Under the pieces are notes generated by a model. That model did no database searches. It was not told where the DNA came from and saw only the letters and a list, made by a program, of their open reading frames with translations. Of a stretch of DNA of 64,000 nucleotides, positions 1 through 64,000 are shown piece after piece. The stretch comes from Adineta ricciae (lineage: Eukaryota > Rotifera > Eurotatoria > Adinetida > Adinetidae). Made by a program: the position numbers and the translations under genes. Position 1 is the stretch's first letter. Each line of letters opens with the position of its first letter. The stretch is taken from contig CAJNOJ010000461.1 of NCBI GenBank assembly GCA_905250025.1, positions 1 through 64,000 of the forward strand, in the 5' to 3' direction.

Positions 1-405
1 AACTACTGTAGAAGGGAGCTCCAGAGTTTATTGACTATAACAAAAGTTTTATTGATCGCTGTCAAATGTTAATCGGAGTAAAAAACAGTCATCAAAAACT
101 ACTCCCTGTGTGTCAGTTCCTTCGTGAACAAACATCATCGGTATGCTTTTTTCGGAATCTTCCTCCTTATCTTTACATTCGATGAGCCAATATGCAAAAT
201 CTAGTCTTGCTCTGGGCACATTTCGACAGATGATCTCAGTCCATTGTTCACTCTTCGTCGACCACGACCATGTGTCGTTGAGTGCTTGACCACTTCCTGC
301 TAATCCACCAAAGATGAATAACGTTGATGTTGTTTCGATCGAATCACCGCCATGTGCTGCACGGGCCATGGGAAAAGAGGACGACGAACGATGTTCGCTC
401 CGTCT
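1..405 (-). pseudogene. RABEPK-like kelch relic, C-terminal end only
   Basis: The reading frame from 369 down to 49 matches the last two kelch blades of the intact gene at 23046-24142, including the closing FDDCFLLRL segment. Upstream of about 400 the similarity stops and the sequence jumps to the spacer that normally precedes the PPR 3' end. The junction falls on a GATGTTCG word that occurs at both parental sites, suggesting a deletion through short homology. The first half of the protein, with its start and propeller closure, is absent. It could still be transcribed but should not make a folded propeller. Confidence 0.75.
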
Positions 406-506
406 AGAGCGATGATGAAGGCGTGGTCATTCATGTCCTCGAAAGGTTTCAACCATTTATTTTCAACTACTTTTCAATTAATCAACAAACAAATAACGAA
501 AAGTCT

Positions 507-3500
507 TCAAAAATAATCGTTACACGAACATTGCCCGTTTTTATGAAAGTGATGAATTCGATTCGCATCTCGAACTATTATTTCACATTGACGAATTGCA
601 GCGATCAACTTTGTTGCTCGATCTAAAACACAAATTCATCAAATGAATTACTCACATCAAACATCAAATCAACACTTACGACAATCGCCACACACTCTCA
701 AGTTCTTCATGATTTGAATTCTTTTCGCGTGAGGATTAGCCACGAAATTTTATGCCATCGCAAGTCGCTCACTATGACCACAGAGAACCGATTCGACACT
801 TTCATCTTCACCCATCGTTCGAGTTATCCAACTGGAATCGTACTCATGGCCATGTGCGACTAATTCTTTTGACATTTTCTGGACTTCACGATAGATTTCG
901 TCTGATCGAGGATGAGATATGTCATGAGCGCGAAATTCCTACAATCAAATCATTTCATATTACTTCAAACAAGACATCGTAAGTCGTGTTCGGACTTACA
1001 TACATTTCTCCATCAACTACAGTCGTTGATGTACCGATCTTCTTCTTTGCTCCGGATTTTCTGTGTTGAGTTCGAATATGTGATGCCTTTCCTATGTCAC
1101 CAGATGATGCATAGGTGTTCGCAAGAAGAACTTTAGCTGCTGTCAAGGAATCTTTCATGGACGGAAACAATCTCTTCAGTTGATCATAGATATTCTGTGC
1201 TAACTGAGCATTCTTATCATTTCTTGCACCCGACAACAACGCCACTAAAAGAAAGGAAAAGAAACACGATCAATACGTTGATTTCAGCTATGCTGTTGTC
1301 CTTCAGTGGAGGAATTATCTGAAACGATAACACTTACTGTGCATATCTACGACGGGTGGATACGAACGTTCGAATTCATCGATCAACGTCTGTGCTTCAT
1401 CGAACAAAGATGCACGAGCAAGGCAATCGATCTACACGAAAAGCAACGGTGATTGAACACTTCCTCCAACTAGATTAATCAAGTTTGTCAATATACCATG
1501 GTCGTCCACACTGTCGGTGTTTTCGGTTCAATCTTTTCAAAGATAGAGCGAGCTTGGTCAACTAGGCCAGAGTGTGAACATGCATTCAATATGCAAATAT
1601 AAGTCACTTCATGGATGAACTCTTTGGGCATTTGAGAGAACAGTTCAAGAGCTTGCATACCCATTCCATTGAGACCATAACAATTGACTAAATATTAAGC
1701 TTTCATAGCGAATTGATCGTCAACAAACAATAACTTTAGTCTTCCATACTCATTGTTGTGTATAGAAATGCGTGTCTTTGAGAAGTGTCTTCGAAAATCT
1801 TTCGTGCATTGTCTATACATCCAGTTTTACCCTACGAAAGCGATCCGTTTACGATGAAACAGACGAAATGACCTTTATCTTACCCACATATCAATCAGAG
1901 CATTGCGAATCTGACTATCGAGAAGAATCGATTCAGGTATTTGGTTGATTGTTGGTTCGACAAGTGAAAGATCACCGATGAGTGCTAAAGCTTTGATAAC
2001 GCACAAATAAATAATCGTTTCCGGTTCTAAACCTTCACGTTTCATTCGATAAAACAGTTGCATAGTTTTTTTCCCTTGCTTTTCATCGTTGAATCCATTC
2101 ATAAGATTCCCGTAACTGACTATCGATCTTTTCATTTTCGAAAACATTATCTCCGCCGTGAATGTGTCCCTACATTTGATTAACGCATCTAACAGAGAAG
2201 TTGCCACGTAATCATCCGAATAAAATGATGCTGGCATTCTCTTCGAAATCGTTTTTGCCAAAGCTAAAGCTTCTGGAGTTCGCAATTGAGCACAAGCGCT
2301 GAACACGAGACTTGTGTTGACATGGTCAGGATGTTCAATTTCTCTGAAGAGGTCAACAGCTTTGTCTGCTTGATTATTCTCAATATAGCCTAAATGAAAA
2401 CAGTCAACTGGACTCAGTTACGTGAGACATATCGATATACCTTTCATCATCGCTCCATATATAGGAAGCGTCTTTTTCGTTTCTAGTGTAGTGAATATGA
2501 GTTCCGCATGTTCCACATCTCCACATTTCACCAGTGCATCCAGTAAAGACGTGATAATGAACTCATTCTGAAGAAATGACTGGTTCATAATTGATAAGAC
2601 GTGTTTCGTCAAATTCAGTGCTTCTGGCGTTCGTAGCTGCGCACAAGCATTGAAGAGGAGATTGATAATAATCGCATCAGGAGGATCGATCTTCTCGAAT
2701 AGATCAATGGACTTTTGTGCTTGATTACTCGCAATATAACCTGAAAAACAACTCAATTCAATGCACACAGATACAAAATATACATACCTTTCATCATTGC
2801 ACCGTACATAGGAAGTTGCTTTGTCTTTATTGTCTCGAATATCTTCTCAGCGTGCTCTACATCTTCACATTCCACCAATGCATTCAATAACGATGTAACC
2901 AGACGATGATTTGAGTGAAATGTCTTTCGTGTTTGCTGTGACACCTTTTTCATGGCGTCCAATGCTCGTTGCGTCTTCAGATCGGCACAAACTTGGAAGA
3001 ATACAACAAGATTCACCTCACTCGGTGTTTGGATTTGATGAAAAACTTCGAATGCTTTCTGTGCTTCATTGTTTGTCAGATATCCTACAAGAACTTGTTC
3101 TATTTTTATACTAACGTGCACATGAAATAAGTCACCTTTCATCATCGCGCCGTACATAGATGGAACTTTTGTCTTTGTGTCATGAAATAGTGTTTCAGCA
3201 CTTCGAATATCACCACATTGCACTATGAAAAGCAAAAGACATGCGACGGACAATATATTGATGAAACTTACTGTACATATGGATGAGTGATGTCACTATG
3301 TATTCATTTTCCTTCGTGTGTGAGGAAACAAGATCATGAATCGCTTTACCACTTCGAATATCTTTGAGACGAGCACATGCTTTCAGAGCCTGTGCAATCA
3401 CCGATCTTGACAGAGTTTCGTTGTTGTTTTTTTGATGTTGATGAAAAAGTTGAAGTGCTTGTTGGAATTGTTTGCTATCGTTCAATGTCTTCAATCGATC

Positions 3501-3590
3501 GCCGAGACTACAAGCGAATCTGATGATTGTGGTTCCTTTAAGGAGACTCATGAGAGGCACTAAACCATAATTTAATGATGGTCTCCACAT
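507..3590 (-). pseudogene. PPR-DYW copy 1, nonsense codon in the DYW domain
   Basis: Eleven exons are recognisable: N-terminal exon (start MWRPSLNYGL at 3590), short linker exon, three P-L-S triplet exons, then the six exons of the C-terminal PPR, E and DYW part. Splice sites look usable. In the DYW exon the codon after HSERLAMA is TAA (750-752) where every other copy has TGG, the result of CC to TT on the plus strand at 750-751. This removes the CGDC-H zinc ligands and the terminal CSCNDYF block. C-to-U editing cannot repair a UAA codon. The TATA-like motif upstream (4034-4050) is also altered. Most likely a young pseudogene, although a truncated PPR protein without deaminase is possible. 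Confidence 0.8.
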
Positions 3591-4264
3591 GAACTAACTT
3601 TGTAGAAGTAACTTGCGACCTAAAGTACGACAAATGTCAAGAAAAGATTTTTAAACGAGACCAAAGATAATTACGGCGACGAATAAACGAAAAGAAAGCC
3701 TTTTCTTCACGAAAGAAAATAGATCGGGTTAATTTCGGCTTAGAACAGCGTGTGTCTTCACTTCGAGAGCGAATGCATCGATCGGAAGCTAGAACGAAAA
3801 CCAACTAAATGTCGTTTTCGTCGATTCGATGGAAAGACAGAAACCTAATTAGACTTTCATTGCTGCAATAATTTTCTATGCACTTTAGGAAGTGACTGTA
3901 ATATGGACATTAAAGTTCGAATTAATAGAGTTTCTTAAAATAACATTCATTCATTCATTCGTTCGTTCGAGACAAGACAAGAGAAGAACCTATCGCATTT
4001 CATTAGTGGTTAACGAAAATTGATATGAATAAATATGTATAGATGGTGCTGGAGTGTTGATCACCATATGCTAAAAAAGACATCGTTATCAAAAGCTTCT
4101 CCTTGGGTGTGTGTTACTGTATGATGATATACTTTCAATCGGAACATCACCCTGTGTTGTGTATGCATAACATAAGACCAAAAGCCGATGGGCGATCTTC
4201 ATCATCTCTGGAGTAATCATGAAGGTGTAATCATTGCCCGTCTTCCAAAGGTTTTAACATTCTA
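3591..4264. other. Array spacer between PPR copies 2 and 1
   Basis: No gene is seen. The stretch is the 5' flank of PPR copy 1 and the 3' flank of copy 2, and is similar to 12615-13320. It holds a short CATT/CGTT tetranucleotide run near 3945-3970 and the degenerate TATA motif at 4034-4050. A transposable element interrupts its left-right continuity at 4265. Confidence 0.6.
4034..4050 (-). promoter_or_regulatory. Degenerate array promoter motif upstream of PPR copy 1
   Basis: On the minus strand this is AGCACCATCTATACATA, against AGCGCCATCTATAAATA upstream of copies 3 and 6. The TATA core has become TATACATA. It lies about 440 bp upstream of the copy 1 start codon. Promoter function is inferred from conservation and TATA resemblance only. 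Confidence 0.4.
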
Positions 4265-5191
4265 ACGGGTGAGTCAGAAACAATGAGTCTCTCTGTATTT
4301 GACGAATATCTCTATTATAGTTTGACGTGAATACTTGAGTTTGCTTTACAAAAGATAGCTCGTGAAATTCTCTACAAATTCTGATAGCAAGAGTTCTTCC
4401 AACGAATCATCCTAAAATTATACCAAGTCAATCTAACAATGCCCTAAATAAGCCCACTTTCAAATACGCATTTTATAAAACTAACCATTTTAATTCTTCA
4501 AACTAGATAATTAGAAAACTCTCTTTTGATGTCAGACTACTGTGTCGTTAGACTCGCTTTTCCAAATAAAGTTGAAACGTGGCTGTTTGAAAACAATTCC
4601 GAGTGTCCATCGGTCAGTGTTCTTGAAACGTAAGTAGGAACTATCTGATTGTTCGGTTCCGAGTCTTCATCATTGCAGCAACTAACTTTGTATCACACTA
4701 TTTCCATGAGAACTAGAGAGAAAACATTTTACTTTAATTTTTCAACAGATCTGAATGAGTAACAACGGCTCATTAGTCTGTCGAATCCAAAATTATAAGG
4801 AACTTCAAAGTAAGATTTTTTGAATGAAACTAGCGGACAACCAAGGTTAGACTTTTCCAGTTAAATTGGCAACACATCGAAATGACGTTTACACCAACTG
4901 ATAGAGCATTTCACCGACTATAAATTCCCCCAGCAAAATTTTCTCCAAGTGAACGAAGGAACTATAGAATGGTAAATTTGAGCGACAGTGTTTTGAAATT
5001 GGACCGCTTAAAGGCATTGTAAGATTGACTTGGTGTAATTTTACGGAGACTCTTCCGAAGAATTCTTTCCTTCAGGATTTGTAGAAAATTTCATCTACTG
5101 TCTTTTGGAAAGCAAACTCGAGTTTTCACGGCAAACTATAAGAGACATATTCACGAACCATAGAGAGCCACCTTCTTTCTGACTCACCCTT
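4265..5191. mobile_element. MITE-like element with TA target duplication
   Basis: The left end reads ACGGGTGAGTCAGAAA and the right end is its inverse, TTTCTGACTCACCCTT, with one mismatch. Both ends are flanked by TA (4263-4264 and 5192-5193), and the empty site is visible in the paralogous spacer near 13255, where the same flanks are joined around a single TA. Inverted similarity runs well inward: 4318-4445 resembles the reverse complement of about 5010-5143 with scattered mismatches. No open frame of useful length is present, so it is non-autonomous. TA duplication is typical of the Tc1/mariner superfamily. It lies just 3' of PPR copy 2. Confidence 0.85.
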
Positions 5192-5237
5192 TATTTTCAA
5201 CTCTTTTCTATTTAATTCACAAACAAAGGACAAAAGT

Positions 5238-8200
5238 CTTCAAAAATAATCGTTACACGAACATTGCCCGTTTTTATGAAAGTGATGAATTCGATTTGCA
5301 TCTCGGACTATTATTTCACATTGACGAATTGCAGCGATCAACTTTGTTGCTCGATCTAAAACACAAATTCATCAAATGAATCACTCACATCAAACATCAA
5401 ATCAACACTTACGACAATCGCCACACACTCTCAAGTTCTTCGTGATTTGAATTCTTTTCGCGTGAGGATTAGCCAAGAAATTCCATGCCATCGCAAGTCG
5501 CTCACTATGACCACAGAGAACCGATTCGACACTTTCATCTTCACCCATCGCTCGAGTTATCCAACTAGAATCGTACTCATGGCCATGTGCGACTAATTCT
5601 TTTGACAATTTCTGCACTTCGCGATAGATTTCGTCTGATCGAGGATGAGATCTGTCATGAGCTCGAAATTCCTATAATCGAATTATTCCATATTGCTTCA
5701 AGGAAGAAACTATAAGTTATGTTCAAACTTACATAAATTTCTCCATCAACTACAGTCGTTGATGTACCGATCTTCTTCTTTACTCCGGATTTCATGTGTT
5801 GAATTCGAATATCAGCCGCCTTTCCTATGTCACCAGATGATGCATAAGTGTTTGCAAGAAGCACTTCAGCTGCTGTCAACGGATCTTTCGTGGATGGAAA
5901 CAGAGTCTTCATTCGATCATAGATATTCTGTGCTAACTGAGCATTCTTATCATTTCTTGCACCCGACAACAACGCCACTAAAACAAATGAAAAAAAATTC
6001 AATGAATATATTGATTTCAGCCATGCTGTTGTCCTTTAGTGGAGGAATTATCTCAGATGATGACACTTACTGTACATAGCTATTGCGGCTCGATGCGAAC
6101 GTTCGAATTCATCGATCAACGCTTGTGCTTCATCGAACAAAGATGCACGAGCAAGGCAATCGATCTACATGTAAAGCAAAGATAATTGAGCACTTTCTTC
6201 AATTAGATTAATCAAGTTTGTCAATATACCATGGTCGTCCATACTGTCGGTGTTTTCGATTCAATCTTTTGAAAGATCGAGCGAGCTTCGTCAACTAGAC
6301 CAGAGTGTGAACATGCATTCAATATGCAAATATAAGTCACTTCATGGATGAACTGTTTTGGCATATGAGAAAACAGTTCAAGAGCTTGCATGCCCATTCC
6401 ATTGAGACCATAACAATTGACTAAATATGAAGGATTTAAAGCGACTTGATCTTCAACAAACAATAACTTCAGTCTTCCATACTCATTGTTGTGTATAGAA
6501 ATGCGTGTCTTTGAGAAGTGTTTTCGAAAATCCCGTGTGCTTTGTCTACACATCCAGTTTTACCCTACGAAAGCGATCCGTTTAACATGAAACAGACGAA
6601 ATGACCTTTATCTTACCCACATATCAATCAAAGCATTGCGAATCTGACTATCGAGAAGAATCGATTCAGGTATTTGGTTGATTGTTGGTTCGATAAGTGA
6701 AAGATCACCGATGAGTGCTAAAGCTTTGATAACGCACAAAAAAATAATCGTTTCCGGTTCTAAACCTTCACGTTTCATTCGATAAAACAATTGCATTGTT
6801 TTTTTCCCTTGCTTTTCATCGTTCAATCCATTCATAAGATTCCCGTAACTGACTATCGATCTTTTCATTTTCGAAAAGACTATCTCCGCCGTGAGTGTGT
6901 CCTTACATTTGATCAACGCATCTAACAGAGAACTGGCGACATAATCATCCGAATAAAATGATGCTGGCATTCTCTTCGAAATCGTCTTTACCAAAGCTAA
7001 AGCTTCTGGAGTTCGCAATTGAGCACAAGCGCTGAACAGGAGACTTGTGTTAACATCGTCAGGATTTTTAATTTCTCTGAAGATGTCAACAGCTTTGTCT
7101 GCTTGATTATTCTCAATATAGCCTAAATGAAAACAGTCAACTGGATTCAGTTACGTGAGAATATCGATATACCTTTCATCATCGCTCCACATATATGAAG
7201 CGTCTTTTTCGTTTCTAGTGTAGTGAATATGAGTTCCGCATGTTCCACATCTCCACATTTCATCAGTGCATCCAGTAAAGATGTGATAATGAACTCATCC
7301 TGAAATAATGTCCTGTTCATAACAGTAGAGACGCGTTTTGTGAAATTTAACGCTTCTGGCGTGCGTAGCTGCGCACAAGCATTGAAGAAAAGATTTGTGA
7401 TGATTGCATCAGGACCATCGATCCTGTTGAATAGATCAATGGCCTTTTGTGCTTGGTTACTAGCAATAAAACCTGAATAAAAAGACGCAACAAGATTCAG
7501 TTATGTGTGACATATTGATGTACTTTTCATCATTGCTGCACATATAGGGAGTGTCTTTTTCGTTTCTATCGTACTGAATATGAGTTCTGCACATTCCACA
7601 TCTCCACATTTCATCAATGCATCCAGTAAAGATGTGACAATGAAGTCATTCTCAAAAAATGACTTGTTCATCATTGTGGAAACGCGTTTTGTGATATTTA
7701 AGGCTTCTGGCGTTCGTAGTTGCGCACAACCATTGAAGAGAAGATTTGTGATGATCGCATCAGGATGATCGATCTTCTTGAATAGATCAATGGCTTTCTC
7801 TGATTGATTAATTGCAATATAACCTAAATAATAACTGAATACAGTACTGACGGGTACAAAACATACGTACCTTTCATCATCACACCGTACATAGGAAGTA
7901 GCTTTGCATTTATTGTGTCGAATATCTTCTCAGCGTGCTCTACATCTCCACATTCCACCAATGCATTCAATAACGATGTAACCAGGCGATGATTTGAATG
8001 GAAATTTGTTGGCGTTTGCTGTAACATCTTTTTCATGGCGTCCAATGCTGGTTGCGTCTTCAGAACGGCACAAACTTGGAAGAATACAATAAGATTCACC
8101 TCACTCGGTGTTTGGATTTCATGAAAAACTTCGAATGCTTTCTGTGCTTTATTGTTTGTCAGATATCCTACAAGAACTTGTTCTATTTTATACTTTCTTG

Positions 8201-8670
8201 CACATGAAATAAGTCACCTTTCATCATCGCACCGTACATAGATGGATCTTTTGTCTCCGTAGCATGAAACACTGTTTCAGCACTTGAAATGTCACCACAT
8301 TGCACTATGCGAAGAAAAGCATGCGACGGACAATAGATTGATGAAACTCACTGTACATATGGATGAGTGATGTTACTATGTATTGATCATCTTTGGTGCG
8401 TGATGTAACAAGAGCATGGATCGCTTTACCACTTTGAATATCTCTTAGATGAGTACACGCCTTCAGAGCTTGTGTGATCGTTAAACTGGACAGAATTTCA
8501 GTATTGTTTTTTTGATGTTGATGAAAAAGTTGAAGTGCCTGTTGGAATTGTTTGCTATCGTTCAATGTCTTCAGTCGATCGCCGAGATTAGAAGCGAATC
8601 TGATGATTGTGGTTCCTTTAAGGAGACTCATGAGAGGTACTAAACCATAATTTAACGATCGTCTCCACAT
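5238..8670 (-). CDS. PPR-DYW protein, copy 2 (four P-L-S triplets)
   Basis: Probable organellar RNA-binding protein of the plant-type PLS class with a C-terminal DYW cytidine-deaminase-like domain, about 930 residues from 12 exons. The N-terminus [10 protein letters not shown] is basic and hydrophobic, compatible with a mitochondrial presequence. Four central exons each hold one P-L-S triplet ending in G-x-MMK-G/S, with the second splicing through AAA-A/GT to give Ser. After them come a short S/E-type region, the E/E+ stretch, then GHSERLA, CGDC-H, REIIVRD-like, HHF and CSCNDYF. The HxE and CxxC zinc and catalytic residues are kept. I found no stop or broken splice site. A MITE lies 47 bp past the stop. 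C-to-U editing activity is inferred from the family, not shown. Confidence 0.85.
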
Positions 8671-8838
8671 GAACTAATTTTGTAGAAGCAATTTGCTATC
8701 TAAATTAAGACAAATATCATGAAATCGCTTTGAAACAATACAGAAGACAATTAGGACGAATGAGCGAAAATCAAGTAACTACCTAGATTCAAAAGTTGAC
8801 CAGCTAAAGTATTGGCCAGAAAACTTGATCTGAACAAA

Positions 8839-8855
8839 TATTTATAGATGGTGCT
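8839..8855 (-). promoter_or_regulatory. Putative TATA promoter of PPR copy 2
   Basis: Minus-strand AGCACCATCTATAAATA, 169 bp upstream of the copy 2 start codon and matching the motif before copies 4 and 6 in sequence and distance. The AGATGGCGC-type half also resembles the bilaterian CTCF core, so an insulator role is an alternative. Confidence 0.5.
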
Positions 8856-8883
8856 AGAGACCATTAAAAGTGTCAAAGTTTTA

Positions 8884-9500
8884 TTAATCATTATCAAATA
8901 CAAAACGTAGTAAAAACCATTCATGAAAAACTACTCCCTGTGTGTCAATTCCTCCCTGAACAAAGATCATCGGTATGCTTTTTTCGGAATCTTCCTCCTT
9001 ATCTTTACATTCGATAAGACACTATGCAAAATCTAGTCTTGCTTTGGGCACATTTCGACAGACGAAATCAATCCACTGTTCACTCTTCGTCGACCACGAC
9101 TATGTGTCGTTGAGTGCTTGACCACTTGCTGCTAATCCACCAAAGATGAAAAACGCTGATGTCGTTTCGATCGAATCACCGCCATGTGCTGCACGGGCTA
9201 TGGCAAAAGAGGACGACGAATGATGTTCGTTCCATCCACATCACCTTGAAGGTAGAGACGTTCTTTGTCAAGTGATAACAAACAATGACCATGGCGCTGC
9301 TCAGTTAGTGATCCATATGCTGGAACACACGACCATGTTTTGAAAACTAGAAACGCCACGCGATTCACTTCATCAAGAACATAGACGATTGAAGAAAAAG
9401 CGACAACTGTGGTCGAATGGCTGACACGTAGCGGAGGTGAGCGAGATTTACTGTGAATTTCGAACCAGTCAAATGGAACAAGAGACGTTAGGGAAGGCAT
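8884..9500 (-). pseudogene. RABEPK-like kelch relic with internal deletions
   Basis: It starts like the intact kelch gene (MPSLTSLVPFDWFEIH) but within 40 residues jumps from the first blade into exon 2, losing most of exon 1 and the intron. A second deletion, between two GATGG words, removes the MDGRTFF to PPRW segment and shifts the frame, giving an early stop near 9198. The remaining C-terminal blades are present out of frame down to about 8884. The relic at 16973-17604 has the same two deletions, so both were present before the unit was duplicated. Confidence 0.85.
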
Positions 9501-9874
9501 CTCTCGGATAAAGAAGACAATAACTTCAATTAAGTCTCTTTTCTGTTCTTGCTGCTAAAAACATCGAAGTTCAAGATCTCGAAAAGCTATCGCGTTCAAT
9601 TCTTGGTCAAAGCACTTTACACATGTGAACAGATATTTATCGAGGATCCCGCAGTGTTGTTAACCGTACCAATACGCACAATTATCAAAAGCTTCTCTTT
9701 CAGTCGAAGGATCACCTTGCGTTGTATATCCATGTCATAAGACTGAATAACGATGGCGGATGTTCGTTCTCTCTAGAGCGATGATGAAAATGTGCTCATT
9801 CATGTCCTCAAAAGGTTTCAACCCTTTATTTTCAACTCTTTTCTATGTAATCGACAAACAAAGGACAAAAGTCT
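9501..9874. other. Array spacer between kelch relic and PPR copy 3
   Basis: Nothing codes convincingly. A 63-codon plus-strand frame at 9549-9740 is repeated at 17638-17829, but both copies belong to the duplicated spacer and there is no domain or codon bias to support it. The segment is the 3' flank of PPR copy 3. Confidence 0.5.
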
Positions 9875-12614
9875 TCAAAAATAATCGTTACACGAACATT
9901 GCCCGTTTTTATGAAAGTGATGAATTCGATTTGCATCTCGAACTATTATTTCACATTGACGAATCGCTGCGATCAACTTTGTTGCTCGATCTAAAACACA
10001 AATTCATCAAATGAATTACTCACATCAAACATCAAATCAACACTTACGACAATCGCCACACACTCTCAAGTTCTTCGTGATTTGAATTCTTTTCGCGTGA
10101 GGATTAGCCACGAAATTCCATGCCATCGCAAGTCGCTCACTATGACCACAGAGAACCGATTCGACACTTTCGTCTTTACCCATCGTTCGAGTTATCCAAC
10201 TAGAATCGTACTCATGGCCATGTGCGACTAATTCTTCTGAGATTTTCTGCACTTCGCGATAGATTTCGTCTGATCGAGGATGAGATGTGTCATGAGCGCG
10301 AAATTCCTACAATCAAATCATTTCATATTACTTCAAACAAGACATCGTAAGTTGTGTTCGAACTTACATAAATTTCTCCATCAACTACAGTCGTTGATGT
10401 ACCGATCTTCTTCTTTGCACCGGATTTGGTGAGTTGAATTCGAATATCTGATGCTTTCCCGATGTCACCACACGATGCGTAAGTGTTCGCAAGAAGAACT
10501 TTAGCTGCTGTCAAGGAATCTTTCGTGGATGGGAACAATCTCTTCAGTCGATCACAGATAGTCTGTGCTAGCTGAGCATTCTTATCATTTCTTGCACCCG
10601 ACAACAACGCCACTAAAACAAATCAAAATAAATCCAATGAATACGTTGCTTTCAGCCATGCTGTTGTCCTTCAATGGAGGAATTATCTCAGATGATAGCA
10701 CTTACTGTGCATAGTCATTGCGGCTGGATGCGAACGTTCGAATTCCTCGATCAACGTCTGTGCTTCATCGAACAAAGATGCACGAGCAAGGCAATCAACC
10801 TACACGAAAAGCAGAGGTGATTGAGCAGTTCCACCTCCTTCAACTTGAATAATCATGTGTGTGAATATACCATGGTTGTCCACACTGTCGGTGTTTTCGA
10901 TTCAATCGTTTGAAAGATTGAGCGAGCTTCGTCAACAAGACCAGAGTGTGAACATGCATTCAATATGCAAATATAAGTGACTTCACGAATGAACTCTTTG
11001 GGCATTTGAGAGAACAGTTCAAGAGCTTGCATGCCCATTCCATTGAGCCCATATGAGTTAACTACGAATAAGCACAAAATTGAACATTGTGGTTGACATA
11101 ATCACAGAATAAATAGATGCATACTCATCGTTGTGTATGTAAATGCGTCTGGCTCAGAAATGTTCGCGTAAATCTCTTGTGCTTTGTCTACACATCCAGT
11201 TTTACCCTACCAAAAATGACTCACTTAACACGAACTAAACGCTATGTTCTTTGTCTTACCCACATATCGATCAAAGCATTGCGAATCTGAGTATCAAGAA
11301 GAATCGATTGAGGTAGTTGGTTGATTGTTTCTTCGATAAGTGAAAGATCGCCGGTGAGTGCTAATGCTTTGATAACACACAAGGAAGTGATGATATCTGG
11401 CTCTAACCCTTCACGTTTCATTTGGTAAAACAATTGCATCGTTTGTTTTCCTTCTCTTTGGTCGTTGAATCCGGTCATCAGATTTGCGTAGGCGATCACC
11501 GGTCTTCTCATTTTGGAGAAAACGACCTTCGCAGTGGACGTATCTCCACATTTGACCAGTGCATCTAGCAAGGAAGTGGTTACATAGTCATTTGAATAAA
11601 ATGACGACGACATGTTCTTGTAAGTCTGTTTAACTAAACTTAAAGCTTCTGGCGTTCGTAGCTGCGCACAAGCATTGAAGAGGAGATTTATAATAATCGC
11701 ATCAGGACGATCGATCCTCTTGAATAGATCAATGGCCTTTTGTGCTTGATTACTCGCAATATAACCTGAATATCAACTCAATTCAATCCACACGGGCATA
11801 AAACATAGATACCTTTCATCATCGTACCATACATAGGAAGTTGCTTTGCCTTTATGGAGTCAAATATCTTCTCAGCGAGCTCTACATCTCCACATTCCAC
11901 CAATGCATTCAACAACGATGTAACCAGGCGATGATTTGAATGGAAATTTGTTGGCGTTTGCTGTAACATCTTTTTCATGGCGTCCAATGCTGGTTGCGTC
12001 TTCAGAACGGCACAAACTTGGAAGAATACAATAAGATTCACCTCACTCGGTGTTTGGATTTCATGAAAAACTTCGAATGCTTTCTGTGCTTCACTGTTTG
12101 TCAGATATCCTACAAGAACTTGTTCTATTTTATACTTTCTTGCATATGAAACTAGTCACCCTTCATCATCGCACCGTACACAGATGGAACTTTTGTCTCT
12201 GTGCCATGAAACAGTGTTTCAGCGCTTCGAATATCACCACATTGCACTATGAAAAGCAAAAGACATGCGACGGAGGATTGATTGATGGAACTTACTGTAC
12301 ATATGGATGAGTGATGTCACTATGTATTCATTTTCCTTCGTGCGTGAGGAAACAAGATCATGAATCGCTTTACCACTTCGAATATCTTTGAGACGAGCAC
12401 ATGATTTCAGACCTTGCGCAATCGCCGAACTTGACAGAGTTTCGTTGTTGTTTTTTTGATGTTGATGAAAAAGTTGAAGTGCCTGTTGGAATTGTTTGCC
12501 ATCGTTCAATGTCTTCAATCGATCGCCGAGATTAGAAGCGAATCTGATGATTGTGGATCGTTTAACGAAAGCCATGAGCGGTGGTAAGCCACCATTTAAC
12601 GATCGTCTCCACAT
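9875..12614 (-). CDS. PPR-DYW protein, copy 3 (two P-L-S triplets)
   Basis: Shortest member, ten exons and about 730 residues. The N-terminal exon begins [19 protein letters not shown], a variant shared with copy 4. Only two triplet exons remain: the YLTNN-type exon, and a hybrid whose start is [14 protein letters not shown] and whose end is the final-triplet exon finishing at RNALIDMW. The hybrid suggests an unequal exchange that deleted one or two triplets. The C-terminal exons are complete: [33 protein letters not shown], the HSERLA/CGDC exon and the terminal CSCNDYF exon. With fewer motifs it should bind a shorter RNA stretch than its neighbours. No disabling change found. Confidence 0.85.
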
Positions 12615-13320
12615 GAACTAACTTTGTAGAAGTAACTTGCGACCTAAAGTACGACAAACGTCAAGAAAACATTTCCAAACGAGATCAAAGATAATTATGA
12701 CGAGTAAAGGAAAATAAAACCTTCTCGTCGCAAGAAAACATAAATCGAACTAAAGTCGACTTTAAACAACGTGTGTCTTCACTTCGAGAGTGAATGCATC
12801 AATCGGAAACTCAAAACGAAGAGGAACAAAATGTCGCTTTCATTAATTCGATTCAAACACATAACTCTGATAAGACTTTCCTTGCTGCATTAATTTTGAA
12901 AGCGCTTTAAAAACTGACTTTATCGCGCATCAAATTTCCAGCTAATACAGTTTCTTAAAACAGAATTCCATTCGATCAAGACAACAAACTATCGGATTTC
13001 ATTATTGGTTAAAGAAATTTACATCAATAAACATTTATAGATGGCGCTGAACTATTGTCGATCATACTAGAAGACACATAGTTATAAAAAAGCTTCTCCT
13101 TTCGTGTATGTTACTGTATGATGATATGCTATCAATCGAAGCATCACCGTGTCTTCATATGCATGGCATAAGACAAAATGACGGTGGGGTACGTTGATAC
13201 TCTCTGGAGTAATAATGAAAGTGTGGTCATTACACGTCCTCGAAAGGTTTTAACATTTTATTTTCAACTGTTTCCTGTTTAATCAACACACAGAAAGAAA
13301 TAATAAACAACGAAAAGTCT
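12615..13320. other. Array spacer between PPR copies 4 and 3
   Basis: No gene. This is the empty-site counterpart of 3591-5237, with the same order of blocks but without the transposable element. It contains the TATA-like motif at 13032-13048. Confidence 0.6.
13032..13048 (-). promoter_or_regulatory. Putative TATA promoter motif upstream of PPR copy 3
   Basis: Minus-strand AGCGCCATCTATAAATG, about 420 bp upstream of the copy 3 start codon. The longer distance than in copies 2, 4 and 6 is shared with copy 1, which fits the two alternating spacer types. Confidence 0.45.
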
Positions 13321-16300
13321 TCAAAAATAATCGTTACACGAACATTGCCCGTTTATATGAAAGTGATGAATTCGATTTGCATCTCGAACTATTATTTCAC
13401 ATTGACGAATTGCAGCGATCAACTTTGTTGCTCGATCTAAAACACAAATTCATCAAATGAATCACTCACATCAAACATCAAATCAACACGTACGACAATC
13501 GCCACACACTCTCAAGTTCTTCGTGATTTGAATTCTTTTCGCGTGAGGATTAGCCACGAAATTCCATGCCATCGCAAGTCGCTCACTATGACCACAGAGA
13601 ACCGATTCGACACTTTCGTCTTCACCCATCGTTCGAGTTATCCAACTAGAATCGTACTCATGGCCATGTGCGACTAATTCTTTTGACAATTTCTGCACTT
13701 CGCGATAGATTTCGTCTGATCGAGGATGAGATCTGTCATGAGCTCGAAATTCCTATAATCGAATTATTCCATATTGCTTCAAGGAAGAAACTATAAGTTA
13801 TGTTCAAACTTACATAAATTTCTCCATCAACTACAGTCGTTGATGTACCGATCTTCTTCTTTGCGCCGGATTTCATGTGTTGAATTCGAATATCACCCGC
13901 CTTTCCTATGTCACCAGACGATGCATAAGTGTTTGCAAGAAGAACTTCAGCTGCTGTCAAGGAATCTTTTATAGTAGGAAATAGTGTCTTCAGTTGATCA
14001 TAGATATTCTGTGCTAACTGAGCATTCTTATCATTTCTTGTACCCGACAACAACGCCACTAAAAGAAAGGAAAAGAAACACGATCAATGCGTTGATACCA
14101 TTCACACTGTTGTCGTTCACCGAGGACTCACCGCAGATGATGACACTTACTGTACATAGCTACGACGGGTGGATGCGAACGTTCGAATTCATCGATCAAC
14201 GTCTGTGCTTCATCGAACAAAGATGCACGAGCAAGGCAATCGATCTACATGTAAAGCAAAGATAATTGAGCACGTCCTTTTTCTTCAATGAGATTAATCA
14301 AGTTTGTCAATATACCATGGTCGTCCACACTGTCGGTGTTTTCATTTCAATCTTTTGAAAGATCGAGCGAGCTTCGTCAACTAGGCCAGAGTGTGAACAT
14401 GCATTCAATATGCAAATATGAGTCACTTCGTGAATAAACTGTTTTGGCATTTGAGAGAACAGTTCAAGAGCTTGCATACCCATTCCATTGAGACCATAAC
14501 AATTGACTAAATATGAAGGGTTTATAGCGAATTGATCGTCAACAAACAATAACTTTAGTCTTCCATACTCATTGTTGTGTATAGAAATGCGTCTTGATCA
14601 GAAGTGTTTTCGAAAACCGCTTGTGCTTTGTCTACACATCCAGTTTTACCCTACGAAAGCGATCCGTTTACCATGAAACCGACGAAATGACCTTTATCTT
14701 ACCCACATATCAATCAAAGCATTGCGAATCTGACTATCGAGAAGAATCGATTCAGGTATTTGGTTGATTGTTAGTTCGATAAGTGAAAGATCACCGATGA
14801 GTGCTAAAGCTTTGATAACACACAAGTAAGTGATCAGCTCGGGCTCTAGACCTTCACGTTTCATTCGATAAAACAATTGCATTGTTTTTTTTCCTTGTTT
14901 TTCGTCGTTGAATCCAGTCATAAGGTTCCCATAATTCACGATCGATCTATTTACTTTCGAAAACACGATCTCCGCCGTGAGTGTGTCCCTACATTTGATC
15001 AGTGCATTCAACAGAGAGCTGCCGACATAATCATCCGAATAAAATGATGCTGGCATTCTCTTCGAAATCGTCTTTACCAAAGCTAAGGCTTCTGGGGTTC
15101 GCAATTGAGCACAAGCGCTGAACAGGAGACTTGTGTTGACATCGTCTGGATGTTTAATTTCTCTGAAGAGGTCAACAGCTTTGCCTGCTTGATTATTCTC
15201 AATATAGCCTAAATGAAAACAGTCAACTGGATTCAGTTACGTGAAACATATCGATATACCTTTCATCATGGCTCCATATATAGGAAGCGTCTTTTTCGTT
15301 TCTAGTGTAGTGAATATGCCTTGAGCATACTCCACATCTCCACATTTCATCAATGCATCCAGTAAAGATGTGATAATGAACTCATTCTCAAGAAATGACT
15401 TGTTCATCACTGTGGAAACGCGTTTTGTGATATTTAACGCTTCTGGCGTTCGTAGCTGCGCACAACCATTGAAGAGAAGATTTGTGATGATCGCATTCGG
15501 ATGATCGATCTTCTTGAATAGATCAATGGCTTTCTCTGATTGATTACTCGCAATATAACCTAAATGAAAACAATCAACTAGATTCGGTTACGTGAAACAT
15601 ATGAATGTACCTTTCATCATCGCTCCATATATAGCGAGTGTCTTTCTGGTCTGTGCTGTACTGAATATGAGTTCCGCACATTCCACATCTCCACATTTCA
15701 TCAGTGCATCCAGTAAAGATGTGACAATGAAGTCATTCTCAAAAAATGACTTGTTCATCATTCTAGAGACCTGTTTCGTCAAATTCAATACTTCTGGCGT
15801 TCGTACTTGTGCACAAGCATTGAAGAGAAGATTTGTGATGATCGCATCAGGATGATCGATCCTCTTGAATAGATCAATGGCCTTTTGTGCTTGATTACTC
15901 GCAATATAACCTGAATAATAACTTAATACAGTACTCGCGGGTACAAATCATACGTACCTTTCATCATCGCACCGTACATAGGAAGTAGCTTTGCCTTTAT
16001 TGTCTCGAATATCTTCTCAGCGTGCTCTACATCTCCACATTCCACCAATGCATTCAATAACGATGTAACCAGGCGACGATTTGAATGGAAATTTGTTCGC
16101 GTTTGCTGTAACACCTTTTTCATGGCGTTCAATGCTCGTTGGGTCTTCAGATCGGCACAAACTTGGAAGAATACAATAAGATTCACCTCACTCGGTGTTT
16201 GGATTTCATGAAAGACTTCGAATGCTTTCTGTGCTTTATTGTTTGTCAGATATCCTACAAAGAGCTGTTCTATTTTACGCTTTCATACACATGAAACAAA

Positions 16301-16757
16301 TCACCTTTCATCATCGCACCGTACATAGATGGATCTTTTGTCTCCGTAGCATGAAACAGTGTTTCAGCACTTGAAATGTCACCACATTGCACTATGTGAA
16401 GAAAAGCATGCGACGGACAATATATTGATGGGACTCACTGTACATATGGATGAGTGATGTTAGTATGTATTGATCATCTTTGGTGCGCGATGTAACAAGA
16501 TCATGAATCGCTTTACCACTTCGAATATCTTTTAGACGAGCACACGCTTTGAGAGCCTGTGCAATCACCGAACTTGACAGAGTTTGATTGTTGTTTTTTT
16601 GATGTTGATGAAAAAGTTGAAGTGCCTGTTGGAATTGTTTGCTATCGTTCAATGTCTTCAATCGATCGCCGAGATTAGAAGCGAATCTGATGATTGTGAA
16701 CCGTTTAACGAACGCCATGACCGGTGGTAAGCTACCATTTAACGGTCGTCTCCACAT
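13321..16757 (-). CDS. PPR-DYW protein, copy 4 (four P-L-S triplets)
   Basis: Twelve exons, about 930 residues. The N-terminal exon combines an [19 protein letters not shown] start, as in copy 3, with a [10 protein letters not shown] end, as in copies 2, 5 and 6, so it is a mosaic. Four triplet exons follow, then the C-terminal exons with HSERLA, CGDC-H and CSCNDYF. The donor after CGDC is GTACGT rather than GTAAGT but still canonical. The intron before the DYW exon is the same variant as in copy 2. No stop or frameshift was seen. Presumed mitochondrial RNA-binding and editing-type factor. Confidence 0.85.
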
Positions 16758-16927
16758 GAACTAACTTTGTAGAAGGAATTTGCTATCTAAAGTACGACAA
16801 ATGTCAAGAAAAGATTTTTAAACGAGATCAAAGATGATTACGACGACGAATAAACGAAGATCAAGTAACTACCTAGATTCAAAAGCTGACCAGCTAAAAT
16901 ATTGGCCACAAAACTTGTCTGAACAAA

Positions 16928-16944
16928 TATTTATAGATGGTGCT
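16928..16944 (-). promoter_or_regulatory. Putative TATA promoter of PPR copy 4
   Basis: Minus-strand AGCACCATCTATAAATA, 171 bp upstream of the copy 4 ATG, between it and the kelch relic stop at 16973. Confidence 0.5.
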
Positions 16945-16972
16945 AGAGTCCATTAAAAGTGTCAAAGTTTTA

Positions 16973-17604
16973 TTAATCATTATCAAATACAAAACGTAGT
17001 AAAAACCACTCATGACAAACTACTCCCTGTGTGTCAATTCCTCCGTGAACAAAGATCATCGGTATGCTTTTTTCGGAATCTTCCTCCTTATCTTTACATT
17101 CGATAAGACAACATGCAAAATCCAGTCTTGCTTTGGGCACATTTCGACAGATGATCTCAGTGCACTGTTCACTCTTCGTCGACCACCACCATGTGTCGTT
17201 GAGTGCTAGACCACTTCGTGATAATCCACCAAAGATGAATAACGTTTATGTCATTTCGATCGAATCACCGCCATGTGCTGCACGGGCCATGGGAAAAGAG
17301 GACGACGAATGATGTTCGTTCCATCTACATCACCTTGAAGGTAGAGACGTTCTTTCTCAAGTGATAACAAACAATGACCATGGCGCTGCTGACTTAGTGA
17401 TCCATATGCTGGAACACACGGCGATGTTTTGAAAACTAGAAACGCCACGCGATTTACTTCACCAAGAATATAGACAATTGAAGAAGAAGGGACAAATGTG
17501 CTCGACTGACCGACACGTGGCTGAGGTGAACGAGATTTACTGTGAATTTCGAACCCGTCAAATGGAACAGGACATGTTAGCGAAGGCATCTGTCGGATAA
17601 CCAA
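16973..17604 (-). pseudogene. RABEPK-like kelch relic with internal deletions
   Basis: Opens with MVIRQMPSLTCPVPFDGFEIH, equivalent to the intact gene start, then skips from the first blade to exon 2 and loses the segment between two GATGG words, shifting the frame. The stop reached near 17251 truncates it. It carries the same deletion endpoints as 8884-9500 but has further private substitutions, consistent with a relic duplicated together with the PPR pair. Confidence 0.85.
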
Positions 17605-17964
17605 GACAATAACTTCAATTAACTCTCTTTTCTGTTCTTGCTGCTAAAAACATCGAAGTTCAAGATCTCCAGAAACTATCGCGTTCAATTCTTGGTTAAA
17701 GAACTCTACATATACGAACAGATCTTCATCGATGATCCCGCAGTGTTGTTAACCGTACCAATACGCACAATTATCAAAAGCTTCTCTTTCACTCGAAGCA
17801 TCACCTTACGTTGCATATGCATGTCATAAGACTGAATAACGATGGCGGATGTTCGTTCTCTCTAGAGCGATGATGAAACTATGCTCATTCATGTCCTCGA
17901 AAGATTTTAACGATTTATTTTCAACTACTTTCCATTTAATCGACAAACAAACAACGAAAAGTCT
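17605..17964. other. Array spacer between kelch relic and PPR copy 5
   Basis: Counterpart of 9501-9874, with no supported gene. Confidence 0.5.
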
Positions 17965-20900
17965 TCAAAAATAATCGTTACACGAACATTGCCCGTTTTT
18001 ATGAAAGTGATGAATTCGATTTGCATCTCGAACTATTATTTCACATTGACGAATTGCAGCGATCAACTTTGTTGCTCGATCTAAAACACAAATTCATCAA
18101 ATGAATCACTCACATCAAACATCAAATCAACACTTACGACAATCGCCACACACTCTCAAGTTCTTCGTGATTTGAATTCTTTTCGCGTGAGGATTAGCCA
18201 CGAAATTCCATGCCATCGCAAGTCGCTCACTATGACCACAGAGAACCGATTCGACACTTTCATCTTCACCCATCGTTCGAGTTATCCAACTAGAATCGTA
18301 CTCATGGCCATGTGCGACTAATTCTTTTGACATTTTCTGCACTTCGCGATAGATTTCGTCTGATCGAGGATGAGATATGTCATGAGCGCGAAATTCCTAC
18401 AATCAAATCATTTCATATTACTTCAAACAAGACATCGTAAGTTGTGTTCGAACTTACATAAATTTCTCCATCAACTACAGTCGTTGATGTACCGATCTTC
18501 TTCTTTGCGCCGGATTTCATGTGTTGAATTCGAATATCAGCCGCCTTTCCTATGTCACCAGATGATGCATAAGTGTTTGCAAGAAGCACTTCAGCTGCTG
18601 TCAAGGAATCTTTTATAGTGGGAAATAATTTCTTCAGTCGATCATAGATATTCTGTGCTAACTGAGCATTCTTATCATTTCTTGCACCCGACAACAACGC
18701 CACTAAAACAAATCAAAATCAATCCAATGAATATGTTGATTTCAGCCATGCTGTTGTCCTTTAGTGGAGGAATTATCTCAGATGATGACACTTACTGTGC
18801 ATATCTACGACCGGTGTATTCGAACGTTCGAATTCATCGATCAACGTCTGTGCTTCATCGAACAAAGATGCACGAGCAAGGCAATCGATCTACACGAAAA
18901 GGAACGGTGATTGAACACTTCCTCCAACTAGATTAATCAAGTTTATCAATATACCATGGTCGTCCATACTGTCGGTGTTTTCGATTCAATCTTTTGAAAG
19001 ATCGAGCGAGCTTCGTCAACTAGACCAGAGTGTGAACATGCATTCAATATGCAAATATAAGTCACTTCATGGATGAACTCTTTGGGCATTTGAGAGAACA
19101 GTTCAAGAGCTTGCATGCCCATTCCATTGAGACCATAACAATTGACTAAATATGAAGGGTTTATAGCGAATTGATCGTCAAAAAACAATAACTTCAGTCT
19201 TCCATACTCATTGTTGTGTGTGCAATTGCGTCTCGATGAGAAGTGTTTTCGAAAATCCCGTGTGCTTTGTCTACGCATCCAGTTTTACCCTACGAAAGCG
19301 ATCCGTTTAACATGAAACACACGAAATGACCTTTATCTTACCCACATATCAATCAAAGCATTGCGAATCTGACTATCGAGAAGAATCGATTGAGGTACTT
19401 GTTTGATTGTTAGTTCGATGAGTGAAAGATCACCGATGAGTGCTAAAGCTTTGATAACGCACAAATAAATAATCGTTTCCGGTTCTAAACCTTCACGTTT
19501 CATTCGATAAAACAATTGCATTGTTTTTTTTCCTTGTTTTTCGTCGTTGAATCCAGTCATAAGATTCCCGTAACTGACTATCGATCTTTTCATTTTGGAG
19601 AAGACTATCTCCGCCGTGAGTGTGTCCTTACATTTGATTAACGCATCTAACAGAGAAGTTGCCACGTAATCATCCGAATAAAATGATGCTGGCATTCTCT
19701 TCGAAATCGTCTTTACCAAAGCTAAAGCTTCTGGAGTTCGCAATTGAGCACAAGCGCTGAACAGGAGACTTGTGTTGACATCGTCTGGATGTTTAATATC
19801 TCTGAAGAGGTCAACAGCTTTGCCTGCTTGATTATTCTCAATATAGCCTAAATGGAAACAGTCAACTGGATTCAGTTACGTGAGACATATCGATATACCT
19901 TTCATCATGGCTCCATATATAGGAAGCGTCTTTTTCGTTTCTAGTGTAGTGAATATGCTTTGAGCATACTCCACATCTCCACATTTCATCAATGCATCCA
20001 GTAAAGACGTGATAATGAACTCATTCTCAAGAAATGACTTGTTCATAATTGATAAGACGTGTTTCGTCAAAGTCAGTGCTGCTGACGTTCGTAGTTGCGC
20101 GCAAGCATTGAAGAGAAGATTTGTAATGATTGCATCAGGACCATCGATCCTGTTGAATAGATCGATGGCCTTGTCTGCTTGATTGTTTGTGATATAGCCC
20201 TTCATCATTGCTCCATATGCTGCTACCGCCTTCTCATTTATTCTATTAAATATCGCTTCGGCGTGTTCAACGTCACCACATTCCATTGATGCATTCAGTA
20301 AAGATGTTAAAAGGTAAGCGTTTTTGTATAGCATCTTTGCTTCATCCTTTGCTACAGCTTTTACCAGAGCTAAAGCTTCCGCAGTGCGTAGTTGCGCACA
20401 AGCATTGAGGAGAAGATTGACTATGATGTCATTAGGACCTTTGATCTGTTTGAAAAGAGCAACGGCTTTTTCAGCTTGATTACTCGCAATAAAACCTGAA
20501 TACCAACTCAATTCAATCCACACGGGCATAAAACATAGATACCTTTCATCATTGCACCATATATAGGAAGTTGCTTTCCCTTTATTGTCTCAAATACCTT
20601 CTCAGCACGTTCTACATCTCCACATTTCACTAATGCATTTACTGATGATGTTGCAAGACGATAATTGGACTGGAGAGAGTTTTCCACTTTTATTAATACC
20701 TTCTTCAACGCATCCAATGCTCGTTGGGTCTTCAGATCTGCACAAACCTGGAAGAATACAACAAGATTCACCTCACTCGGTGTTTGGATTTCATGAAAAA
20801 CTTCGAATGCTTTCTGTGCTTTATTGTTTGTCAGATATCCTACAAGAACTTGTTCTATTTTATACTTTCTTGCACAATGAAACAAGTTACCTTTCATCAT

Positions 20901-21345
20901 TGCACCGTACACAGATGGAACTTTTGTCTTTGTACCATGAAACAGTGTTTCAGCACTTCGAACGTCACCACATTGCACTATGAAAAGCAAAAGACATGCG
21001 ATAGAGGATAGATTGATGAAACTCACTGTACATATGGATGAGTGACGTTACTATGTATTGATCATCTTTGGTGCGTGATGTAACAAGATCATGGATCGCT
21101 TTACCACTTCGAATATCTCTTAGATGAGTACACGCCTTCAGAGCTTGTGTGATCGTTAAACTGGACAGAATTTCAGTATTGTTTTTTTGATGCTGATGAA
21201 AAAGTTGAAGTGCCTGTTGGAATTGTTTGCTATCGTTCAATGTCTTCAATCGATCGCCGAGATTAGAAGCGAATCTGATAATTGTGGTTCCTTTAAGGAG
21301 ACTCATGAGAGGTACTAAACCATAATTTAATGATCGTCTCCACAT
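17965..21345 (-). CDS. PPR-DYW protein, copy 5 (four P-L-S triplets, one intron lost)
   Basis: Eleven exons, about 930 residues. Two triplets lie in a single long exon (about 19900-20500): the first ends GAMMKG and the next begins YITNN without an intron, where other copies have one. The remaining layout is: N-terminal exon to about residue 106, linker exon, YLTNN triplet, fused double triplet, final triplet to RNALIDMW, then [25 protein letters not shown], the E-domain exon [11 protein letters not shown] exon with GHSERLA and CGDC, and last exon ending CSCNDYF. Predicted DYW zinc ligands (HSE, CxxC, HH, CxC) are complete. The 5' flank is cut by the N gap at 21372, so its promoter is not visible. 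Confidence 0.87.
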
Positions 21346-21371
21346 GAACTAACTTTGTAGAAGTAATTTGC

Positions 21372-21414
21372 NNNNNNNNNNNNNNNNNNNNNNNNNNNNN
21401 NNNNNNNNNNNNNN
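21372..21414. other. Assembly gap (43 N) inside the PPR array
   Basis: Left of the gap is the 5' flank of PPR copy 5. Right of it is the middle of a final-triplet exon of copy 6. By comparison with the other pairs, the missing part should include the C-terminal half of copy 6, its 3' flank and a spacer, which is kilobases rather than 43 bases. The gap therefore marks a collapsed or mis-joined repeat. Confidence 0.9.
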
Positions 21415-22770
21415 TCAGTGCATCTAGCAAGGAAGTGGTTACATAGTCATTTGAATACAATGACGATGGCATGTTCTTGTAAGTCTGTTTAACTAAACTC
21501 AAAGCTTCTGCAGTTTGTATTTGAGCGCAAGCATTCAAGAGCAGATTTGTAATGATCGCATCTGGATGATCGATCTTCTTGAATAGGTCAATGGCCTTGT
21601 CTGCTTGATTGTTTGTGATATAGCCCTTCATCATTGCTCCATATGCTGCTACCGCCTTCTCATTTATTCTATTAAATATCGCTTCGGCGTGTTCAACGTC
21701 ACCGCATTCCATTGATGCATTCAGTAAAGATGTTAAAAGGTAAGCGTTTTTGTACAGCATATTTGCTTCATCTGTTGCTACAGCTTTTACCAGAGCTAAA
21801 GCTTCCGCAGTGCGTAGTTGCGCACAAGCATTGAAGAGAAGATTGATTATGATATCATTAGGACTTTTGACCTGTTTGAAAAGAGCAACGGCTTTTTCAG
21901 CTTGATTACTCGCAATATAACCTGAAAAACAACTCAATTCAATCCACACGGACATAAAACATAGATACCTTTCATCATTGCACCATATATAGGAAGTTGC
22001 TTTGCCTTTATTGTCTCGAATATCTTCTCAGCACGTTCTACATCTCCACATTTCACTAATGCATTTACTGATGATGTTGCAAGACGATAATTGGACTGGA
22101 GAGAATTTTGCACTTTTAGTAACACCTTTTTCAACGCATCCAATGCTCGTTGGGTCTTCAGATCTGCACAAACTTGGAAGAATACAATAAGATTCACCTC
22201 ACTCGGTGTTTGGATTTCATGAAAGACTTCGAATGCTTTCTGTGCTTCATTGTTTGTCAGATATCCTACAAGAACGTGTTCTATTTTATACTTTCTTGCA
22301 CATGAAACAAGTTACCTTTCATCATCGCACCGTACACAGATGGAACTTTTCTCTTTGTGTCATGAAACAGTGCTTCAGCACTTCGAACGTCACCACATTG
22401 CACTATGAAAAGAAAAAGACATGCGATGGAGGATAGATTGATGGAACTCACTGTACATATGGATGAGTGATGTTACTATGTAATGATCATCTTTGGTTCG
22501 TGATGTAACAAGATCATGAATCGATTTCCCACTTCGAATATCTCTTAGATGAGTACACGCCTTCAGAGCTTGTGTGATCGTTAAACTGGACAGAATTTCA
22601 GTATTGTTTTTTCGATTTTGATGAAAAAGTTGAAGTGCCTGTTGGAATTGTTTGCTATCGTTCAATGTCTTCAATCGATCGCCGAGATTAGAAGCGAATC
22701 TGATAATTGTGGTTCCTTTAAGGAGACTCATGAGAGGTACTAAACCATAATTTAACGATCGTCTCCACAT
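21415..22770 (-). CDS. PPR-DYW protein, copy 6, cut by the assembly gap
   Basis: Exon 1 starts [10 protein letters not shown] at 22770 and is nearly identical to copy 5. The linker exon, a YLTNN triplet and an intron-less double-triplet exon ([10 protein letters not shown] followed by [10 protein letters not shown]) follow, so it shares the lost intron with copy 5. The frame is open up to TTSLLDAL at the gap. The last readable part ([10 protein letters not shown]) resembles copy 3 rather than copy 5. Whether it has a DYW domain cannot be told. Partial because of assembly, not necessarily in the genome. Confidence 0.75.
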
Positions 22771-22942
22771 GAACTAACTTTGTAGAAGTAATTTGCTATC
22801 TAAATTAAGACAAACATCATGAAACCGCTTTGAAACAATACTGAAGACAATTAGGACGAATGAGCGAAAATCAAGTAACCATATGAGGGGATTCGAAAAT
22901 TCTGCAGCTAAAGTATTGGATATGGAACTTCGCGTTAACACA

Positions 22943-22959
22943 TATTTATAGATGGCGCT
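22943..22959 (-). promoter_or_regulatory. Putative TATA promoter of PPR copy 6
   Basis: Minus-strand AGCGCCATCTATAAATA, 173 bp upstream of the copy 6 ATG and just 3' of the intact kelch gene, the clearest example of the array motif. Confidence 0.5.
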
Positions 22960-23045
22960 GATGTGTGCGAGTCATCGTGAAAGTATATCAGAAGAACAAC
23001 TACTGTAGAAGGGAGCTCCAGAGTTTATTGACTATAACAAAAGTT

Positions 23046-24142
23046 TTATTGATCGCTGTCAAATGTTAATCGGAGTAAAAAACAGTCATCAAAAACTACT
23101 CCCTGTGTGTCAGTTCCTCCGTGAACAAACATCATGTGTATGTTTTTTTCGGAATCTTCCTCCTTATCTTTACATTCGATAAGACAATATGCAAAATCTA
23201 GTCTTGCTCTGGGCACATTTCGACAGATGATCTCAGTCCACTGTTCACTCTTCGTCGACCATGACCAGGTGTCGTTGAGTGATTGACCACTTCGCGATAA
23301 TCCACCAAAGATGAATAATGTCGATGTATGTTCGATCGAAACACCGCCATGTGCTGCACGTGCCATGGGGCAAGATGACGACGACGAACGGTGCTCGTTC
23401 CATCTGGGTGGCTTTTGAGTTAGATCAATAGAATAGAGCGATGAAAAAAAAGTTCGTCCATCCATACCACCGTGAAGGTAGAGACGTGCATTATCAAGTG
23501 ATAATAAACAGTGACCATGGCGCTGCTCAGGTGGTGATCCATAAGCTGGAACACACGACCATGTTTTGGAAACTAGAAACGAGACATGAGTGATATTCAG
23601 AATGTTTTTTTGTTCTGGAGGAAAGCATTACCTAAATCAAATCGATATAACTCAGAGTCATCTACTGATTTGGCTCCTTGAAAACCACCGCTGAATATAT
23701 ACAAACCATGTTGAATACAACAACTTGAATGATGAGTTCGTGGTGAAACTAGTTTATTATCTTTCGGTGTCCAACTTTCGATTGTTTTTGTTAAAATATT
23801 AAACACATGAACGTCGTTGTGATTGTTTTCTGAATCAGCACCACCGAAGAAAACGATTTGATCTGGATTTTCTGTAGATAAAACAGCAGAATGTTCATAA
23901 CGTCGAAGTGCCGGATCTTCAGCAAGTAATTTCGTCCAAAGAAATGTGTCCGATGTTTTGGATGGAAGTGCAAGTGAATGAACATCTGCAAAACATTCCG
24001 ATGGATTCGCTCCACCAAGAACATAGATTGTTGACGATGAAGGAACAAATGTGCTTGAATGGCCGACACGTAGCTGAGGTGAACGAGAATTACTATGAAT
24101 TTCGAACCAGTCAAATGGAACAAGAGATGTTAGCGAAGACAT
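23046..24142 (-). CDS. RABEPK: Rab9 effector kelch protein (RABEPK-like), intact copy
   Basis: Two exons (24142-23632 and 23572-23046) joined by a 59-bp phase-1 intron give 345 residues, close to the 372 of human RABEPK. Kelch blades with GG pairs are visible: YVLGGANPSECFADVHS, then RRYEHSAVL with VFFGGAD, SPRTHHSS with YIFSGGF, RHGHCLL with YLHGGMDG, AAHGG with FIFGG, and a final HGGTDTQGVVFDDC that matches the family's closing strand. In the family this six-bladed cytosolic propeller helps endosome-to-Golgi recycling with Rab9. It lies upstream of PPR copy 6 in the same orientation. Its three other copies in the array are all broken, so this is the only functional source in the window. Confidence 0.88.
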
Positions 24143-24977
24143 AACTCGGATAAAGAAGAAAATAACTTCAATTGACTCTCTTTTATGTTCCTGTTGCTAA
24201 GACGTATTTGTGTGGTTCTTCATATTGAACGAATCGATGGCATACGAATTAGTCATGTTGAGAATATAGTGACATCTCGCATTATCAGCAACAGTTATCA
24301 GTTCGGTGAATTATGAATAAAACCATAAAGTCTAAGTAGTATTGTAGTTATATGAATCAAATTATAAAAACTTCATTCGATTTCTTCTGCAAATTATGTA
24401 CAACAATGATAAGCTACATTTGTCACAGACAAATCAACTTGTTCTTTTTTTCGTCGTATTCAAAAGGCTGATGTTTGTGACTAATAATTACTTAATACTG
24501 ATTTATTTTAAACTAAATATGCAGTAAATAGTCATTTCTTCTCTCATTTCGTCCTTTAATCTGTATTTTGAAAGATATTCATGATCAAAACCCATGATAA
24601 TCAATCAATAGAACAAGAAATAACCGTGATAGGTTCAGAAAATATTGGGAGACAAATCATTTGATCTCTTCACTTGATAGTATTCAGTAGGTATAATTGT
24701 CACCGTTTTCTTGTCTATGTAAAGGCATAGAAATTTCGAAAAAGAGTGTAAAAATCCATATATTTGAAATAGTAGTATCTGGTGGATAAATGAGAGAGAA
24801 GAAAGCAAAAATGTATATAAAGGCGATGGACAGAAGTGAGTATAACAAACTAAACGAAGAGAAAATTTCAAAGACAGGTGATAAATAAAAACAAATGAAT
24901 GGAAATAAATATCTTTCATGTATCCGGCTTATCAACGCTTCATTCGATGTGTCTGTTCATTGAAATGTGATAACATT
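24143..24977. other. Intergenic region between RABEPK and the NHL gene
   Basis: AT-rich; no gene or RNA recognised. It holds the 3' end of the NHL gene and the presumed promoter of RABEPK. Open frames at 24635-24935 are short, hydrophobic by base composition and overlap one another. Confidence 0.5.
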
Positions 24978-25934
24978 TTAACAACTGCGAATACGATCAA
25001 ATCGTTGTACTCGAGAATTCAGCGAATCAACGACGTATAGATTACCATATCGATCGAATGACAAACCTTCAGGTTCATTGAGTTGATCTGACCGATTACC
25101 CTTACCACTTTCGCCTACCACAATACTTCCTTCAGCAGCACTTAGCGGCCAACGCGTTATTCGATTACCAAACGACTCGGCTACATAGACAGTGTGGAAC
25201 TGATCAACAACAACTCCAGCAGGTCTATTCATGTATGAGAGAGAAGGGCCCCTACCGTCGCCATTCCCAGCACGAACGGTGAATGGTTCTTTCACTTGAT
25301 TTTTAAGTATTTCGGACACATAAACTGAGTGAACATGACTGACGAAAATGTAGGTAAAGTATGACCGCCATCTGTCGATATCAAGATATGTCCGATAATA
25401 ATCCATTCTGTCGATATCAAGATATGTCTGATAATAATCACTTGGTATTACTGTTGGATAAGGTTCTCCTATTCGCTGTCGCATCACTGTACCGTGCCGC
25501 CCTGTAGAGAAGTAAAGAGATCCATCGTCGTCCATTGTAAGACCGTGACAACCCCAATATAATTTGATTATTTCTCTTCGTGTACTATTCTGGCGAGACC
25601 ATCGTACAATTCGATTATTCCAACTATCGCAGATAATGAGGGAATCTGTCCTTTTATCAACAATCACATCTGTTGGGGAAAAGAGCTGATCGTCATCCCG
25701 TCCCTGTCCATTTACTCCTCCAACTATGGAACCACTTATCGCATTATATTTCCATTCCATAACACGAGAATTACTCGTGTCAACCACATAGATAGTCAGA
25801 TCATCATCGACATATAAGCCTTTAGGTCTATCAAGTTGATCGAGTCCACTCCCATTTCCATTTCCACCAGCCACAGTAACTCCAACTGGTGACCATCGAT
25901 CTGTAATCCCAACGAGAGCGCCACGAAGTGGTAC
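24978..25934 (-). CDS. NHL-repeat beta-propeller protein, main exon
   Basis: The exon opens after a TTTCAG acceptor at 25935, in frame with PLRGALVGITDRWSP, and runs to TAA at 24978. NHL motifs are clear: AGGNGNG followed by LDRPKGLYVDDDLTIYVVD, NSRVMEW, SPTDVIVD, NNRIVRW, MNRPAGVVVDQFHTVYVAES, GNRITRW, NEPEGLSFDRYGNLYVVDS and NSRVQRF. This is an extracellular or membrane-anchored propeller of a family that is large in rotifers; ligand unknown. One repeat is disturbed around 25330-25460, where a 33-bp direct duplication encodes YYQTYLDIDR and YYRTYLDIDR in place of a normal blade. That may indicate a past frameshift. Upstream exons probably exist (next entry). Confidence 0.8.
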   Translation of the reverse strand, partial: VPLRGALVGITDRWSPVGVTVAGGNGNGSGLDQLDRPKGLYVDDDLTIYVVDTSNSRVMEWKYNAISGSIVGGVNGQGRDDDQLFSPTDVIVDKRTDSLIICDSWNNRIVRWSRQNSTRREIIKLYWGCHGLTMDDDGSLYFSTGRHGTVMRQRIGEPYPTVIPSDYYQTYLDIDRMDYYRTYLDIDRWRSYFTYIFVSHVHSVYVSEILKNQVKEPFTVRAGNGDGRGPSLSYMNRPAGVVVDQFHTVYVAESFGNRITRWPLSAAEGSIVVGESGKGNRSDQLNEPEGLSFDRYGNLYVVDSLNSRVQRFDRIRSC

Positions 25935-26228
25935 TGAAACGAAAGGATGAGAAAAATATGAGCTCTTTTGTTGTACATTGATAGTTCACTCAAAACAAAA
26001 TTGTTACATTATATGCAATCTAATTTCACTCATTATGTCATACCGCTCTGGTCTCATTTGTTTCTTCCTTTTCGAGTGATTCTCAGTGTAAAACGGATGT
26101 GTGCTCAACTCTATAGACGATGTTTGTACCTCTTCTTGGATTCGTTTATCTTTTATGTGTATGAATATATTAAGAATCCAACAGATGCCTGATAAATAAA
26201 TGTATTTGAATGTTTTTCGACTTACTTG

Positions 26229-27120
26229 GCGGAGGAGAAATTGTATTTAAAGGAGAAGGAGTGAGCTCAACCAATCCTGGACCAGAAATGATAATTGTGA
26301 ATTCTCCNCAGTCAACAAGTAATCTTACTATCTTTTGGTTTTTTCGATTTTCAACGATTATTATCACTGAAGAACTTCTAGAAGTTTATGTTATCTACAG
26401 TAAAATCTCTCTAATATGAACAACAACGGGATCGAGAAAAAAGCGTTCACTTTCAGAATCGCAAAGTGATCATATAGGACGGGTTCGAAACCACCGAAGA
26501 TCGCTCGATGGGATCGGCAAGCGTTCAATAAGACAGGTTGCTCATATTAGAAGAGTATTCACTTATAAAAGTTTCACTATATATATGGATCCGTTCTTTT
26601 CTTTGCTTCTACAGTTGTTAATGCTCGGAAATAACAACCGAACGGGAAAAAACAAGTGAAGCACGTTAACAAATATCAATAAATGAGTAATATTTACTGC
26701 AATTAACGACCCATTGTTTTTTTTAATCAGAACTAACATATAAATGTACTCCTATGGTTTTTTATGCATATTCACATATCAATATCGGATCTTTCGAAAT
26801 ACGCCTACACAACATTTCCTAATACTTACTTCGAATGAATACAACGAAGAAAGAGACAAAATATCACAGCGATAAACATTGATCGAGAATGGTTCTTCTC
26901 TAAAACGATAAGGCGAAGAACGGGGAAAAACAAGGATCGTCGTTGAAAAATCGTCTGGAACTGTTGTATTGATATATATGAGTCATGAAAGAGTGGAAAA
27001 AATATAGTATCACTGGAACAAGAACACTCAGCTACCATAAATCGTCGACAAAACAGATAGAACAACAAAGAAAGTGATCGAAACGGTAAGACAAACGAGC
27101 ACATCATGGGATCTACGATG
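26229..27120 (-). other. Possible 5' exons of the NHL gene (transmembrane anchor)
   Basis: Reading the minus strand, a basic-then-hydrophobic stretch RRSHDVLVCLTVSITFFVV near 27060-27110 ends at a G/GTAGCT donor. A second open stretch (TVPDDFSTTILVFPRSSPYR onward) ends at a GAA/GTAAGTATT donor at 26834. A third (EFTIIISGPGLVELTPS) ends at CCA-A/GTAAGT near 26228 and would join the NHL exon in phase. Together they would make a type II membrane protein with a short stalk before the propeller. No start codon is found in frame, and base 26308 is an N inside the third piece, so the model is tentative. Confidence 0.4.
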
Positions 27121-27688
27121 AAGGCAATCATCAATATTTACATCATGAAAACTATCTCATGCTCAATGTTTTTTCAACAAAATATCATGAACGGTTCTCC
27201 TCGTTCGTTTATATAAATCATTGATGTGAACGAGAATTGACTGAAATTCGCGATCTAAACCATCGTTCAATTGATAAGAAATTATTCTGTACACATTACT
27301 AATCATCGTTTTTTGTAGAGTTATGATCACATTTGTAGATAATGTGCTTTCCCTGATCTTCTCTCTGATCGATCTTTTGATACATTGAAATACTTAGGAG
27401 AACGATGTTAATTCTACAATGATCTTCAATGTCATATAAATTTTCTTTTGTTTTAGAAAGTAATGAATAGTTTTCAAGATGAAAGTCAACAATAACAAAG
27501 ACAAAACAAGAACATAACACAGAAATAGAAAAGAGTTCAAAATCCCCGAGAATTCCATCAGTGATACAAAGAAAAAAAGTAACAAATAGCAATGATAATC
27601 TTGTCACTTTATCCAAAAAGAAAGAAAATGTTTTGAATAGTTAGAATGGATAACAAAAGAAGAACTAAACTGGTATTTCTACTTGTTC
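27121..27688. other. Intergenic region between NHL and G3BP
   Basis: A TATATAAA word at 27207-27217 (minus strand) could be the NHL promoter. The rest is the 3' flank of G3BP. Open frames at 27299-27616 are overlapping shadows without recognisable content. Confidence 0.45.
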
Positions 27689-29216
27689 CTAATGTGTTCC
27701 GCCTTTTCCGCCACGTCGTGTTCCTCGGCCACGAGCCCCTCCATCATAAAATGGTGCTGATGTTGAATTTTCGTAGAACGACGCAGGATAACCAGTTGAT
27801 TGATAATTTGTTGGAGAAGCAGCAGTTGGATAGGTTGGACGAAATGTATGTGGAAATGGACGGCGTTTTTTTGCTTCAACATTGACTTTTTGGTTCTTGA
27901 GAAGAGTATCATGATCAGCAACAATTGCTTTTGCCATTTCAATTGATTCGCAAACAACAAAAGCGAAATTTGCTGCACCAACTTGAGATCCCGTGTTTCC
28001 AATACGAACAAGAAGTAAACGACCATAGGGTCGAAATAATTCATGAATCTAGATTTGAAACGAAGAAGATAATGAACTAAGGAAATTGTCAGATTTTCTT
28101 TTACTTCTTCTTCAGTGACTTGAGCAGAAAGATTTCCAACAAATACTTCTTGATCGTCGACATAACCGGTATGTAAATAACCTTCCGCTCCTCCATAGTA
28201 CCATGAATCATCATAATAATCATTCGCGTCTTGGGGATGACCGCGTGCAGCGCGTGCATTCTTGTTGCCGGCTTTCGATGCTTTTTGTTTACCGGATTTT
28301 GCTACCTTCACTGTTCCTGTGGGTGCCGCAGTTGGTGCTGCTGCGGTTGTTGACGATGGCAGTGATTGAGTGTCGTTGGTAGGTGTTGATGCTACTTTTT
28401 CTTTCTTTCCAATTGCGTCTCGGTAGGATTTAGGTTTTGACGGTGGTTCTTTCGTAGGACTCGCTAATAACGTAGAGATTTTCAACGAAATTTGTTGCCA
28501 AATGAACATCTACCTTCATTCTTCGTTATTGTATTGTCCGAAAATTCGATTTTCACTGCAGATGAGAGTGGTGTCACCGGTATTTGTACAGCCGGACTTT
28601 TAGGTGGTTTCGGAGGTGTACTTTCTGATACTATCACTAAAATATTCGAAATTAATATGTCACTTGAAAAAATACGAAAATTTCATCTACCTTTTTTACT
28701 TTCTGGCGTTGCTATCGTCTTTGTAGTGGCGGTATTTTCTGTTGTTAAACTCTGCAATGTTCCATCCTGATATCGAAACATATCATTATGCACATAATAC
28801 TTTTGTTTAGCATTCTCAGTCGGTGCAAGAATAAATGTTTGAACAAAACGTTTCATAACTGGTGGTTGACCATCTGTTACCGGTGATAGTGAGATTTCAC
28901 CACAAACTTGCACAACAACGGATGAGCCAACTGTTGAATGACAATCAACTTGACGAATTTTCACATGACGTTGTTTTAGTGACAATTCACCAATACGTTT
29001 AGCAATATTTTCAATTCCTTGTGCTGTCTTTTGAGGATCATCGTGCAAAAATGTCGATGCAGATGAATAGAATCGATGTAAGGACTCGGGATGTTCATGA
29101 AGAAGACGATAATATTGAACAACAAAAGCTTTTCCAATTTGCTGAGGTAAAACATCGGAAGAAGCCGTTGCAGATGCGGATGATGAGATTGGTGATGATG
29201 ATGATGATGATGACAT
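27689..29216 (-). CDS. G3BP: G3BP / Rasputin RNA-binding protein
   Basis: Four exons. Exon 1 (from 29216) has a poly-Ser start and a full NTF2-like domain: VGKAFV-type QQIGKAFVVQYYRLLHEHP, then VDCHSTVGSSVVVQVCGEIS, FVQTFILAP and YVHNDMFRY. Exon 2 is a short Pro-rich linker (PPKPPKSPAVQIP). Exon 3 holds a charged linker and the start of an RRM (QEVFVGNLSAQVTEEE, RNP2 = VFVGNL). Exon 4 completes the RRM (LFRPYGRLLLVRIG, NFAFVV) and ends in an RG-rich tail, GGARGRGTRRGGKGG. That is the complete G3BP layout of NTF2L, PxxP, RRM, RGG. The family nucleates stress granules in the cytoplasm and binds mRNA. RNP1 is weak, as often in G3BP. Confidence 0.9.
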
Positions 29217-29342
29217 AGTTACTATTAGATAATCAATAAAATAAAAGAATAAATAGGAATTATATTTTCAACAAACAAAACATTCTGTAGAATATCTGAA
29301 ACGAATTACGAAAAATTCAAATTTATTCAAAACAAACAAAAA

Positions 29343-30786
29343 TCAATGAAAATGGAATTTATATGGCGCAATTAAACGATTGATTGTGCTTGATTTGCTT
29401 GGTAAATCATTTTTCATGTAATGTGAGCACAAGTCCACAATATTTGCAAAAGTTGGACCATTTTCCACAAGATGATATTCATTCATCTAGAAACAAAATC
29501 ATTCATAATCTTCCAAGAAGCATTGATGTCAATACCTGATGATTATGATAAATATTCCATGATGATATGGGTGAGTGTTGATTTTCGTAGACACGTATGG
29601 CCTATGTAATGGAAAATGAACGATTTTTCGATGATTTCTTTGTTTATTTACCAATTTACAATCATATTCTGGATTAGCTTTCTCCATTACAGCGAACACA
29701 CCAGGTTTATCGATTTGCATGAAGATTCTACAATGACATTGAAATAAAAATCCAATGATGAAAGAAAGATTAGCAAACTTGTGCAGTTCATCGAACGTTC
29801 CTGCGTAGAAAAGATCATCTATGCATAACTAAATAAATACGAAATTTTCATTGTATGAAAGTGATAGAATCTTTCTACTTACTGATGATTTCTTCGAATT
29901 GACTGTAACGTAGTTCAAATTCGCTGATTCTTTCTTTATTTCCATTCGATTATCCATAACACTAAAGAATAACGGTCTTCATAAACGAAAACAAAATAGT
30001 CAACAAACTCACGGTTTCGTTCTGTTCGGTACAGGTGGTGCTGGTTTTCGCAGGACAGGTTTTTCTTCCTCAACTAAATCAAAACAATTATCTCATTTTT
30101 CTTGTCGAGCAAATATCGTACAGCGAGCAGCAATCATCTATGTACGACTACCCTCATCTACTTGTGATTCTCTGCAAATGATAGATTATTCTACACGAAA
30201 AGAACGAGCTGGTGATGGTACATACGGATCATAAGCATAATTTTCCAGAGTTTCGAAGTTTGCAATGCTTTCACTGAGTTTCTCCATCCATTTCTACTCG
30301 AGAGAAGAGATGAACACACATGAGAAAAGATTTGCAAATTACATTTCGATGTTCTTCGGTTTCACAAACGAATATTTGGACTTTTTCTTTATGTCTTGGT
30401 ATTAATTGAAACGCATAAGTAGTTCTACTCAACGATGGAAGTTTCCATGCAGTTTCTTTCTTTTGTTCAACACACGATTCCACTCTATGAACAACATTTC
30501 AAACTTTTGAACAACAAGGAAGTGTTTTTACCTTTCATAATCGTGTAATTCGAAAGAAAGACAAGAACTTTTCGGTGTTTTATTTTCAAATAAATGCAAC
30601 GTCGTACGCTGAAATCCGTCAGAGTAAAAGAATCTAGCTAAACAACCGATATATTGCTTTTGATCTAGAATAAACAGTGAAAATTTGCAGCATTTTACAC
30701 AAAAATTTACCTTTTTTACACTGAATTTTATCTTCGTAGATAATGCTGGGTTGTATTCGATCATACGTTGGTTTAGTTTGATTCAT
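29343..30786 (-). CDS. PH / proline-rich / SH2 adaptor, third gene, SH2 arginine lost
   Basis: Start MNQTKPTYDR at 30786, right after a TTTTTTTCAG acceptor. A PH domain follows, from CLARFFYSDGFQRTTLHLF to EEHRNKWMEKLSESI with the usual C-terminal Trp helix. Next come a proline stretch PVLRKPAPPVPNRTKP, a possible phosphotyrosine site LNYVTV, and an SH2 domain from DDLFYAGTFDELH to LCSHYMKNDLPS. In the two sister genes the SH2 core is FLIRPQ; here it is FAVMEK, so the invariant arginine is Met. It probably no longer binds phosphotyrosine in the normal way. The order PH, proline-rich, SH2 matches SH3BP2 and STAP adaptors. Ends PYKFHFH at 29343. Confidence 0.8.
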
Positions 30787-30845
30787 TCTGAAAAAAATAT
30801 TATAATAAATAAATGAAAACAATTGTTGAATTTTATTTCAATTGA
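30787..30845 (-). promoter_or_regulatory. Intercistronic region with poly(A) signal and trans-splice-type acceptor
   Basis: In 59 bp there are, in minus-strand order, the tail of the second gene, GAAATAAAA about 10 nt after its stop, a TTATAATATTTTTTTCAG acceptor, one A, and the ATG of the third gene. No donor nearby can connect the two frames. This is the layout of a spliced-leader operon junction. Confidence 0.6.
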
Positions 30846-32488
30846 TCAATGTCTATGTTCACAATGTTTATAAGGTTTAGTTAAAAAAATATCTTTAGTC
30901 AACATTGGCAATGGATTTCGCATGTAATATTGACAGAGTTGAAGCATATCCGCGAAAGTTTCGCGACCTTTTCTCGCTAAACTATATTCAGCTTCCTAAA
31001 GCGACATTTCAAAGAGAACATTACATTGATTATTATGATTTATTTACTCGTGATTTGATTTCATAAATGGGGAAACTGCGGATGCCAAGTAATTTGTGAT
31101 ATAAACATAATGTCTAGAAAGAAACATGTGGAAATATTGTGTTTTCTTCGAGGGTAGTGTGTTTACATAATCGTGATCATTTGATCTGATCTTTTTGGAT
31201 TGTGGTCGAATAAGAAACACACCAGATTGACCCGTTCTTGTTAAAACGCTATTCGAAAGAAAGTTTTGTGAAAAATTCATGATGAAAATTGAGATTTGTT
31301 ACTCGATATAATCGTCTTTATCGTTCGAATAGAAAATTTCATTCCATAGAATACCCTGAAAGATGAAAATTCTCGTGGAGAGAATAGAATTTTCTTGTTT
31401 ATTATTTACGGGTGGTTCGGAATTAGATTCCGTTTTTAGATGTCCGGCATTTTCTAAAATTTTCTCTAAAACTCCAAGAAATAGCCGTTAGAACAGTGAC
31501 ATACGATCGACATGATGAGAATTGCTTGTTAAACTAAAATAATCTCTTGTTAATAAGATATTCCTCGAGTGATTGTCACTTACTAATCTAAAAAATCAAT
31601 TTGCTTAATTTCTCAATGGCAAAAGCACTGAAATCGAACTTACCACGTTCGAACGGTCGATACCAGGGTTGTATACCTTCAAATAAAAGAAAAGAACATT
31701 TCAGTGACGGTCAATGAAAGAATCGAATAGAGCATTTTGATTAATACTTGATGTTAGAGGAACTGATGGTTTTACATCAGATTCAATCAAAGGTGTTGGT
31801 GTTAAACTGACGAAACGAACAAAATAGAAAGCAGAATAGAAAAAATATATTGACTTCACATACTAAGGCTCTTGATCTTTAGTTTTGGTATTCGATTGAG
31901 ATAGAACGTTTTTCAATTGACTTATCCAAACCTTAAAAACGATTTTTTTAAAGAAAAAAATATTCTAAAAATTACTTTTCGTGTCTGATCGTCTTTTGCA
32001 CCGAAGATCACTGATTCTTCTCTATCATTCAACTGCAATTCGAATAAGAAACACGTAGGTATCGGTGTAATCACTCTCCGACATCGCTCAATTATCCTTA
32101 AAACATAAATATCACAATCAATCTTTCAAAAGCCGAATTTTCGCCTTTACTTTGTTTTCTGATTGATCTGGAAAAAATTAATCGGTGTGTTTTTGTCGTC
32201 AATATATAAATACAAACCAACGATATCATTGAGATGTTGAATGGGCACTTGAGCTAAGACAACATGAATTGTTTTAACTAAAAATGATTCGATTGATTGT
32301 TAAAAAGGAAATTTTCACATCAACATACAAAGAGACTCGCCAAGGATACTTTTGTTATGTAAATATTGTAATTGATCTTGATAAATAATCCACTTGGAAT
32401 CGATCTCGTCGTATTTGTATGTTTCATATTCGTAAAGAGACTTTGATCCTCCGGCTAATTTATTCAAAATGGTTTTCAATGTACCCAT
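30846..32488 (-). CDS. PH / SH2 adaptor, second gene
   Basis: Start MGTLKTILNKLAGGSKS at 32488, 14 nt after a GTGTTTCAG acceptor. The PH domain runs from KYDEIDSKWIIYQDQLQYL through IHVVLAQVP and FELQLNDREESVIFGAKDD to KVWISQLKNVL. A short linker contains TPTPLIESD and PWYRPFER. The SH2 domain starts at LWNEIFYSND, has GQSGVFLIRPQSKK with the phosphotyrosine Arg, and ends AEYSLARKGRETFADMLQL then CQYYMRNPLPML. It is spread over about a dozen small exons with 45-60 bp introns, one longer (about 260 bp) before the SH2. It ends KPYKHCEHRH, with stop at 30846. Presumed cytoplasmic tyrosine-kinase signalling adaptor. Paralogous to its two neighbours. Confidence 0.8.
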
Positions 32489-32544
32489 TCAATGTGAAGG
32501 ATCTGAAACACACACGAAAAAAATGGATTTATTCTGATTTTGTA
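32489..32544 (-). promoter_or_regulatory. Intercistronic region with poly(A) signal and trans-splice-type acceptor
   Basis: The 56 bp between the stop of the first gene and the ATG of the second hold CAGAATAAATCC, a T-rich tract and GTGTGTGTTTCAG. It is the same arrangement as at 30787-30845, which makes chance less likely. Confidence 0.6.
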
Positions 32545-34278
32545 TTAAAATTTGTTCGAAAAACGAGAATAGTATGTGTAAGGCCATTTTAACGAAAGAT
32601 TCCCTACGGGTCCTTTGATCGGATCATCTCGTAACGGTGAACGTGGTAATGAGTGATTTGTGTAATATTGACAAAGATCGGGAATCGTATCGAAATTTGG
32701 TTCTTGATCATCCAATGTCAAACCGAATTTGCCATTCTAAAGATTGATAATCGTTCGTAGAGATTTTCTGATTTTCAAACAATTTTACCAGCAAATGTAA
32801 AATTTTATATTTAATGATTCCGCCGAATGCGTAGATGCTCAAGGTCTGAATGATATTTTCGTTTATTGTCTTCCTAAATTTCCTCGCTTACGTATTCGTG
32901 ATCTTTCGATTTGTTTCTTTTCAATTGTGGTCGAATTAGAAATGCACCGATTTCACCAATATCATTCAAAATGCTTTCATAACAAAAAAAAACTCACTCA
33001 TGAAGTTTTGATTTCAATCTATTTTTACCTCGCATGATCATCATATTCATTCGAATAGAAAATATTCTTCCAAGAAAAGATCTAAACGAGACAGAATCTT
33101 TATCTTCGAATACGAACTTTTTGTCTATCTACCAAGTCGTCTGGTAAAGCAGATTTCGGTTCGTCTTCTTGTTGGATAACATACACAGGTAGATCTTGTG
33201 CCTCGAGATAAATATTTTCTGTTTCTTGATCAGTGGTTGACTTCCGCTCAGTTGCAACCGGAATTGGAGGTACAGGTCGATGAGGTACCAGAAACACGTT
33301 ATTCAATACTGAATTTCGATTGCTCTCATCAGCTTTACTTTCGAATTCATCGATACTCATCGTTGTGTTTGGACTAAATCCAAAAATTCGAATCATGTGA
33401 AAGCGAATAAGGTAACTTACACAGCAAATGGTTCATAATTCGATCGAACATCCGCATTCGAATGCTCTAAAAACAGACGATAGAATATCTAATTCTCTTG
33501 TCTTTTTACATCAAAGTAGCAAGAATATGAGCGAATCAGAAATCTTGTTTGAGAACAAAAAATACCCGAATTTGGTGCAATATTTCTCCGACTATGTTTT
33601 ATAACCAGATGAGCTACGGAGAAACTGATTGACGACAATAAAAATCCTCTGTTCTATTCGATTACTAACTTCTCTGACGATGAGTTTTGTCTTGTCCAAT
33701 TCAATGCTTCATTCAAATGTTTCGTCCATTTCTAATTGAAACATATTTTGATCGCGAAAAGCGAAATTTTCTTTTGTCATACATCTCGTTCGTTGACATC
33801 AGCAGCGCCGAAGATTTCGATATCATTCGGATCTTTTCCGATTAATTCAAAGAGAAAATATTTCGATTTGATCGTCTTTGCACTTTGATCAGAAATTCTG
33901 TTTTATCCAAACCAAATGAACTTTTACGAGATTTCTTCGTTAGCCTTACCGATCGTATTCGTCCAATTGAAAGAAATTCGATGGATTTTGCTTTTGATTT
34001 CGATACAAATAAACTCCCACGATCTGTTTTCCACCATCAGTTGGAATCTTGGCGAGAACAACGTAAAATATTGCAACTAAAATGGCATCGAATGAGAACT
34101 GAAAAAGAAAATCTCTATTTACATTGCGAAATGTTCAATAATTTGATTCGATCGTAACGATAATTCAAATGTCCTTCACACATGATCCATGAGTTTTGTA
34201 TATCCGCATACTTGTACAAAGTATAATCAGCCAATGAACTGGTGGTCGATGCCTTTTTCAATGTTTTGCTTTTTGAAC
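32545..34278 (-). CDS. PH / proline-rich / SH2 adaptor, first gene (5' exon unresolved)
   Basis: From 34278 downward: GSKSKTLKKAS, then a PH domain with LYKYADIQNSWIMCEGHLNY, IFYVVLAKIP, KYFLFELIGKDPNDIEIFGA and KWTKHLNEALNW. A linker has two likely tyrosine sites (ENIYLEAQ and PVYVIQ) and VPHRPVPPIPV. The SH2 domain begins WKNIFYSNEYDDH, with GEIGAFLIRPQLKR carrying the Arg, then TLSIYAFGG and IPDLCQYYTNHSLP. The frame ends FSNKF at 32545. The exon starting at 34278 needs an upstream donor that I could not place; no in-frame ATG precedes it. Presumably heads an operon of three adaptors. A plus-strand open frame at 33885-34157 is antisense to the PH exons. Confidence 0.75.
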
Positions 34279-35395
34279 CTGAACAGATGAAGCGAAATCA
34301 TCGTTTTTCATTAGGGTAGATTTCTCATACTCATAAAAGTCTTCAATCTAAAACCTAAGAAGAAAAATTCAACGAGTTTTCTCGTCTAGTATTCAGAATG
34401 TGACATCTTTCAGTTGGAGAAGTCTCATTTTATGATCAAAGGAGAGAAAACAGAGTATATGACTTTGAATAGATTTCGGAAGTGACTTTTGTCTCCACTC
34501 TTGTTCTTTTCTGCGTTATTCTTCGAATTTCTCTTTCAGTTTAATTTTTCTTCAGTTTAATCATCAGTTTTGATAAAGAAACTGTCGAATTTCATTGGTT
34601 GGTATTCTCTGGAAGATAAATCAATCGAAAATCGTCGAAAATGAAAATTTTCAATAAAGAACAAACATAAATATTTTGCCTTTCCTCGATATTTCATTGC
34701 GTTCGAAGAATTTGTGCATTTCATTCTACAACAGATGTCATTTGAAGTCATTCAAAAAAGAAGACACGATGATAAAGTCAATTGTCTGTAATCATTGGCT
34801 GTTTAGAGAAGGAACTAAGAAATTTGAACTGATCTATTTCGTGTTTTATTCTCCTCCAAGGTCGGATGTATTTTTTCTTTGTCCTTCAGCATGAAAAGAA
34901 CTATTTCAATGTTGTAAATATGAACCACATACTTTCACGCAGGAATAAATAAAAATATTTTTTAAATAAACGACTCTTAAGGTCGTTTGTTAATAACATT
35001 CGTTTTTTCTTCTTCTTCTTCTTTTTCTTTTTTACAATAGCCTAGAAGTCAAATTGAAAGTTCAATGTCTTGTTTTATATTTGAATGACGTACTTATTCA
35101 GAAGCTCATGGACATCATTCATCATTGTCAATAAGAAAAGAAACCGAGAACAGAACAAGTGTGAAGAATCGAGTGGTTGACTACAGTGCTTTCCATCTCA
35201 TCTGTCTACACTCTCTTATGATGTAAGAGAGAAACGAGAGAAAAAAAAAGAGTTGCCTTTCAATGACAAGTGATTATACATTCTAGAGAACGTTACATAT
35301 AGACACGTATGAGCATCGTTCACAGAAGCAAGGAAAAAGAATCTGTTCGTTTACACATTCTTGTTTCTATCTGCATATTTTAGACCAACATAAGA
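34279..35395. other. Divergent intergenic region
   Basis: Separates the minus-strand adaptor cluster from plus-strand RIPOR. It must contain the missing first exon of the adaptor gene and two promoters, but nothing is clear. A T/C-rich tract (CTT triplets) lies at about 35005-35035. Short open frames at 34557-34894 look accidental. Confidence 0.45.
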
Positions 35396-38300
35396 ATGTC
35401 TACTAATCGACTAACATCATTTACAAAACGTTCGATAACGATGAATAATTCAATACGTGAGTGGTTCTTATTGGAAAAAGTCTTTTATGAACGGTTTGTT
35501 TTAGCGGAAATTCTCGGTCAAGAGCAGATCGATCTAACACGATTGAAAAAACAAGCGCAGTTAACTCAGACATCGATTCCGAAAACTCCGCGAATCACTC
35601 GAACATTAAAAACACTTGAAAGTGTGTTAAAAGTCCTGGAAGAACATAGCCGCAAATGTAAACATCAAATCGATGAACTGATTCAATCTGTTGCAAATGA
35701 AAATCATCAATTAGCACGAGTAAATCCTTTTATCAACAAAAGTTAATTTCATTCGTTTGCCTTCTATTAGCAATTGCATGAAGCTCAAGTTGCTTATCTG
35801 AAACTACAAGCCCACACAGCTTCATTACAAAGTTTAAAAGACTGTTATTGTCGATATGCTCATATGCTTGATGGAGCACGAACGATGTTCAACGCATATC
35901 AACAAACATCAACTAAACGAGACTCAATCGATCAAGTCAAATTGGGTTTGAAAGAATGCACTCAAGTTAGTTTGACATGTTACGTAATCGAGTGTAGTTA
36001 ACCCAAAATATGACCTAATCAGAACCAAATTGCTGACATTCTCTTTTCATTACGAGGCCATTTATCATCGCGAGAAGATAATGTTTATTTTTGTTTCATT
36101 TTCTAGACTTTATGTGCAATAGAAGCTCAATTGGAAGCGATGTTAGGAACGTTTGTGTTAAGCCTTCAAGAAATTAGTGGTTTCTCGCGGATATGTCCTG
36201 GAGATGAATACGAAATTGTCATTCGTTATGGACAACAGAAATGGAAAACACGTGGTCGAATACGTAAACATGATAGAACTGAACAAATCTGGACACGACA
36301 AATCTTTCATTTAAAAGCTAAACTAGCTGATTTGTTGTTGATTAAAGTAAACGAAGTGAAATTATTGGGTGTTTCACTGAAAACCATTGGAACGAAGTGT
36401 TTTGAAGTGAATAATTTCTATTCGATCGAAGCACAACGAATGATTATCAATGCGAATCAGAGCGGAACGATTAAATTGATCTTTTTAATTCATTGGGAGT
36501 GAGTATCGAACGATAAATTAACAGAGATTCTGCATGCTCATCCATCTCTTTGTCAGAATAAAACTATGTAATTTCCGTTATGTTAGTTCATTCCCTTGAG
36601 AAGAATTTCTCTAATGCAAGATTATTCCCTTGACTAATTCAACTTAAAAATGTCCTTGACATGTTCATTTCACTTCAATTATTCTATTCATGAGCAAAAA
36701 GAAAGAATTTTTTAATCTTTTTCATCTAGTTTATACGATCAAGTCGATACAAAATTCACTTTTTACAATCCCAATCGAACATACAACGATGTTACACGAA
36801 CGTGGTCAATGTTTGTTGGAAATACGACATTACTTCGCACTGTGAATGATACTCTTTCATTTTCCTCGTCGTCATCTTCTTCTTCATCGCACCGTTTATC
36901 CACGTTTTGTCCTTTAAATTCTGAAAATAATCATGAATATTTAGATTATACACCATTATCGGACGAAACCAATCATTATGATGAAATTAACTTAGATAAC
37001 AAACCAGAAGAAGTACCTTCGGAGAATATTCTGGTTCATGACGATACGCGTTCTTCATCGTACTCGTCATCTTCGTTTGCTGGTGGGTTAAACTCTGATG
37101 AACTTTCTTCTGCGACTTCAAATGAATATTGTCAAGATGAAGAAGAAGATATCAAAGATAATGAATCGATTTATGAACTTGATTTGCTGATTGAACAAGT
37201 TCGAACATGTTTAGATGATTTACGTTTGATTGATCGAACTTTTTCAATTGAATTGGAAAATATCGAAGAGATTATAAATGATTTGGATAAAATGATCAAA
37301 GTTCAAATACGTGAACAAACCGAATCCATATTAGAAATTGAGACCGTTCTTGGTGATTTCAATTTTCTCAATGCAATCGATGATGACGAGACATCGAAAA
37401 CAATCGATTCAGGTTTTGAGGGCGAACAACAAGTCAAACAAATCAAACAGAATGAACATTTTAAATCAAATATGAACCGCATCTTTGTCGATATTCTCAA
37501 CCGAATTTTGATTCTTCTTCATGTAAGTTTTCATCGCCTTTTATTCGAACCTCATCATGCTCTTCTTTCAGTATATTCAAAATCGCTCGAAATCCGACGA
37601 TGATCTTGTTTTCCAACGGTTTCGTGATCAATACGATCAATTGAAAACAGCGATATCTTGGCATCAAAATCCACACCAGAATATTCAACAAAGTACGTTG
37701 AATCATCGTATTTGATGTTTTCTATCTATTTGTTTAGTATTATCTCACTGTGATCAAGCAATTGTTGATTTTTGGTCGAATGCGCGTTTGAATGACACAT
37801 TGATTATATCTTTTCATCAATGTCTTAGTGAAATAATGAAGTATTTCAATTGCAGTCAAGGTAAAATCATTTTCAGTTGAAATGATTGAAATATTTGCAT
37901 GTATGAGTAGATGTGGCGGAGTATTTGTTGAATAATCTTTGTTGTCTTCCATTTCGAACGAATTTCACACGTCCAAAATCGTTGACACTCATTCAAATTT
38001 GGTTTCTGTTGAGAAAAGATCGAGCGGATCTGGAAGCGGAGATTCAATTAGCAGATGAACAAAGTAAATCACTTTGAAAAGAAGTTTGTCTTTAAAATCT
38101 TCTTTTGATTTTAGTCAATCTTTCAAAAAATCTTTCGAATTTAATTTTGAATCAAAATCATCCAGACATTTCCTTGTTGATCAACCGTCGCACATTAAAC
38201 AACGATGAACTATTCACCAAACTACTCGATGATTATCAATTCAAAATTCCCGGTAACATACTTCTTCTCATTTCTCTCAAACTTTTACTCTTTTCCTTTC

Positions 38301-38451
38301 AGATGAATTGATCGGAATGTTTCTACCATCGATTCGTCATGATTTAATAACTCATCTACGTTCAAGTTTGTTATCTCATCACGATAGTCCATCGAAACGT
38401 CTTCAAATTCATAAGATGATCTTTAATGTGCAACAAATGGACTCTCTCTAG
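35396..38451 (+). CDS. RIPOR: RIPOR / FAM65 family Rho-interacting protein
   Basis: Multi-exon gene with start MSTNRLTSFTKRS. Residues 20-190 are helical, with REWFLLEKVFYERFV and QLHEAQVAYLKLQAH, like the N-terminal antiparallel coil of RIPOR. Then comes the family hallmark: EAQLEAMLGTFVLSLQEISG, CPGDEYEIVIRYGQQKWKTR, KVNEVKLLGVSLKTIGTKCF and QSGTIKLIFLIHW, a C2-like PL48 region. A Ser- and acid-rich segment (exon 36730-37520) and four helical exons follow, ending QQMDSL. The family links RhoA-type GTPases to cell polarity and Golgi positioning. The C-terminal ARM-like part of vertebrate proteins is short here. Introns are about 50-60 bp except one near 36500 (about 225 bp). Confidence 0.85.
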
Positions 38452-38624
38452 TCAAATCTATCTTTTGTCTTGCCGAACAGTGTTTGTTTGTTTGTAAATA
38501 CGATGTGTGACGAATGTCGATTCTCTTGAATAAGAAAAACATCTTTTTTGCTTTTTTTTTGTTGTTGTTGCTGGCGAATTCAGAAGGAAAAAACACGAGT
38601 AATTAATGTTAACAGATATTTTAG

Positions 38625-38908
38625 ATGGGAAAACAAAATCGTGCGATTGCACAGAAGACCAAGGTCAAACAACAACAACAAAATAAGAAACCGAAAGCGG
38701 TGAAAACGAATCTGAAACGAGTGAGAAGAACTGATTTTCGTGAAGAAAACGCTTTTTTTTCGTGTTTAGTTGAATGAACGAGTGAGGGATAGCGTCAAAC
38801 AAGTTGATAAAGTGTTTGAAAATCAAACGAAACAACAAGTAAAGATGACCGGATGAATGTTTTGTATCTGATTTTGTGTTCTAGGCAGAGAAAACAAAGA
38901 AGAAATAG
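38625..38908 (+). CDS. Small basic RBIS-like ribosome-biogenesis protein
   Basis: Too short for ordinary ORF calling. Three exons (38625-38720, 38770-38838, 38885-38908) keep frame and give 62 residues: MGKQNRAIAQKTKVKQQQQN, then KKPKAVKTNLKRLN, a helix ERVRDSVKQVDKVFENQ, and a basic tail KTKKK. The KPKAVKTNLKRLN segment followed by a short helix resembles KPVTTNLKKIN in RBIS (C8orf59), a nucleolar 60S assembly factor. The start ATG directly follows ATATTTTAG, an acceptor with no donor in sight, which suggests spliced-leader addition. It lies 173 bp downstream of RIPOR on the same strand. Identity is moderate; coding status is well supported by the phase-keeping introns. Confidence 0.65.
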
Positions 38909-38991
38909 AAGAACGTGACGAACATCGTTTATAGTTATGAAATATCATTCAAAAATAGACTTGTTTACAGAAAACTCTTGGATTTTGTTTT

Positions 38992-39691
38992 TTAAATATG
39001 AATACTACAATATGTTGGTATTTTTGATTTAATAATCACCAAAACATCCTAAATAAACAAGAATAAAAACGCTATTCCAGTAAGAGAAATCGTTTTTCTT
39101 ACTTTGCCACCTTTTTCTTCAAAAGTATTCAACGAATTCGTTACCATATCCCGAAATTTCCGATTGGACATTCGTTTCGCTAACTAAAACATCGACAAAA
39201 TCTCAGGATTCTCTCTCAGCTATCTTTCAACTTACAATACTCAAATAAGTTTTCAAATATTTATCTAATTCATCTTTCACAACGATACTCAATTGTGTTA
39301 AAGCATTCAAAGCACCTTCGAAGATTTCATCATTATCTGAACTTAACGCCAATTTGATTGGATTGATTAAATTCGGTAAGATCGGAATCACTTTTGGTGG
39401 AGCATTCGGATTCGCCATCAATTCGGTGAAACCTTGTCGACTAATAAATGGAAGTGGATGATCCGTTTCACGTAAACCTTCAGCCAATAAAACAAGTAAA
39501 GGATCGTAATTGAGATCGTCGATTGATGTATTCCATGCTAGACGATTTCGAACAGAACCATGAACGAGTCGACAGGGAATCCGTCCAGATGTAAATGCAT
39601 TTTGAAATACGGATCTTCGGGTCGAGTTTGAAAACGGATCGATTGTTTTCGGACAAAGTTTTGCCGATGGACGATCAGAAGCTGCTGCCAT
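38992..39691 (-). CDS. PACRGL: PACRG-like protein (PACRGL)
   Basis: Three exons. Exon 1 starts MAAASDRPSAKLCPKTIDPF at 39691, after CTTCAG, and runs through GRIPCRLVHGSVRNRLAW, DPLLVLLAEGLRETDHPL, IPILPNLINPIKLAL and EIFEGALNALTQLSIVV. Exon 2 holds KRMSNRKFRDMVTNSLN with FEEKGGK. Exon 3 is DVLVIIKSKIPTYCSI ending at 38992, the conserved tail. This matches PACRGL rather than PACRG (GRIPCRLVHGS and TIDPF). The ARM-like helical fold is associated with ciliary axonemes in the PACRG family. A longer frame from 39793 exists, but the family start and the acceptor favour 39691. It ends 84 bp from the oppositely oriented RBIS-like gene. Confidence 0.88.
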
Positions 39692-40497
39692 TAATAACTG
39701 AAGACTTTTCACAAGTGTGTTGCTAAGGGAACATAAATACCCGTTATTTTTCCTTTCTTCATTGTTGCTGTGTGTTGTTGCATCACGTGTCAAAAGGTGT
39801 CAGTAGTTTCTTTCCAGTTTATGATTGTCTTTTATGAATAAATGACTGTTAGAAATTAAGCATATCTTGAATTTCTATGTTGAAAAGAATAATCAATAGG
39901 TGTTCTTTCCTCATCAATCAAACTTTGTTGTATGAAGAGAAAGTGCATCATGATTTCATATTCAAAGAACAGAAAAGTACACTCGTCTCGTTTGCTTCGT
40001 CATATAGGTCACATTCTCAACGTACGTAGTGCGTGATATATTCATCATTATTATCAATGCATTTTCTGACGGAATATATAAACGAATCGAGTAGTTTCAT
40101 TTCTAGTCTTGTGTTGCTGTTGTTTGATAAAACGAATAAACACAGATTCATCTGGTAACAATGAGTCAAGTTCTCACATGACGTTAGATGAGATATAGGA
40201 ATCAGTTATGTTATTAGTAATACGAAAAGGTAAAATTTATTACCATTGTTTTGTCTCAAGTCCAAACATATCGTTAGTCAAGTCGATGAATAAAATACGC
40301 CTTCATCGATTTTTTTGTGTTTTTTTTCTAACTTCATCGTGTTGTTTTAGCAACAATATGAGTAATCCGATAGTTCCATGTCGACCGTTTATTTTTGTAT
40401 CAGAGTAGGAAGAAAAAAAAAGAACGACTTTGTCTTGACAATTCTATATAAATATGCTTAGTTCTGATTTTTCTTTAGATTTGTTTCGCTTAACAGT
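39692..40497. other. Divergent promoter region between PACRGL and DUSP
   Basis: No gene supported. TATATAAA occurs near 40075 and again at 40445-40454, the latter about 45 bp before the phosphatase ATG. The 66-codon plus frame at 40208-40408 has no family resemblance. Confidence 0.5.
40445..40454 (+). promoter_or_regulatory. TATA box of the DUSP gene
   Basis: TATATAAATA lies 44 bp upstream of the ATG at 40498, leaving room for a short 5' leader. Inducible promoters are usual for MAP-kinase phosphatases in other animals. Confidence 0.55.
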
Positions 40498-42051
40498 ATG
40501 AGCATATGTATCGTTCCAAAATCGGCTCCTCAATTGCCACCAATAGTACATTTTCCAACTCGTCTTCCAATTGACACACATTCCTACAAAATGTCATGTC
40601 GCAAACGCCTCTTAAGTGAACAAAACGAACATTCAACTGCTCTTATAAAACTTTCCTATGATAACAATGAAGACTATCATAAAAGATTCAAGATAGGTAA
40701 TTATCGCGTCATAAGAAAATTTCATCAAGCCACTTTCTGGATATTTCTTGTTTGTTCTCTTACTTTCTTTCCTCTGCCTACACTCAGTGCATTGCTTCAT
40801 CTAAAATATTTTTTCTCTTTCTATCCAATAGATTTCTTAGTCCATGAGTCAAAGGACAAATATCAACATCATGGGATGCAGTCATCAACCGTAGGTTTTT
40901 TCGAGAGTGCACGAAATTGTCGTTCTGCACCTGGGCTTTTACGACGTCAAAGCCTTACTCATGCATCATCTACCTATATAAAAACCATTTCATCAGAACA
41001 AAAGCATACTTCATTCTTACCCGTCCTATCAAATACAGTAACAACAATAGAGAAAAACATGCTTGTTTGTCAACAAACACCTGTAGTTAATAACGTAGTG
41101 AAATTCGATCAAAATTCTGATTCGAACTTTGTAACAAATGCCCAAGTAGCTGTTTATATAACAAAACAATCGGCTTTGATCATCGATTGTGGATCACCGC
41201 TTCGACACACCGAACGACGAATTACAAATTCATTGTTATTGAATGTGAATGATAAAATTTCGCGAAAACGTCTATCAACCCGTGGTTTGAAAAATTTCTT
41301 AGATGCAACGCAATTGAATCGTTTGGATACTCATGAAATCGTTGTTTTATATGACGATTTTCTCCGTTCATCGGCTGGCTGTGTCAATTTATCCACTCCC
41401 ATGCAACTTTCGCCATCAATGAAATGTGTTTATGACGAAATCAAACGATATGACAATACTAAACAAATATTTATTCTTCAATCCACTTTCGATGATTTTT
41501 ATCAGCACTATTCGTCATTATGTTATGTGAGCACATCGACCGACGAAGATCTTTCATCATCATTATCGTCGTCTTCGTTATTGACAGTTAAACCCTTAGA
41601 TATTGAAACCTTTCCAATATCTGAAGTGTTACCTGGTCTGTTTTTGGGAAGTTCGCGTGATGCTGAAGATCTGATTTGTCTACAAAAACATAAAATCCAT
41701 ACGATAATCAACATTTCCACATCAATTCCATGTTATTTCGAACATGAAAACTATTTCGATTATCTTCGATTACCTTGTCACGATTCTCCCAATCAAAACA
41801 TACTTCAATATTTCGAATCAACATTCGAATACATCCACAAGAAACTCTTAGCAAAGAAAAATGTTCTTGTTCATTGCCAGGGAGGTGTTAGTCGTAGTCC
41901 ATCGTTTATTATCGGTTACTTAATGAAATACCACTCGAAAACTTTCGACGATGCATATCAAGTTGTCAAACAACAACGAAGTATCATCAATCCTAATTTC
42001 AATTTCTTAGGTCAATTGACTCAATATCAGCAAATGTCAATCAATGCCTAG
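40498..42051 (+). CDS. DUSP: MAP-kinase phosphatase (dual-specificity, rhodanese plus DSP)
   Basis: Dual-specificity phosphatase that would dephosphorylate Thr and Tyr of MAP kinases. The rhodanese-like domain includes SALIIDCGSPLRHTERRI and a basic NDKISRKRLSTRG where the kinase-docking motif sits in MKPs. The catalytic domain starts at SEVLPGLFLGSSRDAEDL, has the general acid in LPCHDSPNQN and the P-loop VHCQGGVSRSPSF (HCx5RS), and ends with NPNFNFLGQL. A 135-nt segment (40697-40831) begins GTAATT and ends CCAATAG and is almost certainly an intron; being in frame and stop-free it hides inside the 517-codon frame. Spliced, the protein is about 472 residues. Similar in layout to DUSP1/4 and puckered. 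Confidence 0.88.
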   Translation: MSICIVPKSAPQLPPIVHFPTRLPIDTHSYKMSCRKRLLSEQNEHSTALIKLSYDNNEDYHKRFKIGNYRVIRKFHQATFWIFLVCSLTFFPLPTLSALLHLKYFFSFYPIDFLVHESKDKYQHHGMQSSTVGFFESARNCRSAPGLLRRQSLTHASSTYIKTISSEQKHTSFLPVLSNTVTTIEKNMLVCQQTPVVNNVVKFDQNSDSNFVTNAQVAVYITKQSALIIDCGSPLRHTERRITNSLLLNVNDKISRKRLSTRGLKNFLDATQLNRLDTHEIVVLYDDFLRSSAGCVNLSTPMQLSPSMKCVYDEIKRYDNTKQIFILQSTFDDFYQHYSSLCYVSTSTDEDLSSSLSSSSLLTVKPLDIETFPISEVLPGLFLGSSRDAEDLICLQKHKIHTIINISTSIPCYFEHENYFDYLRLPCHDSPNQNILQYFESTFEYIHKKLLAKKNVLVHCQGGVSRSPSFIIGYLMKYHSKTFDDAYQVVKQQRSIINPNFNFLGQLTQYQQMSINA

Positions 42052-42220
42052 AAGAATTGTTTTTCTATTTATCTGTTTTTTTTTTATCGATTTGTACAGT
42101 GTGTATGTCAGATACTGAATGTTTTGATGAAATAGTAACGAAAGTTTCTATTTATATGATTCGTTTCCGTCAAATACATGCATCGTTGTTTATAAGTATA
42201 CAATAGTAATCTTCTACGCT

Positions 42221-42560
42221 TTATTTCTTATCTCGAATTACGTTTTCAAATCGACAAGAATCTGTGTCAAGACAAAGATACTTTGGCGGACAATTAAAAC
42301 ATTTGACACCTGAAAAAACAACAAAGTGGGTTAAATTTTTCATGAGAATATTCTCTCGACAAACCATCGCATGGGGGTTTCATCCATGATGGTATTTGGC
42401 AAGAAGACATTTTCGGTTTCACACAAGATGGACAATTGAATTGTCTGGGAGGCAGTGTGATAGTTCCGCCTTGGCAATCTTTGACAAATCTATCTAATCG
42501 ATTACTTCGTAAATCGGAACACTTTTCTTCGGTATACTTTGTTCCATTTCGACACGCCAT
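42221..42560 (-). CDS. Small cysteine-rich protein, unrecognised
   Basis: Two exons: MACRNGTKYTEEKCSDLRSN from 42560 to a GAT-G/GTTTGT donor near 42370, and after a TTTTTTCAG acceptor VKCFNCPPKYLCLDTDSC to TAA at 42221. About 94 residues with 12 cysteines, including CPSCVKPKMSSC and CFNCPPKYLC. Disulfide-rich and probably secreted. A possible signal peptide (MTEFLLVSSISYLLLSFLM) is encoded about 180 bp upstream, and a TATATAAAA word is at about 42792, but I could not join them with a good splice. No family recognised. Confidence 0.5.
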
Positions 42561-42841
42561 GTATTAATGAGAAGCGATTCGTTACGAGAAAACAAGCACA
42601 ACCAAAAATTTGTCGAAATTATTCAGCGCGTAAATGGAAAATGATTCTTCTCTCTTGCCTGGCTTAAGATAAATAATAAATTAGACGCATTTTCATAAGG
42701 AAAGAAAGCAGAAGATAGGAAATTGAGCTAACCAATAAGAATTCTGTCATTTTAACGTTCAGATATTGTTCATTTGTACGTAGTTCAGTTTTATATACAG
42801 CGTATAATTAGTTAAAATACACAAATATGGAAAAAGAATAA

Positions 42842-44465
42842 TTAAAGACCTAAACGCTTTTCGCCACACTCACAACAAAACTTTGCCCATTCGACAGGAA
42901 AAGCTTCGCCACATTCATGACAATGTTTAGCTACTGAAGATGGAACTTGTGTTCTTGGTTTCTGTTGAAAACCACCATTCGTCAACGATGGTCGACGTGC
43001 TGGACTTGGAGATCGAGTTTTGATTCCTCCGGTTCGTCGTTGTAACTGTGGTGAAGCATCGCTCCTTTGTTGTCCTCGTCCAGCTGCTGCAACCACATTC
43101 AAATCATCGTTTTCTATTGTGCGACCCGTTCGCATCATCCCTGGTGCATAAGCACCCGCAGCACTTCGTATTTTTGTTGAACGAAAACTACCATATTTCG
43201 GTGGCGTACCATTTGTATTGTTTGTCACGGTCTAAAAGTATCAATGATGAGTTGAAGAGATTGTTTAACGGTGGAGTTTACTTCGCCGTAATTTGGCTTT
43301 TTGAATGTATTTGGATTGATCGGTGGTCTTCGAAATTCTCTTTCGTCGTTATTTCTAGATGAAAAAGACGTTTTTCTTATTTGATTTCATAGAATGAATC
43401 AATTTTTGCTGTTAGTTACTTTGCTGCACGTCTCGACGCATAGCTCGAAGGTGCTGAATTAATTTGATACTGTTTATTAGCACTTCCAACAGGTGTCTCA
43501 TAATCTGATGAATCACACAAGTTTATTTTCTTTGATCTTTTATCTTGTTTTTAATTACTTACTTAGCTGTTGTTGTTGGTTTCCCTGTAGACAAAAGAAA
43601 ACAATGACTTTGTTTGTTCTTTTGATACCAAAAACAAAACTTACACGTCCTTGACGACCAATACTTCCCGTACCAGTACGTGTACTACCTGCTGATGATG
43701 GTGCTCCCGTCGGACCGGTTGCAGATTGCATTTGTTTACGTTTATGTTGGGTTTCACAACTGAAAAGACAATGAAGCGATTGACTTGATTGATGACAAAC
43801 GTGTCGAAATCCTACAAAGGAATGTGTCGTTCAGCAGAATGTTTATTAAAATGCCGTTGACAAAAATCACATTGGACATAATCAGTTGGAATTTGTGAAG
43901 GTGTTTGTTTGGGTAAGGGAGCACCGGTTTCTATAGCTCGTGTTATTTGTCGCGCTTCACGAATTGTTCGCACAAGTGCAGCATGTCCCTCCCTCCAATT
44001 TGTCGCTTTCTTCTTTGGAAAATCTTGTTTAGGCTTGACGCCTTCATTATAAAACTGAAAAAGCTCGGATTCAATGAACTTTCTCATTAAATATTCTGCA
44101 TCAAACCTGTGTAGTTTCTTTGGTTGCTGAATAAGGCACATCTGAATCGGTAGCACGTTGTTTTCCAGTATCGAACACTTTCCTCGGCTGTTTTTGAACA
44201 GTCTTTTTACAAACTGGCTGGTGCTTACGCTGAAAATTTGAAGAAAAAAACAAAATGAATCATCATACTTGAAAATTTTCGTTCTATAAGTCCTCACCAA
44301 CGACTCAGGATTAAAGCATCGACCACAGGTCGAACATGGATATAATTGAACGTTCGCATAAACAGGAATCGAAACATCATCATTAACTTGATACGAGCTT
44401 TCGAGAAAGCCATTCCTATCTACTCCATACATGTCACTATCGGCGTCCATCACGTTGCATGGCAC
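42842..44465 (-). CDS. ZC2HC1: Zinc finger C2HC-type protein (ZC2HC1 family)
   Basis: The first C2HC finger is CSTCGRCFNPESL spliced to RKHQPVC. Then come a linker with PKKKATNWREGHAALVRTI, the second finger DYVQCDFCQRHFNKHSAERH spliced to FC, a long Ser/Gly/Arg-rich disordered part, and the characteristic last exon CHECGEAFPVEWAKFCCECG. These match ZC2HC1A/B in order. The start at 44465 is in the exon carrying the first finger. The role in the family is poorly known; zinc-binding, possibly RNA-related and ciliary. Upstream is a GAA-rich purine tract (44487-44525). Confidence 0.88.
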
Positions 44466-45063
44466 AGAACTCTCTATTGTTCTCTTTCTCTTCTTCTTCT
44501 CCTTCTTCTTCTTTTTCTTTCTGTTACTTTACGCAGCTCAACTCAGCCCTGAAAATTTTTCCTCTGTGAAAGCAGCAAAAAAAAACTATAAAAACGTAAG
44601 AATGTATGCTTTTTGCTCACATGAGAATCGTTATGTTAGAACAAGAAAGAAGAAAAAATATCTTTGATTTAAAGAAGAAAAAAAAATTCATGAAGTTTGA
44701 TTAATAGATGTCTCCTTTTTACGGACATTTCAGACATTCAGTATACCATATGATCAAAACTACAGTTGATCATGCATTCTCACAAGTTGACCCATTTTTG
44801 GTTTAAAAAATCGGATATACGCGAATAATGCCGGATAAACACAAACTTCCAGTCCATCATGCTTACATTATCTTAAAAATATAAATCACAAAATATTTTC
44901 ATATGTTATTGTTTCCATGAGAAGAAAAAGAGTATCAAATGAAATGCAACAGATTGTCTCAATAAGTTAGTTCTGGTCACAGATGATATTCCGATAAATA
45001 AACATATTGAAATATTTCTTACTTTTCATTTATGCTTGATCAGTAGAGAGAACACAATATCGA
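44466..45063. other. Divergent intergenic region
   Basis: Between ZC2HC1 and the glycosyltransferase. A polypyrimidine run of CTT triplets lies at 44487-44525. Nothing else is recognised; the plus-strand frames at 44346-44667 follow the low-complexity tract. Confidence 0.5.
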
Positions 45064-46266
45064 ATGAAAATACTAAACTGCATGTCGATGGCTTCGAAAA
45101 TGACACAATTTCCATATATATTCCTCATTCTAAGCTTTATGACAGGAACATATATGGGATTATCTCCATCAATGCGTATTCCTACAATACAAGATTTAAA
45201 CGAAACAAATTTCGTCATATTGAACAAAATCAATGTTTGTGAAAATCTGCCGAACACCACTCATCCGTTATTGATCGCGATTAAATCCGCACCCGATCAT
45301 CGTCTTCAACGAAATGTTCTTCGATTAACATGGCTTAAAGAGCTTACACAACACCATATTCCATATATATTTATATTAGGTGCGACGACCGATGAAAATT
45401 TACTTCGAGATATCGCTTTAGAAGATTTGGAATATCAAGATTTAGTCATGGGCAAACCAATAGATAATTACCATAATCTCACATTGAAGGTCATCTTTTT
45501 ATTTGCATGGACAAAAACATATTGTCCATCTCGATGGCTTCTCTATACAGACGATGATACTATTGTGAATGTGCAATCAATGTTTCAATTCTTGGATTCT
45601 GTGAGGAATGAATCGAAATCCGCTATCTATTGTCATTTAATGCAAGGAAATCCAGTTCTTCGAGATCCGAATTCGAAATGGTTTGTTCCTGAATCACTTT
45701 GGAAATCAAATGTGTATCCAAATCACTGTAGTGGAGGCGGTTATTTACTTTCGCCAAATGTCTTACATTTGTTACACGAAGCGTCGATTAGCAATTCTAC
45801 TCACCCAAAAATCTGGGTTGATGATGCTTTTATCACTGGTATTGTCCCTCGCTCGGTGGGTGTTGAAGTTGTTCAATCAGCATTTATGTGTTGTGGCAAT
45901 GGTATACTTAATAGATTTAATCAAAGCATTGCTCTCTTAGATATGGGCAGAGAAGATCAGTTTGTGCTGAATTGGAAGAAGATTAAAGGAAACTCGTCGT
46001 TGAGTGCAGCAAAAAAATCGAAAAAATTAACGCCAATTGATCGAATTTCTCGTTTTGATCGATCAGGACACATTTTAACAAAAGATAACAAAACAAATGA
46101 AGTGTTACTCAAGTCTCCAACAGAAATCTGTAACATATGGCCGGCATATCGATTCCTTCATCTTAATATTGTGATCGGTGTATGTTTTAGCATTGTTGTG
46201 CTTAAATACTTCTTTTGTAAAGTTGCTTTTTTCAAAAGGTGTTGTAGGATAAGATTAAGATTGTGA
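45064..46266 (+). CDS. GT31 beta-1,3-galactosyl/GlcNAc-transferase with extra C-terminal membrane segment
   Basis: Single-exon frame of 400 residues. The N-terminal signal anchor is FPYIFLILSFMTGTYMG. GT31 motifs follow in order: RNVLRLTWL, IFILGATTDENL, EYQDLVMGKPIDNYHNLTLK, WLLYTDDDTIVN (the DxD metal site), YPNHCSGGGYLLSPNVL and WVDDAFITGIV (the usual E-D-V-x-x-G motif). Golgi-type glycosyltransferase; donor and acceptor cannot be told from sequence. Unusual for the family, the C-terminus has a second hydrophobic stretch (HLNIVIGVCFSIVVLKYFF) and a basic tail. The methionines at residues 1, 7, 9 and 13 are alternative starts. Confidence 0.85.
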   Translation: MKILNCMSMASKMTQFPYIFLILSFMTGTYMGLSPSMRIPTIQDLNETNFVILNKINVCENLPNTTHPLLIAIKSAPDHRLQRNVLRLTWLKELTQHHIPYIFILGATTDENLLRDIALEDLEYQDLVMGKPIDNYHNLTLKVIFLFAWTKTYCPSRWLLYTDDDTIVNVQSMFQFLDSVRNESKSAIYCHLMQGNPVLRDPNSKWFVPESLWKSNVYPNHCSGGGYLLSPNVLHLLHEASISNSTHPKIWVDDAFITGIVPRSVGVEVVQSAFMCCGNGILNRFNQSIALLDMGREDQFVLNWKKIKGNSSLSAAKKSKKLTPIDRISRFDRSGHILTKDNKTNEVLLKSPTEICNIWPAYRFLHLNIVIGVCFSIVVLKYFFCKVAFFKRCCRIRLRL

Positions 46267-46541
46267 GCAAAATAGATGAATAGATTCAACGCTTATGTTG
46301 CTCGATCTCCTGAGAACGGGAGATGTGTGTTGCTGCATAGATAAAATCTGAATTATTTATTCATCGTATCAAAAATCACAGTCTTAAGAAGATACGTCGA
46401 TATTGATTCTGTGAATTGTAGTTTCTAACATGAAACAGTTGTCTCGGAGTCTGAAGCGAGATGAAGAAATTGATAAAACTTTATTTTTAATTACAAATTC
46501 TCCTATGAAACTAGCCATTCACGTCACACGTCTTTATACAT

Positions 46542-47282
46542 CTACTGTAATTCTTCTATCACTGTTATTATTCGTTGACGATCTGATAGAATGTTTGGTT
46601 CGCTATCTGATCGTTGTTTTGTCTGATAAGGACTTAACGATGGTGAATCTACTCCAGCTGACATAGCGGCAATATCCATATTTGAGTTACGTTGAGAAGT
46701 TGTCATAGATTGTCGAAGTTGACATAAACCATTGTAAATAGACATTAGTTTTTCTGTCAACTCCTCATCATCTTGACGTATTAGGGTCTAAAGGAGAAAA
46801 AAATCAATGTTTATTCGTTGCATGTTTTCCTTTTACAAGACGATCTATTATCTGAATATTAGATTTAGAAAGGCTTCTGTGTGTTTTCTCAACTCAGCTA
46901 ATGTCAGCTAAGAATCAATATTCGAAAAAATAGATTGGGAAATATGTTAGCTTGTTTTGTTTTTAATATGGAAAACGTACTTAATGACCGAGAAAATCCT
47001 TATTAGAGATGATTTTATGAAAATTCTCAATAGATTTGCGAAAGATACTTTTCGCGATAAGAAAATTATCCTCCGGCAACACATACGATAATAACCGTTT
47101 CTCTTTCTTAAGGATAATACAATTATCACACATACTAGTTGTTCCTGTATTTGATCCATTAATATTGATGGTGAGTTGCTGCTATTGTTGTTGTTATTCG
47201 TCTTATTATCATTGTCTAATTGCGAATGATCTTCGTTAAGTTGAGCGTTGTTCGTGGATTGTTGTTGTACAACATCGACCAT
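46542..47282 (-). CDS. Unrecognised protein, gene model incomplete
   Basis: Three coding-like pieces lie in order on the minus strand: an Asn/Gln-rich start (MVDVVQQQSTNNAQLNEDHS from 47282), a piece in another frame (CDNCIILKKEKRLLSYVLPE onward to SNKDFLGH, about 47135-46985), and a final exon after CTCCTTTAG, LIRQDDEELTEKLMSIYNGL to VIEELQ with stop at 46542. The first two pieces do not join in frame with a visible splice, so there may be a sequencing error or an unseen intron. No family recognised. Helical, probably coiled coil. Confidence 0.35.
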
Positions 47283-47882
47283 TTTGTTTCGTCAAAGCGA
47301 CAAATATGAAGTTCTGATTTATTATCGTTGGTAGAGTTGTTGTTTTGTTCTTGATTATTGTCTCGTCGTATTTCCATCACCTCTCATCTCATCTGGTTTT
47401 TATTCTTTTACCATCGTTGTGTCTTCTTCAATGCAATCGACATCCGTACAGATTCAACAATACATTATTTCTCCGCACACTTTCTCGTTTTACATCGTCT
47501 CTTGTTTTTCTCTTCCTCTTCTCTCAATCTACTGTACATTTACCATTTATGTATTATAGCAACTACAGTCGAGAACGAAAGGAGGAAAGGAGGAAGTTTG
47601 AGTTTATCAGCTGGAAGTCATCTTCTTTTTCCTTTTAATCGACAAACGATAGAAAGCCACTACATGCATGTGTTTATTTGTATATGATGACAAACATTTC
47701 TATTCAACATTGAGATTTGATTTCACAACAGAAGATATGGACTTATATGTCAATCATGTCTCAGATGTGTATATCTTATTTAGAAATTTGATATCGATCA
47801 AGCGGAGAATATTGCAGATTTATCTAAGTGAATGAGGTTTATATGAATAAATAAATGTAGCTGTTCTCAGTCAGATCAGAAA
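47283..47882. other. Intergenic region
   Basis: Contains a plus-strand open frame pair at 47345-47687, rich in hydrophobic residues, overlapping in two frames and without recognisable content. No gene called. Confidence 0.45.
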
Positions 47883-48791
47883 CTACTTTAAGAAGAGATT
47901 TACACGTGTCGCCAGATCACTTTCATGCACTTTTCGTTCGCTTTCATAAGTATCTCTTAGTTTCGCTTGTTGACATCTCTGTAGTGCAGCTCGAATACGT
48001 TCATTTCTCGTGTTCGTTATTATGTTCTTCATCTGATCATCGACTGGTCTTCTTCCGGTGATTTTATGAGTATGCATTGCCAGTTGCAGTTGTTGATACC
48101 GTATGGAGAAAGCATCATTGTTCACCGGATGTTTCTCAGATACTTTCATATCACCTTCTGACTTAGTCAGTTTCTGAATATCTTGTGGAATAAACACATT
48201 GTTCTCCTCTGCATGGATTTTATGACATAGAGTTGGTGATATGTCGAATCAAATCTTACCAGAAATCTTTGTGAGAAGAGAACGTGAACGTTTGTCATAG
48301 TTCGAAGCAGTTGTCTCATTCGTCGTAGCAAGAATCTATATAAACTTATGTGAACTTGTTCATTCCACTGCAAAACTCACTCGTGAATGAATCAAATGAA
48401 AATCGATTGGAGTGAGAAGATCGTGAACATCAGAAGACAAGACATGTGGAAGAAAATAATGAGCCAGAGGATGTTTGCGTTTTAAGTTATTCAAGAAATG
48501 CAGCATGCGTATTCTTTGTACTATTTGTTCTTGACGAAGTTCTTTTTCCATGATCGAAAACAAAACATTTCGTCGATTTGTCTCTAATCGATTTTGACAA
48601 TCAACCGTTCGATCTCGATGAATCTGTTCAGCACTACGAGAACGAACAGTTGACGGGGAAACAACATATTTTCGATGGTTAGATATTTGATCATCGAGTG
48701 ATAGGTTCTTTGCCATAGAAGATCGTTTTTTTTTCAACTCAACAGTGAAGTAACGAGATTTTGTTCTATATGTTGAAGAGAATATATTCAC
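47883..48791 (-). CDS. Unrecognised helical protein
   Basis: Three exons: from 48791 (MNIFSSTYRTKSRYF, with later Met at MAKNLSLDDQ) through EKELRQEQIVQRIRMLHFLN and LPHVLSSDVHDLLTPIDFHL; a short exon ILATTNETTASNYDKRSRSL; and a last exon from EENNVFIPQDIQKL to ATRVNLFLK at 47883. Charged and alpha-helical, with no signal peptide. The open frame extends upstream of 48791 to a GTTTCATTTCAG acceptor at about 48841, so either there is another 5' exon or the leader is trans-spliced. It lies 171 bp after the metalloprotease stop on the same strand. Confidence 0.6.
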
Positions 48792-48962
48792 ATTCTGAGC
48801 ACATGATTGTGTTTGACAGGTTTGTTCCTGGTTGCACGCTGAAATGAAACGGATATTGGAAACTTGTGTACAAGATGAGTTTTTTTTTATTTGAAATAAA
48901 GTGACAAGGATACTTGATTAAAATAGTAGGAATGGGAAAAATCTAACGAAGAGCTTCTTTTT

Positions 48963-49964
48963 TTAGTAACAGGAAGCATTGGAGGCGAAAAAGTTCATCA
49001 TTTGGATGTCGCATGATGTATATCTCGGCGCATTTTCCGATGCAAAGCCAAATTGGAATGTCATTAAACACTGTTTCGCGGGATATGGTTCTCCTTCACA
49101 TTTACATTCAGCAGGAATCGGTCGCGATGTGACGGACGGACAAAATGGTAGTTTTTTACAATCGTCACATAAATATTCCAATTCGAAGGGATGAATAACA
49201 GAAAGTGTATGTGCCAATTCATGTGCAAGCAAACCCGCAATAACCCATGGATAAAATCGATAGTTAATAATCGACGCACCTACAAAGAAATTCTTGAATC
49301 AGGGAAGCTTTTTACTTATCAAATTTTACCCCAGGTTGTATTTGCGGGTCCTTGAGAATAGCCTCCACCAACTAAAGGTGAACCTTTGTTTGAAATCAAC
49401 ACTCCAACAGTATAAACCGTTCCGAAGAGTTCCTTTTTCGTGTTTGCTAAATATGTTTGAAATCTCGGTAAGAATAGTTGCATTGGTGAATAGGCAGTAT
49501 TGTCGACATCAAAGGAGATTTGATCTTTTTCCGACCACATTTCGACACCGGCATTAGTGATGAGAATATTGGCATGAGCGGTGTATCGCGATGCAAAATC
49601 AGCCAGTTGTGTTGCATAGAAATTGCCAAGTTCATAATTGTTTTGAAGTTCATTCGATGCTTCTTTATCAAATACGAATAAACAAGCAAATCTTGAAAAG
49701 AAATCAAATAGTATCGAAAACAATCTACTTCTGTACAAACTTTCGAGGTTCCGTTGCTTCTGGTACGACAGTTGTGTCAAAAGCAAGTCCTCCTTTACTT
49801 TGTATGAGTATCTTCAATTCTTCAACTGTTGCTCGTTTGACTCTACATGCGAATAGATGAGTAGAATCGCATTTTCGTTTCGGAAATCAAACCTACCGAT
49901 CAATTGAAAACCCGTTGAAACAACTGAAAGTGCAAATTGTCAAAAAGAAAGTGATCTTCATCAT
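48963..49964 (-). CDS. Secreted M12B-type (reprolysin) metalloprotease, catalytic domain only
   Basis: Four exons. The signal peptide is MMKITFFLTICTFSCFNGFS. A short propeptide with an RVKR furin-type site follows, then the catalytic fold: NILITNAGVEMWSEKDQI, LFGTVYTVGVL and the zinc motif LLAHELAHTLSVIH (HExxHxxxxxH). Cysteines after it include CLMTFQFGF and YTSCDIQMMNFF, like the C-x-M and FSxCS turns of ADAMs. The Gly of HExxHxxGxxH is Ser here. There is no disintegrin, Cys-rich or thrombospondin part, so at about 290 residues it is a minimal enzyme. A TTTCATAG acceptor lies one base before the ATG. Substrate unknown. Confidence 0.8.
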
Positions 49965-50149
49965 TCTATGAAAGTGTTCGAAATGAATGAAATCTTTTCC
50001 TCTGCCACCATCTTTGTACTTTTATCGAATAATTCAAAAGAAAAGCATTAATGAAGTGTAACTTCTTCTGTCTGCACCATAAGGATCGATGTGCTCGATG
50101 ACGTGAAACCTTCTTCTAGTACATTTTATTTCTCTCTACTTAATGAATT

Positions 50150-50869
50150 TTATTTCGAGAAGAGTTTTTTAACTTGATAATCGACATAAACAAACGACGC
50201 TGGAATTGTCCTTTTGTCAGATGTCGCATGATACAAACGAACAAGCTGATCATGCAAATCCGATAATTGTTTACATAATAGAACTTGTTTTGGAAAAACT
50301 TTCAGTTTTAGATACATTTGTAATGGTGCAGAATAATCGAATTTGACCTTAGACAGATTGTTGAATGCGTTGAGTACAACTTGACATTCTGCCTTGCGTG
50401 ACACTGAAAGGAATTTAACGAAGTTAGTAGAACTCAGTTCATTCCAGTCTTTTATCAAAGGTTTGTATCCACTTGATTCGATTTTCGTGAAATTCATTTC
50501 AATACCAAGTACTTGATAGAGTCGAATGAGACCTTTGGCATCTCTATATCTACAAATTGAAAACAAAAGCATGTTTGCCAGTTGAAACTACTGTTAAGTG
50601 AAAGAATACTTTTGTTCACTTTGTTCGTGAAATAGTCGAGCGAAGTTGGGTAGAACATTGTTGAGCGCTAGTTTATAATAAACTATTTCATATCGATATT
50701 GTCGTTGAATTAATTCGTGAAGTATGGTTTCGAAAGGTTCAAGATTAAGAGGTTCCTTTGTTGGTAAAGGTTTCGCAATGTCGTCGACGGGTGTCTCGTG
50801 CTGTTGAACAGATGTATGTGGTATATAGGCTAGAAAGCCAATGAATAGAAAAGCTAATGCTCGTGACAT
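50150..50869 (-). CDS. Secreted ferritin-like protein with degenerate ferroxidase site
   Basis: Two exons. The signal peptide is MSRALAFLFIGFLAYIPHTS. Then comes a four-helix ferritin-type sequence: LIQRQYRYEIVYYKLAL, NFARLFHEQSEQKYRDAKGL across the intron, LIKDWNELSSTNFVKFL, AECQVVLNAFNNLSKVK and LCKQLSDLHDQLVRLY. Aligned by eye with animal H ferritin, the helix B ligands Glu62 and His65 become Lys and Asp, and Glu27 becomes Arg. The enzyme centre is therefore probably dead, and the protein may be a carrier or storage chain or have another role. It lies 185 bp upstream of the metalloprotease on the same strand. Confidence 0.7.
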
Positions 50870-51357
50870 AACTCAAGTTTGTTGATTATCAGAAATGATG
50901 AAAGGACAAAAGGTAAGGAGTCTGGTGAACTTGGTTTGTTTTTCTTTCGGATTCTTATCTTCGTTGCAAAAGTCGAAGATAGATGATGAGGTGATTCAGA
51001 TTTCACACGTGTTTAGCAGATGAGATATTTTATTTGACTTGTATTTGGATTGAAACGTTATCTCTAGTTTCAACAGCTGTTTTTCTTCTCAATCTAATAA
51101 ATTTATCTTTTACTGATTTGTTATTCTTGCAAAAGAAAAATTTTTGTTATGATTATGGAAATGAAAATAGATCTTCTTGAATTATCTATCGACAGTAGAA
51201 CGTAATTCGATGCAAATTGCTTCATTTCATCACTTGAAATTTCATTTTCTAAATTATCGTTTGTCAACACTTGCCTCTCATGTAATTAGCAAGTTTACAC
51301 ATATAAAAAGCTAAACAGTCCGGTACTGCGACCTTCTACATCAACTAAAACACGAAA
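50870..51357. other. Divergent intergenic region
   Basis: Contains TATAAAAAG at 51302-51310, 48 bp before the EGF-protein ATG and a good core promoter candidate. No gene seen. Confidence 0.5.
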
Positions 51358-52001
51358 ATGAAGAAATCTCATCTGATTCTGTGTCTTTTCGCGATGACTT
51401 TTGTTATTTTAACACTAAATGCTGAACACAGGGATGATGAAAGCAGTAAACGCGAACGAGTGAAGCGTTTTCTCCTCTCATCGAAAAAGAAAACAACACC
51501 GACGACAAAAAAACCTAGCACAGACGTATTGGCTTCTCTAATTCCAACTACACCAAGTAACAAACACAGCACATCACCAGGTTTCTCAATCGGCGTTGAT
51601 AAATATGGAAAAAAGTTCAATAGTAAACACTTTTCTTTTTGTATATATTGTTAAAACTTTACTTCTATCGAATTAGCCGCTTGTAATTCGAAAACTCCAT
51701 GTCTAAACGGTGGCTCATGCCGAACATTGCCCAGTGGTCGACCCTATTGCCATTGCACCGAACAATTTTACGGAAGAAATTGTGAAAAGAGTGAGAGAAA
51801 CTTTTCAAAGAATTTCTTCACGTGATCTGTTTTCTTCTTCTCATAGAATATAAATCCACTGGATACGATCAATCGAATCGAAACGCTTGTTCAAGTTCTC
51901 CATGTCTTCACGGCGGTGAATGTGTTCCGAAGGGTTCATCATTTCTTTGTCGATGCAAATCACCTTATTACGGGTCAACTTGCAGTAAACACAAAGACTA
52001 A
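51358..52001 (+). CDS. Secreted protein with two EGF-like domains
   Basis: Three exons. The signal peptide is [20 protein letters not shown], followed by a dibasic KRERVKR stretch that could be cut by furin and a Thr/Lys/Pro-rich linker. EGF 1 spans [19 protein letters not shown] to FYGRNC, and EGF 2 spans [16 protein letters not shown] to YYGSTC, each with six cysteines in EGF spacing. The end is SKHKD. No calcium-binding signature is evident. Could be a small growth-factor-like or adhesive secreted protein. TATA box at 51302. Confidence 0.8.
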
Positions 52002-52222
52002 TAGAAGACTTTCAAATGAATATTCACTTTATTTCCGCATTTAAAATATTTCAATAAATATATATTTAGAAACGAATGAGAGAAAGCAAGGAAAAACAAA
52101 GATTTGTTCAATCACAAATTCCTTTTCAATAGCGAATGAAAATACATGAAATATACTAGAAACAACTGCAGAAGAAACGAACGAAACGAAATGTATCACA
52201 AAAAAAACAATTCGGGATGAAT

Positions 52223-55200
52223 TCAATCAATGCCATCGGTCACTGTTTGATCATCAAATTGAACTAATGGATGCATTTGACCTTCGAGTCTTTCCTAAAA
52301 CACAATAAACAACAATTCAATTCTGAAAAGAATTCGCAAGAATGAAACAAGAAAAGAACAAGTAAAGCATTAGACGTTTTAGCAAAACTTAAGCAATTAG
52401 AATATTGAAAACATATCGGATCTACTTTATAATAGTTGAGCAGCTGGTGACGATGATGATGATGCGGTAAAACGAGCAGTGACATCGCCATTCTTATCCG
52501 TCTGAAGATTCACACTCATCGATTCCTGGAAATCATTCATGCATGTATATTTTATAGGACAAACTGACTTCGTTCTTCATTCATCAATTAAGATTCTTGA
52601 TTTTCTTCGAAAAAATTACTTACGTCAATCAATGTATTCGATCGGGAATATAAATCAACATTATCAATATCGATCAATTCAAGTGTTGGAACTCCCTGAT
52701 GATTATTTAATATGGAATCATCACTACTAATGATCGAGGAAGTTATATTTGGCGAAAAATTATCATTTCGATGCTACGAGATTAATCGAAAAAAAGAAAA
52801 TCAATCAAGATATCCCAAATAAAGCATGCAAATCATATATCACTCAATCTCACCAGTGTTCGCTGTTCTTTTGTAGTTAAAAGTCTCGTAATTGGCAACA
52901 GACATACAGGTAATGTCGCTGTTAATGGTGGAGAACTGTGTGTAAGAAGAGGTTTCATGAAACTAAAACAGAGATTTATGTTCACAGTGATCGAACTGAC
53001 TGATGATCGTGTGATTTACATACATTTTATCAAAATGTGACCATTTTTTCAATAACCATGTTTTGGATTCTTGTTTTCGTTCATCCTAAATGGAAAATAA
53101 TCGAGTAGAATTCGTTGGTCAACTTTTGAGTCCATCACCAAGCGTTAAGTTAGTCAGTTATTAGGGCATTTCATTCGATACCAATGTTTTTACAGAAGAA
53201 TAAGCAAAAAAAGTACCTTGGAATATTTTGATGAATCGTGTCGTGCATCAATGGTAATTGTTGTGTCATTATCATCATTTTCATCGTTGTTTAACAACGC
53301 AACCTCGTCTGATGTGCGACGATCGCGCTGAAAATGTTATTGGAAAAACTCGTCACTTCTTTTCCCTCATTATTCTTCTTAAAGTAAAACGAACAAAAAA
53401 CGACTTACATTATTATTGCTATTTTCCATCATTCGATATCGATGAATTGATGAATTTGGTTCTGCTTCTTCACGAACATTTGTTCTAAAAGACGAATATA
53501 CTGCAAAACGAATTCCTGACTGACTTCTTTACCGAATTTTCAATAATTTCATGACAGGTGCGACCAAGGTGCCATTGAATATGACCGTGATGATAACGAT
53601 GACGGATGTTGTTGTGTACATAAGTGAACGCGCGTGTGTTGAGACATTTCGAATGGCTAATGCAAATGCGAAAGCACCACGCAGACCAGAAAAGATTAAC
53701 ATCATCTGCCATTGCCAACTAATTGGATTTTTTCGAGCCAAATTCAGTATGAACGAAAGAAGAACTATGCACAATGTTCGAGCCAAAGCAATGGCCATCT
53801 AAAGAATCAAAAACGAAGTAAAGACGAAGTGATTGATGAAAGAAAGTTTTACAATTGAGAGAATGATGAATCGAATATCCCATTGCTGACTAGGAAATGT
53901 GAATAACGTGATTCCAATGTAAATAAAGATGAAATTTTCCGCGAGAAAATTAAATAATTCAAATAGCTAAAAAGAAACATTCAAATTCATATTGATCGTT
54001 TGAGAAATGTAATTAAATTACATCACGTGTTCGTTGTTTCGATTCGATTGAGAGATTATTATACGTATAATGAGCTTGAAATATACCACAGAAGAGCACG
54101 GCAACGATACCTAGATCAAAGAATATTTACTGAGAAAATTGTCTGAAAATTTTTGTAAATCTTCGTTGAATGAAGCATTTTATAGAAAACTAACATGAAC
54201 GGAAATGACTTCCAAGGTAACAAAATTCTACAAAGACATGCAAATCTCTATATAAAGTTGACCTTGAATCAGTTTATCTCTTGAGTAAGCATAAAAGAAG
54301 ATAAACATCGTTCTGTCATAAAAATTTCATGCAAATGATTTCTTTTACTTGAAATGGATAATGTTCACTTCCAACTTTTCGCTTCAATTTTCAGATTCAT
54401 TCAATAAACATCTTCGTGTGTTTCTATTTACCTGTTAATCCTGCAGCTTCCGAAGCCAGAAAAGTACTATACGACATGAGCACAAAAAGTGTTGTTTCAA
54501 GAAGTGGAAAATCTCGAATATAAGTAAATTTCGTCATCTAAAATACGATTTAAATCTTAATTTCTCTTTCAATGAGATGCTTCTTACTAATGCGGTCAGA
54601 CATCCCATGCCAGATCCAATACCGAACGATCCGAGAAAGACAACAAAAAAGTTACCCAATGACTTCAACATTAATGCCCGATCAAATTGATCGAGTATTG
54701 CACCAGCAACATACTTTTCAATTGAACTAGAAGAACAACCAGTGAAAATCTTCTTGTGAATCAATGAAATCTCTCTCCTACTTGGCTAATACTATACACA
54801 CGGCATCATTTAGTATACTTTCACCAAAGATAATTGCATAAAGGTCTACATCAACATGTAAATCATTAAATATCGCCAAAACCGTTACTAGAAAGGCAAT
54901 TTATTTATTACGAAAAGCAACGATAAGTTAACAACTAACCTGGATCCGTCGCTGAGATGATAGCACCGAAATAAAGTGAATCGGTAAAAGAAAAGAAGCT
55001 ACGCAAACTGCTAAATGCACGAACTGAGCCATAGACCATTATTCTAAAACAATCAATTCTACAGAAACCAACATGAAAACCCGTTTCGAACCCTGTCGAT
55101 AAGCAAGCGATCGTTGTTCCGACCAATGCAAACATTAAAATAGCTCCCAAATTGCGAAAAAAGTTTTTCTAAGAGAAATTCTATTAGATTTTCCAGAAGC

Positions 55201-55844
55201 AATTCACTCAATCACATACGCGTTTCATACTATAACCCGCATGGAAAATAATCGGTGGTAAAATTATGTTAAAAAAGATCTCCGAATTGAACATTGCCTA
55301 ATCAATTTCAAACATTACAATCACATCGATTTTTCAAATGAAATCTTACTTTCTGCTCTTCTAAATGCACCGTATCTTTTTGATATGGCCCTTGAAAAGC
55401 ATACAAATAGATCGCTGACATATTCTGATCTCTATACAAATCAATAAAACTAATTATTTCGACGTAGTTTACAAAGACTGTACTCGAAAGAGACCCAATT
55501 CGGCACGGGATTCTTCGGAAAAGTTGTATCATTCATTTTCAATACACTTGACTTGGTGTTCGTGGTGCCGGTATGATGTAGAATAGCACCAATGATAAAA
55601 CCTATTGAACAAGATAAAGATGAATGAGTTGGAGAGAAGAATTTTGTTTACCATAGATCAATGCCAAGCATGTTTCGTGGATATAACGAAAGTTTCTTCG
55701 TTTGAAGATCCAAATCGTTAAGACAACAACGACGAGAAGTGTTGTAAAGATAAGTAAATTCAACGAATCGAGTCGATGCACATTTGCCGTCCGTTCTTCT
55801 TGCTTTGATTCGATTTTTTCCGCATCTAAGGCGCTTGTTAACAT
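52223..55844 (-). CDS. SLC9A6: Endosomal Na+/H+ exchanger (SLC9A6/7/9 group)
   Basis: About 17 small exons. The first, [20 protein letters not shown] with [20 protein letters not shown], matches the second helix region of NHE6/7/9. Core motifs include [80 protein letters not shown] and [20 protein letters not shown], and the tail has [18 protein letters not shown]. This organellar exchanger alkalinises endosomes. The penultimate exon ends with an in-frame TAA (52427) just before GTAGATCC, while a further coding-looking exon ends at 52223 ([20 protein letters not shown]). So there may be two C-termini or the 3' splice is different. The N-terminus lacks the cleavable first helix seen in vertebrates. 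Confidence 0.85.
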
Positions 55845-55920
55845 TTTATTTAGAAAGAAATTATCAATCTGACTGAACTAATATAGACCAATGAAGTAAA
55901 TTTTAGAGAAAGAAGAAAAA

Positions 55921-56280
55921 CTATTCAGTAATTTTCTTTTTGCCTGCTTTTGATATGTACACAAATATCTGAAATAATCAAGCTATGATTCAACTACAAT
56001 TGACAATGTACTTTTTCTCGCAAACTACGACACGAATGATTGCTTATGAGAGAAAAATCACGTGGGATGCTTGTGTGGAAGAAAAGAAAATTGTCATACC
56101 TTGGTAAAGACATAACCTGTTCTATCTCAACAGAAAAATATATTCAGTCGACTTACCATTGATGATGAACACATCCTGTTCACTAGCTTGGATAATATCT
56201 TTAATCGAACCGTAAACAATTTCAAGAAAATTGATTGATTGATTCGAGACGGAGATATTGGTTGAGTTCTCCCTGGCCAT
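55921..56280 (-). CDS. Small 62-residue protein with a 17-nt micro-exon
   Basis: Three phase-consistent exons: 56280-56157 (MARENSTNISVSNQSINFLE to DVFIIN), 56116-56100 (17 nt: GYVFTK) and 55968-55921 (IFVYISKAGKKKITE). All junctions are GT-AG. Exon lengths 124, 17 and 48 keep the frame only if the micro-exon is included. No signal peptide; one short hydrophobic stretch. Family not recognised. The stop lies 76 bp upstream of the exchanger ATG on the same strand, so the two could be co-transcribed. Confidence 0.5.
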
Positions 56281-56662
56281 GAAAAGATATTTTCATTTAG
56301 TCAAGAGACAAAACACGCTTTGAAGCTGCTTTTCTTTTATCAATTACTCAGAACCATGCGACATATGGTCTTAATCTGTTTTTTTTTCGCGTCGACTATC
56401 TATTCATTCAAAATTTTTCAGTCTACCAAACGTTTTCTTCCCGAACGAAAACATTCCAGAAAAACTTTTGTTATACTGTGTAATCTTACTCTCAAAGAAA
56501 AACATTTTCGTTTAAATAAAAAAGAGTAACACGCACGCTCACAGTATTATTTAAACGACATATGAATGAACTTTGTCAGTGAAAGTGAATCATTTAGAAA
56601 TCTTTCGTTGGGCTTGGGGAAAGCAAATCAAAAGTGAATGTTAGCGACATCTATGATCACGT
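56281..56662. other. Intergenic region
   Basis: Between the 3' end of the PHF24-like gene and the small gene. Only a short low-quality plus-strand frame (56320-56529) is present. Confidence 0.5.
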
Positions 56663-58452
56663 TCAAGAAATTCGTCGCCAACGAACTGGAATCGGTTCAT
56701 TTCTTAATCGTTGCATTTCGTGCACACATGTCCAAGGATCGGTGATGGTCCGTCGGTCATCTCGTGCATTTGCTTTCAATTTTGGCAATTTCAGATCCTT
56801 AGTAGCATCGGCTCCATCTTCAACAATTGTGAAATTAATCGACGAACCTAACTGTTTCCTTTTCAGCTCTTCGGCTTGATTTCGCTCGTTCAGTTTTTGT
56901 AAAAGTTTCGCATGTTTTAGAAAATTTTTGTCGTACAACTCGTGAGACGATGTCGACGTAGCTAATGTGTTTGATCTCGAGAAGGAGAGTCGACTTGTTG
57001 AATCACGTTCATTCGAAGGAAGCTTCGGGTAGGTCACTTTCACAGCATTGGAAAGTTGAGCAGGTATTGAACCGCGACGAGTTTCAGACGATCGAACATC
57101 GTCATTCGAACGGTCGAGTAATATCAATAGCGCGATTTCACGAAGAAACTCTGACCAATAGATTGCAGATGATTTTCTACATGAAGAAAACAAAGATTGT
57201 AGTGTTCGATTTGAAAATATTTTACTCTGCTGTGTTGTCAATACGATGATCAAACGTTAGAACTGTGTCAATGAACTCAATGCCATATTTTTTGCTAAAT
57301 TATTCGAGTTTTATCTTGATAGAAAACTGATATAGTTTTGTTTATACTTAAGCGAAAGCATGAGGTCACGATGAATTTGATTGAGATGTTCTCTGGTTAC
57401 CATTCGATTGAAATCATTATCGAACGATTTTTTCGGATCTTTTAAGAAGAGTTTTCTCGCTTGAACTAATTCTTTTTCTGTTAATTTTGTTGTTAGTTCA
57501 ATCTGAAAAGAAGAATTTGAAAGATCAAATCGAATATAGACACGATATTACTTTATCTTTCGCACAGATTAGTTTACAGGTATAAAGAAGAACAAAATCT
57601 GACCAGGCGACGACTCCTCGTTGTGCACAATCCATCAGCGCGAAGTATCTTCTTCCTGTTTCGTGGTTATGCTGAACGAATAGCTCCAATCCCTCCGGTA
57701 TCGATTTATTTGATTGAAAAGAGAGAAATTCCTCGAGAACGATATAACCATCTGAATACAAAAGTGATCAAAATCAAGTTTGTGTCTATACTCTTACCTC
57801 GATTTTTGTCGAGTTGATCGAACGCATGGATTAAACACAGAAGTTCATCATGATTTAGCAATCGAGTAAGGTCACGCTAAACGACAACTCGAGAGAGTGA
57901 GAAATTAAAAAAGAAATGAAATTTACACAATCCGGGCAGCTCCAATCTGGTTGAAGACGATTTCGGAAGGATATGGATTGATTATGAAGGTAACCACGTT
58001 GAGAAAGACATTCAACATGGTATATATGGATACAGATACGACAGCGGAGATAATTGCTAACGCAAGTTTCGTTGCAGAATGCGCAGGATAACGTGTATGC
58101 AATATCGATCTATAGAACAAACGATCGTTTGGCGTAAAAACAGAAGGAAATCATGCGTTACTAGAGCTGCTTCTTTTTCCGATGGCATTCGAGGTATTCG
58201 CTGGGTCTGCGAAGGTTTGGAACGCGCTTCGGAACTGTAAATGCTACGTTTTTTTGGCGCAGATCGTTTGGAGATCGAATCTGAAGATATCGGATATGCA
58301 GAAGACTGTTTGAGACGTGTAAAGATACCTGGTATAAGACTCAATTTCGATGATTTTCGCCATAACAACGCTGTTGAAATATCTCGAGCAATTTGCCAAC
58401 TTGGTTTCTTCGCTGAACTTTGTTCGCTACTCTTTTCATTGAAATTATACAT
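56663..58452 (-). CDS. PHF24: PHD-finger / EF-hand protein, PHF24 (GINIP)-like
   Basis: Start MYNFNEKSSEQSSAKKPSWQ at 58452. After a Ser/Lys-rich N-terminus, exon 2 encodes a PHD finger: CAFCNETCVSNYLRCRICI, then HIYHVECLSQRGYL and SCPDC (C4HC3 spacing). The EF-hand-like region follows: RDLTRLLNHDELLCLIHAFD, QLDKNRDGYIVLEEFLSF, RRYFALMDCAQRGVVAWSDF and LTEKELVQARKLFL, then YWSEFLREIALLILLDRS. This is the order of PHF24, a membrane-associated Galphai-interacting neuronal protein, despite the PHD finger. A 100-residue basic C-terminal tail ends PVRWRRIS. Introns 50-70 bp. Most of the calcium ligands of the first EF loop are present (DKNRDGYI). Confidence 0.8.
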
Positions 58453-59067
58453 CAGATGACAATTCGTCTATGATAAAACTACTCAACAAATATTCTGTTC
58501 GTCCTTCTTACTCGTGCGAATATTTATTATTGTTCTTGATTAATCTCAGATAAGAATCAAAAGAGAAAGATGTCGAGTTTTCTTTTTCAAAACAAATAGA
58601 AGTTATATATCCATAGAAAAAAAATGTCCATTTTGACAATAATTAGTTCTATAAAAACTCCAATTACAAAATGTATTTTTGTTTCGAATTCGATTTGCGA
58701 TACGAGACATGGAAATCAAGATGTCATTTTAAATTATTCCCTGCACCAAGTGAACTCTTATCGAGTGAGAAAAAAAAACATTTTGTAGACAATTAAATTC
58801 TTTTATTTCCAGATAATGTTCGTCAATTCAATTCAAAAGTCTTTCTAATCTTCAGATTACACTTGACAGTGTGATATTCTATCTGTGGATTGGATAGTTA
58901 ACAGAACTGAATAAGAAATCAAATGCGCAGAGAGTATATCATGTAGGAGGTACAGTAACTTTAGTAGAAGACCAGTGAAAAAAATATTGAGATGTCGCTC
59001 GAATCAATTATTATCAAGGTGAAGTAAATCGATAATGATATAATCATTTATATCATTATTTTCATCC
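58453..59067. other. Divergent promoter region of PHF24-like and KMO
   Basis: No gene. The two genes start in opposite directions from this AT-rich stretch, so it should carry both promoters; no clear TATA was chosen. Confidence 0.5.
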
Positions 59068-60926
59068 ATGGCACATCAAGCGATCGGTGAGGCGAATCAA
59101 GTAGTTGCAATTGTTGGCGGTGGTCTCGTATGTACTCAACTGATTTACACTCCAAAATAGAAGGAATTCGCATTGAGCATGATCTAGGGTGGTACTCTAT
59201 GTGCGTTGTTTTTTGCTAAACATGGCATCAAAGTGCATTTGTTTGAACTCCGACCAGGTTTGTTTAATTAATCCAACATTTCCGAAGTCCAAACGATTTA
59301 ATTCAGATATTCGTACGCAGAAAGTTGTCAAAGGTCGTAGTATTAACATGGCATTATCCCGACGTGGTCGTGATGCGTTGGCATATGTTAATTGTGAAGA
59401 TACAGTTGTTAATAATGGAATACCAATGCATTCCAGAATGTTACATGATTTAAATTGTCATACAACACCAGTGCGTTATGGAACACATCCGGATCATGTA
59501 AGATAAAACTTTTCTTTTTAGTACAGTGTGACCGCTGTATTGTTATTGTTTGTTTTTCTTTCAAAGCAAATCATCTCGATCGATCGACGCATTTTGAATG
59601 AGTTATTAATAGATGGTAATTTAATATCAATTAATCGCCATTCACATTACTTGTTTTTTTTAGAGGCTTCTAAACATCCAGAAATCACGATTCATTTTCA
59701 ACATAAATTTATCAGTTGGAATCGTGAAGACAAAATTGCCACGTTTCAGAAGTAAACCTTTCGATTATATGTTCTAATTCTAATTCTATTCATATTCTTA
59801 GTGTATCTAACGACTACGTTGAATTCAAAGTAGATGCTTTAATTGGCTATGACGGGTAAAATATCGAATACATCTTTCCTAACTCAATTCATATCTTATT
59901 CAGATGCCATTCGTCTGTTCGTGCAGCGATGATGAAACTCGACTCGGTGGATTTCTCACAGCGGTATATCGATACGCATTACATGGAATTTTGTATTCCA
60001 GCAAAAAACAACGAAGTAACGAAATCCATTTGTCCTTGTCCGATAAACTCGATTGTCCAACTTTAGTTCGCAATGGATGTGAATTACCTTCACATTTGGC
60101 CACGTCATGAATTTCTGTTAATTGCTTTACCTAATCAAGATAAAACATTCACAACAACGCTCTTTCTTCCTTTACCACTTTTCCAGCAACTCACAACAGT
60201 CGATGAACTTTTAGCTTTTTTCCAGAAATACTTTCCTGACGCGATTTCGTTCATTGGACGAGAAAACTTAATTGAAACATATTTCTCTTCGAAACCATTA
60301 CCATTAATTTCAGTTAAATGTTCACCTCATGCTTCCGTACATGGTGATATTCTACTAATGGGTGATGCAGCACATTCAATGATTCCATTTTACGCACAAG
60401 GCATGAATTCTGCATTTGAAGATACGTTAGTTCTCTTCGAGAAATTGAAAGAAACTAATTTTAATTTCCCGAAAGCATTCGCTGAATACAAGTAAAACTT
60501 TTTCGTTTGTAATTAATCAATCAAAATCTCATTTTTCTCTGTAGTAAAACTCGTATTGACGATGCACATGCTATTGTCGACTTATCCATGTATAATCATT
60601 ACGAAATGCGACATTTAGTCACAACACGTTCGTATTACTGGCGTAAGAAAGTCGATAATTTTCTTTATCGATTATTTCCTCAATGGTGGACACCTCTGTA
60701 TACAATGGTGACGTTTACACGAATTCCATATAAAAAATGTATGGATTTACGTCGAGGACAGGATAAATTCTTAGGAATTTGCCGTGGAATTAGCTATTCG
60801 ATTGCGGGTTTATATCTTCTCAAGCAACTTGTGGTTTATGTTATAAAACCATTGGTTATTCGATTTCTAGCGAAGAGATATTTACCAAATGCGGTCGCTG
60901 ATACAGTTGCTGATACAGTGGCTTAA
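59068..60926 (+). CDS. KMO: Kynurenine 3-monooxygenase
   Basis: FAD- and NADPH-dependent hydroxylase of the outer mitochondrial membrane (kynurenine to 3-hydroxykynurenine, tryptophan catabolism). Small exons assemble from MAHQAIGEANQVVAIVGGGL joined to GGTLCALFFAKHGIKVHLFE (Rossmann GxGxxG and the acidic end of strand 2), through RSINMALSRRGRDAL, CHSSVRAAMMKLDSVDFSQR and YLHIWPRHEFLLIALPNQD to ILLMGDAAHSMIPFYAQGMN (the GD motif of FAD monooxygenases), then DLSMYNHYEMR. The C-terminus has the usual membrane anchor (ISYSIAGLYLLKQLVVYVI). The last residues repeat VADT. Introns 50-65 bp; one falls in the NNE/FAMDVNY region. Complete. Confidence 0.92.
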
Positions 60927-61274
60927 TTGTTGTTTCCATCATGAATAATTCAGACATTGTCTGCGAATTTTGAATCTTTTTTGTAATGAAAAGATCAGAA
61001 GAATATTGAGTTTTTGATATTGTAGTTCTCAATAGAAGAAAGTTTTAGTTATCATTCCCGCGATTAAAGGAAAAAGCAATCAAATGATTTTCATCTTGTG
61101 ACACAAAAATAAAGTGATCGAATGAAATTTGTCTGGACAAAATCTTACCACACAATTTCATTTCTAGATTTTAACTGAATGATAATATTTATTTTGAATA
61201 AAAAACAGTGTCTACAAAATGTATCTAACTAAAGACAAAAGTTTTTTGTTTCAATACGAAATGAAACTTTGAAC
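60927..61274. other. Convergent 3' flanks of KMO and tetraspanin
   Basis: No gene seen. AATAAA words occur on both strands (for example AATAAAAAAC near 61196), suitable as poly(A) signals. Confidence 0.5.
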
Positions 61275-62159
61275 TCAAATCTGCGTGATCTCCAGTGGTT
61301 CAGACACCGCTCTTGGTGCATTCTGAATATTATTCATCGGCACTCCTGGAGTTAGTTGATTGATTGCAAACCTCGGCAATTCATCAAATTTCCTATATCG
61401 TTCATTCAAAACGCACAGAAACAAAACTGCGAAGATTTGCAACAACGAACAAAGACCCGTTACACCAATTAAGATCCACAATTCAATAGTCAAATGTTGT
61501 TTAATCAATAAGTAACATCCACTTGTATACACTGACGATAGTGTACTATTCGTACTTTTCAAATCAGTTTCTTCCCAACAATTTGGTTCTCGACAACATG
61601 ACGAAGGCAACGAATTGGGCACAATTTGATTGTAATCGTTTTTACCATCGATACCACAACATGAATACTTCAATTGAAGAATATCAAGTAGTTTGATAGT
61701 GGCATCAGGAGCTTCTCGAAGAGACAAAACGAGCAATGGTCGTAATTGCGAAAGAATAAAATAATAATAGAGAAGCGAAACAGCTAACATAACCAAATTT
61801 AACGTCAATGAGAATAACTAGAAATAATCGGAGTAAAAATAAAAAAAAAAGATGAAAGGTAATCTAACACATACCCATAAGATCGTCATAAATAACGTCA
61901 ACGCTCGATTTTGTTTAATTGCGCCATAGATAGAGAAGAATACAAATAATAACGAAATAAATCCTAAGCCGATAAATGCAAACAGAACATATGCTAAATA
62001 CGAATCGAATCTCTCCGTTTTGACAAGTCGATTAATCGTAATAACATCATTTTGCAGAAATGTTAAATAAAGTCCCATACAAAACTGAAGGAGACTCGTT
62101 ACACCAATTAAAACACAAACAATACACAGGAAACATGTTACAGTAAAGCAACAGACCAT
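61275..62159 (-). CDS. Tetraspanin
   Basis: Two exons with an intron at about 61818-61870. Four membrane segments: VTCFLCIVCVLIGVTSLLQF, YVLFAFIGLGFISLLFVFFS, LNLVMLAVSLLYYYFIL and LWILIGVTGLCSLLQIFAVL. The large loop contains YSCCGIDGKNDY (the CCG signature), SSCC and SGCYL, giving the cysteine pattern of tetraspanins, plus an NST glycosylation site. The C-terminal tail is about 40 residues. It organises membrane microdomains at the cell surface or in endosomes. Which vertebrate subgroup it belongs to is not clear. TATAAATG lies about 55 bp upstream on the minus strand. Confidence 0.88.
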
Positions 62160-62902
62160 CTTTAGGTAAATTTCACTTCTTCTTCTTCTTCTTCTTGACT
62201 ACACACCGACATTTATACAGTTTTTTTTCTCTCTCGTCTATCCTTTCTCTTGTTGAACCATATCAACAGAAAGAAAAAGTTCAGAGTGTCTTACACCTGA
62301 AATGAATTTCTTTTGCTTCAGATATACATAGATGCGTATGAAACCTTTTTACAAGCGCTCAGATAGAAGAATCGATCAATGCCGTAGTCCATTTCTGTCT
62401 CGTTCGATGTTTATTCAATACAAGACAAACGAATATTGATCTATTGTCATGGTTTCAAGTAGAATGTTATTTGATACAAATTTACTCGAGCATTGAAGGA
62501 ACTTTCTCGAAATGTAACATCGTACAAATTAGATTATTTGTCATTCTATTTACGTATTTCAATCATGCAAACTTCCATACAGATATGTCAGCGATTCTTT
62601 TAGCTTCTATGTCATCAATGAATAATGCAAGAATTATTCTTTCTCATCTTATGATTACCTTCGCAGAGCAAGAAGTAAAAATATCTCTGTAACCACAAAT
62701 AACTTTGTTATGACGATGAAGATAGTTCTTTTTTGGAAGCTAATTATAGACAATTGCTTCGTATCTATTTCGATAAGATGAAAGACGACAGTTGAAACAC
62801 CCACTAGACAAATAGAATTTGTCCGCCAAGAGTGTACGATACAATACATATATCTACTGTTGTTTCATAGTTCTACAGTATTCTTTTTTTGCGACACTTA
62901 CA
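62160..62902. other. Divergent intergenic region
   Basis: Holds a CTT triplet run (62178-62195) and a minus-strand TATAAATG (about 62212-62219) for the tetraspanin. A plus frame at 62444-62692 has no support. Confidence 0.5.
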
Positions 62903-63485
62903 ATGGCATTGGATCGAGCTGTTAAAGATAAAGTATGGGTGAAACAAGTTGCTCGAATGGTTAACTGATTGTTTTGTTTGTATAGATTCATTTCAAACGA
63001 GATCAAGAACAAGAACATGCAGCACGAGAATGGATCGAAGCCGTGACAGGTGAAAGATTTCCTACTGATGATTATGAAGAAGCTCTTCATGATGGAATTA
63101 TTCTATGCAAGTAAGATTAAAACTACTATAGAAGAAAATTGTTTGAGCAACAAGAAATGTTTTAGATTAATGAATAAACTCAAACCGGGCTCAGTTCCGA
63201 AAATTCATACTCAAGGTGGTCCAATCAAACTACGCGAAAATATTGGTCTTTTTCAAAATGCTGCACGTGCATACGGTGTCGATTCGAGTGAAGTTTTTCA
63301 AGCAGTTGATTGTTTCGATAAACAAAACATTCAACAAGTCACTGTAAGTTATTTGTTTCGTAAATCAACTCGTTTAAATTCGGATTTTTTAGTTATGCAT
63401 CTTTGCTTTGAATCGTCTCGCTCAAAAGAATAATTTCAATGGACCAAAATTGAACTACCATACCAAATTACCCGTCTATGATTAA
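62903..63485 (+). CDS. Transgelin / muscle protein 20-like calponin-homology protein
   Basis: Four exons: MALDRAVKDK; IHFKRDQEQEHAAREWIEAV to DDYEEALHDGIILCK; LMNKLKPGSVPKIHTQGGPI, KLRENIGLFQNAARAYGVD and QAVDCFDKQNIQQVT; and LCIFALNRLAQKNNFNGP to KLPVYD. A single CH domain covers most of the protein, with conserved LMNKL-P and DxFE-like DCFDKQN blocks. It lacks the C-terminal calponin (CLIK) repeat with GxxxG-M, so it is closer to a bare CH protein than to full calponin. Actin-binding, cytoskeletal, probably muscle. Confidence 0.88.
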
Positions 63486-64000
63486 ATAGTTAATAAAACA
63501 ATCAACAAAACACTTTTTCATAAATGAATTCTTTTCTAATAAATCTAATCTAAAAAAACAACAACTTAAAACTCGATCTTCCTTACATCGCTACTCAGTT
63601 AAACTGTCGTAATTACCTTGTTTTTTCTTCATTACTCCTGTGTCCTTGAACCTATGATTCGAAATACTTCGAAAAGACACGATGCTTCTCTCGATTGATT
63701 GCTTGTGATACTAACAGATGAAAAACAAGTCCGGTAACGCACCATAAACTTTAGCCATTCGTTAATTTACTTTTAATCAAAAACAAGATATCATAAGCAC
63801 GACATGTTTGTTTATTTACGCTTTGACAGCCGCGACATTCAGGTAATTTCTGACGAAAATGTTACCGAATGGACACAGTACGTTAGTTTTGTGAAACGGT
63901 TTTTACCCTCAATCAATAAAAAGGGTGTTATCTTGTGGCAAAAAGAAAAACCTCACTAATATCTGCCATTTTCGATCGATCGATCGTTTGATGAATAATG
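63486..64000. other. Right-edge intergenic region with one possible coding start
   Basis: Mostly AT-rich 3' flank. A 51-codon plus frame at 63804-63959 (MFVYLRFDSRDIQ, then WTQYVSFVKRFLPSINKKG) has balanced composition and could be a small gene or, with a donor at the GTAATT near 63842, the first exon of a gene leaving the window. A GATC-rich run is at 63973-63989. Confidence 0.35.

Follow-up and report, generated by a model that had tools for sequence, protein, structure and literature searches.

In land plants, the PLS-class PPR-DYW proteins that act as organellar editing factors share PLS repeats, an E+ motif, a DYW domain with HxE and CxxC motifs and a basic N-terminus, and they have undergone lineage-specific expansion. 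Plant-type DYW-PPR proteins are also found outside plants, in Naegleria, Acrasis and Physarum, where they are thought to be horizontally acquired, and C-to-U editing has been reported in Acrasis. A different kind of PPR locus is the restorer-of-fertility cluster of plants, in which P-class PPRs under diversifying selection lie in tandem and show copy turnover.

The bdelloid rotifer Adineta ricciae carries an array that resembles each of these in part. Its proteins share with the land-plant factors the PLS repeats, the E+ motif, the DYW domain with its catalytic motifs, the basic N-terminus and the lineage-specific expansion, but the host is an animal, the genes are split by introns (about one exon per PLS triplet), the C-terminus reads CSCNDYF where plants have CSCGDYW, and editing in the rotifer is a prediction. 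As in Naegleria, Acrasis and Physarum, a plant-type DYW domain is found outside plants; the rotifer has 81 DYW loci and a tandem array with what looks like a passenger kelch gene. Tandem clustering and copy turnover recall the restorer clusters, yet the array is of the PLS-DYW class, with a DYW domain. We think it likely that an acquired plant-type (PLS-E-DYW) mitochondrial editing system is working in this animal, and that the array copies convert C to U.

Layout of the array and of the DYW family

The window, that is, the whole stretch of 64,000 nucleotides that we analysed, is the beginning of a 67-kb A. ricciae contig. On its minus strand, at about 0.5-22.8 kb, six PPR copies lie in kelch-PPR-PPR units:

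1..405, minus strand: kelch remnant K4, C-terminal part alone, adjoining the contig start
510..3590, minus strand: PPR-DYW copy c1, with a TAA between the HxE and CxxC of its DYW domain
5240..8670, minus strand: PPR-DYW copy c2, intact, 926-aa model
8875..9558, minus strand: kelch remnant K3, stops present
9875..12614, minus strand: PPR-DYW copy c3, intact, 726-aa model, shorter than c2 and c4 by two PLS modules
13321..16757, minus strand: PPR-DYW copy c4, intact in the gene model, which begins at an internal ATG (16718); an upstream ATG at 16757 lies in the open frame
16964..17647, minus strand: kelch remnant K2, stops present
17965..21345, minus strand: PPR-DYW copy c5, intact, 942-aa model, in which one short in-frame intron may have been taken as exon
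21372..21414, no strand: assembly gap of 43 N, between c6 and c5
21415..22770, minus strand: PPR copy c6, 5' part alone, up to the assembly gap, with no DYW domain in the assembly
23046..24142, minus strand: kelch copy K1, intact, two exons, 345-aa kelch propeller (gene model; PF24681, 305 bits)

The six PPR copies are a count in the assembly, where the array touches the contig start and contains an N gap. The first-pass annotation had assigned all six to the DYW class; the number of PPR copies stands, but a PF14432 search finds DYW domains in only five, c6 halting at the gap. Its four apparently intact copies with HxE and CxxC are borne out by the gene models made here, in which c2, c3, c4 and c5 are open reading frames over 10-12 exons and each carry HSE, CGDC and CSCNDYF. 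A TGA in the first unspliced DYW match of c4 (which starts at 13483) belongs to an intron in the spliced model (exon end at 13494). An annotated A. ricciae protein (P0241) is 98.7% identical to c2, and c1, with its nonsense codon, is a probable pseudogene.

The proposed kelch-PPR-PPR higher-order unit is real. In fact, two kinds of upstream intergenic sequence, with and without kelch, alternate along the array: those of c2 and c4, which both hold kelch remnants, match at 91% over 1,205 bp, and those of c1 and c3, without kelch, match at 76% over 676 bp; the sequence upstream of c5 is missing and falls in the N gap. A 300-bp DYW block (family D10) recurs at five places, 98-99% identical to the reference copy, which rules out chance for the array. 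Regions with 76-80% similarity to the right flank (C94 and C98) contain no DYW match and thus offer no sign of a further array copy. The kelch genes encode a kelch propeller (PF24681), with LZTR1 as its best solved relative; the name RABEPK given in the first-pass annotation is a tentative one. Only K1 is intact, and the gene looks like a passenger of segmental duplications.

Of the 81 DYW loci, found on 48 contigs, 42 lie in 17 clusters, this array being one of them. The number of PLS modules varies between copies and segment-wise dS reveals mosaic copies. Thus, the earlier suggestion of an expanding DYW family with local turnover is supported. Homologues occur in Adineta, Rotaria and Didymodactylos, which suggests that the family was probably already present in the bdelloid ancestor. 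Between intact copies, dN/dS is 0.18-0.46 in the C-terminal blocks and 0.20-0.55 in the N-terminal block, and these copies look to be under purifying selection. The outermost 1.5 kb of 11 contig ends, ten being close to a DYW or PPR match, contained no telomere-like repeats (TGTGGG- or TTAGGG-type, at least 2-3 copies).

Protein architecture and possible targeting

The DYW domain is full length (107 bits) and is accompanied by an E+ motif above the cut-off (28.9 vs 24 bits) and an E motif that scores below it (19.9 vs 27.3 bits). Pfam PPR families match the PPR tract, whose one-exon modules of ~100 aa each read, by eye, as a P-L-S triplet. Among solved sequences, a synthetic PPR-DYW protein comes closest (E 1e-98). 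The array copies end in DYF (NDYF) and not in D-Y-W; in our judgement, a DYW editing factor is defined by its catalytic domain rather than by its terminal tripeptide. Among the best-listed 120 relatives, 79 have CSCNDYF, CSCQDHF or CSCQDYF ends and four have GDYW ends, the latter being the four unnamed proteins. A strict regex finds both HxE and CxxC in 102 of these 120 (98 of the 116 attributed to bdelloids).

The array copies begin MWR.. and carry a net charge of +3 to +5 at their N-termini. Of the listed relatives, 114 start with M, and in 71 of these the first 25 residues are basic and acid-poor, compared with 12.5% of internal windows. Judged from N-terminal composition, this fits mitochondrial-type N-termini in many DYW proteins. 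Reading RNA targets from the PPR code was also attempted; the code was unreadable with confidence and gave no firm target.

Mitochondrial changes that editing would reverse

Bdelloid-like mitochondrial proteins show biased change. We counted changes at columns conserved in at least 80% of bdelloids and at least 90% of other animals, using a bdelloid-like set made mostly of metagenome proteins assigned by identity and a control set of mainly insects and other arthropods. C-to-U-reversible changes make up 24/52 distinct bdelloid-like events in cox1 (5/85 in other animals) and 27/101 in cob (2/18). When R, which is ambiguous between codes, is dropped, cox1 and cob together give 44/138 vs 7/103 (Fisher p 8.5e-7), and two other threshold pairs give 29/96 vs 4/68 (p 6e-5) and 41/110 vs 3/45 (p 4e-5). 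Leaving out F-to-L as well, a class that transversion can also produce, the counts are 31/125 vs 1/97 (p 5e-8). For events present in at least two sequences, 17/33 are C-to-U-reversible vs 3/46 in other animals (p 7e-6), and two columns in cob each show 10 separate changes across the bdelloid-like tree. At F/L columns, F-to-S, L-to-S and L-to-P account for 23/66 events vs 0/39 in other animals. The mtDNA stretch that holds the protein genes is only 6% C (768/12,287), so composition points against such a bias. DYW deaminases prefer a pyrimidine before the edited C; a test for this preference gives only a trend (21/91 vs 5/41 columns, p 0.11). Named species alone give few events (8/13). A. vaga has two F-to-S sites in cob, and Philodina likewise has candidate sites in this gene. 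Together, this pattern suggests that bdelloids may edit mitochondrial RNA as plants do.

In A. ricciae itself, five genes read from DNA (cox1, cob, nad1, cox3 and nad5) yield only three good candidate sites. The first, cox1 codon 374 (CTT) at C55:467,334, encodes L instead of the F of other animals and has T at -1; it lies below the 80% bdelloid threshold and so outside the 0.8/0.9 counts. The second, cob codon 259 (TCT) at C55:471,813, has S in place of the F of PEWYF, also with T at -1. In the third, cob codon 342 (CTT), L again replaces F. One more candidate, cox1 A377V, could be a genuine substitution, because G stands at -1 and A is found in 16/16 bdelloid-like sequences. In nad1, a lead at PRFRYD, where S replaces F, was dropped, as no C-to-T change restores F. 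In the simple comparison, C-to-T restores the bovine residue at 4/137 opportunities in cox1 and 1/59 in cob, within the range of other changes, and the reference residue at 0/37 in nad1, 0/45 in cox3 and 0/58 in nad5; at strictly conserved animal columns, C>T makes up 2/~21 single-step differences in cox1 and 0/13 in cob. With no excess here, widespread plant-like editing is unsupported for A. ricciae taken alone.

A proposed acquired editing system and its alternatives

To explain these results, we propose, as a reasonably probable account although a little less firmly than for the array copies themselves, that bdelloid mitochondria run a horizontally acquired plant-type C-to-U editing system, the first in an animal as far as the literature searched shows, that this system has allowed essential codons to gather T-to-C mutations again and again in these long-term asexual lineages, and that the nuclear editor genes keep multiplying in tandem arrays. 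The PLS-E-DYW PPR proteins encoded by the array would enter mitochondria and change specific cytidines to uridines in transcripts; import, deaminase activity and the sites, if any, that these copies edit are what we infer. From the bdelloid ancestor, the family would have spread through duplication, both tandem and dispersed. Since edits restore the conserved residues, mutation from T to C at conserved mitochondrial positions would be tolerated and would recur. Within the array, unequal exchange and gene conversion would shuffle copies, and duplication of a one-exon PLS module would alter the length of the RNA-binding tract. Should transcripts confirm this, an animal has adopted and multiplied the organelle editing machinery of plants, and published bdelloid mitochondrial proteins deduced from DNA would be partly wrong. 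The spread of restorative editing, and its possible benefit to long-term asexual lineages, could then be studied in bdelloids as a natural test case.

A handful of candidate sites is a poor match for 81 DYW loci. This leaves some room, at a low probability, for the DYW proteins being active C-to-U deaminases whose main substrates are other RNAs (nuclear transcripts, tRNAs or retroelement RNA), which would account for a family so large relative to its few mitochondrial sites; 43 of the 114 listed relatives indeed fail the simple targeting-like criterion. Nevertheless, the biased mitochondrial pattern, together with the basic N-termini that the array copies have, makes mitochondria the favoured site of action for at least some of the family. 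Only marginally less probable is that nothing is edited, the DYW genes serving RNA binding or processing and the F-to-S and L-to-S changes being real substitutions, made possible in an asexual lineage by relaxed selection. A. ricciae alone, without an excess of C-to-T restorable changes, would agree with this, as would the 32/34 cox1 columns conserved in other animals but different in A. ricciae that a single C-to-U cannot restore. Relaxed selection, however, should lift all classes of change, and per cell in cox1 the C-to-U-reversible class is up ~13-fold (28/4,559 vs 13/28,184) and the remainder ~1.2-fold (34/4,559 vs 178/28,184). The retention of catalytic residues in most of the best-listed relatives also speaks against this reading.

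The first-pass annotation had likened the locus to restorer-of-fertility clusters under selection or conflict. An arms race of this kind, in which array copies would diversify so as to silence selfish transcripts in mitochondria, would suit the tandem clustering and turnover, but we set it aside as very improbable: the copies are PLS-E-DYW and not P class, dN/dS (0.18-0.55) is well below 1, and the 12 code positions, placed by eye and of low power, show no clear excess of variation (4/12 vs 78/288 other positions among c2-c5; 2/12 vs 44/288 among c2, c4 and c5). The mitochondrial evidence, too, points to restorative editing instead of such conflict. Least probable of all is that an artefact of assembly or a cluster of decaying pseudogenes accounts for most of the array. 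The contig does start beside a kelch remnant, the array does contain an N gap and one nonsense copy, and 12 of the 34 DYW clusters or single loci on contigs of known length are no more than 10 kb from a contig end, where about 5 are expected. Against this, four copies are open over many exons with dN/dS below 1, and artefact is unlikely as the whole explanation, since the copies, with dS up to 0.5, are too divergent for allelic duplicates, and a 99.3% match to c1 lies on a separate contig of 4,512 b.

The kelch-PPR-PPR array

With some corrections, the array is real and is an expanded branch of the already known bdelloid DYW family. It lies on contig C461 (67,009 b, of which the window covers 1-64,000) of a 130.5 Mb assembly in 1,033 contigs.

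Features of the array, in order from its right end
24,142-23,046, minus: kelch gene K1
22,770 to a gap at 21,414, minus: PPR copy c6, cut by 43 N
21,345-17,965, minus: PPR-DYW c5, open frame
between c5 and c4, minus: kelch remnant K2
16,757-13,321, minus: PPR-DYW c4, open frame
12,614-9,875, minus: PPR-DYW c3, open frame
8,875-9,558, between c3 and c2, minus: kelch remnant K3
8,670-5,240, minus: PPR-DYW c2, open frame
3,590 to about 510, minus: PPR-DYW c1, TAA inside the DYW domain
contig start, minus: kelch remnant K4

The first-pass annotation counted six DYW copies; six PPR copies stand, while a Pfam search of the window recovers five DYW domains, c6 being the truncated copy. Its four apparently intact copies are borne out: c2, c3, c4 and c5 run over 10-12 exons without interruption in our own gene models, which rest on splice signals and codon usage rather than on transcripts. 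The c2 model is 98.7% identical to a recorded Adineta ricciae protein; that of c4 began at an inner ATG, and the open frame listed here contains an MWRR start further upstream. Upstream sequences match at 91% across 1,205 bp between c2 and c4 and at 76% across 676 bp between c1 and c3, and therefore the kelch-PPR-PPR unit repeats, as had been claimed.

In the c2 model introns measure 47-93 b, and each middle exon of about 300 b encodes one PLS triplet. The number of middle exons differs (c2 and c4 have two, c1 has one and c3 lacks them, while c5 has two that are fused), so the RNA-binding tract changes in length. The public annotation has apparently fused c3 to the neighbouring kelch remnant in one protein, P0243 (839 aa). 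Just beyond the array, the minus strand carries a long open frame (24,978-25,985) that looks NHL-repeat-like by eye.

Mosaic copies and a large family

Segment-wise dS is discordant: between c1 and c3 it is 0.07 in the N-terminus versus 0.51 in the PPR tract, and between c2 and c4 it is 0.16, 0.23 and 0.05 in the N-terminus, PPR tract and E-DYW. The array copies are mosaics, the pattern that would be expected under unequal exchange and conversion. For all pairs, dN/dS is 0.18-0.46 in the C-terminal blocks; the N-terminal block gives 0.20-0.63, resting on few changes.

Elsewhere in the genome a single kelch gene exceeds 90% identity (C371:70-1,159), and it likewise adjoins a PPR-DYW copy. A DYW match was sought and not found in the C94 and C98 regions that are 76-80% like the array's right flank. 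The closest outside copy (L004, C371:4,082-4,407) has a contracted, apparently intron-less DYW domain with residues missing past CGDC. On C1 (5,050-6,350, L040), a kelch fragment 45% like K1 stands about 100 b ahead of an E-DYW stretch, possibly an older trace of the kelch-PPR linkage.

Genome-wide, DYW sequence accounts for at least 127 exon matches in at least 81 loci on at least 48 contigs, and at least 42 loci form at least 17 clusters. The catalytic census was taken from proteins, the genomic loci having been fetched only in part. Among the best 120 of 1,271 relatives, a strict regex finds both active-site motifs, HxE and CxxC, in 102, and in 98 of the 116 named as bdelloid (Adineta, Rotaria, Didymodactylos); the remaining four are 33-35% identical and have a C-terminal GDYW. 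A targeting-like N-terminus occurs in 71 of the 114 M-starting relatives among these 120, versus 12.5% of internal windows. Two loci (L042 on C9, L051 on C15) belong to a divergent subgroup with CPDC replacing CGDC, and L042 terminates in GDFL. In PMC4202320, DYW proteins of A. ricciae and Philodina roseola are used and Naegleria is placed with the rotifer clade.

A footprint in mitochondrial genes

On the strength of a footprint in cox1 and cob, we take the likeliest function to be restorative C-to-U editing, with reasonable though far from complete confidence. From the best 120 sequences for each gene we chose a bdelloid-like set by identity (cox1 16, one named; cob 88, seven named) and compared it with other animals (104 and 32), counting C-to-U-reversible changes at conserved columns (mainly at least 80% in bdelloids, at least 90% in other animals). 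At columns conserved in both, reversible cells number 28/62 in bdelloid-like sequences versus 13/191 for cox1, and 69/179 versus 3/30 for cob. Counted as distinct events, the excess reads 44/138 versus 7/103 without code-ambiguous R (p 8.5e-7), 31/125 versus 1/97 also without F-to-L (p 5e-8), and 17/33 versus 3/46 for events found at least twice (p 7e-6), p values that are guides only, because events common by descent lack independence. Under the second exclusion, two further threshold pairs give 20/87 versus 0/64 and 29/98 versus 0/42. F-to-S, L-to-S and L-to-P events number 23/66 versus 0/39, and the reverse class, U-to-C, has 8 events in bdelloids and 11 in other animals. Despite the caveat of shared descent, two cob columns show 10 changes apiece on a tree of 74 sequences. 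In named species, A. ricciae among them, 8 of 13 changes are reversible: 6/10 in cob (A. ricciae 2, A. vaga 3, Philodina citrina 1) and 2/3 in cox1 (Rotaria rotatoria).

Against editing, A. ricciae alone offers few sites. C-to-T restores the bovine residue at 4/137 cox1 and 1/59 cob opportunities; three of these five sites lie in well-conserved motifs, among them cox1 A377V, which is preceded by an unfavourable G and is A in 16/16 bdelloid-like sequences. At animal-conserved columns, C-to-T restores 2/34 A. ricciae differences in cox1 and 0/18 in cob, and in nad1, cox3 and nad5 it restores no site against the references used. The -1 base test of candidate editing columns was not significant. 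With at least 81 DYW loci in the genome, so small a number of sites fits poorly.

Candidate sites in A. ricciae, read from DNA (C-to-U would restore a conserved F)
cox1 codon 374, CTT
cob codon 259, TCT
cob codon 342, CTT

At cob 259 A. vaga likewise has S, whereas the sequences inspected from Habrotrocha, Philodina, Macrotrachela and Rotaria have F.

Published work and the mitochondrial contig

Among the matches listed, from a collection with few subscription journals, no title or abstract opening reports mitochondrial editing in bdelloids or describes these arrays. In passages of three papers, the lone 'editing' match in PMC3426538 is a methods heading, PMC2784805 has no match for editing, and PMC12710240, on mitochondrial editing, has none for rotifer. 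PMC3426538 sequenced bdelloid mtDNA and obtained A. ricciae mitochondrial genes from RNA; RNA-derived sequences that already exist can test mitochondrial editing.

The mtDNA is the final 13.7 kb of contig C55, where the frames of twelve protein genes, assigned names by eye, stay open in code 5. This mitochondrial genome (C55:464,500-478,188, L023-L024) is attached at the end of a contig that otherwise looks nuclear, and the join is probably an assembly chimera.
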